Virus record (IMG/VR): IMGVR_UViG_3300017783_005078 | Location: 1 to 32,315 of that record | Direction: 5' to 3' (one strand) | From: a virus | DNA length: 32,315 bases | Part shown: positions 1-32,315 of the stretch, one piece after another | How the letters are laid out: the number at the start of each line of letters is the position of its first letter | How positions within the stretch are numbered: position 1 is the stretch's first letter | Position numbers and translations under genes: made by a program | Notes under the pieces: model-generated | Told to the model about the DNA's origin: nothing | The model's input: the letters and a program-made list of their open reading frames with translations, nothing else | The model's database searches: none

Positions 1-653
1 AATAAAATATCTGGTTGAATTTCGTTATATTTAGCTCTTAACCATCTACCATCTCTTGCAGTAAGTCCATTATCTACAAAATCTCTTATAGTAGCAGCGT
101 CCGTTTCACCGTTAATTGAAGTAATAATATGTTTTAATCTAGTAGAATTGCTATAATCAGAATCAGGTTCTATTTTTTTCTTTCCCTCTACTTCATCATC
201 TATAGTTGACTGATCAGAATGAGATAGAAGTTTTACAGTTACAACATTATCAGTATTAGGTAATTTAAATTCAACATTATTACCGTTTTTAAATAACTCC
301 TCGTCTATTTCTTTATTATCTAACTTAGATAAATCAACAATATAGGGTTGGCTGCCCCAATAGATTGGGTAATCTTTTCCATAAGCTAAAATACGTGCAG
401 CTACCATAAGAGCATTTTTATCTCCTACAAGTAATTCATCATAATTGACAGCTTTATCTACTATAAGTGATTTGATAGCTCTATCTATTGCTGTGCCATC
501 TTGAATATAGTTATTATTAGTAAGTATATCTTCTTCTCTGGCAGTCATATACTTCATTTCTATGGTGCCTTTCTTCAAAGGAGATGATTCAGGATATAGT
601 AATCCTTTTGAGGGAAGTTCTACCGTTTCGGTAGGTAAACTAAATTTTGACAT
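1..653 (-). CDS. T4 gp26-like baseplate hub protein, 3' end outside window
   Basis: Partial gene: the start codon is at 651-653 and the reading frame stays open for 217 codons to the window edge. The N-terminus reads as a run typical of T4-type baseplate (gp26-like) proteins: LPTETVELPSKGLLYPE, then KGTIEMKYMTAREEDILT, then ARILAYGKDYPIYWG. In T4 relatives this small baseplate protein takes part in hub/wedge assembly and follows the tail genes. Here it lies 53 bases after a GT8-like gene and downstream of sheath and tube, which fits a tail-assembly block. No Shine-Dalgarno sequence precedes the ATG; the upstream stretch is A/T rich and holds a TATTTATA box about 30 bases away. The motif match is from memory of the family; a profile search against the T4 baseplate protein family would settle it. 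Confidence 0.75.
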   Translation of the reverse strand, partial: MSKFSLPTETVELPSKGLLYPESSPLKKGTIEMKYMTAREEDILTNNNYIQDGTAIDRAIKSLIVDKAVNYDELLVGDKNALMVAARILAYGKDYPIYWGSQPYIVDLSKLDNKEIDEELFKNGNNVEFKLPNTDNVVTVKLLSHSDQSTIDDEVEGKKKIEPDSDYSNSTRLKHIITSINGETDAATIRDFVDNGLTARDGRWLRAKYNEIQPDIL

Positions 654-683
654 AAACGTTTATTACAACTTAAAGTTATTTTA

Positions 684-691
684 TATAAATA
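684..691 (-). promoter_or_regulatory. Candidate late promoter box TATTTATA upstream of the gp26-like gene
   Basis: On the coding strand the box reads TATTTATA, ends 30 bases before the ATG at 653, and sits in the 52-base gap after the GT8-like gene. The same octamer, or one with a changed last two bases, occurs in most other intergenic gaps of the window. It is the reverse complement of the T4 late promoter core TATAAATA, so its role as a promoter is inference. Confidence 0.4.
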
Positions 692-705
692 TACGAATAA
701 AAAAA

Positions 706-1407
706 TTATAAACCAACCAGATAGTCATTTAATTCTTTCATTAATTTTATTTTTCTATTAGTTTTTAATCCCCTAAAATGAATAATAAAATTATCGTTTA
801 TATCTAAATTATTTTTTAATAATCCTGTCCTATTATATCTAATATCTAAAAAATTAGTTTCTATATTATTCTTTTGAACTAACCAATTAAAAGGAGTTTG
901 ATCTAAACCAGTATCTCCAGCTGAAGACCATTTAACTATTTTACTATAATTAGACTCTATCCAGTTTTTTGCTTCAGATAAAAATAGACTATGACTTTTG
1001 TTGAACATCATCATTCCTGAATTAAAGTATTTACTTTTATCAAGGTTAAAAGAATGAAAGATATCTTCAAAACTATTAACACCTCTAACCATACGTTGAG
1101 AAATCTCATAATCAACTCGACCGCTATCTTTTACTACTGTAAAAATGTCATCGTATAATTCAAATAAGTTAGGTGTTTGCGGGTGAATGAGAGTATCTAA
1201 GTCAACATGAATAATTTTATTAGCATTTAATTTTTCAAATATACTTAAAAATGCAAATTTAGGATGAATAAATTCATCTTTTTCGAATACATGTAATGAT
1301 ACGTTATTTTTTTTACACCAATTTTCCCAACTACTAATACAGGTTGAAGCATATTTGCTTATATTACTCCCTTTCTTATCTATAGCAGTTATTACAATAG
1401 TATTCAT
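706..1407 (-). CDS. GT8-like glycosyltransferase inserted in the tail gene block
   Basis: The 233-residue protein looks like a compact GT-A glycosyltransferase of the GT8 type, which transfers a hexose from a nucleotide sugar using a divalent metal. Visible signs: a DxD motif in HVDLDTLI (Asp69, Asp71), the FNSGMMMFN stretch at 128-136 that matches the GT8 pattern 'FNAGhhhh', DQTPFNWLV at 169-177, and HFRGLK at 210-215, which resembles the GT8 C-terminal HxxGxxKPW metal/UDP site. No signal peptide or membrane segment is seen, so it should act in the host cytoplasm. It lies alone between the tail tube gene with its terminator and the gp26-like gene, away from the main glycosylation cassette. 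Acceptor and donor are unknown. Confidence 0.7.
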   Translation of the reverse strand: MNTIVITAIDKKGSNISKYASTCISSWENWCKKNNVSLHVFEKDEFIHPKFAFLSIFEKLNANKIIHVDLDTLIHPQTPNLFELYDDIFTVVKDSGRVDYEISQRMVRGVNSFEDIFHSFNLDKSKYFNSGMMMFNKSHSLFLSEAKNWIESNYSKIVKWSSAGDTGLDQTPFNWLVQKNNIETNFLDIRYNRTGLLKNNLDINDNFIIHFRGLKTNRKIKLMKELNDYLVGL

Positions 1408-1435
1408 TTAATAAAGATACGAAAAAATGGCATAC

Positions 1436-1460
1436 AAAAAAACCCGGAATAAATCCGGGT
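1436..1460 (-). terminator. Rho-independent terminator after the tail tube gene
   Basis: On the minus strand a 7-bp stem (ACCCGGA / TCCGGGT) with a 5-base loop is followed directly by a run of T residues (complement of the A run at 1436-1442). It begins about 24 bases after the tube stop codon and should end the sheath-tube transcript. Confidence 0.9.
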
Positions 1461-1483
1461 CTTCAATATATATGTATCTGATT

Positions 1484-1969
1484 TTAGTAGTTCAAGATGC
1501 AGTAATCCATATTCACAGTAATTGCAAGCTCTGCTGTTTCGTCAGTAGCCCAATCGAATGATCCTTGGTTAAAGCTAGTAATAAAAGCACCTTTAATAAT
1601 CCACTCAGAAACAATGTCTCCTACAGGTCCTAAAAGATTAAGAGTTACATCTTTTTTGTAGAAGTCAGAATAACCAGCACGACCGGTTACAGACTCATAA
1701 GATAAACGAGCCCATTCCATGCATTGCTGTGCTCCAGATGGAGTAATCGGATCGTATAACGTCATCGTCATTTCTCCCCACTCTCTTTTACCTCTTATTT
1801 TTCTGTAGGAATTAATGTGATCTAGTTTAATCGCATTGTCAGTAAAGTTGGGAGCAGCAACGTTCTTTACCATGAACGATTCTATTCCATCTATTACCAT
1901 ATAAAATCTGTTTTGCACTTTCGGTTCGAAAGCTCTAAACATTATTTCGTTAGTATCTAATATTGCCAT
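1484..1969 (-). CDS. Tail tube protein, gp19-like
   Basis: The 161-residue protein matches the T4 gp19 tail tube family in length (T4 gp19 has 163 residues) and pattern: FRAFEPKVQNRFYMVIDG at the N-terminus, the central IRGKREWGEMTMTLYDPI segment, and a beta-rich C-terminus with an SFDWATDETAELAITVNMDYC stretch. Tube subunits stack as hexameric rings inside the sheath and form the DNA channel. The gene follows the sheath gene after 34 bases, which is the normal 18-19 order of T4-like phages, and is closed by a strong terminator. The region before the ATG is A-rich (GAAACAAA) with no Shine-Dalgarno sequence. Confidence 0.93.
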   Translation of the reverse strand: MAILDTNEIMFRAFEPKVQNRFYMVIDGIESFMVKNVAAPNFTDNAIKLDHINSYRKIRGKREWGEMTMTLYDPITPSGAQQCMEWARLSYESVTGRAGYSDFYKKDVTLNLLGPVGDIVSEWIIKGAFITSFNQGSFDWATDETAELAITVNMDYCILNY

Positions 1970-1982
1970 TTTGTTTCTTTAT

Positions 1983-1990
1983 TATAAATA
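1983..1990 (-). promoter_or_regulatory. Candidate promoter box TATTTATA upstream of the tube gene
   Basis: The coding-strand sequence is TATTTATA, 13 bases before the tube ATG, in the 34-base gap between sheath and tube. It is an exact copy of the boxes upstream of the sheath, gp26-like and dehydrogenase genes. Given its closeness to the ATG, it may instead be an A/T-rich translation enhancer or a processing site. Confidence 0.35.
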
Positions 1991-2003
1991 TAGGTTAATT
2001 AAA

Positions 2004-3782
2004 TTATGCTCCAAAAGTTGCACCAGTTGGTTCTAAAGTAAAGTCTAGAACTATGAACTCTGCAGTTTTTGAAGGTTGTATAAAGATCTGGCCTATTAAT
2101 TGATTTCTATCGATTACATCGGCTGTATTATTAGTATCATCCATTACTACTCTAAATGCATACAATCCTTGTCTTTGTACTACTGAATCCAAGAATGGAT
2201 TAACTGCAGCTAAGAATTTGTTTCTAGTTGTAATAGTGTTCTGATCAAATACTAATGTATTAGCTTGATCTCCTACGAATTTTTTCAGTTCAATTAACAA
2301 TCTTCTTACGTTTACTCTATCTAAAGCAGAAGCTTTTTTCTGTAGTGTTTTCTGACCAAATACTGCAATACCTTGTCCAGGGAAAGTAGCGATTGGATTT
2401 ACATTACTTGAATATAAAGTATCTCTTTCAGATCTTGTTAATTTTCTTTCAGCTTGTAGTACTGTTGGAATACCTCCTCTTACTAATCCTGCTGGTGCAA
2501 ACCATGGTGCTGCTGCTCCATCTGTAAATGCATATACTCCTGGGATAGTTACTGAGGCTGGTACATATACGTTTTTACCTGTCGCACTGCCTACTTGAAC
2601 CCATGGCCAGTATGATGCTGCATAAGAAGAATTAATCTCAGATGCTTCAGCTGTTACTGTAGTGATTGCTCCTGTTCCATGAGTGACTAAATCTACTACT
2701 GCTATTGCATCTCCTCTATTCTCTGCTAAGGAAATAAGATTGTCAGTTTGTGTTGCACCGTTAGTTGCAAATGAATGTATTAATCCTGGTGCTGATATAA
2801 TGTTAAAGCTATATTCGTCTTTATTTTCTAGAATTGAAATAGCATCATTATAATCCTCTCCTATAAGTCCTTGAATACCTGCTGTAGCATTTGAAATATC
2901 TTTAAAGAAAAGAGCGTTATTGATAACGTTAGTTCCAGTTGCTCCGGCAAAACCTCCTGAGGCTGCTGTAGGTAGTGAAGCTGTATAGCTGTTTCCTGCT
3001 GCGTCAGTACTGATAGTTATTCCGTCGTTTTCTAGGTAGTCATTTGTCTTTTTGTGTACTGCTGATATTCTGATGTAGTTAGATCTGTTAGGATATTCTC
3101 CATCTGAAGTAAGGTATGTATTTGTACCATCAGAAGTTTTAGAAGTAGAAGCTGTACCAACTTGTTTTTCTATGTAATTATCTTGATTAGGATCTAAACT
3201 TAGATTACTGAATGTTTCAAGAATAATCTTACTCTTGTGATTATCATCTCCTCTTCTTACTAAAAGGGAAAAAGTACCTTTGTTTGTGTCAACGTTTGAA
3301 ATCTCCCATCTTACGTTATCAGATGAACCACTTTTAAGGTTACCATTTGAAAGTTCGTCTGTTGCTCCTACATAATCGCTACCAGTAACGTTATTGTATA
3401 GAATACCTTTACCTATCGTCTCTATACTTAATACGGCAGTCGCAGCAAATGCTCCTGAACCTGAAATTGGAGTTGCTGAAGCTGCTGCCCAATTGGACGA
3501 TCCAGACACAACTCTTGTAATTAATGCTGTTGTTCCACCTTGGTCAAAATAGTTTTTTACTGCTAGAGAAGTAAAATATTCAACTGAAGTAGACCCTGAA
3601 GTGAAAGTTCTTCCAAATTTTCTAGTGTATTCACCGAACGAAGTAACTGTTGTTGGTTGTTCGATTGGCCCGGTAACTGTTGGTCCAATAAAAGCTGCTC
3701 CTACTGCTTGTGGAGCAGGGGAAACGAAGGAAATATCGTTCTCTCTTGTCAGGATACCAGGTGAAATTATAGTCTCTGCCAT
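2004..3782 (-). CDS. Contractile tail sheath protein, gp18-like
   Basis: This 592-residue protein is the contractile sheath subunit of a myovirus tail. The N-terminus ISPGILTRENDIS resembles the arm that links neighbouring sheath subunits, followed by AFIGPTVTGPIEQPTTVTSFGEYTRKFG, a hallmark of the sheath family. The C-terminal 130 residues contain the conserved sheath core, including RRLLIELKKFVG, FDQNTITTRNKFLAAVNPFL, GLYAFRVVMDDTNNT and FIVLDFTLEPTGA. The variable middle part is Ser/Gly/Thr rich and probably forms exposed domains. T4 gp18 is a little longer (659 residues). It is followed by the tube gene, and in transcription order it comes right after the enzyme cassette and one small gene. 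Confidence 0.95.
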   Translation of the reverse strand: MAETIISPGILTRENDISFVSPAPQAVGAAFIGPTVTGPIEQPTTVTSFGEYTRKFGRTFTSGSTSVEYFTSLAVKNYFDQGGTTALITRVVSGSSNWAAASATPISGSGAFAATAVLSIETIGKGILYNNVTGSDYVGATDELSNGNLKSGSSDNVRWEISNVDTNKGTFSLLVRRGDDNHKSKIILETFSNLSLDPNQDNYIEKQVGTASTSKTSDGTNTYLTSDGEYPNRSNYIRISAVHKKTNDYLENDGITISTDAAGNSYTASLPTAASGGFAGATGTNVINNALFFKDISNATAGIQGLIGEDYNDAISILENKDEYSFNIISAPGLIHSFATNGATQTDNLISLAENRGDAIAVVDLVTHGTGAITTVTAEASEINSSYAASYWPWVQVGSATGKNVYVPASVTIPGVYAFTDGAAAPWFAPAGLVRGGIPTVLQAERKLTRSERDTLYSSNVNPIATFPGQGIAVFGQKTLQKKASALDRVNVRRLLIELKKFVGDQANTLVFDQNTITTRNKFLAAVNPFLDSVVQRQGLYAFRVVMDDTNNTADVIDRNQLIGQIFIQPSKTAEFIVLDFTLEPTGATFGA

Positions 3783-3805
3783 GTTGTGTTATTTAAGTGT
3801 TTTTA

Positions 3806-3813
3806 TATAAATA
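3806..3813 (-). promoter_or_regulatory. Candidate late promoter box TATTTATA upstream of the sheath gene
   Basis: An exact TATTTATA lies on the coding strand 23 bases before the sheath ATG, in a 115-base intergenic gap. A second, weaker copy (TATTTATT) lies farther upstream at 3863-3870. No other structure is evident in this gap. Confidence 0.42.
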
Positions 3814-3862
3814 TCGTGCTTTATTCTAAACCAATTGTATAATTAGTGTGGATACCTACTTA

Positions 3863-3870
3863 AATAAATA
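3863..3870 (-). promoter_or_regulatory. Second candidate promoter box TATTTATT upstream of the sheath gene
   Basis: The coding strand reads CACTATTTATTTAAG, matching the extended form seen upstream of the 92-residue fibre gene (GTACTATTTATTTAAAA). It lies 81 bases before the sheath ATG and 28 bases after the stop codon side of the preceding small gene. Confidence 0.3.
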
Positions 3871-3897
3871 GTGCGAGAAGATCTAAAACAGATTAAG

Positions 3898-4152
3898 TTA
3901 TGAACTAATCTCCCCAGTATTGACGTCTATAGAAACTTTTCCGTATTTGTTGCTGAGCTCTGCATTAAATTCGCTTTCTAAAACGTCGATTTTTTCGAGA
4001 GTAGAGAAGAGCTGTTCTTTTTGTGAAGTAAGAGATTTAAGTTGTATTTCTGCTGCTCCTATATTTGTAAGTATGTCTCTGCGTTTATTAATAAAACTGT
4101 TAAACTTAGTAAGCTCTTCTTGTGTAAGTTTTTTAATTTTTTTATCTGCCAT
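3898..4152 (-). CDS. Small coiled-coil protein of unknown function next to the sheath gene
   Basis: The 84-residue protein begins MADKKIKKLTQEEL and is charged and helical for residues 5-70, with a heptad-like pattern of Leu/Ile (IQLKSLTSQKEQLFSTLEKIDVLE) that suggests a coiled coil. The C-terminus KYGKVSIDVNTGEIS is a short beta-like tail. I recall similar small proteins in marine phages next to virion genes, but know no function. Its place immediately upstream of the sheath gene suggests a virion or assembly role, for instance a chaperone or scaffold. The ATG follows a poly-A stretch (TTAAATAAAA) with no Shine-Dalgarno sequence. Confidence 0.75.
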   Translation of the reverse strand: MADKKIKKLTQEELTKFNSFINKRRDILTNIGAAEIQLKSLTSQKEQLFSTLEKIDVLESEFNAELSNKYGKVSIDVNTGEISS

Positions 4153-4177
4153 TTTTATTTAAATTATATCTTAATAT

Positions 4178-4185
4178 AGTAAATA
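4178..4185 (-). promoter_or_regulatory. Weak candidate promoter box TATTTACT
   Basis: The coding strand has TATATTTACTATATTAAG in the 37-base gap before the small coiled-coil gene, 25 bases from its ATG. It deviates from TATTTATA in its last two bases, so the call is weak. Confidence 0.25.
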
Positions 4186-4189
4186 TAAA

Positions 4190-5371
4190 TTAACTTTCCA
4201 ACTTTAATCTAGTATTACCGTAATGTATAACCTTTATGTCTTTAACTGTTTTAAATGATCTCCACGGGTCTACTACTACTGAGCCATCTGGAAAATCATA
4301 ATCGTGGTGTTTACCCATATGTCCTAAAAGGTATACTGCTTTAATTGGCTGTACTGGGTCATATATTACTTTTTTAGTTGAACCGTAAGATTCACAGTAA
4401 TGGCCTACTAATATAGAAGATGAACCGTCTTTATAATGTACGTCAGGTTTATATGCTTCTCCTAATATTACAATTGGTAAATTAGCTTTGTCTGATTCTA
4501 TAACAAGTCTAGTAGCCATATTTTTAGCTTGCTTCTCTCTTGCTTCCATTATAGCGTCAAATAAATCGTAACCTAATCCTAACTCTTCGGCCATATACCT
4601 TAAAGCTATGTTATCTCTTGGATGGCATCCTCCTCCATCACCCATTCCTGCTTTCATGTAAGTTGGGCCTAATATACGGTAGGTAGATCTCTCTAATGCT
4701 CCAGTGACAACGTCTACATTCATGTTACCCCCTTTTTCTGCAACATCTTGAATCATATTAACTAAAGCTACCTTAGTAGATATAAATGTATTATAAAATA
4801 TTTTTATTGCTTCTGCCTCATCCCAAGTTCCTATCTCATATCTTGTACCTTTTGTAATAAAGGTTTCATAAAACTCTAATAATAGTTTAGCATCTCCTGT
4901 TGTAGACCCATCCTCAGTACCTATTATAATCATTTCAGGGTTAACCATATCCCATTTTACTGTACCCATTGCTATAAGGTAAGGATTGTAAATAAATCTA
5001 CCGTTTGGTATTCTACTTATAAACTCTTTTCTAATAGTACCGGGTAAAACAGTCGATATTAATACGACTAGCTGATCTTTATTAACGTGTTTATTTACTT
5101 CATCTAACACGTCATTAACTATACTATAGTCGAAATCTTTATTGGGTAAATGAGATGTTGGGTACCTACCGTCATAGTCTGGGTGATGCGGTGTAGGTAC
5201 TGCAATAAAAATAAGTTCACGGTTATGACATACGTCTTTAATCGTATATGCCATTTCAAATTTATCTGATGATGTTTCTGTTATGTCGTAACCTATTACT
5301 TCGTGTTTTTCCGCCATTACTTCGGCAGCGTCTTTTCCAAGTTTACCTATTCCTATAAAACCAATTTTCAT
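4190..5371 (-). CDS. UDP-glucose/GDP-mannose dehydrogenase family protein
   Basis: The 393-residue protein has the order of motifs of nucleotide-sugar 6-dehydrogenases, which oxidise a UDP-hexose to a UDP-uronic acid with two NAD. Residues 3-12 are a Rossmann NAD site (IGFIGIGKLG), 57-61 AVPTP, 106-112 STVLPGT, then AIKIFYNTF (Lys190, Asn194) and GDGGGCHPRDNIAL with the catalytic Cys249. The C-terminal Rossmann domain starts at about 299 (VILGEAYKPD); the usual DDxRxSP motif is changed to HYKDGSSS. It is the last gene of the enzyme cassette, separated from the GT-B-like gene by 15 bases, and would supply a uronic-acid donor to the glycosyltransferases encoded nearby. The exact substrate (UDP-glucose, UDP-GlcNAc, GDP-mannose) cannot be read from the sequence. 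Confidence 0.88.
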   Translation of the reverse strand: MKIGFIGIGKLGKDAAEVMAEKHEVIGYDITETSSDKFEMAYTIKDVCHNRELIFIAVPTPHHPDYDGRYPTSHLPNKDFDYSIVNDVLDEVNKHVNKDQLVVLISTVLPGTIRKEFISRIPNGRFIYNPYLIAMGTVKWDMVNPEMIIIGTEDGSTTGDAKLLLEFYETFITKGTRYEIGTWDEAEAIKIFYNTFISTKVALVNMIQDVAEKGGNMNVDVVTGALERSTYRILGPTYMKAGMGDGGGCHPRDNIALRYMAEELGLGYDLFDAIMEAREKQAKNMATRLVIESDKANLPIVILGEAYKPDVHYKDGSSSILVGHYCESYGSTKKVIYDPVQPIKAVYLLGHMGKHHDYDFPDGSVVVDPWRSFKTVKDIKVIHYGNTRLKLES

Positions 5372-5386
5372 AAAACTCTATTAAAT

Positions 5387-6379
5387 TTAATATAAATAGT
5401 TAAGAATGCCAAGGTCTATATTCAGCTTATAAGTAATATTATCATCGATATGCACCTTATTATCGTCTCTTAAAATTTCTTTAGCTTTATCAATATTAAA
5501 ATCAGCAATAGAATGCATACTTTTATCTATCTCCTGCAAGGGTAACTTAGATAAACGTAACAACTCTTTACTTAGTAGTTCAGCTCTACGAATATCGTCT
5601 TTTTCCGAGTCAAAAGTATAATCCACAACATTATCATAAAGTTTAAATCCTAAATTTTGTAAGCCTTTATTGATACCTTTAGCTCCATAAATAATAAATG
5701 GTTTACCAAGCAAGATAGGCTTAAATGTCTTTTCTGTATAAAAAATACATTGTGTAGTAGCTTCAGAAACTAAGTCAAACAAGCTTGTAAAATAGTGCTT
5801 TTCAGGTTTTAGATAGCTATTTCCTTCACTTTGATAATCATCTTTAGCTATTTTAGATTCTTCTTTCCAGTACTTAAATTTATATTCACCAGAATGTTCA
5901 TACTCTTTTGTATTTAAATTCCAAGAATAATTAGTATCATTAAGTAACTTTAACCGGGCAAGTTGATCCATAAGTATACATCTATGTTTATGAGGTCTAT
6001 TTACCTGCATATAAAATATCCTTTCTTTAATTTTATATTGATTATATTTATATTTCAACAGAGGGAAAGTATGATGTAAAAAGAAAGTAGGAAAAAACTT
6101 AACTTTAAAAGGAGATACGTGATTATTAAAATTAAATCTATAACTGTTTTCTGATAGAGAGCCGAGAAGTAAGAAAGCTTCTATTTTATGTTCTTTTATT
6201 ACCGTAACTATTTCTTTAAATTGTTGAGTCTCTATATTAGGGTTAAAATTAAACTCTGTTGTGCAGTCTAATATAAATACTTTAGGTGTTAATCTCTGTA
6301 TAGTATCTATTATAAGATCTTCACTATTCCATTCCCAAACATGAATTACTAGTAATCTATTAGCAGGATTATAAAACAT
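5387..6379 (-). CDS. Putative GT-B-like glycosyltransferase
   Basis: The 330-residue protein has no overall match I can name with certainty. The region at 200-230 (LFDLVSEATTQ then YTEKTFKPILLGKPFIIYG) follows the pattern of GT10 fucosyltransferase and exostosin-type GT-B proteins, where a (S/T)EKhh.shhxGxhPIhhG segment binds the nucleotide sugar. The N-terminal 110 residues look like an alpha/beta domain (LLVIHVWEW, KVFILDCTTEF, AFLLLGSLS), and the middle holds RIFYMQVNRPHKHRCILMDQL, also common in such proteins. It sits in the cassette between an SGNH-like protein and a nucleotide-sugar dehydrogenase, which supports a sugar-transfer role. The acceptor is unknown. Confidence 0.55.
   Translation of the reverse strand: MFYNPANRLLVIHVWEWNSEDLIIDTIQRLTPKVFILDCTTEFNFNPNIETQQFKEIVTVIKEHKIEAFLLLGSLSENSYRFNFNNHVSPFKVKFFPTFFLHHTFPLLKYKYNQYKIKERIFYMQVNRPHKHRCILMDQLARLKLLNDTNYSWNLNTKEYEHSGEYKFKYWKEESKIAKDDYQSEGNSYLKPEKHYFTSLFDLVSEATTQCIFYTEKTFKPILLGKPFIIYGAKGINKGLQNLGFKLYDNVVDYTFDSEKDDIRRAELLSKELLRLSKLPLQEIDKSMHSIADFNIDKAKEILRDDNKVHIDDNITYKLNIDLGILNYLY
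5391..5398 (-). promoter_or_regulatory. Candidate promoter box TATTTATA upstream of the dehydrogenase gene
   Basis: An exact TATTTATA lies on the coding strand 19 bases before the dehydrogenase ATG. It overlaps the last codons of the preceding gene, so the match could partly be coding. If real, it would give the dehydrogenase an extra start of transcription inside the cassette. Confidence 0.33.
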
Positions 6380-6383
6380 TAGC

Positions 6384-7046
6384 TCAAATATTTTTATAAA
6401 TTAATTCAGAGTATAGTTTATGTTGTTCAGTTGTAGGGTGGTCATCGTCACCTTTTTTTCTCATTTCGTTATCTAAACTAAATCTTTCTAAAGATGGATT
6501 TATCCAATATTCTTTAGAAGCATAATGTTTTAATATTTTACAAGATTGGCTAGATAAAAATTCTATAGTTTTTTTTCTAAGTATAGGTAAACTATATCCT
6601 GTAGGTTCTCCTGCAAAATAATCTATCCAAGGTTCAAACATATAAAACATATAAAGTTTAAATTTGTATTTATCTGAAAGTAAATTTAAATGATCTATGT
6701 AATTTACTAATTCTATTGCGTTTCCTTCAACACTAAAGTACTTATTAATATATTCTTTGTTAAAATTTTCATTATTATCTATTTGACCTAAATGTTGATA
6801 TGTGCTTCTTACTTTAATTAAATCATGACGAAGAAGTGAACTCCATTGAATAATAAAAGTATGGTTCGAAAGATCTTTATTTTTATTTGAATTAATATAA
6901 TCAGTAATAGTAATATACGAAAATTTTTGTCCAGAACCAGCTTCTCCTAAATTTTTAAACTCATCAAAATACTTAGATAAGTGATCTGCCCAAGTCTTAT
7001 ACCCATATTGAGTATAGCTGCATCCTGATGTAATAAGTTTTTTCAT
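6384..7046 (-). CDS. SGNH/GDSL-like hydrolase or acyltransferase
   Basis: The 220-residue protein begins MKKLITSGCSYTQYG, matching block I of SGNH hydrolases with Ser10 as the expected nucleophile, although the usual GDS is GCS here. Block II may be GEAGSGQ at 34-40. The C-terminal GDDDHPTTEQHKLYSELI (199-216) matches block V with the Asp/His pair (Asp200, His203). SGNH enzymes cleave or transfer ester groups, often acetyl groups on glycans. It overlaps the oxygenase gene by 4 bases and is one of two SGNH-like proteins in the cassette. A carbohydrate O-acyl esterase or transferase role is inferred from context. Confidence 0.65.
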   Translation of the reverse strand: MKKLITSGCSYTQYGYKTWADHLSKYFDEFKNLGEAGSGQKFSYITITDYINSNKNKDLSNHTFIIQWSSLLRHDLIKVRSTYQHLGQIDNNENFNKEYINKYFSVEGNAIELVNYIDHLNLLSDKYKFKLYMFYMFEPWIDYFAGEPTGYSLPILRKKTIEFLSSQSCKILKHYASKEYWINPSLERFSLDNEMRKKGDDDHPTTEQHKLYSELIYKNI

Positions 7047-7537
7047 CTCGTACCTGTTATTTGCAAAGTATACCTAGGTTGGATTCCAATATTACTAGCT
7101 GCATGCTCTATATCATAACTGTACATTACATAGTCTCCTTTATTCCAGCTATTAAAACTTGTTTTATTATACTCAAAATAATGACCAGGTTTCCAATCTT
7201 CTAAAAAAAGTATAGCCCTATATACTTCATTTTGTTCTTTATTAAATATTCTACAATAAGCTTCAAAATGATCATAATGAGGAGGCATAATATCTAAAGT
7301 ATCCATTTTATAAAAAGTATACCCGCAGTTTTTTAAACCTATAGCGTTACTTATGTCTTTAGTCCATCTAGGCATAGGATTTTTGCTGCTGTATAAGGCC
7401 CCTGTAAAGCTTTTATGATAGTATCCTTTTTCTCTCCATCTATTAACTTCACTTTCTTTGATAGGCTGTTTAGTATAGTCGAAGGTAAAGAACTCATTTC
7501 CTACTAAAGTACGTTTTATGTTATCAACTTTTATCAT
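7043..7537 (-). CDS. 2-oxoglutarate/Fe(II)-dependent oxygenase-like protein
   Basis: The 164-residue protein fits the short double-stranded beta-helix oxygenases frequent in marine phages. The metal triad can be placed as His87 and Asp89 in PPHYDHFE and His145 in DIEHAASN, with Arg155 in QPRYTLQIT as the 2-oxoglutarate carboxylate binder. Strands between them (YRAILFLEDWKPGHYFEY, WNKGDYVMY) follow the prolyl-hydroxylase-type order. The enzyme would hydroxylate a protein side chain or a small molecule. It is joined by ATGA overlaps to the amidinotransferase gene before it and the SGNH-like gene after it, which suggests that it acts in the same modification route. The substrate is not known. 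Confidence 0.78.
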   Translation of the reverse strand: MIKVDNIKRTLVGNEFFTFDYTKQPIKESEVNRWREKGYYHKSFTGALYSSKNPMPRWTKDISNAIGLKNCGYTFYKMDTLDIMPPHYDHFEAYCRIFNKEQNEVYRAILFLEDWKPGHYFEYNKTSFNSWNKGDYVMYSYDIEHAASNIGIQPRYTLQITGTR

Positions 7538-8544
7538 AATCTTATCATATCAGCAGTACAACAATGGAAAGAACCTCCTAACGTCCTAGAATGTCTTATT
7601 TTTAAGTCTAACGCTTCAATATTATATTTTTTTAACTCTTTGATTAATTCTTTCTGTCTATTATCAACTATTACTGTATTTTCATCTAGAGAAATAAGAT
7701 TTATACCCACCCATTCAGACGCTCTCAATACTCCTTTATACCCAATATCTATCATCGGAGGAGAATATATAATATCCCATCCTTTGAATAGTTCTGGCAT
7801 ATTTTTTTCGCTAACTCTTGCCGGATTAACAAGTGCTAGACCGTCTCTAAGAATAGCAATCGTAGAATCAATATGAGAATACGAATACATATTTTCTAAG
7901 TAATGTACCTTATATTTATCTCCTAGCAAATTCTTTAACCAAGTATATCCTTTATAGTTTCCTGTGTTAGAATTAAGATAGAGAATATCATCATTATGTC
8001 TGAGTATATTAGCTGCATCAAATACAGGTTCTACTTCAGTTAATGTAAGTTTATCTAAATCGTCTCTTTGATATGAATCGTCTGTTAATCTAGGTTTAGG
8101 AGCACATATCCATTTAGCTCCTTTATCCATATAATCAATAAACAGCTCTCTATAAGCATCAGTTTCAAACTGTCTAGACCTTAACGTCATAGGTGATTCT
8201 ATAATGGTATCTCCAATGACTGTCATAGTATCTCTTGGGCAGAATGTATAGTATTGATCTGTTTTCCAATAACCGTTAGAGACAGTTTTTTTAGTATCTA
8301 ATATATTTGGTCTATGTACTATAGCTCCAAAGTCTTTTAGAGCTTCTGCTAATAAATCTAGGTCTTCAATAGACTCTTCATATACTTGAGGATCAAATAA
8401 ACCTCTTTCTGAGGAAGGAATAGTGTCTTTGTCTGCATAATTAATTGCATGAAGATCAAAACCGTGATGAGGTTGGTTTGCATTATCTACTCTTCCGACT
8501 ATTACCTCTTTTAAAGTACTGTATTCGTTCTGTATACTAACCAT
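7534..8544 (-). CDS. Amidinotransferase (glycine/inosamine amidinotransferase family)
   Basis: The 336-residue protein is a member of the amidinotransferase family, which moves the amidino group of arginine onto an amine to make a guanidino group. It has the expected length and the full set of sites: EYSTLKEVIVGR at the start, FCPRDTMTVIGDTIIE (101-116), Asp176 in VFDAANIL, His224 in YSHIDST and Cys328 in TLGGSFHCC, corresponding to the Asp-His-Cys active site of human AGAT and StrB1. The bacterial enzymes StrB1 and StrB2 act on aminocyclitols in streptomycin synthesis. A DegT-type aminotransferase lies just upstream, so an amine made there could be guanidinylated here. The start at 8544 gives a 34-base overlap with the SGNH gene but is needed for the conserved N-terminus. 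Confidence 0.88.
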   Translation of the reverse strand: MVSIQNEYSTLKEVIVGRVDNANQPHHGFDLHAINYADKDTIPSSERGLFDPQVYEESIEDLDLLAEALKDFGAIVHRPNILDTKKTVSNGYWKTDQYYTFCPRDTMTVIGDTIIESPMTLRSRQFETDAYRELFIDYMDKGAKWICAPKPRLTDDSYQRDDLDKLTLTEVEPVFDAANILRHNDDILYLNSNTGNYKGYTWLKNLLGDKYKVHYLENMYSYSHIDSTIAILRDGLALVNPARVSEKNMPELFKGWDIIYSPPMIDIGYKGVLRASEWVGINLISLDENTVIVDNRQKELIKELKKYNIEALDLKIRHSRTLGGSFHCCTADMIRL

Positions 8545-9224
8545 TGTTGAAATTTGCTATTATTATAAATTAAATTTGATATTTTTTCATGACCTTTTAC
8601 GTTAGGGTGAGTAACATTACCTTCAAAGTATTCACCTACAAAGCAACTTGTCTCTAGACCGTCAACGTTAAGGCTGCTAGGTACTATACCTAAATCATAT
8701 CCTCCTAAAAATGTAGTTAAACTAGTATCTATCAAAAAGTTGGATTTATCTATCTTGCCGTTAAATTTAAAGTTATTATCTATACTACCGTAATTAGTGA
8801 AGAATAAAAAACTAACTCCTATTTTAGTTAAATATTCTTGTATACAAAATAAATTTAAAAGTTGAAAATAAGGATGCCAATTTTTATGTTCAACTATTAC
8901 TTCAGTATAGTAATCAAACTGTTTTTGTATAAATTTATCAGGGTGTTTTGATGTTGAAGAAAATAAAGATATAAATACTCCATCTTCTGTTTCACCTATA
9001 AATCTAATATCCGGTGGTATACATACTAATACAAAGTCATCCTTACTTATATCATATGTAAGTACTTGACTACATATAACTGAAAAGGAATTGCCTTTTT
9101 TGCCAAAGTTACTGTAAGGTCCTTTTGCTTTTTCACTTAATAATTTAGTATAGCATTCCTTTACAGGACTTTTTAATTCATCTCCATAGGTCCAACTGTC
9201 CCCAAACGATATAATTTTACTCAT
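8511..9224 (-). CDS. SGNH-like hydrolase/acyltransferase with altered block V
   Basis: The 237-residue protein begins MSKIISFGDSWTYGDEL, a clear SGNH block I with nucleophile Ser10. GKKGNS at 41-46 resembles the block with the oxyanion-hole Gly/Asn. The C-terminal GNVTHPNVKGHEKISNLI (202-219) matches block V, but at the expected Asp of DxxH there is Asn203, while His206 is kept. Thus it may be an atypical enzyme or use a Ser-His dyad. It shares only the fold-level motifs with the other SGNH-like protein in the cassette, so the two probably serve different ester groups. It overlaps the aminotransferase gene by 8 bases. Confidence 0.72.
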   Translation of the reverse strand: MSKIISFGDSWTYGDELKSPVKECYTKLLSEKAKGPYSNFGKKGNSFSVICSQVLTYDISKDDFVLVCIPPDIRFIGETEDGVFISLFSSTSKHPDKFIQKQFDYYTEVIVEHKNWHPYFQLLNLFCIQEYLTKIGVSFLFFTNYGSIDNNFKFNGKIDKSNFLIDTSLTTFLGGYDLGIVPSSLNVDGLETSCFVGEYFEGNVTHPNVKGHEKISNLIYNNSKFQQWLVYRTNTVL

Positions 9225-9822
9225 TGAATATTTTCATTTTAGTTAATTCTGGGTAGTCTTTATAGGACCTTATTTTAGGTTTTCTACTTATAGCGTCTTG
9301 CAATTTACTTACTCCTATTTCAGCTGTTTCCGGAGTCATATAGTAATGGTATCCTATAGTCTCTATATCTTGTTCAGCCCAAGGTTTGTCAAACGTTCTA
9401 CCATCATATGTCATTTTACGTAGTTGTTCAGCTGCTTCTTTATTATCTGTTAATATCATTCCTCCTCTACCTAAGTTTAAATGCTTTTTGAATTGAAACG
9501 AAAGTACCATAAAAGTTCCAGATATATAGCTATTCTGCTCCCAAAGGACGGCTGCATCTATTATGTTGTCTGTGATGTAGTAGTATTTACTCCATTCTTG
9601 TGACGTCCATACTCTTTTTATGTCTAATTTATCTGACAGCATAGGTATGGACAGGTAGGTATGTTTAGGTACTATTATTTCTTTAGTATTTAATAACCTA
9701 AGGCATAATTCTAGTCCATGAGTACAACAGTCTACTGCTACTCCATACGGTGCATTAAACCATTCTGCAACTTTATTTTCAAATAATGTTATCCCTTGAA
9801 ATGAACTGCAATTTATATTCAT
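9217..9822 (-). CDS. Half-length DegT/DnrJ/EryC1-type aminotransferase-like protein
   Basis: The 201-residue protein resembles the large domain of DegT-type PLP aminotransferases, which make amino sugars and aminocyclitols. Signs are LFENKVAEWFNAPYGVAVDCCTHGLEL (13-39), IIDAAVLWEQN (Asp89, expected to contact the PLP ring nitrogen), the Lys site in SFQFKKHLNLGRGGMILTD (Lys112 or Lys113), and YMTPETAEIGVSKLQ (161-175). Family members are usually 360-400 residues; this one stops where the C-terminal small domain would begin, so it is either a minimal form or a functional fragment. The first ATG gives a 44-base overlap with the upstream gene, but it is needed to keep the family's N-terminal helix. 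It lies near the amidinotransferase gene. Confidence 0.75.
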   Translation of the reverse strand: MNINCSSFQGITLFENKVAEWFNAPYGVAVDCCTHGLELCLRLLNTKEIIVPKHTYLSIPMLSDKLDIKRVWTSQEWSKYYYITDNIIDAAVLWEQNSYISGTFMVLSFQFKKHLNLGRGGMILTDNKEAAEQLRKMTYDGRTFDKPWAEQDIETIGYHYYMTPETAEIGVSKLQDAISRKPKIRSYKDYPELTKMKIFNE

Positions 9823-10786
9823 TTTTATTATGATTTGCGTAATTTAATTTATTATATTCATTATGTACTCTTCCTAAATTCATTTCACTTTTCGCAAAAG
9901 TTAGAGGGTGTCCACCGATATATCTAGCCATATAGCTCCAAGAAGATGGTGGGCTATGAATTATTGTTTCAGTATAGCTCAAACTAAAAAAATCTATTAA
10001 GTCATACCCCATATCTTTTAACTGTAGTCTAGGATCTAGAAATTTTGCGTCGTTAAGTATTTTTTTATTTTCTTTAACAATATCTTTGCAGGTTTTTATC
10101 CTACCGGGGTATTTAGTTCTGTAGTATTCGATAGCATTCTCATCAACATCTATTCCTATAAAAAACTTTGCATTTTTATCTTTTTTAATTAGGTCATCTA
10201 TTATATCAAAATAAATTTGATCTCTTATAAAAGGGTAGTTTTTATCACATTTAGTACATAGTTTATAGTACCTCATGTAAGGTTTAGGTATGGATAATTT
10301 ATCATAATGGTCTAAATATACCCCGTTTCCTCTTCTTATATGAATACCAGTACGGCCCTGTACTGTGGCTTTTATTTTTTCGTGAATAATTTTATTTTTT
10401 ATTTTCACAGAACTAAAAGTATCTGTTTTTGGATCAAAAAAAGCTAGAACCAGATCTAGAGTATTTCCGTAATTAAAAGCATTAGTGTACGATAGTTGAT
10501 TATTTAATTTTATTTTATCATTTTTTATCCATTCTTCAACTTCTATATCTACAATAGGAGTAGTTTTTTTATTTATTTCATATAGAGTAGTATATTCAGT
10601 ATTTGGAAAATCTATTAAAGTAAGTTCGGGAAACTCTTCAGGTAGTACTTTTATTATATGGTTGTTACCCATACTTTTATTTAGTATACAAGCTGCCAGC
10701 CAGGTAAACAATCGGTTTCCCCAACCAGAATCTTTATTCTTCACGTCATCCCAGGGGTCTCTTAAAAATATTGTAGGTCTAGACAT
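9779..10786 (-). CDS. Fucosyltransferase-like protein (GT11/O-FucT-type)
   Basis: The 335-residue protein has the two patterns that mark GDP-fucose-using transferases of the GT11, GT23 and GT65 group: an N-terminal GWGNRLFTWLAACIL (21-35, like GxGNQxFxxxxA) and a central GIHIRRGNGVYLD (147-159, like HxRRGDY, the GDP-fucose-binding motif). A C-terminal DFFSLSYTETIIHSPPSSWSYMA matches the family's third motif with Ser-rich end. It therefore probably transfers fucose or a related deoxyhexose in the cytoplasm. It overlaps the upstream radical SAM gene by 8 bases. No GDP-fucose synthesis genes are in the window, so the donor must come from the host or from elsewhere in the phage. Confidence 0.7.
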   Translation of the reverse strand: MSRPTIFLRDPWDDVKNKDSGWGNRLFTWLAACILNKSMGNNHIIKVLPEEFPELTLIDFPNTEYTTLYEINKKTTPIVDIEVEEWIKNDKIKLNNQLSYTNAFNYGNTLDLVLAFFDPKTDTFSSVKIKNKIIHEKIKATVQGRTGIHIRRGNGVYLDHYDKLSIPKPYMRYYKLCTKCDKNYPFIRDQIYFDIIDDLIKKDKNAKFFIGIDVDENAIEYYRTKYPGRIKTCKDIVKENKKILNDAKFLDPRLQLKDMGYDLIDFFSLSYTETIIHSPPSSWSYMARYIGGHPLTFAKSEMNLGRVHNEYNKLNYANHNKNEYKLQFISRDNII

Positions 10787-12011
10787 ACTTTTTTAATTCA
10801 GGGTAATTTTTTCCTACTATATCAAATGTAGATTCTTTTCTATACCTATCTAAAATAGTAAACTTATTATATTCTATCTTTAACTCTTTTTCTTTTGGCT
10901 GAGTGCTATACATGAACTTAATCAAGCCGTCAATATCTGTTTGGTTGGATCCCCAGTCGTGTTTATCCCATTTACTTTTTATTCTATCTTTTGTTTCAAC
11001 TGGGAGAGTATATAGGCACATATGGGAAGCGTTGTGTATTACATTTATCCATAGTGAGAATTCCGGTGTATGTTTTTTAATCCAATCGTCAAACTCAGGC
11101 AATTCGTAAGCATTTATCCAAGATAAGGTGTACGTGTAGTTAAAAAATAGTTTATCTAAGTGTATGTACTCTTTATACAGTGAATAAAAGTTAAAAATGT
11201 TTAACTTCACTTTTTCCCATTCAGCATTTTTTCTCAAATACTCAAATGTAGTTCCAAATCCATCTATACTTAAACCTATCCCTACCTGTTTAAAGTTATC
11301 TGCAATTCTTCTTAATAGTGCCTCGTTACATAAAGTACCATTAGTAGACATATTTAAAGTTATATCTTTTGCGAATCCTTTTTTAATCATTAATTCCCAA
11401 GCATTTTCCCAGTTTTTAGTGTAAAAAGGTTCTCCTCCAACAATTTCTATTCTTTTAGCATAGGGTAACCATTCTTCCATTGAAGTTATAAATTCACTCT
11501 TTGTTCCTCCAGCCTGTCCGTGTGGTAATTCGTAAAGGTGATTACTAATGCCGCTTATGTCCGACGAAGGCATGGTTTTTAGTTCTTTATACCATTCAGT
11601 ACTGTGGGAACTACCACAGCTCCTACACTTTAAATTACAGGCATTAGTTAGTATAACTTGAAAATCGATTGGATATTCAGATAAAGGTTTTTTCTCTAAA
11701 TTTTCGGGGGTTGCCCATTCTCCTAAGTGGTCTTTAATAATTTTATTATAATTTTCTCTCTTAGAAGTATACCCATTTTCTTCATCTTTCCAGCATACTT
11801 CACAATTTTTAGGCTTTTTGCCTTGAGTAAATTCTTCTCTAAGATTATTCATATAGTCACTATGAAATATATCTTTAATGTTATCTAATTGAGTATAATA
11901 ATTGCTTCCATCAGGTTTGGTAACTTGTTCTTTTGAAATACAACAAGGACGAATTGAACCGTCCGGGTCGTTAGAAAAGCCTACCCAGGGAATGGCACAT
12001 AAACTTTTCAT
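10779..12011 (-). CDS. Radical SAM protein with N-terminal twitch/SPASM-like domain (copy 5, CC type)
   Basis: The 410-residue protein carries a radical SAM core with the [4Fe-4S] motif CNLKCRSC (Cys125, Cys129, Cys132) and the SAM-binding GGEP at 192-195. In front of it is a Cys-rich domain with Cys5 (CAIPW), Cys23-Cys24 (RPCC), and Cys70/Cys73 (NCEVCW), a pattern seen at the C-terminus of SPASM enzymes but placed N-terminally here. Such enzymes modify peptides or sugars by radical chemistry; the substrate of this architecture is unknown to me. It is the last of five radical SAM genes and is joined to the next upstream one by an ATGA overlap. Confidence 0.88.
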   Translation of the reverse strand: MKSLCAIPWVGFSNDPDGSIRPCCISKEQVTKPDGSNYYTQLDNIKDIFHSDYMNNLREEFTQGKKPKNCEVCWKDEENGYTSKRENYNKIIKDHLGEWATPENLEKKPLSEYPIDFQVILTNACNLKCRSCGSSHSTEWYKELKTMPSSDISGISNHLYELPHGQAGGTKSEFITSMEEWLPYAKRIEIVGGEPFYTKNWENAWELMIKKGFAKDITLNMSTNGTLCNEALLRRIADNFKQVGIGLSIDGFGTTFEYLRKNAEWEKVKLNIFNFYSLYKEYIHLDKLFFNYTYTLSWINAYELPEFDDWIKKHTPEFSLWINVIHNASHMCLYTLPVETKDRIKSKWDKHDWGSNQTDIDGLIKFMYSTQPKEKELKIEYNKFTILDRYRKESTFDIVGKNYPELKKYV

Positions 12012-13249
12012 ATAACTTTAATTTTAAATTTATCTTTATATGGTTCCCATTCGGGTAAATAATCGTAAATTTTTACGTTCCTTGTTCTATCCATAATTCT
12101 TATAAATGAATAGAATCTATCTGCATCTCTAAAATTTGGTTTTCTATCTAATTCAACTTTAAGTTTATGTATTTCATGTTCTTCTAAATACTTTATATTA
12201 CTTAAAATTTTAGCTTTCATTTCATCAGGTATTAAACTAACATGCATATGATCAGGGTAATGAACATAATTATGGGCAATAAATAGATTACTATCGTCAG
12301 CAAACTTTTTAAAATTATCTATATTAAAAACATTTAAACAGCTTACTGTTTGACATAATTCTAAAGTAAATATATCTCGATACTTTAATATCTTATTTAA
12401 GGACTTCATTATTTGATTCCAATCTGAGGGGAAACGAACATAGTAGTTTCTTTCTTCGATATCATCTATAGATAAATGAATTCTAATATTTTTAAAGTTT
12501 TTCCAAATTTCAATAAACTTATCAGGGAACTGAGTGCAATTTAAACTGTAGTGTAGATCAATATCCTTAGAAGACCCATCTTCAATAAATTTCTCTAAAA
12601 AATAACCGTGCTCTTTAATTAAAGTTGGTTCTCCACCATTAATCCAGATTTCCTGCAAGTTGTCACATTTAGAATAAAGTTCATCATAGAACTTATAGTC
12701 CCTATACCATTCAGTTTTTATGTCTACTTTATAATAATCATTTTCGAACTCTGTTCCTTTTAGACCAGGTAGGTCTTGATGCCACCTGTTAGATGAGAAT
12801 GGATTACAAGTAGTACACTTTAAATTGCATACGGTACCTAATCTTAATTCAACGTATTTGTAATTAACTTTTATTAAACTTCCATCTGGGTTTGTGTTAG
12901 GGAGACAGTCTTTGATATGTTTTGCATATAATGTGTTAGCTTCTTGCCTTTTAGATCCTACACCTTGGTCTTCATACTTAAAACATTTTTGACATACTAG
13001 CGGTTTTACTCCGTTCATCATATCTTTACGTACTGCTTTAAATCTTTTAGAGTTAGTTATAGATTCTAAGCTATCTTTAGAAAGAAATAAATGTTCTTTA
13101 TCACTCTCCTCTGTAGTAGCTGTGGACATGCTGTTTTTCATTTCTGTCACACAGCAAGGGGTAACTGTCCCGATAGGGTGAGTAGCTAAGTGTATCCATG
13201 GAAGAACACAGAAACTATCTTTTATATTATCTGTTTGTTGTTCCACCAT
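12008..13249 (-). CDS. Radical SAM protein with N-terminal twitch/SPASM-like domain (copy 4, CC type)
   Basis: This 413-residue protein has the same layout: Cys14 (FCVLPW), Cys32-Cys33 (PCC), Cys86/Cys89 (CQKC), then the radical SAM motif CNLKCTTC (Cys141, Cys145, Cys148) and NGGEP at 204-208. Between the two domains runs a basic linker with KRFKAVRKDMMNG. The C-terminal half (LHYSLNCTQFPDKF, IRIHLSIDDI) shows the repeating strand pattern of a partial TIM barrel. The start at 13249 overlaps the previous gene by 28 bases; no later ATG would retain the first cysteines. Function is inferred only as radical-based modification linked to the surrounding glycan genes. Confidence 0.88.
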   Translation of the reverse strand: MVEQQTDNIKDSFCVLPWIHLATHPIGTVTPCCVTEMKNSMSTATTEESDKEHLFLSKDSLESITNSKRFKAVRKDMMNGVKPLVCQKCFKYEDQGVGSKRQEANTLYAKHIKDCLPNTNPDGSLIKVNYKYVELRLGTVCNLKCTTCNPFSSNRWHQDLPGLKGTEFENDYYKVDIKTEWYRDYKFYDELYSKCDNLQEIWINGGEPTLIKEHGYFLEKFIEDGSSKDIDLHYSLNCTQFPDKFIEIWKNFKNIRIHLSIDDIEERNYYVRFPSDWNQIMKSLNKILKYRDIFTLELCQTVSCLNVFNIDNFKKFADDSNLFIAHNYVHYPDHMHVSLIPDEMKAKILSNIKYLEEHEIHKLKVELDRKPNFRDADRFYSFIRIMDRTRNVKIYDYLPEWEPYKDKFKIKVI

Positions 13250-14571
13250 TTGTATACTTTTTTATTATGTTTTAAATATATTTCGTTCAATACATTTTCA
13301 TTTTTTCTCCACTTATCTACTCTATGTAGGTTGGCTTTTCCCTTTTTTAGGCCCTCTTCCCAGTTGGGGTACTGTTCTTGGAAGGTTGGACGGTTTTTTA
13401 AATCTTCTAAACATTCAATCCAATTAGAGTGTTTCTCATTTCCTATTAATTTAGGTTTTATATAGTCTATTATGTCATCTAAGACTTCATTATATAGAAC
13501 TCTAGGTAGTACCTGAGGGCACATCATTATAGTGCTATCAAAAGCAAATGTAGTTTTAATTAAAGTATTTACATCTAATTCTACAGCTAAGTCAAATAGT
13601 TCTTTAAGGCTGAAAAGGCCTGGTGTAGTAATTGTAAGATCAAATGCTATTCCGTAATCACCATATTGTTTGTTTAGGAAAATATAATCTTTAAAGTTTT
13701 TAATCCAACTTTTCCATTTAATTCCATGTCTAACATATTCAACTATATCTCCTGTTCCATCAATTGAGGCACATATCTGTACTGTCTTAAAATGAGGTAA
13801 CATATCTTTTAAATCCCAATGTTTGTAAGTAGTTCGACTAAAGTTTGTATTGTATCGAATCCATACGTTTTTAGCTAGGTCATTGTCAATTAAATATTGC
13901 ATAATTTCCCAATGTATTTCCCACATAAGAGGTTCTCCACCAACCCAGTATATCTCTTCAATAGTGCCGTTCTTTACTGCTTCCCATAATTCAGCTTCTG
14001 CTACATCACGTTGAAAGTTTTCGATTGCTGGTTTGTTTTTCTTTTGAGCCCAAAAGTCGGTATTGCCATCACTATCGTAGTCTCCCATTTGTCTTCTTTC
14101 AGATTCCCATGAAGAAGAGAGCTGGTCCCCGCACATCCTACACTTAAAGTTACATAGGTTTCTAACTCTATAATCAAATGAAATAGGTACCATTTTAGTA
14201 TAGCCTGTTTCATCTGTTTTTTCAAAAGCTTCTTCTATCTTATTAGGAAATAACGTTTTATTAAAGTAATCACGGTAAATAGATATGTTAAGGAGTTTAC
14301 CGTTACACACCTGACATTGAGGTATTTCATTACCTGCCAAAAGGTCTTTTCGTATACCTTTCATATAATCTGAGTTCCAGTGATCTTTTAATGTGCCAGG
14401 ATTATATTGAGAATTTTGATCTGCATTTTCAGAGTCTAAGTACTGGGTAGCCCATTCTGCTTTTTCTCTAGAAGCACAACACATCCTTCTTTCACTTTGT
14501 GGTGAAAGATAGGTATGGGTAAATGGAGCCATACAGAAAGTTTTATTTCCATCTTTTGGTTTTACTTTCAT
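13222..14571 (-). CDS. Radical SAM protein with N-terminal twitch/SPASM-like domain (copy 3, CC type)
   Basis: The 449-residue protein has Cys13 (FCMAPF), Cys31-Cys32 (MCC), Cys86/Cys89 (CQVC), the radical SAM cluster motif CNFKCRMC (Cys140, Cys144, Cys147) and GGEP at 211-214. Later strands such as WIRYNTNFS and QICASIDGTGDIVEYVRHG follow the radical SAM barrel; the phrase EYVRHG is shared with copy 2 (AEYIRHG) and copy 1 (AEYVRYG), which ties the five proteins together. It starts within an ATGA overlap with copy 2. A second overlapping frame inside it is only a shadow. Confidence 0.88.
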   Translation of the reverse strand: MKVKPKDGNKTFCMAPFTHTYLSPQSERRMCCASREKAEWATQYLDSENADQNSQYNPGTLKDHWNSDYMKGIRKDLLAGNEIPQCQVCNGKLLNISIYRDYFNKTLFPNKIEEAFEKTDETGYTKMVPISFDYRVRNLCNFKCRMCGDQLSSSWESERRQMGDYDSDGNTDFWAQKKNKPAIENFQRDVAEAELWEAVKNGTIEEIYWVGGEPLMWEIHWEIMQYLIDNDLAKNVWIRYNTNFSRTTYKHWDLKDMLPHFKTVQICASIDGTGDIVEYVRHGIKWKSWIKNFKDYIFLNKQYGDYGIAFDLTITTPGLFSLKELFDLAVELDVNTLIKTTFAFDSTIMMCPQVLPRVLYNEVLDDIIDYIKPKLIGNEKHSNWIECLEDLKNRPTFQEQYPNWEEGLKKGKANLHRVDKWRKNENVLNEIYLKHNKKVYKWWNNKQII

Positions 14572-16193
14572 ATGGCAGTTTTCCCTTTGTTAACCTCTGA
14601 GACCTTTTTACGCCCTTTTTGAAGGTCTGCAACTAAGTCTATCATATCATCTTGTTGTTGTTCGTCTGGTTCTATATAGCCTTTTGATCCTGGGTTGGTC
14701 CACTGTGGATTAAGTACCCATCCTTCATCTTTAGCTTGCTGTAAAACCCCAGTAACGTATTTATTAGACTTAGCATCATCTCCATCTATAGCTTTAATAA
14801 GAGGAGTTAAATTAGTATCTGGTATACTTTCATACCATGCTCTTAATTCAGGGAATGCTTTTAGAAAGTCTTTTCCTCTTCTTTTATCATACTGTTGATA
14901 AAAAGATTTAAAATCTCTTTCTCTAGTTTCTAATGAAGATGTAAATTCATGACCAGTATCAACTTTTCTAATGTATTCTATTAACCTTAATAGTCCATCT
15001 CTTTCTATATCGAGAAATCCATTAGAGCCTTCATTCCAGTGATCGTTTACCCACTTTTCTATAACAGCAGCTCGTTCTAATCTTATATTAGTAGGGAGAG
15101 TAACTATAGACTGAAAAGAAGGAAAGCGTAAAATATTAAAAGACATTACTGCTGCATGGGGTCCGAATACTTTTTTTAATTGCATCATTTCATCCATAAA
15201 TTCAGTAATAGAAAATAAACACAAACTGTTTATAGTCATCATTACATTTACTGATTCTAAATTAGCTTCTTTATTAATCCTGTACATATTTTTTAACCAT
15301 ATATTCCACTCTAAACCATGTCTAATATATTCAGCTTGTAAACCAACAGCTTCGCAAGAACTATAAATACTAAATTTTTTAATGTTATGTGAAGCATCTA
15401 TTAATGCATCTAATAATTTTTTCTTTTGACCTAAATTTGAATTGACTGCGAATGGAACTTTACAGTTAGGATTATCTTTCCACCAATCCATTAATTTCCA
15501 GAAGTCAGGAGACATAGTAGGTTCTCCTCCGGTTACCCTTAATTCTCTTAAACTATATTGAAGTTCTGCTTCCCACCATTTCCAAAATGCTTCTACATAA
15601 GGATTGCCTTCATTTTTTCTTCCAAAAGGCATAGCATGAGAACCGTCATGTTGGAATGCTCCTGCTCCATCAGATACTAAATTTTGATAAGGCCCGTTTT
15701 GCTTTATATCTTTTTGCCAAGTAGTACTAAAAGAAGAGTTACAGTATGAACAAGCAAAATTACAATTAGCATCGAAAGCAATTTCTAAAGTCTTAAGGTC
15801 AACATCTTCTGTATAACCCATGGTTTCTTTAGCATCTTTTAATTCTTCATCCGTATATATAACTGATTTATATACTCTATCTGAGATTTTATCTTTTCCT
15901 AGATCTTCTATTTTCCAGCAGTATTCACATTCTTTAGGTCTAATACCTTCCATCATCTGCTTACGTACAGCTTTCTTATACTTTGTGTTATGCAGTGCTT
16001 TATAGCTAAATTTTAATTCATCTAAGGGTATCTTATGTGCAGGAGGGTGATGACAAGATGTTGTCTGCCCATTACCTAACCAAATAGTAGCATTATACCA
16101 TTTAGCACCGCAGAATGAAGGAGATAATTTATCTACAACCCTGTCTCTGTACTCTTGATGAGTTTCATCATCTTTTTTAGCGTATATACCCAT
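14568..16193 (-). CDS. Radical SAM protein with N-terminal twitch-like domain (copy 2, CHHP type)
   Basis: At 541 residues this is the longest of the five. Its N-terminal domain has Cys28 (FCGAKW), Cys47 in SCHHPPAHKIPL instead of the CC pair, and Cys89/Cys92 (ECEYCW). The cluster motif is CNFACSYC (Cys144, Cys148, Cys151) and the SAM motif GGEP is at 222-225. The N-terminal half is closely similar to copy 1: both have SCHHP..HKIPL.ELK, ALHNTK.KK, R.QMM and EC.YCW..ED, so they look like paralogues. Copy 2 has an extra C-terminal extension of about 70 residues, polar and with DEQQQDDMIDLVADLQKG, that copy 1 lacks. It starts in a TAATG overlap with the LamG-like gene. Confidence 0.9.
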   Translation of the reverse strand: MGIYAKKDDETHQEYRDRVVDKLSPSFCGAKWYNATIWLGNGQTTSCHHPPAHKIPLDELKFSYKALHNTKYKKAVRKQMMEGIRPKECEYCWKIEDLGKDKISDRVYKSVIYTDEELKDAKETMGYTEDVDLKTLEIAFDANCNFACSYCNSSFSTTWQKDIKQNGPYQNLVSDGAGAFQHDGSHAMPFGRKNEGNPYVEAFWKWWEAELQYSLRELRVTGGEPTMSPDFWKLMDWWKDNPNCKVPFAVNSNLGQKKKLLDALIDASHNIKKFSIYSSCEAVGLQAEYIRHGLEWNIWLKNMYRINKEANLESVNVMMTINSLCLFSITEFMDEMMQLKKVFGPHAAVMSFNILRFPSFQSIVTLPTNIRLERAAVIEKWVNDHWNEGSNGFLDIERDGLLRLIEYIRKVDTGHEFTSSLETRERDFKSFYQQYDKRRGKDFLKAFPELRAWYESIPDTNLTPLIKAIDGDDAKSNKYVTGVLQQAKDEGWVLNPQWTNPGSKGYIEPDEQQQDDMIDLVADLQKGRKKVSEVNKGKTAI

Positions 16194-16777
16194 TATATCT
16201 TATGTACAAAATTTAAATTACCTGTTGTGTCTACATACTTATCGAATATTCTTTCCTCAAAAAAATGATCACTTAAAATCTTTCCATCCTGAGATAAAGT
16301 AAATCTAAGAAGATCAAAGTCAGTATAATTTAAGTTAAAATTATTTTTTGGAAAGTTACCTGCTCCAATTATTATATGTGGGGATTCATTAATACCAAAT
16401 ACTTTATTTTCCATAGATTCGTTTACTACAACTTCGTTATTAATAAATATTTTAAAATAAAGTTTAGGTTTATGATCAAACTTTACTACTGTATGTTTAT
16501 CAACAGGTATAGGAAAAGGTAATCTATAATACCTTGGTTTATCTTCATAAGTTATTGTGATAACAGTTTCTTCTGGGTATAAATCTAAACCTGTATACCT
16601 AGGAACTAAAGTAAATATAGTTTTTTGGAGTCTAGAATTATCCCTTAATATAAAATCAAAAGAAAACTCAAACGAATGTTCTCCGGTTAATAAGAGATTA
16701 GAAGGATTAGAAGGAAAAGTATCACAAATACTGCTAGGCCAAAATAACCAAGGTTCTCCTTTATTTATTTTCAGCAT
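16193..16777 (-). CDS. Free-standing LamG/concanavalin-like jelly-roll protein
   Basis: The 194-residue protein is almost entirely beta strand and lacks enzyme motifs. Strands such as SFEFSFDFILRD, TIFTLVPRYTGLDLY, ETVITITYED, HTVVKFDHKPKLYFKIFINNEVV, and the final LLRFTLSQDGKILSD are in the order of LamG/concanavalin-type lectin domains, where an IFTL...GL.L segment and an '(Y/F)hNG' type strand recur. Similar domains seem to be inserted in the two GT7 genes just upstream. It lies between the two CHHP-type radical SAM genes, overlapping one by 17 bases and the other by 1. A carbohydrate-binding or scaffold role is inferred; no signal peptide is present. Confidence 0.55.
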   Translation of the reverse strand: MLKINKGEPWLFWPSSICDTFPSNPSNLLLTGEHSFEFSFDFILRDNSRLQKTIFTLVPRYTGLDLYPEETVITITYEDKPRYYRLPFPIPVDKHTVVKFDHKPKLYFKIFINNEVVVNESMENKVFGINESPHIIIGAGNFPKNNFNLNYTDFDLLRFTLSQDGKILSDHFFEERIFDKYVDTTGNLNFVHKI

Positions 16778-18134
16778 ACATATTAGTTAACTGGGGAAAT
16801 GTATCAGAAAAACTAGTACCTCTTCTCTTATCATACTCCTCAACAAATTTAAAAAACTCTTTCCTACTTTTTTCTTGATCATAAATTACACTATTACCTA
16901 TTGCATAATCATATGTTCGTTTAATTTTCTGTATTTCTACGTTTGAAAATCCATAGTTATTATTAGTAAATTCTTTTATACCGTAGTATAAAGCTTTCTC
17001 AGCAGATTTTAGTATTAACTCTTTATGTTCTTTATCTAATATTCTCACAGACATAAAAGAAGGCCACCTTAAGTAAGATGTATCCAACTGTATAGCTGAT
17101 ACCCAGTATCTTTTGCCGTTGGCATATTTCTTTTTCAATTTAAAAACCCTATCAATAACTTTATCATAAGTAAAAACCGATAGTGCGTTAAAAGTAGCCA
17201 TAACATTTATAGTTACTTTTGGTAATTTAGTAAGTATTTTATTTACATTAGACCAAAATTTATCAGCTTGTAATCCATATCTTACATATTCAGCTTGTTT
17301 TTCGTCTCCCTCAATAGAAGTAAATACTATTAACTCTCTTACTTTATTATTATTACATAAGTCTGTTGCTATCTCTATAAATCTATCAATAAGTTTATCT
17401 GGTACTCCTAAATTTGTATTGATTGCTAAAGATATATTACTATTCTCTTTATAATTTTCTTGTATATATTCTAATACTTTAAAAGTATCTTTAGATAATA
17501 AAGGTTCGCCGCCAGTAATTCTGAAAGTATGAAGATCTTTAAACATATCTGGCCACCATTTCCAAAAAGCTTCTATATAAGGATTGTGTTCTGAATGTTT
17601 ATAAGGAAATTCATTTTTTTTCTTTAAAAATTCTATATCGTTATAATTATTTACTTGTTTATACCCTCCATGATTCTCTATTTCTTCTACCCATTTAGAT
17701 GAATACTGAGGACCACAATAAGCACAAGCAAAATTACAAGTATTTGAAAAAGATACTTCTACATATTTAGGATTAAAGTTATCTTCCCAGTCTGAATTAA
17801 CTATATTATCGAATTGTGATATTGACCAAGGTTCAGATGATTTAAAAACTCTATCTGAATAAGAAGTAGAATTATCTTCTACATTCCAGCAGTAATTACA
17901 TTCAGATGGTTTTCTATTATTCATCATCTGTCTGCGTTTCATTTTTTTATGCTTAGTATTATGTAAAGCAGTAGGATTACTCTTTAATTCTTCTAATGGA
18001 ATTTTATGAGGAGAAGGATGGTGACAGGAATGAGTCATACCGGTACCAAGATGCATAGTAACTTGGGTCCATTTAGCTAAACAGAACCCTTTTCCAACTG
18101 AATCTAATTTATTCTTTACTTCTAGATTGGTCAT
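16761..18134 (-). CDS. Radical SAM protein with N-terminal twitch-like domain (copy 1, CHHP type)
   Basis: This 457-residue protein is the first radical SAM gene in transcription order. It has Cys18 (FCLAKW), Cys37 in SCHHPSPHKIPL, Cys79/Cys82 (ECNYCW), the cluster motif CNFACAYC (Cys133, Cys137, Cys140) and GGEP at 208-211. EAFWKWWPDMFKDLHTFRITGGEP is nearly superimposable on the same region of copy 2 (EAFWKWWEAE...LRELRVTGGEP), and both end with a YDKRRG(T/K) segment. The CHHP change removes one of the two cysteines seen in the CC type, so any auxiliary iron-sulfur cluster would be bound differently. It is coupled to the GT7 gene by an ATGA overlap. Confidence 0.9.
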   Translation of the reverse strand: MTNLEVKNKLDSVGKGFCLAKWTQVTMHLGTGMTHSCHHPSPHKIPLEELKSNPTALHNTKHKKMKRRQMMNNRKPSECNYCWNVEDNSTSYSDRVFKSSEPWSISQFDNIVNSDWEDNFNPKYVEVSFSNTCNFACAYCGPQYSSKWVEEIENHGGYKQVNNYNDIEFLKKKNEFPYKHSEHNPYIEAFWKWWPDMFKDLHTFRITGGEPLLSKDTFKVLEYIQENYKENSNISLAINTNLGVPDKLIDRFIEIATDLCNNNKVRELIVFTSIEGDEKQAEYVRYGLQADKFWSNVNKILTKLPKVTINVMATFNALSVFTYDKVIDRVFKLKKKYANGKRYWVSAIQLDTSYLRWPSFMSVRILDKEHKELILKSAEKALYYGIKEFTNNNYGFSNVEIQKIKRTYDYAIGNSVIYDQEKSRKEFFKFVEEYDKRRGTSFSDTFPQLTNMYAENK

Positions 18135-19492
18135 AACTTTACATTAAGCATTTTTGCCCAAGGAGTTAGCTTTTCTTCACTAACTAAATCATATTTTAAG
18201 GTATTTATACCTTCATTTTTATAATTAGACTTACCTTGTTGCATTTCTAATACATATCTACGTTCATTTTTAGCTGTTGTAGGTCCTTTTGCCCATTTAC
18301 CGTTAACTAAACCTTCATCTTTATGAGGTAGACATCTAAATTTACCATCTCTACGGTGAGGAATGATAGCATTATATACTACCATATCTTCTTTAACGTT
18401 AATAATATTTTCTCTATAGTCATTTTTACTTTCAGTGAGCTTCCAAATAGTTTCCCCTTGGCCTTTTATTATAACTTCACCTATTCCTCCTTTAAATCTC
18501 TTTCCTGGGTAGTTTTCTCCAAAAGAAGGAGTGTATCCTAAGTATATGTCACCATTTTTGTACTTACTACTTAACCTACCGTTGTATATTAATGGAGATT
18601 CAGTACCGTGTCCTAACTCAGCATCTGCTTCTACTCCATTTAGAAAGTAATTAACTTTCCTTTCACGTGGATTAAACTTAGCTGTAATCCAAGTCCATAA
18701 GTTATCATATCTTTTTATCCACATGTAGTTATGTTGGTGAAAAGTATTAAAAAATTGAAGAGTAAATGCTCTTGAATTATTAAAAGATAAGCCGAAATCT
18801 TCCCCTGGTATCCTAAAAATAGGATATTCATAAAATTTAGCTTCATTATCACCTATTAAATGTATAGGAGCTTTATGCTCTTGATGCTCTGCTTTAGCTA
18901 AAATAGATATTTCAAATTCTCTTTGAAAAAATCCTTTAGGTAAAGTTTCTTTAGGGACTATTATCTTAGAATCTTCACCATTAAAGTATAAATGACTAGA
19001 GAACGTATCCATACTTGTAGTGGTAACGTCGAGCATACCTTCTAAATAACATCTCCAAAATAAATCATCATCTTCCATACCCCAGTCCCAATAGTTATTA
19101 GAGTATCCATTAGTTTTTTCTACTTGTTCTTTTGAAAATATCACTGCTCCACCAAAATATTCAAAGTATTTAAGTTTATACTCTGATTGAGATATCCTTA
19201 CTGCTATATGTTGTGGATTTTCTTCTGGGTAAGAATAATCGCATGAATTATCTTCCGGTATCATGTCTATATCATGCCAAACTATGTAATCACATCCTTC
19301 TTCAAAGGCATGCTTAGCTGCTATATTTTTCATAGCACCTCTATTAAAGAGTTTATCATCTACTTGATGGGCAAAGTACATTTGAAAGTCTATTCCTGCT
19401 TCTTTTAAGAATTTTCCTACTTTTGGGATAAATTCATTAAGATGTAATTCTCTATTTCTATAGGGTACGCAAACTCCTAACTTATGACTCAT
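18131..19492 (-). CDS. GT7 (beta-1,4-galactosyltransferase-type) enzyme with inserted LamG-like domain, copy B
   Basis: The 453-residue protein has all N-terminal GT7 motifs: VPYRNR (9-14), FNRGAMKN (49-56), HDIDMIP (73-79; Asp74 and Asp76 form the metal DxD), YFGGA (112-116) and NGYSNNYWDWGMEDDD (128-143). The part that in animal enzymes ends with a metal-binding His and the dGL.sL.Y strand is found only near the end: RDGKFRCLPH (381-390, His390) and EGINTLKYDLVS (427-438). Between them, about 165-375, is a beta-rich LamG-like segment (FRIPGEDFGLSF, VNYFLNGVEA, DIYLGY, FKGGIGEVII). Thus the LamG domain seems to interrupt the catalytic domain. The enzyme should transfer a UDP-sugar, galactose-like by family. 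It is coupled by ATGA overlaps on both sides. Confidence 0.8.
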   Translation of the reverse strand: MSHKLGVCVPYRNRELHLNEFIPKVGKFLKEAGIDFQMYFAHQVDDKLFNRGAMKNIAAKHAFEEGCDYIVWHDIDMIPEDNSCDYSYPEENPQHIAVRISQSEYKLKYFEYFGGAVIFSKEQVEKTNGYSNNYWDWGMEDDDLFWRCYLEGMLDVTTTSMDTFSSHLYFNGEDSKIIVPKETLPKGFFQREFEISILAKAEHQEHKAPIHLIGDNEAKFYEYPIFRIPGEDFGLSFNNSRAFTLQFFNTFHQHNYMWIKRYDNLWTWITAKFNPRERKVNYFLNGVEADAELGHGTESPLIYNGRLSSKYKNGDIYLGYTPSFGENYPGKRFKGGIGEVIIKGQGETIWKLTESKNDYRENIINVKEDMVVYNAIIPHRRDGKFRCLPHKDEGLVNGKWAKGPTTAKNERRYVLEMQQGKSNYKNEGINTLKYDLVSEEKLTPWAKMLNVKL

Positions 19493-20916
19493 ATTCTGAC
19501 AATTAAATGATGATAACCTTTATTGAAATACTCTTCTTCAGCATATCTACAAGAAGTAATACCGTTTTTTTGATATTCGGACTTTAAAGTATAATATCTG
19601 TCTAAATATCGTAATTGATTTTTTCTACTAGTCCAGCTAACCCAGTATCCGTCTTTATATCCTGACTCTTCATGAGGAAGAACTTTAAATTTACCCTTTT
19701 TTCTATAAGGAATAGGTTTAGTTATATTGGTACTTACCTGAACTTGTTTTTGTTCACAGTTAAATACTCTTCCGTTGTTTTCTCCTTTTAAATCTAACAA
19801 TTCTGTACCGTCTACAAACTTCATATCGTAATAAGAAGTAAGATAGTCATTAGATTTAAAATTAAATAAACTATTAGTAAGATTATTACTTATTTTACTA
19901 CATTCTTTATCAGATAATGCTTCAGAATAAGTAGCAAAAGTATCGATAGTACCTTTAAACCAATTTTTTTTCATTTCTCTTTCAGGATCACCTACTCCAA
20001 GGTAAATGTATTTCTGTTTTCTTATATTTAAGAGTTTATCAAAGGTATTTTCGCCTACTTTTTGTCCATTAATATATAACTTTACTACAGGAGGTATATA
20101 ATCACTGGAATTGTGGTTTGCTCCTTTAGTATCTACTGTTATAATTGCATTATATCTACCTGATTGTAATCCTTTCGAAGGTATAGATATAGAATTTAAA
20201 TTATATTTCCAGAATTGAAAAGTCAAATCAAAAAATGAATTAACTGTTAGGGTAGTATCATAACCAGGTATACTAAAAATTGAGTTTTCATCAGTAACTA
20301 CTTCGTTAGTAAACATAATTTCATCATATCCAAAAGAAACGAATATAGAAAAGTTTCTTAAAATAGAAAGTTTATTGGGAATAGCTACAAAACTATCCTT
20401 TCCATTAAACTCTAATGCGATAGCCTCCCTTCCTTTCTGTATTAGTTGTTTACCATCCAGTTCTATATGATTTTCTAAGCATCTTAAAAGTAAATCGTCA
20501 TCTTCAAACCCCCAACCAAAATATTTATTTGAATATCCGTTTATTTGTCTGAATATATTAGAAGGAAATATGGTAACTCCTCCAAAATATTCATCAAAAA
20601 GTGTTCTTGATACACCTTCGGGTAAGTCTAGTTCAGTAATTAAATGAGTAGGTTTAGAAGTATAAGAATAATCAGCATCGATAGGTAACATATCAATGTC
20701 ATGAAATACTACATAATTACATTTTAACTCTTCTGCTTTTAAAAAACCTATATTTAGTAGTTTACCTCTATTAAAATTATTTTTTTCGGTCTGTTCTACT
20801 ATAATTATTTCAAAAATTATATCTCTATCTTCAAGATAGCGTCTTATATGGTTTAAAAAATGCTTAAGCTGATTAGGACGATTTCTATAAGGTACTATTA
20901 CGCCTAATTTATGCAT
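19489..20916 (-). CDS. GT7 (beta-1,4-galactosyltransferase-type) enzyme with inserted LamG-like domain, copy A
   Basis: The 475-residue protein is a paralogue of its neighbour. GT7 motifs are VPYRNR (8-13), FNRGKLLNIGF (48-58), HDIDMLP (72-78), YFGGV (110-114) and NGYSNKYFGWGFEDDD (126-141). The final catalytic parts, GKFKVLPH (408-415, His415) and KNGITSCRYAEEEY (450-463), lie about 265 residues later. The intervening stretch carries a LamG-like domain with FSIPGYDTTLTV, VVKLYINGQKVG, YIYLGVG and a KGTIDTFATYSEALSDKECSKI end typical of that fold. At the position of bovine Met344, which helps bind Mn, a Val (or Cys in the other copy) seems to be present. No transmembrane anchor is seen, unlike animal enzymes. 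Confidence 0.82.
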   Translation of the reverse strand: MHKLGVIVPYRNRPNQLKHFLNHIRRYLEDRDIIFEIIIVEQTEKNNFNRGKLLNIGFLKAEELKCNYVVFHDIDMLPIDADYSYTSKPTHLITELDLPEGVSRTLFDEYFGGVTIFPSNIFRQINGYSNKYFGWGFEDDDLLLRCLENHIELDGKQLIQKGREAIALEFNGKDSFVAIPNKLSILRNFSIFVSFGYDEIMFTNEVVTDENSIFSIPGYDTTLTVNSFFDLTFQFWKYNLNSISIPSKGLQSGRYNAIITVDTKGANHNSSDYIPPVVKLYINGQKVGENTFDKLLNIRKQKYIYLGVGDPEREMKKNWFKGTIDTFATYSEALSDKECSKISNNLTNSLFNFKSNDYLTSYYDMKFVDGTELLDLKGENNGRVFNCEQKQVQVSTNITKPIPYRKKGKFKVLPHEESGYKDGYWVSWTSRKNQLRYLDRYYTLKSEYQKNGITSCRYAEEEYFNKGYHHLIVRI

Positions 20917-21124
20917 CTTCTTCTGGGTCTTCTATATCTTTACCTATTTCAGGTGTACGTTTTAAAAATTCAGCTAAATAATGCTGAGTTCTTTCACTCC
21001 ACTCTTCTTTATCTATTTCTTCAAACCATAATACGAAAGCATCTAGGCTTCTACCTATTTTTTCTAGTGCTTTTACCTTACGTTCCTCTAAAAGTTGCTT
21101 TTCTAAGTCTAATTTTGAACTCAT
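20909..21124 (-). CDS. Small acidic helical protein of unknown function
   Basis: The 71-residue protein is predicted helical and strongly charged: LDLEKQLLEERKVKALEKIG at the start, a Trp-containing middle (AFVLWFEEIDKEEWSERTQHYLAEFL), and an acidic end (EIGKDIEDPEEDA). It has no Cys and no leader-like core, so it does not look like a standard radical SAM peptide substrate. It is coupled to the genes on both sides (8-base and ATGA overlaps), inside the glycosyltransferase run. Comparable small proteins occur in marine phages as far as I recall, with no assigned role. It could be an adaptor for a transferase. Confidence 0.7.
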   Translation of the reverse strand: MSSKLDLEKQLLEERKVKALEKIGRSLDAFVLWFEEIDKEEWSERTQHYLAEFLKRTPEIGKDIEDPEEDA

Positions 21125-21960
21125 ATTGTAACTATTTTATCTCTTAATTTGTTCCAGTTGCTATAATCGTTATAGTTAATATACGATAATTCCTTTAATT
21201 CTTCAACTAAAAACTCTGGGTTATTGATATCTATTTTCCAACCTGAGTTCTTAATAGCATTGTACATAGTATCATATTCTTTTGAATAAGAATACTCTTT
21301 TTTAACATCAGCTACCTTTTTTAATCTTTCTATACATGTAGAATCCCACTTAAAATGATGTACTTGAGTAAAACACTCTTCTACAGGCATTCGAAGTGGA
21401 TGTTCTTTACCCCAGCTTGTCCTATTATTACCTAGATCTACATAATGTTGACCTGAAGTAACATCTATATTACCTTTCATTAAAGTAACCTTATTAGGAC
21501 AGGCACCTGACATTGGATATCGAAAGAAACCAGCTAGTGGGAATGCTTTATGTATATCTGTCTCTCTATCTACTTTAGGAAATATACCATCTTTACCTAT
21601 GCGATCTATAAACCCACCGGTAACAAAGGAATAACCACGTTTATCACAGTGTTTTATAATGTTATCTACATTGTCTGGGTATACCTGTAGTTCATCGTCG
21701 TCAGATACTATCCACCAATCGTCCGGTTTGGTTATTTTAATAGAATTATAAATTTCTGTTACTCTTCTCCAGTTGTATTTATTTTCTGTAAATACCATGT
21801 AGGGTTCAATACCTAACTCCTCTATTTCCTGTATTATAGTATCATTATCTGATTGCTTGTAGACTGCGATATATACTTTATCTACTATATTTTCGTAATG
21901 TTTTAACATATGAGGTAAGATATGTGTATTCTCACCTACTACTGTAACTAAATTAAGCAT
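21121..21960 (-). CDS. GT2/GT92-like glycosyltransferase
   Basis: The 279-residue protein starts with a GT-A nucleotide-binding fold (LNLVTVVGENTHILPHMLKHYENIVDKVYIAVY) and has the metal site DDDE at 87-90 in WWIVSDDDELQVYP. The FVTGGFIDRIGKDG segment and the later VHHFKWD (His near the C-terminus) are seen in GT92/GT2-like proteins that act on polysaccharide. It is soluble, with no membrane segment. It lies between the methyltransferase (8-base overlap) and the small acidic protein (ATGA overlap). Donor and acceptor are unknown. Confidence 0.75.
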   Translation of the reverse strand: MLNLVTVVGENTHILPHMLKHYENIVDKVYIAVYKQSDNDTIIQEIEELGIEPYMVFTENKYNWRRVTEIYNSIKITKPDDWWIVSDDDELQVYPDNVDNIIKHCDKRGYSFVTGGFIDRIGKDGIFPKVDRETDIHKAFPLAGFFRYPMSGACPNKVTLMKGNIDVTSGQHYVDLGNNRTSWGKEHPLRMPVEECFTQVHHFKWDSTCIERLKKVADVKKEYSYSKEYDTMYNAIKNSGWKIDINNPEFLVEELKELSYINYNDYSNWNKLRDKIVTI

Positions 21961-22690
21961 GTTGTACTATAGTTAACCCAGTAGAACTAGGTTTTGTTTT
22001 TAAAATACCGTTATTAAACAAATTTAATACGTTCCATTTAGGATCTTTTAATAATTCCTTCATAAACTTCGCTGGGCCATCAGTAAATTCATGAAAATGG
22101 TCTTGATCTTTTATATCTTTAGTGACTATGTAGTCTTTTGAGTAAGATTTATCAGTATCGTGAATAGATACTATACCTTTTGGTGATAATAACTTACTAT
22201 ATAGTTCAAAATCTTGTTTTACGTCTTTATAAGAATGTCCAGCATCGATATGTAAGTAATCTACCTTAATATCTTCTTTAACAAAGAAGTTATAATAAGC
22301 TTTTTCAGTAGTATCGTTTATGATACGCGGACAAAAGGTCTCTCTAAAGAAAGAATCTTTATTTAACCAATCTACTTCACCGCCTATTTCATTAGCTGCG
22401 TCAACTATAAAGGTGACTCCTATGTCTCCCCAGCTCATACCGTTATCTCCTTCAAATATACCAGCTTCATGTAAGTCTTGTCTTGCTCTAGTCATTATCC
22501 TTGGTATAAATCCTCCTCCAGAGCCTAAACATACACATACTTTAGCTCTCATATACTGTATAATAGAGTAGATTAGTAAACCGTCACCTAAATCGTCGTC
22601 TGTCGCACCATGAGTCCATCTATATGTAACAGGTTTATCTTTATTGTTAGTAATATTTTCTTTTATGTACCTTTTATCTAGTATACCCAT
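21953..22690 (-). CDS. Class I SAM-dependent methyltransferase
   Basis: The 245-residue protein has the SAM-binding loop VCVCLGSGGGFIPRIM (motif I), then VDYLHIDAGHSYKDVKQDFELYSKLLSPKGIVSIHDTD, the signature of the methyltransferase-24 type found in sugar and cephalosporin-hydroxylase-like clusters. These enzymes often methylate a hydroxyl group on a sugar; metal-dependent members use the Asp-x-x-His seen here (IDAGHSY, HDTD). It overlaps both neighbours. O-methylation of the glycan made by this cassette is the likeliest role. Confidence 0.78.
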   Translation of the reverse strand: MGILDKRYIKENITNNKDKPVTYRWTHGATDDDLGDGLLIYSIIQYMRAKVCVCLGSGGGFIPRIMTRARQDLHEAGIFEGDNGMSWGDIGVTFIVDAANEIGGEVDWLNKDSFFRETFCPRIINDTTEKAYYNFFVKEDIKVDYLHIDAGHSYKDVKQDFELYSKLLSPKGIVSIHDTDKSYSKDYIVTKDIKDQDHFHEFTDGPAKFMKELLKDPKWNVLNLFNNGILKTKPSSTGLTIVQHA

Positions 22691-23556
22691 TACCTTTTAT
22701 GTAGTTTACTTAAAGATTGCATGTTTACTTTACTATAATTAGAAATTATCCTTCTTAAGGTATTTATTTCATTAATATAGTTAAATCCTTCCGAAGAATC
22801 TAATATTTTATTCTTTTCCATCCAATAATGTCTGAAATATAGGTTAGATTCTTTACTATCTATTAAACCTTTAGTACCTTTTAACCATTTTCTGTCGCTA
22901 CTATGCCATATATCAGTGGTTAAGGGTATATATTCTATATTATGCAGGTCTAAAAGATGTTTTAGTAACAATTGTTCAGCATAAACTAAATACTTAGAGT
23001 TAGGAGCATTTAACTTAGTTAATTCTTCCATTAGTTTTAATGAAGTATTAGCATAAGATCTAGCGAATGCAGGATTAGGGTAGTAATTAAAACAGCAATT
23101 AACTGATTTATGGTTAGGTCGGTTCAATATATGGTTTGTTCTTCTTACATATTCATCTAAAGCATGAGGATAGTAGTTTTCCCCATTTTCTTCGTGTCCT
23201 ACTATAACTTTATCTTTTAGATACGGTTCAAAACTTTTATATACTAAGAAATCATGATCTAATACTACTGAAGGGGTTTTTATACTAGAAAGTATGTTTA
23301 ATTTAGAACTAGCCCAGAAGATATCTTTATTAATACTTTCATCGAATGTACATCTATATACATTATCCCATAATTCTATAGCATTTATGTCTGATAAAAA
23401 TGAATAAGTACTCTTATCACAGTATAGGGTAGTACTTGTATTAGAGTTATGCTTTTTCCACTGTATTACAGATCCTAATAGTAAAGATACTTTTAGTTCA
23501 GTATAAAAGCTAGAGTGTTTTTTGATATTTTCTAATATCCATATAACATTTACCAT
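22690..23556 (-). CDS. Putative GT-A-like glycosyltransferase, first gene of the cassette
   Basis: The 288-residue protein looks like a GT-A glycosyltransferase: an N-terminal WKKHNSNTSTTLYCDK strand-turn region, then a hydrophobic strand ending in DHD (Asp100, Asp102) in PSVVLDHDFLVYKSFE, a DxD-like metal site. NCCFNYYPNPAFARSYANTS (154-173) and AEQLLLKHLLD (near 200) resemble the acceptor part of capsular-polysaccharide type transferases. No family name can be given with certainty. It starts 15 bases after the last fibre gene and has 1-base overlap with the methyltransferase gene, so it opens the cassette. Confidence 0.6.
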   Translation of the reverse strand: MVNVIWILENIKKHSSFYTELKVSLLLGSVIQWKKHNSNTSTTLYCDKSTYSFLSDINAIELWDNVYRCTFDESINKDIFWASSKLNILSSIKTPSVVLDHDFLVYKSFEPYLKDKVIVGHEENGENYYPHALDEYVRRTNHILNRPNHKSVNCCFNYYPNPAFARSYANTSLKLMEELTKLNAPNSKYLVYAEQLLLKHLLDLHNIEYIPLTTDIWHSSDRKWLKGTKGLIDSKESNLYFRHYWMEKNKILDSSEGFNYINEINTLRRIISNYSKVNMQSLSKLHKR

Positions 23557-23571
23557 TAAGACTTATTTTTA

Positions 23572-24270
23572 TTAACAGAGAGTACCGCTAGTTATGACTC
23601 CGCTAGAATCTACTGTCATTACTTCTGTACCGTTAGAGTATTTACCCGCACTCACAGTAGTTGTCAAAGTAGCATCAGTATAGAATGCATAAGCATCAGA
23701 GAAATCTGAGCCATCTGAGGCATTCCAAAATACTGTTGTTCCTGATGCACCACAAGCAGTAGATGCAGTACTAGCGTGATAACCTATAGTTGCACTATTA
23801 CTACTTGGGGAAGTAGCCCAACAATAAAAATTAGTCACCGATGTATGATCAGTAGCAGTTAAATCTAAAGTAGCATTAGTAGATATCGTTGTAGACCCTC
23901 CAGTATCTGAGGTCCATTTTTGAAATACATAAGGATAAGTAGGAGATGCAACTAACCTGACTGTAGTGTTATCATTAAAAGAATTATTTTTTATAGCTAA
24001 AGAACTTCCAGCACTAACTGTACCGCTTGTATAGGGTAAAGTAACTTGAGCAGTAATATTAGTTTTAGTAACTACGTTACCGTAGAATAGTTTATTACTT
24101 CTTAATTCACTGTTAACACTTAAGTTTGTAGCTCCTGGATCATCTGCTATGTCTCTAGCCCAGCCATTAGATCCAGATACTGAAATATTATCATTCCCGT
24201 CTACGTTGTTAGCCCAAGTATCTGTTGATTGAAAAGTTATATTTGTAGTTCCGTATTCTGCTACTGCCAT
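23572..24270 (-). CDS. Fibre-tip-like protein with Bacteroidota-type surface modules
   Basis: The 232-residue protein is rich in Ser, Thr, Asn and Gly. Residues 95-152 (RLVASPTYPYVFQKWTSDTGG ending in FYCWAT) resemble an InlB/Listeria-Bacteroides B-repeat with a 'F.kWt' core. The last 70 residues (163-232) form a module bracketed by Cys173 and Cys232, with a FYTDATLTTTVSAGKYSNG segment and the end SSGVITSGTLC; a very similar pattern occurs at the end of many Bacteroidota surface proteins. It is the last gene of the fibre block, and could be the receptor-binding tip or an adhesive appendage. Host assignment from this is inference. Confidence 0.6.
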   Translation of the reverse strand: MAVAEYGTTNITFQSTDTWANNVDGNDNISVSGSNGWARDIADDPGATNLSVNSELRSNKLFYGNVVTKTNITAQVTLPYTSGTVSAGSSLAIKNNSFNDNTTVRLVASPTYPYVFQKWTSDTGGSTTISTNATLDLTATDHTSVTNFYCWATSPSSNSATIGYHASTASTACGASGTTVFWNASDGSDFSDAYAFYTDATLTTTVSAGKYSNGTEVMTVDSSGVITSGTLC

Positions 24271-24271
24271 T

Positions 24272-24784
24272 TTATGCTTCTTTTATTTCTAAATAAGGAA
24301 AAGATTCTAAAAGCTTTTCTTTTATCTTACCGTAACAGAAACCAAAAATATCTTTTTGGATAGCTGTATAAGCAGGGATTATTGCTTCTTTTTCTTCTTC
24401 TCCTACCTTAATATTTTTTTCTACTTCTACCTCTCGGTATTTTGTAATCTCGTCTCCTAAATCATTAAAGCTAACATAAGGAACTTCCTCCTTAACTAGC
24501 TCTTGTTTATAAATAGGCTCTTTAATAGTTACTTTTTCAGATAAGTCTAGTTTTAAAACTGACGGTAATCTTATTTCTCTACCTTCGGTATCACCATTTT
24601 CATAAACTATTACTTCATATGATATACAATCTATACGAGAGCTTTGTTCTATATCTTTAAAGTAAACTAAGCTTACTATAATTCTATTAGCATCTTTTTG
24701 GATAGTAATCTGATCTATTCTACAGTATAGACTTTCGGTTGGACCTTTTACTGTATCAGTATCTAAATTAAATAATAGCCCCAC
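24272..24784 (-). CDS. Fibre-associated protein of unknown function, GTG start
   Basis: The 170-residue protein begins with GTG (24782-24784), directly after the stop codon of the S74-domain fibre gene; no ATG would keep the conserved start. Its first 70 residues are beta-rich (YCRIDQITIQKD, RIIVSLVYFKDIE, YEVIVYENG), the middle has charged repeats (KEEVPYVSFND, EVEVEKNIKVGEEEKEA), and the end is helical. Similar small proteins accompany tail fibres in marine phages as I recall. Function may be as a fibre connector or chaperone; I cannot say more. Confidence 0.6.
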   Translation of the reverse strand: MGLLFNLDTDTVKGPTESLYCRIDQITIQKDANRIIVSLVYFKDIEQSSRIDCISYEVIVYENGDTEGREIRLPSVLKLDLSEKVTIKEPIYKQELVKEEVPYVSFNDLGDEITKYREVEVEKNIKVGEEEKEAIIPAYTAIQKDIFGFCYGKIKEKLLESFPYLEIKEA

Positions 24785-25966
24785 TTAAATTTTGCTTTCT
24801 AAAATATCTATTTTATTTGATAATTCTTTTACTGCTTCGATTAATACAGCACTTAGCTTAATATAATCGACTGCTAGATATCCATTTTCTCTTTCGTGAA
24901 CTAAATCAGGATACTGTGCTTGTATCTCTTGTGCTTTAACTCCGATATCATGTCCTGTTTTGCTAGTAGCATCTTCAATACCTTCTTTCCAATCAAATTC
25001 GTATCCTCCGATTGCTTTAACTTTATCTAATGCTCCAGCTAATGGTGCAAAATTTTCTTTTAATCTTTCGTCAGAAGAATAGTATGCTGTAATGTCTCCT
25101 GCTGCTCTTATTTCACCGGTAGTTGTTGATGGAGAAGTACCTATACCTAAACAGTGAGCCTGTAAGTGACTACTAAACTGAGATGTACCTGCTCCAGTTA
25201 CTGTTAATAATCCGTTAGAATCAATATTTCCAGTAACGTCTAATGGCTTATTCATATTCCATTTAGTACCTGAATGTGAATAAGTAAATGTAGCTGAAGC
25301 TCCGGCTACAGTAAGTCCTGCACCGTCTGCTGCGGCTGAATCTGCTGATCCAGAAGCTACTGTAATATTTTTATCCTCTACATTAAGGTTTGTGACTTGT
25401 AGTTCTGTGGTTGTTCCTGTGACTGAAAGATCTCCTGTCAAGGTAAGATTAGTAAAAGTTGGGCTATCTCCTGCTCCTACACCGATTGATGTTCTTAGGG
25501 TTGCTCCACTTTCGGCAACTGGATCAGTTGTTCCGTCTCCTACAATCATCTCACCGTCCCCTAGTACCGCCATAGCCGTAATAGCACCAGTTCCTGAGCC
25601 AAGTAAGACCCCACCGTTAGTTAAAGTAGATGCTCCTGTACCTCCATCGGCAACTGGAACATCAGTACCACCTGCACGGTATATTATATTACCTTCTATA
25701 TTTACATCACCAGATGAAGCTCTAGTTAGAGTTGTGTCTGAAGCGTGACCTAAATTTATTCCTGTAAATTGAGGACTATCGTCTGTTTTGACTCCTAAAT
25801 CTAATGCTGTTGCTGCTACTCCATTAGTAGATAAAGCTATAGCTCCTTGTTCTGAAGTCGCTATGGATGAACCTGAAACGATTCCAGTACCTGCAAGACT
25901 AAGCCCTGTTACGGTTACTGATGCTCCTGAAGCTGGTTGTATTGTATTTACTTTTAATGTACTCAT
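24785..25966 (-). CDS. Tail fibre protein with C-terminal S74 intramolecular chaperone domain
   Basis: The 393-residue protein starts with MSTLKVNTIQPASG, a common opening of marine phage fibres. The middle is a string of Gly/Thr/Ala-rich beta repeats, including VADGGTGASTLTNGGVLLG. The C-terminal part (298-393) has SDERLKENFAPL, GYEFDWKEG, IGVKAQEIQAQYP, LAVDYIKLSAVLIEAVKEL: the S74 peptidase/chaperone domain that trimerises the fibre and then cleaves itself at the Ser of the SDxRLK motif (Ser298). The TGDLSVTGTTTELQVTNLNVEDK region (178-199) is shared with the 470-residue fibre upstream. It lies between the 92-residue fibre fragment and the GTG-start gene. Confidence 0.85.
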   Translation of the reverse strand: MSTLKVNTIQPASGASVTVTGLSLAGTGIVSGSSIATSEQGAIALSTNGVAATALDLGVKTDDSPQFTGINLGHASDTTLTRASSGDVNIEGNIIYRAGGTDVPVADGGTGASTLTNGGVLLGSGTGAITAMAVLGDGEMIVGDGTTDPVAESGATLRTSIGVGAGDSPTFTNLTLTGDLSVTGTTTELQVTNLNVEDKNITVASGSADSAAADGAGLTVAGASATFTYSHSGTKWNMNKPLDVTGNIDSNGLLTVTGAGTSQFSSHLQAHCLGIGTSPSTTTGEIRAAGDITAYYSSDERLKENFAPLAGALDKVKAIGGYEFDWKEGIEDATSKTGHDIGVKAQEIQAQYPDLVHERENGYLAVDYIKLSAVLIEAVKELSNKIDILESKI

Positions 25967-25969
25967 ATC

Positions 25970-26248
25970 TTAAAATGTTTCTATTTTTACTTCAGCTGTT
26001 GCTGGGATAGTAAAGGTTACGTCTGAATTAATTTGTATTGGACCGTTTATAGAAGTATAATTTCCAGCTGTAGCTGAGGTATCGGAAGACATACTTATAG
26101 GGTTAGAGAATCCGAATCCTCCTGCTGATATACCTGTTAAAGCAGAACCATCACCTGCAAAGGCTGATGCTGTAACAGCATTTGTAACATTAAGACTTGA
26201 TAAAGCAGCGTCAGAGCCGCTTACAATTAGTTTTTTCCAGTTTGGCAT
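25970..26248 (-). CDS. Short fibre/virion protein with shared N-terminal anchor
   Basis: The 92-residue protein begins MPNWKKLIVSGSDAAL, the same start pattern as the 470-residue fibre (MAEWKKLLVHGADV). A second shared module, ASAFAGDGSALTGISAGG (32-49), is close to ANAFAGDGSNLTGVAAG in that protein. The remainder is a small beta stretch ending in FTIPATAEVKIETF. It probably attaches to the same virion site, as a short adaptor. It is the first gene after the second terminator and is preceded by an ungapped AT-rich leader with a candidate promoter box. Confidence 0.65.
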   Translation of the reverse strand: MPNWKKLIVSGSDAALSSLNVTNAVTASAFAGDGSALTGISAGGFGFSNPISMSSDTSATAGNYTSINGPIQINSDVTFTIPATAEVKIETF

Positions 26249-26313
26249 ATTATTCTATTTACGGTTGGTTACTCAAAGAGCCCACTTCCCTTACGGGCCA
26301 ATAATAGGTTTTA

Positions 26314-26321
26314 AATAAATA
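26314..26321 (-). promoter_or_regulatory. Candidate promoter box TATTTATT for the fibre-cassette unit
   Basis: The coding strand reads GTACTATTTATTTAAAACC. It lies just downstream of the terminator at 26338-26357 and 66 bases before the ATG of the short fibre gene, which is where a new promoter would be expected. If real, it would drive the fibres and, with no terminator in between, the whole enzyme cassette. The leader between it and the ATG has a modest hairpin (GGCCC...GGGCT). Confidence 0.4.
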
Positions 26322-26337
26322 GTACTAATAATATAAT

Positions 26338-26357
26338 AAAAAAAGGCCCGAAGGCCA
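26338..26357 (-). terminator. Rho-independent terminator with UUCG tetraloop
   Basis: On the minus strand GGCC-TTCG-GGCC is followed by seven T residues. The stem is only 4 bp but all G-C, and the C(UUCG)G loop is highly stable. It starts 5 bases after the stop codon of the small gene at 26362 and should separate the 470-residue fibre unit from the next unit. Confidence 0.85.
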
Positions 26358-26361
26358 AATT

Positions 26362-26535
26362 TTATTGTTGTTTTTCTATAATTTCTGTTACTTTTTTAAA
26401 CACTATATAGAATTGTTCAAATTCGTCTCCTTTATAGCTTGCTGATCTTAATTTAGTGAGTATAAACTCACAATCTTGTACTGTTAAATCAGAATCTGTT
26501 TTACGGTCTTTTTTGACTTTATCTATTAATCCCAT
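26362..26535 (-). CDS. Small conserved-looking phage protein of unknown function
   Basis: The protein has 57 residues from the second ATG (26533-26535), MGLIDKVKKDRKTDS, or 63 from an earlier in-frame ATG at 26553. I prefer the later one since related phage proteins, as I recall, begin M(G/S)LI(D/E)K(L/V)K. Residues run LTVQDCEFILTKLRSASYKGDEFEQFYIVFKKVTEIIEKQ, helical, with a short turn. Such proteins are encoded next to fibre genes in marine phages. No function is known to me. Neither start has a Shine-Dalgarno sequence. Confidence 0.65.
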   Translation of the reverse strand: MGLIDKVKKDRKTDSDLTVQDCEFILTKLRSASYKGDEFEQFYIVFKKVTEIIEKQQ

Positions 26536-26561
26536 TATTTTATATAACCACATTTACTATA

Positions 26562-27974
26562 TTACACGTATATGTATATTTCACTTGATTCTACTCTTAT
26601 ATTACCTACATGATCAGCTTGTGCTGTTGCTGCATCTGAAGTACTACCTGCAAATACTCCTGCTAAATGGTAGTTTACTGTAGCTGTAGTTGCATCTGAG
26701 TCTACTGCATTTGCTACTCCTAATCGTCCATCATTTGAATTATGATCTCCGTTCCATACTAATGCTGCTCCTGCTCCTGCTGCTCCATTTGCACCTCCAA
26801 ATATAATACCTGATTCATCTGTTGCAGTTGAAGATCCAGAATTTAGAAGTATAAACTTATCTTCTACGTTTAAGTTAGTTGTTTGTACCTCTGTAGTAGT
26901 CCCTGCTACTGTTAAGTTACCAGATACTGTAAGGTTTGTAGAAATGGTAGCGGCACCAGTAATATCTACTCCTGCTGCAGTAACACTTAATCTTTCTGTA
27001 TCATTTATTTTTACATTTACTTCATTAGAAGTACTAAAATCTACATATTCTTGATCTGTAGCTGTACCTATTTTGGTTAACGAAGAATTAATTAAAGAAG
27101 TTATAGCTGTTTGAGCTGCTGTTACTGCTACGTCGTTAGCATTTGCTGTAATACCAGAACCTGCTCCTACAGATAATACAGTACCTCCACCACCAGCTAA
27201 ACCTGCTCCAGCTACTGAAGTAGCTAATGCATCTGCATCAATTCCTCCGTCTTTAACTGATATTGTTACTGCTGCTGATCCGTTAAAAGTAGTACCTGAG
27301 TTAAGTGCTATTGTAGCATTATCTACTGTTAAGTCGTTTGGTACTTTTATTACTGATAGAGTATCAGATGATAACTCTAAAGTAGATGTATCAGCAGAGT
27401 TAGTATTTAACATTGTACCTTCTACTGAGTTAGCTGCTATTGTTAATGCACCTCCAGCTGCTACTGTAGCGTCTCCTGATACATTACCAAATATACTATC
27501 CTCTAAATTACTAAAGGTTATTTTCTTTTCAGTTCCGGCATCAGAGAATAAGAAATGATCTCCTTGTGCTACTCCTGCACTACCTAATGCTGAGAAATTA
27601 TCAATATCTAATGATCCTGCTGCTACACCTGTTAAGTTAGAACCATCTCCTGCAAAAGCATTTGCTGTTACTGTACCTGAGAATAAAGCTCCTGATCCAG
27701 AAATATCTCTAATAGTACCTATATCTTTATTTGAATCTAATACTACTGCTTTTGAAGCTGCTGCTGTACCTCCAGTAACGCCGTCGAGTACGTCTATTTC
27801 TGCTGCTGTAGAATCTATTGCTGCGAGTTTGGTAAAGTCAGCTTGTACTAGTCCGGTTACACCATCAAGTAGGTTTAATTCAGCTGCTGTAGAAGTTACG
27901 GCTGTACTCCCTAGTGTTATTGAATTTACTGTAACATCCGCACCATGTACCAGTAACTTTTTCCATTCTGCCAT
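26562..27974 (-). CDS. Long repetitive tail fibre protein
   Basis: The 470-residue protein begins MAEWKKLLVHGADV and is Ala/Gly/Ser/Thr rich with little Cys, typical of fibre shafts in marine T4-like phages. A 14-residue repeat is visible at 28-41 (STAAELNLLDGVTG) and 55-68 (STAAEIDVLDGVTG). The centre has GDATVAAGGALTIAANSV, a known fibre phrase. The region 350-372 (NLTVAGTTTEVQTTNLNVEDK) is shared with the S74-domain fibre downstream, and AFAGDGSNLTG with the 92-residue protein. It has no S74 domain itself and ends in a beta stretch. The gene ends with a small gene and a terminator. Confidence 0.75.
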   Translation of the reverse strand: MAEWKKLLVHGADVTVNSITLGSTAVTSTAAELNLLDGVTGLVQADFTKLAAIDSTAAEIDVLDGVTGGTAAASKAVVLDSNKDIGTIRDISGSGALFSGTVTANAFAGDGSNLTGVAAGSLDIDNFSALGSAGVAQGDHFLFSDAGTEKKITFSNLEDSIFGNVSGDATVAAGGALTIAANSVEGTMLNTNSADTSTLELSSDTLSVIKVPNDLTVDNATIALNSGTTFNGSAAVTISVKDGGIDADALATSVAGAGLAGGGGTVLSVGAGSGITANANDVAVTAAQTAITSLINSSLTKIGTATDQEYVDFSTSNEVNVKINDTERLSVTAAGVDITGAATISTNLTVSGNLTVAGTTTEVQTTNLNVEDKFILLNSGSSTATDESGIIFGGANGAAGAGAALVWNGDHNSNDGRLGVANAVDSDATTATVNYHLAGVFAGSTSDAATAQADHVGNIRVESSEIYIYV

Positions 27975-28003
27975 TTTATCTTATTTAAATGTTATATTGT
28001 TAT

Positions 28004-28011
28004 AATAAATA
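28004..28011 (-). promoter_or_regulatory. Candidate promoter box TATTTATT upstream of the long fibre gene
   Basis: The coding strand reads GATATTTATTATAAC, 29 bases before the ATG of the 470-residue fibre. It overlaps the stop codon side of the upstream gene at 28012. Spacing to the ATG matches that of the box before the gp26-like gene. Confidence 0.35.
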
Positions 28012-28620
28012 TCACCCTCCTACATAAAAATCTCCTGAGGAAGAAAAGAACAATCCTCCTGATACATAAGTTGGTGCTGTTGTTAAGGGTTTATATATTA
28101 CTGTCCCTTCAGTATTAATTTCTAATTTCTCTTCTCCATTAACGTTAACTTTAAAAGTATCCCCACTTCCATCGAATCTTAACGCTAATGAACCTGTTAT
28201 TTGAGTATCGTTTGTAGTAGCTACAAAAGAACCTGTTTTAGAAAATATAGCAGGATCGACTTTTACTCCAGTGACATCTCCTGCTGATGAAGAAGCTTCA
28301 GCTACAGTAGTAAGTACACTTCCGTCATTTTTAACTATATCAATTGAAGATGTAGTAATTCTTATATTACCAATTTTAATTCCTTCTTCTTCTCCAACTA
28401 ACGTTGCAATTACTGTTCCTGCCTTAACAAACTTTAAAGAAGCTGTATGTAGGTATAAATCCCGAAAAGGTTTATCTACACTTCCAATATCAAAAGTAGC
28501 AGCAGTACTTGGTACTATATGCCCTTCTGAAGAAATAGAACCTGATACTTCTAATGAGCCGGTTAATTTACCGTATTGTAATAGATCTGTTGATATTTGC
28601 TTCCAGGATATTAATGCCAT
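28012..28620 (-). CDS. Fibre or baseplate-attached virion protein
   Basis: The 202-residue protein begins MALISWKQISTDLLQYGKLTGSLEVSGSISSEG, resembling the anchors of fibre proteins in this block (W-K near the start, then G-S-L-V-S-G repeats). Residues 40-58 (TFDIGSVDKPFRDLYL) form the well-known phrase of tail fibre shafts (hhDhGs...fRDlYl). The C-terminus is Gly/Ser rich and ends in GGLFFSSSGDFYVGG. It lies 2 bases after the tail-completion gene and 37 before the long fibre gene. It is likely a short fibre or fibre connector. Confidence 0.7.
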   Translation of the reverse strand: MALISWKQISTDLLQYGKLTGSLEVSGSISSEGHIVPSTAATFDIGSVDKPFRDLYLHTASLKFVKAGTVIATLVGEEEGIKIGNIRITTSSIDIVKNDGSVLTTVAEASSSAGDVTGVKVDPAIFSKTGSFVATTNDTQITGSLALRFDGSGDTFKVNVNGEEKLEINTEGTVIYKPLTTAPTYVSGGLFFSSSGDFYVGG

Positions 28621-28622
28621 AA

Positions 28623-29849
28623 TTATTCAAATTTTCCTACTAGCAGTATTTCATCATCTGAGTTTAGAGTATATCCAATATCATTAGTATTAAATACTAC
28701 TACAATGTTATCACCAGATTGAGAAACTGTTCGTTGGGTGTTTGGTATATAAGTATTGTTTATATATACGAAAAATTCATCTTGTCCTAAATTAAAACCT
28801 GTAGGGGCTGTAGTAATAGTTACACCGCTAAACGTAGCAGTATGAGTACCTGTATTTATAGATGCTGCTACTGCTGTACTATTTAATGAAAGATAATCTT
28901 TAATTTCTTGAGTCAAATCTCCTCCACCTCCTCCTGAAGCAGTGCCTGCTCCTGATAATGCTCCGAAACTCCCTTGATCAAAGAATCTGGACTTAGCTTG
29001 AGATTCTGGTGTAGAAGCTCTAGTGGATAACGTTTCTAAAGTACCTGCTGTTTCTATACCAAATAATACTTGTGATTTAGAATAAAACTTTCTGTTTCCT
29101 TGGATTTGTGCATTAATAGATTCAGGTATAATATACCCATTAAGGGTAATAGTAAAAGAAGTTCTGGTTACTCTGTCTGTTCCTTGAGTTACATCTGTTG
29201 TAGTAGTATAGTTATCTATCATTGCTCTAAACTTAAACTTATCAGGATCTCCCCAATAAGAGTCAGATGCATAATTTATAGCTTCAATTAATTTATTATT
29301 TTGTTCTATGTAGTCTGTAAATATTACACAGCTGTAAGTTAGAGTAACATAATCTGGAATTACTATGCCTTGGTATTCTTTTGTCTTAGTTCTATTAGTA
29401 AGTACTGATAATCTGTCATAATGGTTTTTATTTGTATACTTTCTTTCGAATACATAAAAATTTTGAGGATTATCTGCTCCTAATTTATTTCCTAAGTTTC
29501 TATTTTTTTCTAAAGTCTCTCTTCTAAACATTATTAAAGGAGCTTGTATCTTACCGTTTCTATCTCGGTAATAACCGTCTTTCTGTACTGCTTTCCATCT
29601 TTCTTGGTTACCATATATAACAGGTACATTTTTACGTACTCCCTTTTGCATTACAGAAGGCTTAATTACATTATTAAAGTAAAAAATTATAGACTCATCT
29701 ATATCTTTTATACCTACTGTAAAGTCACCAGTATCATCGTTTCTAACAGTACGCTGAATAGCTCTATCAGTTAAAACTGGATTATTAGGTCTTGATTCCT
29801 GATATCCAGTAACTTGTTCTTCGAATCTTTTTGCTGGTTTTCCTGCCAT
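28623..29849 (-). CDS. Putative tail completion/sheath stabiliser protein (gp15-like) with extra C-terminal domain
   Basis: The 408-residue protein has a core (about 45-260) with PVIYGNQERWKAVQKDGYYRDRNGKIQAPLIMFRRET and VIPDYVTLTYSCVIFTDYIEQNNKLIEAINYAS, then TSFTITLNGYIIPE. This resembles gp15-type tail terminator proteins of distant T4-like phages, in which a 'PV.YG..erw' and 'f.FTDyieqnNkl.E' pattern is usual. Residues 300-408 form an added beta-rich domain after a Gly-rich linker (GGGGGDLTQEIKDYL). Gp15 caps the sheath and tube at the neck. The gene is 1 base after a neck-like gene and 2 before a fibre gene, so its position suits a tail-neck protein. The name is by analogy only. Confidence 0.5.
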   Translation of the reverse strand: MAGKPAKRFEEQVTGYQESRPNNPVLTDRAIQRTVRNDDTGDFTVGIKDIDESIIFYFNNVIKPSVMQKGVRKNVPVIYGNQERWKAVQKDGYYRDRNGKIQAPLIMFRRETLEKNRNLGNKLGADNPQNFYVFERKYTNKNHYDRLSVLTNRTKTKEYQGIVIPDYVTLTYSCVIFTDYIEQNNKLIEAINYASDSYWGDPDKFKFRAMIDNYTTTTDVTQGTDRVTRTSFTITLNGYIIPESINAQIQGNRKFYSKSQVLFGIETAGTLETLSTRASTPESQAKSRFFDQGSFGALSGAGTASGGGGGDLTQEIKDYLSLNSTAVAASINTGTHTATFSGVTITTAPTGFNLGQDEFFVYINNTYIPNTQRTVSQSGDNIVVVFNTNDIGYTLNSDDEILLVGKFE

Positions 29850-29850
29850 A

Positions 29851-30330
29851 TTATTCTGTTATACCTATTCTATCAGCTCTAGTTAAGTGACAATCAACTA
29901 TAATAGATACTGATTTACCAAATTTATTACCGTAGTCAGTTAAATTATAACTATTGTTTCTACCTACAAATAATTGATTCTCTCTTACAGTATCAACTTC
30001 ATAGAAATTTTCTTGCCAATTAATTATATCTCCTACTTCAGGTACTACTACTGAAGTTTCTAAATCAGAACGTAAAAATGCAAATGATGACTCTCTGTTT
30101 AAATCAGGTCCCATATCGTCTGTAGTAATTACTTGATCTCCTCTGGTTATTAGACAGCTTAATTTTACAGGTATTTGAAATACTTTATCTAAAGCTTCGC
30201 CATATAAGTTAGCTGTAGTTTCATCTAAGCTAAACTTGTAATACAGTATCTCCTGTTCTATTATATCAGAAAGTAACTCTCTGTTTATCTTAGTAAGAAG
30301 ATTGATATCTCTTTCGGTTCCGAATAACAT
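29851..30330 (-). CDS. Putative neck/head-closure protein
   Basis: The 159-residue protein starts MLFGTERDINLLTKINRELLSDIIEQEILYYKF and then reads as beta-rich: PVKLSCLITRGDQ, DDMGPDLNRESSFAFLRSDLE, VVPEVGDIINWQENFYEVDTV. The 'GDhh.w....YEVd.V' pattern is typical of head-closure/neck proteins between portal and tail. It overlaps the preceding gene by one base (TAATG) and ends one base before the gp15-like gene, so it belongs to the neck block. T4 has gp13 and gp14 at this spot; which one this replaces cannot be said. Confidence 0.55.
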   Translation of the reverse strand: MLFGTERDINLLTKINRELLSDIIEQEILYYKFSLDETTANLYGEALDKVFQIPVKLSCLITRGDQVITTDDMGPDLNRESSFAFLRSDLETSVVVPEVGDIINWQENFYEVDTVRENQLFVGRNNSYNLTDYGNKFGKSVSIIVDCHLTRADRIGITE

Positions 30331-30629
30331 TATTTTTCTTCTATTGTTTGTTCGCCAACTTCTACACTAACAATATTACTGTATTTGCTGGTTGCGTTAT
30401 CTTTAAAAGCTTGAAAAGCTTCTGTTGGTTCTTTTTGACTTATTATTTTTACTTTATAAGTAGCTAAACTACTATCTGAATCTTGTGAAGCCACTGTTAC
30501 TGTTGTTACTCCTGGTAATGCTCTTAAAGCATCGTCGTAACCTTGATTACCTTCTTCCCCGAAAGTAACCTTGACCATTGCTTCAAAAGTTCTATAATCT
30601 AACTCTAATAATAAAGGAATAAGTTTCAT
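30330..30629 (-). CDS. Small protein of unknown function in the neck gene block
   Basis: The 99-residue protein runs MKLIPLLLELDYRTFEAMVKVTFGEEGN, then DDALRALPGVTTVTVASQDSD and SLATYKVKIISQKEPTEAFQAFKDNA. The alternating strand-helix-strand order, with 'ALpGVttV' and 'YKVKIIS', suggests a ferredoxin-like alpha/beta fold. I know no function. It lies directly between two structural genes (1 base from the preceding gene, 1-base overlap with the next), which points to a virion assembly role. Confidence 0.65.
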   Translation of the reverse strand: MKLIPLLLELDYRTFEAMVKVTFGEEGNQGYDDALRALPGVTTVTVASQDSDSSLATYKVKIISQKEPTEAFQAFKDNATSKYSNIVSVEVGEQTIEEK

Positions 30630-30630
30630 A

Positions 30631-31773
30631 TTATCCTACAAATATTGTCATTGGTACTGCTCTTAAAGTAGTCTGTAAATCTTCTACTTCTTGAGCTTGT
30701 GCTGTTAACTGTGCTCCTCTTGAAGTAGCATCTAACATTTCTCTTAAGTTAGTTAACAAAGCTTCTTTTTCAGTTCTAGCATCTCCTAATAAATCTGCTT
30801 GATTTAAGGTAGTTTCTGAACCTGGTATTGGGACTGTAGTGTATTTACCCCTTATGTAAGCTAGTATTTCTTTTGTAAGAGCTAAAGTATAATTAAAAAT
30901 CCATTGTCGGCCTACACTATTAATAAATTCATAAGTTGGATTTTCGTAAGGTACTTCTGCAACATTAGCAATTTTATCTATACTATCATCAAAACTTAAT
31001 GCATTTTTATCATCTTCTTTATAGTAATGAAAATATAAACTTCCAGTGTTATTAGGAATAGGGAATACTTTAAGTTGATTATTTACTATCTCAAATGAGT
31101 AAGTAGACTTTCTAACTTGATCGTTAAATTCGATAGCTTGCAAAAGAGACATATCATAAGATACTGGCATTAACATAAAGTTAATACCCGGACTAAACGA
31201 ACCGAATCCAAAAGCATCCATTAAAGACTGTATACCAGTTCCTGTACCTGCATAAGGATCAAAGTATCTTTGTATAGCAGGTGGTGCCTCATAAAATACT
31301 TTTCGTATCTCAATTTTACCTTCGATACTATTATCTGTAGCCCATTGATTTAAATCGTAATTTTGAACTGAAGCTGATAGTTGTAAGGAGCCTGAATGTT
31401 TAGTTATATTACCTCCTACACCTGCTTCTGTACCGTAGTTTTTAGATATTTGAACTATTTTATTTAAGGTAGGTTCTACTACTTTATTATTAACAACACT
31501 TCCTGTAGGAGCACCTTCAAAACTTAAATAATTTTCTCTTATTTTATATTTGAATACTTCGTTTCCGTATGTAGTAACAGCTTCTTCAAAGCATGTATAG
31601 AAAGATCCACTATCTAATTCTACATCCATTAAAGGAAATCCAAGTCTAGAAGCACAAAATTTAGCTACTTTATCTGCATCTGCTTGAAACTCAGTATCTG
31701 TATCGTAAAATCCGAAAGGAGTAGATCCAGTAGTAAACGTCGAACTACCACCCCATATTGCAATATCAGCCAT
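30631..31773 (-). CDS. Putative virion neck/adaptor protein
   Basis: The 380-residue protein begins MADIAIWGGSSTFTTGSTPFGFYDTDTEFQADADKVAKFCASRLGFPLMDVELDSGSFYTCFEEAVTTYGNEVFKYKIREN; such beginnings are common in structural proteins of marine T4-like phages next to the capsid gene. The middle has PAIQRYFDPYAGTG and a YSFEIVNNQLKVFPIPNNTGSLYFHYY strand region, and the C-terminus holds a helix-rich stretch (ALTKEILAYIRGKY...NQADLLGDARTEKEALLTNLREML). Helical C-terminus and beta core suit an adaptor to the portal ring, but the role is inferred. It is preceded by the strong terminator after the capsid gene and a palindromic TATTTATAAATA, so it should start a new transcript. Confidence 0.55.
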   Translation of the reverse strand: MADIAIWGGSSTFTTGSTPFGFYDTDTEFQADADKVAKFCASRLGFPLMDVELDSGSFYTCFEEAVTTYGNEVFKYKIRENYLSFEGAPTGSVVNNKVVEPTLNKIVQISKNYGTEAGVGGNITKHSGSLQLSASVQNYDLNQWATDNSIEGKIEIRKVFYEAPPAIQRYFDPYAGTGTGIQSLMDAFGFGSFSPGINFMLMPVSYDMSLLQAIEFNDQVRKSTYSFEIVNNQLKVFPIPNNTGSLYFHYYKEDDKNALSFDDSIDKIANVAEVPYENPTYEFINSVGRQWIFNYTLALTKEILAYIRGKYTTVPIPGSETTLNQADLLGDARTEKEALLTNLREMLDATSRGAQLTAQAQEVEDLQTTLRAVPMTIFVG

Positions 31774-31785
31774 CTATGAATAGTT

Positions 31786-31797
31786 TATTTATAAATA
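31786..31797 (-). promoter_or_regulatory. Candidate late promoter, palindrome TATTTATAAATA
   Basis: This 12-base palindrome contains the recurring TATTTATA box on the coding strand (31790-31797) and also the T4-type late core TATAAATA (31786-31793). It lies between the capsid terminator and the neck gene, 13 bases before the ATG, so it is well placed to restart transcription. Confidence 0.45.
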
Positions 31798-31803
31798 GCA
31801 CAT

Positions 31804-31829
31804 AAAAAAAGAGGCCCGTTAAGGCCTCT
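31804..31829 (-). terminator. Rho-independent terminator after the major capsid gene
   Basis: On the minus strand a 7-bp stem (AGAGGCC / GGCCTCT) with a 6-base loop (TTAACG) precedes seven T residues. It lies 23 bases after the capsid stop codon and marks the end of the capsid transcript. Confidence 0.92.
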
Positions 31830-31852
31830 CTTATTTATTATTCTACTTAATC

Positions 31853-32315
31853 TTAGATAGTAGCTAAATCGCTAATAAAGATTTTTCCGTAGAATTCAGG
31901 TCTGATCATCTTCTTCGCGTAACGAGTCATTAAACCTTTTCTAGGAGTGAAGGTTTCTGGATCGTATACTAGAGGAGTCATCATTAATGGTACGTATGGA
32001 GCATAAACTGCACCAGTTTCTAAGAATTGAGATCCTCTATATCCTAAAAGTAAGATATTTTCAGTCATATAAGGGTTCTTGTATACTTGGAATCTGTTGT
32101 TTAATGCACCTACTTTTTGTACGCCCATTGCAAATTGATCCTGATCACCAGTTGTATTAGCAGCATATCCAGGAATAGATTCTAGGATTGTAGCTACTGA
32201 AGGAGAACAAACTACGAAGTTTGCACCACCTCTTAATGTTTTCTGGTGAATTTTGTTAGATACTTTTTGGATTTTAGTACCAAGAGTTTGGAACCATTGT
32301 CCTTGAGTATTATAG
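31853..32315 (-). CDS. Major capsid protein, gp23-like, C-terminal part
   Basis: The frame is open from the window edge to the stop at 31853, giving 153 residues of the C-terminal part; the 5' end is outside. It reads YNTQGQWFQTLGTKIQKVSNKI, then GGANFVVCSPSVATILESIPGY, then FQVYKNPYMTENILLLGYRG, GAVYAPYVPLMMTPLVYDPETFTPRKGLMTRYAKK and PEFYGKIFISDL. The FVV.SP.VA..L, 'YAPYVPL' and 'LMTRYA' phrases are diagnostic of gp23-type capsid proteins of T4-like phages. It forms the hexamers of the head. An ATG within it at 32126-32128 is internal and not a start. Confidence 0.95.
   Translation of the reverse strand, partial: YNTQGQWFQTLGTKIQKVSNKIHQKTLRGGANFVVCSPSVATILESIPGYAANTTGDQDQFAMGVQKVGALNNRFQVYKNPYMTENILLLGYRGSQFLETGAVYAPYVPLMMTPLVYDPETFTPRKGLMTRYAKKMIRPEFYGKIFISDLATI

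Follow-up and report, generated by a model that had tools for sequence, protein, structure and literature searches.

What does a block of about 19 kb, filled with genes for carbohydrate and radical chemistry, do in the midst of the virion genes of a T4-like phage? The block occupies positions 4190-23556, all on the minus strand, of a 32,315-nt stretch from a marine T4-like phage (IMGVR_UViG_3300017783_005078), and we refer to this whole stretch as the window. A sequence-only reading had placed the block between fibre genes and the sheath gene, which is confirmed by PHROG matches on both sides (fibre-type genes at 24785-28620, sheath at 2004-3782). As it had also described, neighbouring genes overlap, by up to 44 nt, or are separated by short gaps, which do not exceed 16 nt. 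Instead of the 18 genes given there, we count 20 tightly packed ORFs, and the two that were probably missed are a 71-aa ORF and a LamG-like ORF (20909-21124 and 16193-16777). The cassette comprises six glycosyltransferases (two GT7, one GT2-type, DUF6734, one NodZ/FUT8-like by predicted fold and one GT10-like by motif only), five N_Twi radical-SAM enzymes, a methyltransferase, a LamG protein, a half-length DegT aminotransferase, a StrB1-like amidinotransferase, a 2OG-oxygenase, a nucleotide-sugar dehydrogenase, two SGNH-like proteins and one small ORF. The features of the window that are used below are, in descending coordinates:

31807-31832, minus strand: intrinsic terminator with an 11-bp stem and T run, downstream of gp23 and immediately ahead of the gp13 promoter motif
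31790-31797, minus strand: late-promoter-like TATTTATA (PWM 18.6 bits), 24 nt ahead of gp13
30631-31773, minus strand: gp13-like neck protein (PHROG 211 head-tail adaptor, 3e-15; syntenic in Flavobacterium phage immuto)
28012-28620, 26562-27974, 25970-26248 and 24785-25966, minus strand: fibre-type structural genes, with a small ORF at 26362-26553; the gene at 24785-25966 matches PHROG tail-fibre/baseplate families (to 1e-35), the others are assigned by synteny
24272-24784, minus strand: h170, conserved protein ahead of h232; reduced to a stop-containing remnant in G009, a relative without the cassette
23572-24270, minus strand: h232, Ser/Thr-rich beta protein with an InlB-repeat-like domain (PF18998, E=4e-4, below cut-off), candidate acceptor
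22690-23556, minus strand: DUF6734 glycosyltransferase-like protein, core (PF20508, 1.2e-6)
21953-22690, minus strand: methyltransferase MT24 (Methyltransf_24), core (PF13578, 1.9e-10)
21121-21960, minus strand: GT2-type glycosyltransferase, core (PF13704, 6.9e-5, below cut-off; DDD motif)
20909-21124, minus strand: h71, conserved 71-aa ORF, core; preceded by GT2 in 14/14 loci where found
19489-20916, minus strand: GT7a, GT7 galactosyltransferase-like with LamG domain, core (PF13733, 3e-21; PF13385, 1.6e-6; DxD, WGFEDDD)
18131-19492, minus strand: GT7b, GT7 galactosyltransferase-like with related C-terminal region, core (PF02709, 1e-18)
16761-18134, minus strand: rSAM1, N_Twi radical SAM, core (NF033640, 2e-99; CX3CX2C)
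16193-16777, minus strand: standalone LamG-like protein (assignment by eye; Pfam gave nothing above cut-off), with a conserved place between rSAM1 and rSAM2
14568-16193, minus strand: rSAM2, N_Twi radical SAM (NF033640, 4e-94)
13222-14571, minus strand: rSAM3, N_Twi radical SAM, variable part (NF033640, 1e-91)
12008-13249, minus strand: rSAM4, N_Twi radical SAM, variable part (NF033640, 8e-102)
10779-12011, minus strand: rSAM5, N_Twi radical SAM, variable part (NF033640, 4e-80)
9779-10786, minus strand: fucosyltransferase-like GT-B protein (FucT) with HxRRG motif (AlphaFold pLDDT 80.8; top PDB fold NodZ, 2e-7, also FUT8/POFUT)
9217-9822, minus strand: half-length DegT/StrS aminotransferase (mini-DegT) with candidate PLP-lysine motif (PF01041, 1.5e-18)
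8511-9224, minus strand: SGNH-like protein 1 (GDS motif; motif only, no Pfam match)
7534-8544, minus strand: StrB1-like inosamine-phosphate/glycine amidinotransferase (AmidT; PDB 1bwd, 2.8e-89; Asp/His/Cys motifs intact)
7043-7537, minus strand: 2OG-Fe(II) Asp/Asn-hydroxylase-like oxygenase (PF05118, E=0.003, below cut-off; HxD and distal His)
6384-7046, minus strand: SGNH-like protein 2 (GCS...DHP; motif only)
5391-5398, minus strand: TATTTATA upstream of the dehydrogenase (PWM 11.1 bits)
5387-6379, minus strand: GT10-like glycosyltransferase (motif by eye), of a diverse family recurring in the variable parts of relatives
4190-5371, minus strand: UDP-sugar 6-dehydrogenase-type enzyme (PF00984, 8e-18; PF03721; PDB UGDH, 8e-21)
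3898-4152, minus strand: h84, conserved small protein, 3' boundary of the slot
2004-3782, minus strand: tail sheath (PHROG sheath, 5.6e-71), with its own TATTTATA at 3813

Most of the enzyme assignments of the earlier reading stand. The methyltransferase, amidinotransferase and nucleotide-sugar dehydrogenase are borne out by the family and structure matches listed, and all five radical-SAM proteins score well above the curated NF033640 (N_Twi_rSAM) cut-off of 170 bits (269.8-341.4 bits). The aminotransferase indeed belongs to the DegT family, but has only 201 aa. Of glycosyltransferases, six and not seven are part of the cassette; a seventh, a GT8 protein (706-1407), lies outside it between the tube and gp26-like genes. 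The oxygenase retains its motifs but only a sub-threshold Pfam match, and the two SGNH proteins were recognised by eye from their motifs but match no Pfam family. Motif inspection showed that the catalytic motifs of the cassette enzymes are intact, including the hallmarks of N_Twi_rSAM, i.e. CX3CX2C and an N-terminal cysteine cluster. The radical-SAM proteins also show sub-threshold similarity to peptide-maturing SPASM enzymes; in the literature, we found no study naming N_Twi_rSAM. Full-length homology and catalytic Asp/His/Cys motifs predict a StrB1/AGAT-type activity for the amidinotransferase. In mini-DegT, a candidate PLP-binding lysine (SFQFKK at residue 108) aligns to DegT enzymes and the C-terminal small domain is missing, as the short phage homologues examined all have 195-214 aa compared to about 360-390 aa at full length. 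No counterpart of GT7b was found in the annotated phage collection, and a scan of viral contigs with GT7a reached two close relatives and no others. Cellular homologues of rSAM2 form arrays in Bdellovibrionota MAGs, where no informative sugar-gene neighbours were found, and they say little on function. Three contigs that are labelled Pelagibacter, Rickettsiales and Betaproteobacteria resemble phage sequences (L103 has a fibre-type Peptidase_G2 gene).

Among isolates, Flavobacterium phage immuto is closest, with a sheath that is 66.6% identical compared to 29-39% for cyano- and pelagiphages, and the host of the window phage is probably of a marine Flavobacteriia type. In about ten related phages, the core following the fibre genes is constant and everything downstream is mosaic. 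The order h170-h232-DUF6734-MT24-GT2-h71-GT7a-GT7b-rSAM1 is common to ten distinct cassette phages, the window included, as far as their contigs reach, and the dehydrogenase, when present, is usually the final enzyme gene ahead of the sheath. Since one relative is colinear over 18 kb at 85% nucleotide identity, the order of the cassette is not a chance assembly. A comparison with related contigs, suggested by the earlier reading, revealed a consistent position beside the fibre genes in cassette-bearing relatives; the glycan cluster of immuto is located elsewhere in its genome (49172-59988). The contigs G013 and L044 are 99.2% identical in nucleotide sequence from the dehydrogenase on and differ in their upstream cassettes, while the window and L086 are 98.2% identical over rSAM4-DegT but only 83% in the backbone. 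G009 has flanks that are 98-99% identical and lacks the cassette; because its fibres are missing as well and an assembly error is possible, we do not regard it as a clean natural knockout. Some close relatives have a different version of the locus and others lack it, and it thus behaves like a swappable 'serotype' locus. The cassette genes are under purifying selection, with pN/pS values of 0.04-0.40 for nearly all of them (sheath, 0.16).

The constant 5' neighbour of the cassette is h232, which is followed by the DUF6734 gene in 12/12 loci, some of which represent the same phage. Relatives without the cassette (immuto, L024, L046 and L017) also lack h232. It is not obligatory for a cassette, since L014 carries a divergent DUF6734/radical-SAM cassette after h170 without h232. 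Position, composition and the weak InlB-repeat match make h232 a candidate virion protein; its AlphaFold model is poor (pLDDT 52.8), and viral fold matches of this model were set aside as evidence. The earlier guess that the fibres or the capsid are modified can be sharpened to h232 as the putative acceptor.

With regard to expression, scans for sigma-70 promoters remained at or under the shuffled expectation and were dropped in favour of a comparative motif. TATTTATA is located ahead of 53 of 122 gapped genes (2.0 expected), which includes the sheath in 15/16, the tube in 16/16 and the dehydrogenase in 5/8 of the relatives, and also the neck gene. In the comparative scan of relatives, it was not found ahead of h170 through rSAM5, FucT, DegT or AmidT. 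That it precedes the genes for neck, sheath, tube and dehydrogenase, and none of the core, suggests read-through from the neck/fibre unit, which probably starts at the motif at 31790-31797 and would extend through the cassette. The terminator at 31832-31807 is the sole strong one in the window, and the earlier statement that none separates the fibres from the cassette holds. In immuto, the motif lies 30 nt ahead of the gene preceding the glycan cluster. Because TATTTATA is missing ahead of gp23 in four relatives, its role as a late promoter is one that we infer; the pattern supports the earlier proposal of expression together with the virion genes, and the timing of cassette expression would likewise be late.

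From gene content and context, we consider it about evenly balanced whether this is a polymorphic locus for glycan synthesis and tailoring, placed in the slot between neck/fibre genes and sheath, that decorates a virion protein. Transcription would occur late by read-through, with a second late-type start ahead of the dehydrogenase. DUF6734, GT2, GT7a and GT7b together with the methyltransferase and radical-SAM 1 and 2 would act in the cytosol and assemble an inner glycan straight onto a freshly synthesised virion protein, for which h232 or an adjacent fibre protein is the likeliest candidate. Outer sugars would then be added and tailored by the variable part: the dehydrogenase may provide a uronic acid, mini-DegT an amine, from which the amidinotransferase would form a guanidino group, the oxygenase may hydroxylate, the fucosyltransferase-like protein may add a fucose-like sugar, and radical-SAM 3-5 may carry out carbon-centred edits. 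Exchange of the variable part would thereby change the glycan type of the phage. The cassette proteins of the window have no long hydrophobic segment of membrane-protein type, and the longest relatives have no match to the PF02397 priming transferase or the PF01943 flippase; in the absence of such components the enzymes look cytosolic, and an autonomous O-antigen pathway was rejected. Acceptor, reaction order and chemistry are our reconstruction. The target cannot be read from position alone, since similar enzyme sets occur away from the virion genes in both immuto and Synechococcus phage S-SCSM2R.

Glycosylation of the virion, with about even chances, is favoured over a remodelling of the host surface, which we regard as possible and distinctly less probable. 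In this alternative, the enzymes would act on LPS or capsule precursors at the cytosolic face, rely on a host flippase and polymerase, and mask receptors so as to stop superinfection or re-adsorption of progeny. Published work reads the pelagimyophage host-recognition glycosyltransferases (PMC7029224) and the LPS-type clusters of cyanophages (PMC2984593) in this way. The enzyme types also fit O-unit synthesis, and late expression could still shield progeny from binding debris. However, the lack of priming, flippase and membrane components noted above, promoters of late rather than early type, and structural-like h232 as a constant neighbour argue against it.

It is improbable that the radical-SAM enzymes modify amino-acid side chains of a virion protein in RiPP-maturase fashion and that the groups so created receive sugars. 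Their SPASM similarity would fit, and the PF05118 family, which the oxygenase weakly matches, includes peptidyl hydroxylases. However, no RiPP-like precursor or leader was seen, the DegT-AmidT pair follows aminosugar/aminocyclitol logic, and the radical-SAM set varies together with the sugar genes, which suggests a shared glycan substrate.

Glycosyltransferases, oxygenases, PLP enzymes and radical SAM enzymes are known from phage DNA-modification pathways, and hypermodification of DNA with sugar or guanidino groups had been listed as an alternative by the earlier reading. We consider it very unlikely and reject it as the main role, since no PF00303 thymidylate synthase/hydroxymethylase was found in the two longest cassette-bearing contigs, which may be incomplete (G001 and G002), and immuto carries its 7-deazaguanine genes (DpdA/QueC-F) as a separate set; expression would moreover be late, alongside the virion genes. 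Neutral 'stuffer DNA', one possibility raised for cyanophage LPS genes (PMC3037559), would fit a hotspot of variable size but is barely conceivable and was rejected given the purifying selection, the intact motifs and the conserved core order.

If it is the virion that carries the glycan, these phages encode their own antigenic or serotype variation beside the fibres, with relevance for adsorption, host glycan-binding defences and phage detection. A fuller version, to which we assign somewhat less than even chances, is that of a lytic lineage with a true serotype locus: a glycosylation island directed at the virion, in which a fixed core is linked to h232 as a small virion protein and an outer part, exchanged horizontally, would install guanidino-, hydroxyl- and radical-SAM-edited sugars, so that near-identical phages would differ in their particle glycan. 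The near-isogenic pairs among G013, L044 and G009 represent natural contrasts; no virion proteomics of immuto was found in the literature. Mini-DegT, amidinotransferase and oxygenase recur in a flavophage-like and a cyanophage lineage, and the amidinotransferase recurs with radical-SAM genes in Campylobacter phages, which offers an entry point to the role of phage radical-SAM arrays, a puzzle noted since 2010.

The slot corresponds to the g15-g18 interval that forms the hyperplastic region of cyanomyoviruses (Millard 2009, reviewed in PMC2984593) and to that of the pelagimyophage host-recognition cluster, which combines fibres with glycosyltransferases, UDP-glucose dehydrogenase and radical-SAM cassettes (PMC7029224): both lie between neck/fibre genes and sheath in a T4-like structural module, and the content of the hyperplastic region is likewise hypervariable between related phages. 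A review of 2010 called the g15-g18 position unique to cyanophages (PMC2984593), whereas the carrier here is a clade nearest Immutovirus (Flavobacterium) and neither a cyano- nor a pelagiphage. The present region further differs by a fixed h232-core with a swappable remainder, five N_Twi radical-SAMs, mini-DegT and amidinotransferase, and it has no photosynthesis or carbon-metabolism genes. Bacterial O-antigen and capsule loci share the enzyme repertoire and serotype-like cassette switching, but here no flippase or priming transferase was found and the setting is one of phage late genes. In Synechococcus phage S-SCSM2R (genes 299-310), homologues of mini-DegT (195 aa, 49% identical), the oxygenase (26%) and the amidinotransferase (42.5%) occur with glycosyltransferases and one radical-SAM gene near psbA/psbD, outside the virion block. 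The Campylobacter phages CP220 and CPt10 carry an interchangeable module (Timms 2010, PMC2853527) that likewise joins one StrB1/AGAT-type amidinotransferase and five radical-SAM genes to genes resembling sugar transferases and is swapped between close phages; in CP220 it sits between baseplate and fibre genes. Its radical-SAMs are shorter, with no N_Twi profile match in L127/L128, and the comparison revealed no GT7, LamG, UGD or mini-DegT matches, which points to a functional parallel rather than shared ancestry, the amidinotransferase family excepted. The slot thus corresponds to the known hyperplastic or host-recognition region of marine T4-like phages, and the module of five radical-SAMs plus an amidinotransferase was already described in Campylobacter phages in 2010.

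The minus strand of the 32,315-base IMG/VR window carries a T4-like structural module, which comprises the end of gp23, a gp13-like neck protein, fibre-type genes, the cassette, the sheath, the tube and a T4 gp26-like baseplate protein. By its sheath, the nearest isolate is Flavobacterium phage vB_FspM_immuto (Immutovirus; "immuto") with 66.6% identity over 97% of the protein, compared to 29-39% for cyano- and pelagiphages, which points to a likely Flavobacteriia-type host. The cassette consists of 20 adjacent ORFs (4190-23556) that overlap by up to 44 nt or lie no more than 16 nt apart; their products were assigned by Pfam, NCBIfam, PDB and fold comparison.

Cassette gene products (4190-23556)
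Minus strand: DUF6734 glycosyltransferase-like protein; Methyltransf_24 protein (MT24); GT2-type protein (below the Pfam cut-off)
Minus strand: two GT7 galactosyltransferase-like proteins (GT7a, GT7b), the first with a LamG domain
Minus strand: LamG-like protein (motif or eye only)
Minus strand: five N_Twi_rSAM radical-SAM proteins (rSAM1-5)
Minus strand: NodZ/FUT8-like protein; half-length DegT aminotransferase (mini-DegT)
Minus strand: two SGNH-like proteins (motif or eye only)
Minus strand: StrB1-like amidinotransferase; nucleotide-sugar dehydrogenase
Minus strand: PF05118-like oxygenase (match below the Pfam cut-off)
Minus strand: GT10-like protein (motif or eye only)

The expected catalytic motifs are present: CX3CX2C occurs in all five radical-SAM proteins and WG.EDDD in the GT7 proteins, the amidinotransferase carries FDAAN, SHIDST and GG.FHC, and DegT its lysine region. 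pN/pS lies mostly at 0.04-0.40 for the cassette genes (sheath: 0.16) and at 0.50 for a divergent SGNH2 pair, for which synonymous sites are saturated; the cassette genes are maintained and not decaying. LamG-type domains, possibly substrate-docking modules, occur both fused to a glycosyltransferase (19489-20916) and standalone (16193-16777) between two radical-SAM genes.

Relatives were gathered by sheath- and amidinotransferase-seeded scans plus longer stretches of the same records, and annotated with the window proteins. The order h232-DUF6734-MT24-GT2-h71-GT7a-GT7b, in which h232 is a Ser/Thr-rich protein encoded next to the cassette and h71 a conserved small ORF, recurs in ten distinct phages including the window, in all of which rSAM1 follows GT7b, with LamG and rSAM2 next in most. 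All 12 loci with h232 have DUF6734 next, a count that includes overlapping fragments of a single phage and near-identical phages; h232, whose structure model is poor, is missing from one divergent cassette (L014). Downstream of this core the content varies between rSAM3-5, the fucosyltransferase-like gene, DegT-amidinotransferase-oxygenase, GT10-like and SGNH genes, or unrelated sugar genes; the variable part of L002 encodes a mannose-6-phosphate isomerase/nucleotidyltransferase protein. Where present, the dehydrogenase lies just before the boundary formed by the small conserved gene h84 and the sheath, sometimes followed by one or two more genes. Of 48 sheath loci whose upstream sequence is 3 kb or longer, 20 have a profile match to a cassette-type gene, in some cases a weak one; several of the others extend to neck or fibre genes without such a match, and the corresponding slot in immuto spans only about 2.4 kb, lysozyme included.

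The cassette differs even between near-identical phages. Starting just before the dehydrogenase and continuing across sheath and tube, G013 and L044 have 99.2% identity; upstream of that starting point BLASTN found no match between them, and L044 carries a different radical-SAM set. G009 and G013 share 99.4% and 98.0% identity on the two sides of the slot, but G009 lacks fibres and cassette, keeping a 488-bp remnant of the conserved gene h170 with an in-frame stop (L046:9123-9609); the G013 fibre gene is absent from the whole 122-kb G009 record. This gap reflects deletion or assembly collapse, an artefact being possible because the fibres are missing too; the contigs come from metagenomes, and assembly could affect G009 and the cassette boundaries. 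Over rSAM4-DegT the window matches L086 at 98.2% identity, against only 83% in the sheath region, which shows that cassette segments were recently exchanged horizontally. At a second small insertion spot, between the tube and gp26-like genes, the window carries a GT8-family glycosyltransferase (706-1407; PF01501, 2e-9), which is missing there in its closest relatives (G008, L002, L003, L086); some relatives have another ORF at this spot.

Of the 122 genes preceded by a gap of 35 nt or more, 53 have the comparative motif TATTTATA within 60 nt upstream (2.0 expected): tube (16/16), sheath (15/16), gp26-like (11/13), gp13 (6/8) and dehydrogenase (5/8) genes. The motif precedes none of h170, h232, DUF6734, MT24, GT2, GT7a/b, rSAM1-5 or the fucosyltransferase, DegT and amidinotransferase genes, and gp23 lacks it in four relatives. 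In the window, gp13, sheath, tube and the gp26-like gene each have a strong site in front of them and the dehydrogenase has a weaker one; a single isolated match falls within the LamG gene. Of the motif's 12 occurrences in the immuto virion block, 10 stand 12-60 nt ahead of an ORF. Few sites lie elsewhere; they include one 30 nt upstream of the ORF preceding the glycan cluster (49172-59988), which in immuto is separate, and one 21 nt upstream of the gene that precedes the endolysin. We infer that the motif is the late promoter. The only strong terminator in the window lies between gp23 and gp13 (31832-31807); most simply, transcription would run as one long unit from gp13 through the fibre genes and the cassette and start again at the dehydrogenase.

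The best-supported, though not proven, target of the cassette enzymes is a virion protein that they would glycosylate directly, given the late-type expression and the constant neighbour of structural type; two alternatives are disfavoured. An autonomous O-antigen pathway is disfavoured since none of the cassette proteins in the window shows the long hydrophobic segment that marks a typical membrane protein, and the longest relatives have no priming transferase or flippase matches. DNA hypermodification is disfavoured since the longest relatives have no thymidylate-synthase-family hydroxymethylase match and immuto carries a 7-deazaguanine DNA modification set (QueC, QueD, QueE, FolE, QueF, DpdA; NC_055915 18607-37015) separate from its glycan genes. 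DegT would provide an amine and the StrB1-like enzyme then an amidine; streptidine assembly follows the same logic.

The set of mini-DegT, oxygenase and amidinotransferase recurs in Synechococcus phage S-SCSM2R, and mini-DegT homologues are also found in a 642-kb uncultured phage and the immuto glycan cluster. This half-length protein (9217-9822; L129:15863-16450; L130:16736-17380; L131:14998-15588), which lacks the usual C-terminal domain and keeps the PLP-lysine region, is conserved in phages of unrelated lineages, with 63% identity to the 642-kb phage and 49% to the Synechococcus phage. N_Twi_rSAM matches also occur in Bdellovibrionota-type MAGs (L099, L101, L102, L106; 10-26 per genome), often as tandem arrays, one adjoining integrase and conjugation genes. 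Contigs labelled as Pelagibacter, Rickettsiales and Betaproteobacteria MAGs (L103, L104, L105) have the same order of genes in their radical-SAM arrays, preceded in L103 by a fibre-type (Peptidase_G2) gene, and are probably misbinned T4-like phages.

The cassette slot is the counterpart of the g15-g18 hyperplastic region known from cyanomyoviruses and of the pelagimyophage host-recognition cluster, which holds glycosyltransferases, UDP-glucose dehydrogenase and radical-SAM cassettes. A functional parallel is the module of five radical-SAM genes and one amidinotransferase described in 2010 for Campylobacter phages, interchangeable between close phages. Its radical-SAM proteins do not match the window's subfamily profiles. 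New, as far as the tools show, are the fixed core tied to h232, cassette switching among near-identical phages, a shared motif of late type, a conserved DegT of half length and the reach into the Immutovirus-like clade.

Follow-up and report, generated by a model that had tools for sequence, protein, structure and literature searches.

A run of overlapping genes upstream of the tail sheath gene of a phage is proposed here to form a sugar-tailoring module, in which a compact DegT-family aminotransferase would generate an amine and an L-arginine amidinotransferase (AMT) would cap it, yielding a guanidino sugar for a glycan. This reading is assigned a probability of roughly 55%. It builds on computed results, namely the protein families, their intact active sites, the strict co-inheritance of the two genes, and a pattern of one decorator per locus. 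There is good reason to regard the product of the DegT enzyme as the probable acceptor of the AMT, and the genomic context argues with moderate strength that this acceptor would be a sugar rather than a cyclitol. We infer both the source of the keto sugar and the location of the glycan.

Organization of the gene run

The window, meaning the whole stretch of 32,315 nucleotides that was analyzed, carries all the genes of interest on the minus strand as one run of overlapping genes. In the order of transcription, two family 7 glycosyltransferases are followed by five radical SAM genes, interspersed with one unknown gene, and then by a putative glycosyltransferase with an HxRRG motif, the compact DegT, an SGNH-like gene, the AMT, and a 2OG oxygenase. 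Next come a second SGNH-like gene, another putative glycosyltransferase, and a dehydrogenase of the UDP-glucose type, before the tail sheath and tube genes.

18131-20916, minus strand: two glycosyltransferase family 7 (galactosyltransferase-type) genes (PF13733, PF02709)
13222-18134, minus strand: three radical SAM genes (13222-14571, 14568-16193, 16761-18134; PF04055, with two of them under the curated cut-off) and one unknown gene
12008-13249, minus strand: radical SAM protein with an N-terminal twitch domain (NF033640, E 7.6e-102)
10779-12011, minus strand: radical SAM protein with an N-terminal twitch domain (NF033640, E 4.1e-80)
9779-10786, minus strand: putative fucosyltransferase-fold glycosyltransferase with an HIRRG motif and a weak profile match, overlapping the DegT gene
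9217-9822, minus strand: compact DegT-family PLP aminotransferase, 201 aa (PF01041, conserved K113 and D89, AlphaFold2 fold)
8511-9224, minus strand: SGNH/GDSL-like protein between the pair, 237 aa, without a Pfam match (motifs GDSWTYG and HPNVKGH, by eye)
7534-8544, minus strand: StrB1-like L-arginine amidinotransferase, 336 aa, with D176, H224 and C328 (phmmer against PDB 1bwd)
7043-7537, minus strand: Fe(II)/2OG oxygenase, the third gene of the module (HxD..H..R kept, P4H/AspH-type fold)
6384-7046, minus strand: second SGNH-like gene (by eye)
5387-6379, minus strand: putative glycosyltransferase carrying a TEK motif (cluster 4 among the AMT loci; family by eye)
4190-5371, minus strand: nucleotide-sugar dehydrogenase of the UDP-glucose 6-dehydrogenase type (PF00984/PF03721; TIGR03026 E 1.7e-45, below cut-off)
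2004-3782, minus strand: T4-type tail sheath gp18 (PF04984)

In its sheath protein the virus shares 66.6% identity with Flavobacterium phage immuto, which makes a Bacteroidota host likely; the source is a T4-like virus, probably of a marine Bacteroidota host.

The initial annotation described an aminotransferase and an amidinotransferase within a single overlapping run, and both are indeed encoded there (9217-9822 and 7534-8544). The description of the two as a pair needs qualification, since an SGNH-like gene lies between them and the DegT protein is only half-size; in most close relatives of the window the two genes are directly adjacent.

Two of the flanking glycosyltransferases are assigned with caution. 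The one overlapping the DegT gene has an invariant HxRRG motif and a weak match to the POFUT2 profile (E 0.013). For the cluster 4 glycosyltransferase, profile searches found no solved relative; it is present in 18 of 46 AMT loci versus none of 56 others.

The amidinotransferase

Neither Pfam, NCBIfam, nor PHROGs returned an amidinotransferase family for this protein, and its assignment comes from a search of the PDB sequences. The match to StrB1 extends over the full length (residues 1-335, E 2.8e-89), and is followed by weaker matches to HsvA, AGAT, and SxtG at E 1e-58 to 1e-52 (human AGAT about 1e-54), with no arginine deiminase among them. Asp176, His224, and Cys328, which had been singled out as retained, do align with the catalytic residues of AGAT (D254, H303, C407) and StrB1 (D179, H227, C332), and are invariant in an alignment of 26 viral AMTs that includes the window's own. 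The arginine-site residues (AGAT D170, D305, R322, and S355) are likewise kept in 26 of 26, and arginine is, on strong grounds, the predicted donor.

The loop preceding the catalytic His, which contributes to the acceptor site, reads N-P-M in AGAT, A-S-T in StrB1 (with T at the last position in all ten members of the StrB1 clade), and S-Y-M (23/26) or S-Y-S (3/26) in the viral AMTs. The AGAT acceptor residues N300-P301 are thus replaced by an invariant S-Y (S221-Y222), and N300/M302 are not retained as the AGAT set. The roles of these AGAT residues have been described (PMC3684758), and the same source cites Muenchhoff 2012 for two acceptor-loop positions that set specificity in CyrA. In the phylogenetic tree, AGAT and HsvA fall outside the viral AMTs on a supported branch (97), while the viral proteins form deep groups beside the clade holding StrB1 and not within it. 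Because of this position and of the S-Y-M/S loop, the protein is classified by sequence as a StrB1-side amidinotransferase with a predicted acceptor pocket of its own. The proposal had been made dependent on the enzyme not grouping with glycine-specific enzymes or arginine deiminases, and both the supported branch and the lack of a deiminase match agree with it.

The same data bear on the possibility that the product of the AMT is a small metabolite, for instance guanidinoacetate in a creatine-type metabolism, and that the neighboring DegT gene is unrelated to it. A guanidinoacetate N-methyltransferase has been reported as a viral gene in a marine survey (PMC11360552), and some phage AMT homologues are annotated as glycine amidinotransferases. 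However, the separation from AGAT and HsvA, the replacement of N300-P301, and the co-inheritance with DegT described below all stand against this explanation, which is considered improbable.

The compact DegT aminotransferase

The aminotransferase matches PF01041 with E 1.5e-18 (67.7 bits against a curated cut-off of 19.8), although its 201 residues are about half of the usual DegT length (approximately 370 aa) and do not include the full C-terminal domain. The gene is not broken: half-size DegTs, this one included, make up a large family in viruses, and their length is 195 to 207 residues at most of the roughly 150 viral loci. All 52 aligned sequences keep the PLP lysine K113, the pyridine-nitrogen aspartate D89, and S108. 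In the AlphaFold2 model (pLDDT 92) the nearest folds are predicted to be those of nucleotide-sugar aminotransferases, and about 190 of the 201 residues align across some 300 residues of the full-length chains, which indicates a shortened fold rather than a truncated one. GDP-, UDP-, and dTDP-sugar enzymes are tied in their Z values, so that the ranking of PDB folds carries no substrate information.

Co-inheritance of the pair

The expected co-occurrence of both genes across viral contigs was found: of the 80 AMT loci from viruses, 74 carry a compact DegT (38 of 43 once dereplicated at 95%), and the isolated phage S-SCSM2R also carries both. Among the six AMT loci without it, two (L084, L091) are cut off shortly upstream of the AMT, and in another (L042) the contig edge still holds part of a DegT gene. 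This leaves L037 and the pair L078/L090 as the sole informative exceptions. In the latter two, the AMT is closely preceded by the gene for a true GDP-mannose 4,6-dehydratase, which overlaps it in L090, and no DegT was found within 8-24 kb. A gene cluster upstream of the AMT in L090 (cluster 44) was considered as a full-size DegT and rejected, having no Pfam match and after inspection of its sequence. As for L037, its AMT has no sugar genes around it, an observation that speaks against the main reading, as do the distant AMTs of Campylobacter phages, which occur without any compact DegT.

The pairwise protein distances of AMT and DegT are correlated (Mantel r 0.83, n=37; none of 2000 permutations reached this value). 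The two genes co-evolve and are inherited together across many viruses. Their order is DegT followed by AMT, commonly with an overlap of a few bases; a 2OG, SGNH-like, or radical SAM gene is inserted between them in some loci and nothing in others. In bacterial AMT loci, a weak match to full-size DegT appears in 10 of 80 and the compact form in none of 80, and no common sugar pathway was recognized by eye in the bacterial neighborhoods L178, L180, L181, L184, L185, L186, L189, and L237.

The alternative that both genes are mere neighbors, carried as cargo of a variable glycan island and acting on unrelated molecules, draws on the position of the run upstream of the sheath gene (g18), since the g15-g18 interval of T4-like cyanophages contains a variable island of genes (PMC2984593), and on the strong variability of the other cargo around the pair. 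It is weakened by the constancy of the compact DegT in AMT loci, though the converse fails, with an AMT in only 11 of 80 DegT loci, as well as by the overlapping genes, the congruent distances, and the single clean split on the DegT tree (see below). This alternative is held to be quite unlikely.

Compact DegTs without an amidinotransferase

The sister DegTs that lack an AMT point to the class of sugar. In 66 of 70 such loci an HMM for GDP-mannose 4,6-dehydratase gives a score of 200 bits or more for a gene that usually lies right behind DegT, and one member matches PF16363 at E 1e-116. Because these sister DegTs adjoin that dehydratase, a 4-amino-4,6-dideoxyhexose is the most likely class of sugar. 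The 56 dereplicated DegT loci without AMT hold a hexapeptide acetyltransferase (20), a methyltransferase (17), a formyltransferase (7), or none of these decorators (12), and never two in the same locus (0/56), while the decorator labels switch at least 12 times on the DegT tree. Acetyl-, methyl-, and formyltransferases are absent from 87 of 87 AMT loci. Since the other loci carry at most one decorator and the AMT loci none, the AMT itself seems to take the place of the amine decorator.

Weighing against the main reading, the dedicated HMM found a true GDP-mannose 4,6-dehydratase in none of the 87 loci with AMT and compact DegT, and the 11 whole AMT phage records contain only distant SDRs. An SDR cluster near the AMT had been considered as GDP-mannose dehydratase and was rejected on the same grounds, its members being distant SDRs. 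On the DegT tree, one branch separates the AMT-linked from the dehydratase-linked proteins, so that the exchange of an acyltransferase for the AMT would be a single event; together with the missing dehydratase, this split suggests that AMT-linked and dehydratase-linked DegTs may act on different ketones.

The 2OG oxygenase and radical SAM partners

A Fe(II)/2OG oxygenase is encoded in 35 of 46 AMT loci versus none of 56 others. The HxD...H iron triad (H87, D89, H145) and the 2OG-binding R155 are invariant in 23 of 23 sequences, and the pairwise distances of the oxygenase track those of AMT and DegT equally (r about 0.83-0.84). The search of its profile against PDB sequences gave no useful match; fold comparison did, revealing a P4H/AspH-like double-stranded beta-helix. 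Radical SAM genes with a CxxxCxxC motif are also enriched (31 of 46 AMT loci versus 7 of 56). Either kind of enzyme could, speculatively, make the ketone used by DegT.

Taking these partners together, a viral, co-inherited module of three enzymes (DegT, 2OG oxygenase, and AMT) for a guanidino deoxy sugar of glycans, with an exchangeable slot on viral amino sugars for acetyl, formyl, methyl, or amidino groups, can be put forward tentatively, at somewhat less than even odds.

The oxygenase and the radical SAM genes could instead tailor a peptide or protein, building or modifying guanidino side chains together with the AMT. Their frequency at AMT loci and the P4H/AspH-like fold would suit such a role, as would the Campylobacter phages that have an AMT and radical SAM genes without a compact DegT (PMC2853527). 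Nevertheless, the most constant partner of the AMT is a compact DegT of the sugar-aminotransferase type, and glycosyltransferases flank the module, making peptide tailoring rather unlikely.

Twitch-type radical SAM enzymes such as BtrN oxidize aminocyclitols. Their abundance near the AMT genes therefore also fits a true aminocyclitol pathway, where DegT would give scyllo-inosamine and the AMT would amidinate inosamine phosphate; StrB1 is besides the closest solved relative of the AMT, and the combination of DegT with StrB1, seen on a Streptomyces plasmid, is that of streptidine synthesis. On the opposite side stand the position of the viral AMTs outside the StrB1 clade with a different acceptor loop, the association of sister DegTs with GDP-mannose 4,6-dehydratase, and the count of 0 of 11 AMT phage records for both PF01408 (Gfo/Idh/MocA) and PF01636 (APH-type kinase), one of these records being a complete genome and both families being detected in control genomes. 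An aminocyclitol product is judged unlikely. The resemblance to streptidine synthesis that had been suggested thus stands in part: an aminotransferase making an amine that an AMT caps is the best-supported logic, but the pathway is probably not streptidine synthesis itself, because of the tree position, the acceptor loop, and the absence of the dehydrogenase and kinase families from the 11 phage records.

Proposed pathway and significance

In the preferred sugar-tailoring reading, the compact DegT would transfer an amino group to the ketone of a sugar, probably nucleotide-linked. The AMT would then move the amidino group of L-arginine, by way of Cys328, onto the new amine, releasing ornithine along with the guanidino sugar. 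The Fe/2OG oxygenase might tailor the guanidino-sugar unit or help in its preparation, and the neighboring glycosyltransferases would attach this sugar, with its arginine-like positive charge, to a glycan either on the virion or on the surface of the infected cell. As the phages with AMT and compact DegT lack the dehydratase, the ketone would have to be supplied by the host or by some other oxidation that the phage encodes.

No description of a guanidino sugar in phage or host-surface glycans was found in the literature searched, nor a paper linking phage DegTs to amidinotransferases. If a virus makes a cationic sugar, the charge of the virion or the cell surface would change, with possible effects on adsorption, superinfection, or recognition. 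The half-size DegTs and their slot for one decorator also offer natural enzyme pairs for comparing N-acetyl, N-formyl, N-methyl, and N-amidino decoration of sugars.

Comparison with known systems

The viral AMT shares with Streptomyces StrB1 full-length homology, the catalytic triad, the arginine site, and the short loop before the catalytic Asp, but it lies outside the StrB1 clade, has the S-Y-M/S loop, and occurs in phages without streptidine dehydrogenase or kinase. The streptidine-type set of the Streptomyces plasmid consists of a full-size DegT, a streptomycin biosynthesis protein, a StrB1-type AMT, an oxidoreductase, and a phosphotransferase. With AGAT/GATM, the fold family, triad, and arginine-binding residues are common; the replaced N300-P301-M302, the supported separating branch, and the absence of AGAT's longer loop set the viral enzyme apart.

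GDP-perosamine synthase and other DegT nucleotide-sugar aminotransferases (3bn1, 3dr7, 7b0m, ArnB, WlaRG) have the same PLP lysine and aspartate, and a core fold in common with the compact DegT over approximately 190 residues. Unlike them, the viral protein is half as long, and its AMT-linked members lack an adjoining GDP-mannose 4,6-dehydratase. GDP-perosamine synthase works together with that dehydratase on GDP-4-keto-6-deoxymannose; the dehydratase gene accompanies the sister clade of compact DegTs in 66 of 70 loci and the AMT-linked clade in 0 of 87.

According to a 2010 paper (PMC2853527), the Campylobacter phages CP220 and CPt10 each have a cluster in which a putative glycine amidinotransferase accompanies five radical SAM genes. 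The similarity lies in a phage homologue of the AMT surrounded by radical SAM and transferase genes. Their AMT is only 25-30% identical, and the compact DegT is absent from both Campylobacter phage genomes searched (F379 and CP20).

A parallel in gene content is Synechococcus phage S-SCSM2R, a distant isolate whose AMT is 42.5% identical and which combines compact DegT, 2OG oxygenase, AMT, and glycosyltransferases. No paper on this phage was found in the literature searched; its depositors annotated an 'inosamine amidinotransferase' and a '3-amino-5-hydroxybenzoic acid synthase'. Being an isolated phage, S-SCSM2R makes the idea of a virus-encoded guanidino sugar testable.

Gene neighborhoods of the amidinotransferase

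Radical SAM genes are enriched near the StrB1-like amidinotransferase (AMT), being found at 31 of the 46 AMT loci versus 7/56 of the loci that encode the compact DegT-family aminotransferase without AMT. A carbamoyltransferase gene (cluster 9, PF02543/PF16861) is also found near AMT, in 16/46 loci.

Window 10779-18134: a single run that includes five radical SAM genes
Window 18131-20916: two family 7 (galactosyltransferase-type) glycosyltransferase genes in tandem
L031, L032, L035, L050, and other loci: cluster 9 carbamoyltransferase

Both family 7 genes carry long C-terminal extensions, one of the two genes having a Laminin_G_3-like match; such a tandem pair is uncommon for a phage.

In L078 and L090 (7024-8957), AMT is directly preceded by a true GDP-mannose 4,6-dehydratase gene, which overlaps it in L090, and no DegT was found within these 8-24 kb contigs. 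GDP-mannose 4,6-dehydratase is also the neighbor of the half-size DegT aminotransferases, which form a large family in viruses (L098-L177, e.g., L137:7998-9565); there each locus holds at most one of an acetyl-, formyl-, or methyltransferase, two together never being seen.

Comparison with other phage records

The distant AMTs of two Campylobacter phages (L013 and L016; 25-30% identity) are accompanied by radical SAM and transferase genes, and no compact DegT was found in the Campylobacter phage genomes searched (F379 and CP20). The unverified "Enterococcus phage" record OR846605 (L015) resembles, by eye, a bacterial chromosome around its match, with MutS2-like and alkaline phosphatase genes. 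Judged by its sheath, Flavobacterium phage immuto is the closest relative that has a name. It too encodes a compact DegT, a distant one, and the genes that come next specify a "pilin glycosylation protein" and an epimerase (L258:7968-10043).

Follow-up and report, generated by a model that had tools for sequence, protein, structure and literature searches.

We found that two adjacent genes of a virus contig, IMG/VR record IMGVR_UViG_3300017783_005078 (positions 1 to 32,315, hereafter the window), encode family-7 (beta-1,4-galactosyltransferase-like) GT-A enzymes, here called GT7A (P0001) and GT7B (P0002), assigned on sequence and structural models. In each of them a LamG jelly roll is predicted to be inserted after strand beta-8, just ahead of the strand bearing the metal-binding His. 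GT-A enzymes have usually been diversified by loops or appended lectins; in these enzymes the catalytic domain itself houses a complete lectin-like fold. This nested fold, next to a metal-binding residue, is kept in the 275 distinct proteins examined and is found with one gene cassette, which points to a modification pathway, so far unstudied, among uncultivated phages of mostly marine origin. Viral GT7s with and without the insert also provide a natural comparison of whether the nested domain dictates acceptor choice.

A LamG-like fold between two GT7 catalytic pieces

Both proteins score well above the Pfam cut-offs (27 and 23 bits) for Glyco_transf_7N and 7C (62.7 and 67 bits for P0001; 75.8 and 58.6 for P0002), and these matches are confined to residues 2-153. 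Sequence matches to B4GALT1 and B4GALT7 in the PDB (E ~1e-28 to 1e-24) end at residues 146-165. The initial annotation had placed the N-terminal GT7 motifs up to WGxEDDD by about residue 143 and the final catalytic pieces only after residue 380; the motif indeed ends at residues 143 (P0001) and 141 (P0002), GKF.xLPH occupies residues 383-390 and 408-415, and the G(I/L)xxxxY strand starts at residues 428 and 452, respectively.

Its further claim, that at least 200 residues of LamG pattern form a long insertion between these pieces in both proteins, agrees with the structure prediction that it had called for. AlphaFold (AF2) models of GT7A (pLDDT 92.6, pTM 0.86) and GT7B (pLDDT 90.6, pTM 0.84) superpose on B4GALT1 over both pieces: residues 1..453 of GT7A on 178..398 of 1tvy (214 aligned, rmsd 2.0, Z 27.4), and residues 1..475 of GT7B on 1tvy_A (211 aligned, Z 26.4). 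The C-terminal ~75 residues fall on the GT-A domain of B4GALT1 and not on the LamG. The intervening ~210-235 residues, between the xED helix and the metal-binding-His strand, are modelled as a LamG/pentraxin fold: residues 165..375 of GT7A match PAPP-A LamG (Z 17.7, VIA) and pentraxins (Z 16-17), and residues 164..396 of GT7B match 4dqa (Z 22.0; VIA, predicted model). Laminin_G_3 (PF13385) is recognised in P0002 (28.8 bits; cut-off 27.6). P0001 has no LamG match in the Pfam scan, and its jelly roll is indicated by the model and by homology to the P0002 insert (hhalign prob 99.3, E 2.4e-20).

A profile of the C-terminal piece (C-piece), built solely from uninserted bacterial GT7s, matches residues 381-444 of P0001 (E 4.9e-12) and 407-458 of P0002 (E 3.3e-5), and no other protein among the 34 of the window below E 0.4. 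Across 3,460 ORFs it matches GT7s only, two of them broken or truncated; this specificity rules out chance motif matches. No GT7 with a nested LamG is described in the portion of the literature searched, which included PMC7029224, PMC7185993 and PMC9614988, in keeping with the initial annotation, which knew of no enzyme with this topology.

Catalytic residues are well kept. Numbering motif positions by what we take to be their B4GALT1 equivalents, the 275 distinct inserted proteins retain the second Asp of DxD in 274, the base Asp in 273, the metal His in 268, the Tyr289-equivalent in 273, Trp in 259 and Glu in 258, the xED Glu being absent from a few. GT7A and GT7B are thus predicted to be catalytically competent. 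They are presumably inverting, as we take GT7 enzymes to be, and presumably use UDP-Gal, which we assume a Tyr289-equivalent favours over UDP-GalNAc. The position of the B4GALT1 metal ligand Met344 holds Cys or Ser in GT7A and Ser, Val, Leu or Thr in GT7B, not Met, and Met is not among its commonest residues in bacterial relatives; it therefore appears to be a B4GALT1 trait and not family-defining. No transmembrane-like stretch was seen in the two GT7s (highest 19-residue hydropathy 0.23 and 1.07).

Table 1. Coordinates of the GT7-LamG genes, their parts and neighbouring genes in the window.
Feature	Position	Strand	Details
GT7B, GT7 glycosyltransferase with nested LamG	19489..20916	-	475 aa, P0002
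GT7B catalytic piece 1	20428..20916	-	residues 1-163; HDID metal motif (D73, D75), WGFEDDD (135-141)
GT7B LamG/pentraxin-like jelly-roll insert (predicted)	19729..20427	-	~residues 164-396; Laminin_G_3 at 272-338
GT7B catalytic piece 2	19492..19728	-	~residues 397-475; LPH with metal-binding His415, NQLRY, GITSCRY strand
GT7A, GT7 glycosyltransferase with nested LamG	18131..19492	-	453 aa, P0001
GT7A catalytic piece 1	19004..19492	-	residues 1-163; HDID (D74, D76), YFGG (112-115), WGMEDDD (137-143)
GT7A LamG/pentraxin-like jelly-roll insert (predicted)	18368..19003	-	~residues 164-375; fold model and homology to GT7B insert
GT7A catalytic piece 2	18134..18367	-	~residues 376-453; CLPH with His390, NERRY, EGINTLKY strand
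rSAM1, N-twitch radical SAM protein	16761..18134	-	NF033640 E 2.2e-99; 114/128 loci
Standalone LamG-like protein	16193..16777	-	194 aa; 62/128 loci
GT2-like glycosyltransferase, cassette member	21121..21960	-	PF13704 E 6.9e-5, under Pfam cut-off; 123/128 loci
Methyltransf_24 methyltransferase, cassette member	21953..22690	-	108/128 loci
DUF6734 protein, frequent neighbour of cassette	22690..23556	-	71/128 loci

Inserted and uninserted GT7s and their gene neighbourhoods

Among 425 GT7 ORFs, the catalytic pieces are separated either by 3-21 residues (62 ORFs, 25 bacterial and 37 viral, which show the empty insertion site) or by 196-292 residues (363 ORFs), with none between. The bacterial-only C-piece profile matches 353 of the 363 long-spacing ORFs. 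Ten GT7 ORFs lack a C-piece match. Five of them run off the end of the contig or locus, one of these five being a cut copy of the window; the frame of L042 is broken; L215 and L179, at 217 aa, have the length of uninserted GT7s; and L209 and L222 are complete ORFs with a GT7 N-terminal piece and a LamG. Six inserted ORFs are unmatched by the insert profile and have LamG-like features by eye. In a search for other LamG fusions, LamG matches fell on 365 GT7 ORFs and 84 others; among these 84, one is a 468-aa fragment of a GT7A and all the others are shorter than 300 aa.

For structure alignments, ORFs shorter than 440 aa and near-copies above 88% were dropped (44 + 43 reduced to 24 + 28) and L043 was left out as a fragment; alignment A1 has 53 rows, including the window's two proteins. 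In alignment A2 (35 rows, only six from the GT7A side) Pfam at E 0.01 finds Glyco_transf_7N and 7C in all 35 proteins and Laminin_G_3 in 32.

Among 50,697 records of named phages, tblastn returned no match with P0001, P0002, the P0001 N-terminal piece, one divergent inserted GT7 or one uninserted viral GT7 as query. Fold searches of BFVD gave partial matches only, to a GT7 N-terminal piece in giant viruses or to LamG alone; as Foldseek does not bridge the insert, this result leaves other inserted GT7s possible. On a FastTree phylogeny of the ORFs (425 reduced to 215 by k-mer dereplication) the inserted/uninserted label needs two to three changes over a weak backbone, and an AU test (62 of the 215 dereplicated rows) does not reject a single clade of inserted proteins (p = 0.824). 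A single origin of the insertion is thus allowed by the sequences, and the tree does not distinguish gain from loss.

The inserted GT7s keep consistent company, in a cassette of methyltransferase, GT2, GT7-LamG and radical SAM genes. Scored by homology to window genes, the methyltransferase, GT2 or rSAM1 gene lies near 165 of 167 inserted loci (115 of 117 groups once loci with a GT7 in common are combined) and near none of the 37 uninserted viral loci (28 groups) or 25 bacterial loci; within one search set alone, 32 of 34 inserted groups have cassette genes versus 0 of 28 uninserted groups. As the genomes share ancestry, these counts are not independent events. The GT7 genes are also repeated: the 117 inserted groups carry two copies (89), three (24) or one (4), whereas uninserted viral GT7s are single in 28/28 groups. 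The tandem pair is present in 21/21 large contigs, which rules out a contig artefact. The tie of inserted GT7s to one conserved cassette is a likely clue to viral sugar decoration of a surface. Marine Flavobacteriia are the probable hosts of the group to which the window belongs.

In the window, ATGA overlaps join the GT7A start codon to the GT7B stop and the rSAM1 start to the GT7A stop. Of five radical SAM genes, four match NF033640 (333, 316, 308 and 270 bits; NCBIfam cut-off 170), and the fifth (12008-13249) has Radical_SAM and SPASM matches (Pfam scan only). The standalone LamG-like protein has no LamG match in the Pfam scan and resembles the GT7B insert by hhalign (prob 93.8, E 1.6e-7).

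Proposed role of the insert and alternatives

Our preferred reading, in which we place about even confidence, is that GT7A and GT7B are competent soluble inverting enzymes whose LamG binds the cassette's own acceptor, and that the tandem copies add sugars in succession. It builds on the topology, the catalytic-residue conservation, the cassette linkage and the tandem copies described above. GT7A, GT7B, the GT2-like enzyme, the methyltransferase and the radical SAM proteins would be made from one translationally coupled operon. The LamG, depending on the side of the enzyme on which it sits, could position this acceptor, be it a glycoprotein or a glycan intermediate, at the GT-A active site, and the tandem enzymes might then act sequentially on that one acceptor. 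The initial annotation likewise proposed that the insert lies in an acceptor-side loop and could bring a carbohydrate or protein acceptor to the active site. The acceptor would most probably be displayed at the host-recognition interface, as either the product of a neighbouring gene (a virion tail or adhesin protein) or a glycan of the host envelope. Against the reading, LamG domains often play structural roles or bind proteins, the Met344 position does not hold Met, L209 and L222 have no C-piece match, and a few proteins lack the xED Glu. In its favour are the link between acceptor specificity and GT-A hypervariable loops, among them the C-terminal tail that follows beta-8 (PMC7185993), the free-standing related LamG of the same cassette, the ATGA overlaps at both junctions and the lack of a transmembrane-like stretch.

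A bolder extension, which we regard as rather doubtful, is that the cassette is an undescribed protein- or glycan-modification pathway with LamG as shared substrate recogniser, in which GT7-LamG and N-twitch radical SAM proteins build a virion decoration. The LamG would be nested in each of two to three successive GT7s and also made free, comparable to the leader-binding domain that RiPP enzymes have in common, and a Ser/Thr-rich neighbour protein (23572-24270) is a possible acceptor.

The strongest alternative to the preferred reading, although we lean against it, is that the cassette remodels a host envelope glycan (O-antigen-like or capsule) and blocks superinfection, as has been proposed for pelagimyophage host-recognition islands, with LamG binding an intermediate of that glycan on the cytosolic side of the membrane. 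In its favour, the window carries genes for UDP-glucose dehydrogenase, GT8 and DegT, and a pelagimyophage host-recognition cluster with glycosyltransferases and radical SAM cassettes is read as O-chain modification (PMC7029224). Against it, the genes scanned include no recognisable flippase, polymerase or membrane protein. N-twitch radical SAM proteins are not known to belong to O-antigen pathways. This alternative concerns what is modified, and LamG could bind the acceptor under it as well.

We consider it unlikely that the insert is instead an assembly or docking module that packs the tandem GT7s and the solo LamG together or tethers them to virion LamG proteins. The homology of the GT7A and GT7B inserts fits such a module, as does an operon with two to three LamG-bearing GT7s and a standalone relative; in the named relative immuto the syntenic slot encodes proteins that carry the annotation 'structural' and resemble LamG by eye, but profile comparison shows weak similarity to the inserts (best prob 33.9, E 4.3e-4).

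That the insert is a selectively neutral accretion, taking no part in catalysis or substrate choice, is very improbable: the insert is more divergent than the catalytic pieces in the alignment, but none of the 117 inserted groups contains an uninserted GT7, the insert keeps to a narrow length range (196-292) and the family motif IPGYD is near-invariant in the aligned set. That the C-terminal ~70 residues are part of the LamG or form a separate domain, so that there is no insertion, is barely credible, because although sequence searches alone stop by residue 165, the superposition of each full-length model on one B4GALT1 chain refutes it in the models and the uninserted bacterial profile matches the C-terminal segment.

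Comparison with known systems

B4GALT1 and B4GALT7 (CAZy GT7) are membrane-anchored Golgi enzymes. They share with the modelled GT7A and GT7B the GT-A fold over both pieces (Z 23-27, 26-35% identity in aligned residues) as well as DxD, YFGG, WGxEDD, the C-terminal His and a DGL-type strand; their solved chains superpose without a nested domain, and the Met344 ligand of B4GALT1 is replaced in the phage enzymes. Uninserted GT7-like enzymes of Pelagibacteraceae, other Alphaproteobacteria, Parachlamydiaceae and Planctomycetota, and of other viral contigs, have the same two pieces (36-53% identity over the matched segment for bacterial loci) but only 3-21 residues apart, as a single copy in viral loci and outside the radical SAM/GT2/methyltransferase cassette.

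The predicted insert fold is that of LamG/pentraxin ConA-type jelly rolls (PF13385; PAPP-A LamG, PTX3, neurexin LNS, BACOVA_03559; Z 16-22), which are appended or part of an adhesin, whereas the phage LamG is nested inside a transferase. In ppGalNAc-transferases (GT27), a retaining family, a C-terminal ricin-type lectin domain steers acceptor choice. The analogy is functional only, as that lectin is appended and of another fold. GT7 and GT27 are placed together in one GT-A clade (PMC7185993).

PMC7029224 names GT8 as the main glycosyltransferase family of the pelagimyophage/cyanomyophage host-recognition cluster, and its main text contains neither 'galactosyltransferase' nor 'lectin'. That cluster, located in the structural region in pelagimyophages, is likewise a variable island, in which genes for glycosyltransferases and radical SAM proteins lie among those of the tail (PMC7029224).

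Topology of the tandem GT7-LamG proteins

GT7A (P0001) and GT7B (P0002), the tandem galactosyltransferase-like proteins, each carry the GT7 core at the very N-terminus, where Pfam Glyco_transf_7N and 7C cover residues 2-153; of the two, only GT7B has a Laminin_G_3 match, and no transmembrane-like stretch was found in either. In operon fashion, an ATGA overlap joins the two genes, and another is found at the junction of GT7A with the radical SAM gene rSAM1. By sequence, the closest solved relatives are the animal galactosyltransferases B4GALT1 and B4GALT7, with a match spanning residues 1-165 at most.

AlphaFold2 models were built from input alignments of 53 sequences for P0001 (pLDDT 92.6, pTM 0.86) and 35 for P0002 (pLDDT 90.6, pTM 0.84). 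VIA-align of these predicted models with B4GALT1 aligned 214 residues of P0001 1..453 on 178..398 (2.0 A, Z 27.4) and 211 residues of P0002 1..475 on 179..398 (2.2 A, Z 26.4). Aligned separately, about 165..375 of P0001 and about 164..396 of P0002 matched LamG/pentraxin folds (best Z 17.7 and 22.0, respectively); Foldseek by itself aligned mostly the N-terminal piece (about 152-158 columns) or LamG. The initial annotation had claimed that LamG is inserted within the GT7 catalytic domain, and in the models the C-terminal 70 residues are indeed predicted to superpose with the GT-A domain on B4GALT1 and not with LamG; neither model places them within LamG or apart. Confident models and sequence together show the insertion topology.

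Distribution of the insertion and its linkage to the cassette

Nesting of LamG in both GT7s was thus confirmed, and the arrangement extends well beyond this window. In bacterial GT7s, the xED helix and next strand are directly joined to an 'RRxGTFxxLxH...N...DGLSxLxF' segment, which in the viral proteins is located past LamG; the uninserted bacterial forms come from Alphaproteobacteria, Pelagibacteraceae, Planctomycetota and Parachlamydiaceae. To measure the spacing we used one profile per catalytic piece; 425 ORFs in the retrieved loci match both. The gap is 3-21 residues in 62 ORFs (25 bacterial, 37 viral; 53 distinct proteins) and 196-292 residues in 363 (275 distinct proteins), with no intermediate gap. 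A bacterial-only C-terminal profile matches 353 of the 363 inserted ORFs, and among 3,460 ORFs it matches only GT7s or broken GT7 pieces. By our own mapping onto the GT-A scheme of PMC7185993, the insertion point follows beta-8, where the C-terminal hypervariable tail is rooted, and precedes the metal-binding C-terminal histidine.

The 275 distinct inserted proteins were compared at the catalytic positions: DxD keeps its second Asp in 274 of them, while 273 retain the base Asp and 268 the C-terminal histidine. Equivalents of Tyr289, Trp314 and Glu317 (B4GALT1 numbering, as for Met344) are retained in 273, 259 and 258, respectively; at the Met344 position GT7A mostly has Cys or Ser, and GT7B mostly Ser, Val, Leu or Thr. 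In some further copies the Glu of xED is replaced by Ala, His or Val, so that a small number could be altered or without activity. Copies at L182, L188, L224 and similar loci have EDLD, HDLD or VDLD at xED and a more divergent insert; these may use another acceptor or be scaffold copies.

By hhalign, the insert of GT7A is homologous to that of GT7B (probability 99.3, E 2.4e-20). The GT7B insert is related to the standalone solo LamG (93.8, E 1.6e-7) and the GT7A insert has no relation to it detectable by hhalign (0.3), a pattern consistent with an insertion that preceded the duplication. The AU test does not reject monophyly of the inserted proteins (P = 0.824), on a tree whose backbone is weak.

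Across 128 viral-type loci we found GT7A in 127, GT7B in 125, GT2 in 123, rSAM1 in 114, methyltransferase in 108, DUF6734 and rSAM2 in 71 each and solo LamG in 62, where absences at locus edges are uninformative because flanks are at most 5-6 kb. Some contigs are present more than once, and loci sharing a GT7 were merged into groups. After merging, methyltransferase, GT2 or rSAM1 lies near 115 of 117 inserted groups but none of 28 uninserted viral groups (32/34 versus 0/28 in the bacterial-query set alone); the exceptions, L202 and L212, are accompanied by relatives of rSAM3 and rSAM4. Inserted groups hold two (89 groups), three (24) or one (4) GT7 copies, whereas uninserted viral GT7s are single in 28/28, and the tandem cluster is present in all 21 of the >100 kb contigs that were searched whole. 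The insertion therefore tracks the cassette, not the GT7 family alone. Three genome-bin contigs (L051-L053; 9-23 kb), probably phage, carry methyltransferase, GT2 and the GT7 pair, with rSAM1 in two. At L042:4977-6411 the GT7A frame is split into 404-aa and 103-aa ORFs, either an assembly error or a decayed gene.

Genomic setting and possible function

The 32.3 kb window, a viral record, has 32% G+C, and its larger genes lie on the minus strand.

Features of the window: major segments in coding order, individual genes by coordinate
Position	Feature	Observation
	major head protein end, head-tail adaptor Ad2, unknown proteins, tail-fibre-like protein	Peptidase_S74 chaperone on the last
about 4.2-23.6 kb	modification block	follows tail-fibre-like protein
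6384-7046, 8511-9224	two proteins	SGNH hydrolase-like starts by eye (SGCSYT, FGDSWTYG); no match in Pfam scan
7534-8544	336-aa protein	weak dimethylargininase match (E 0.0018); amidinotransferase-like by eye
9217-9822	DegT/DnrJ/EryC1-like aminotransferase	201 aa, far shorter than 360-position family model
10779-18134	five radical SAM genes flanking solo LamG	NF033640 (N-twitch radical SAM) matched by each of the four tested
18131-19492	GT7A	
19489-20916	GT7B	
23572-24270	232-aa protein adjoining cassette	31% Ser+Thr, 3% Lys+Arg; weak InlB-repeat match
	tail sheath, tail tube, GT8 gene	past modification block

The amidinotransferase-like protein looks out of place at a tail locus, and the aminotransferase-like gene may be a remnant or minimal form. 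Among named phages, rSAM1 weakly matches two Vibrio phages only. The 232-aa protein, with the highest Ser+Thr content of the 34 window proteins counted, is a candidate acceptor or adhesin.

LamG, which the initial annotation placed in an acceptor-side loop, would recognise the cassette's acceptor and present it to the GT-A cleft, the tandem enzymes acting one after another with UDP-Gal as the presumed donor, and the product would be displayed where phage and host meet. Remodelling of host glycans against superinfection, proposed for pelagimyophages in PMC7029224, seems to us a somewhat improbable alternative, and that LamG is a docking module we consider unlikely. The window (1-32315) is syntenic with Flavobacterium phage immuto across its head, adaptor, sheath and tube genes. 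Gene order is shared for head completion, sheath and tube, and the tail sheaths are 67% identical. In place of the modification block, immuto has tail-fibre and 'structural' genes, two of them LamG-like by eye; we therefore infer that the window is from an immuto-like myovirus whose host-recognition slot is occupied by the block. When IMG/VR was searched by pattern, 506 of the 550 matches encoded members related to this family, with or without the insertion. In this analysis GT7-LamG was seen only in uncultivated viruses and small genome-bin contigs, and GT7 with a nested LamG is a new variant within a known enzyme family.
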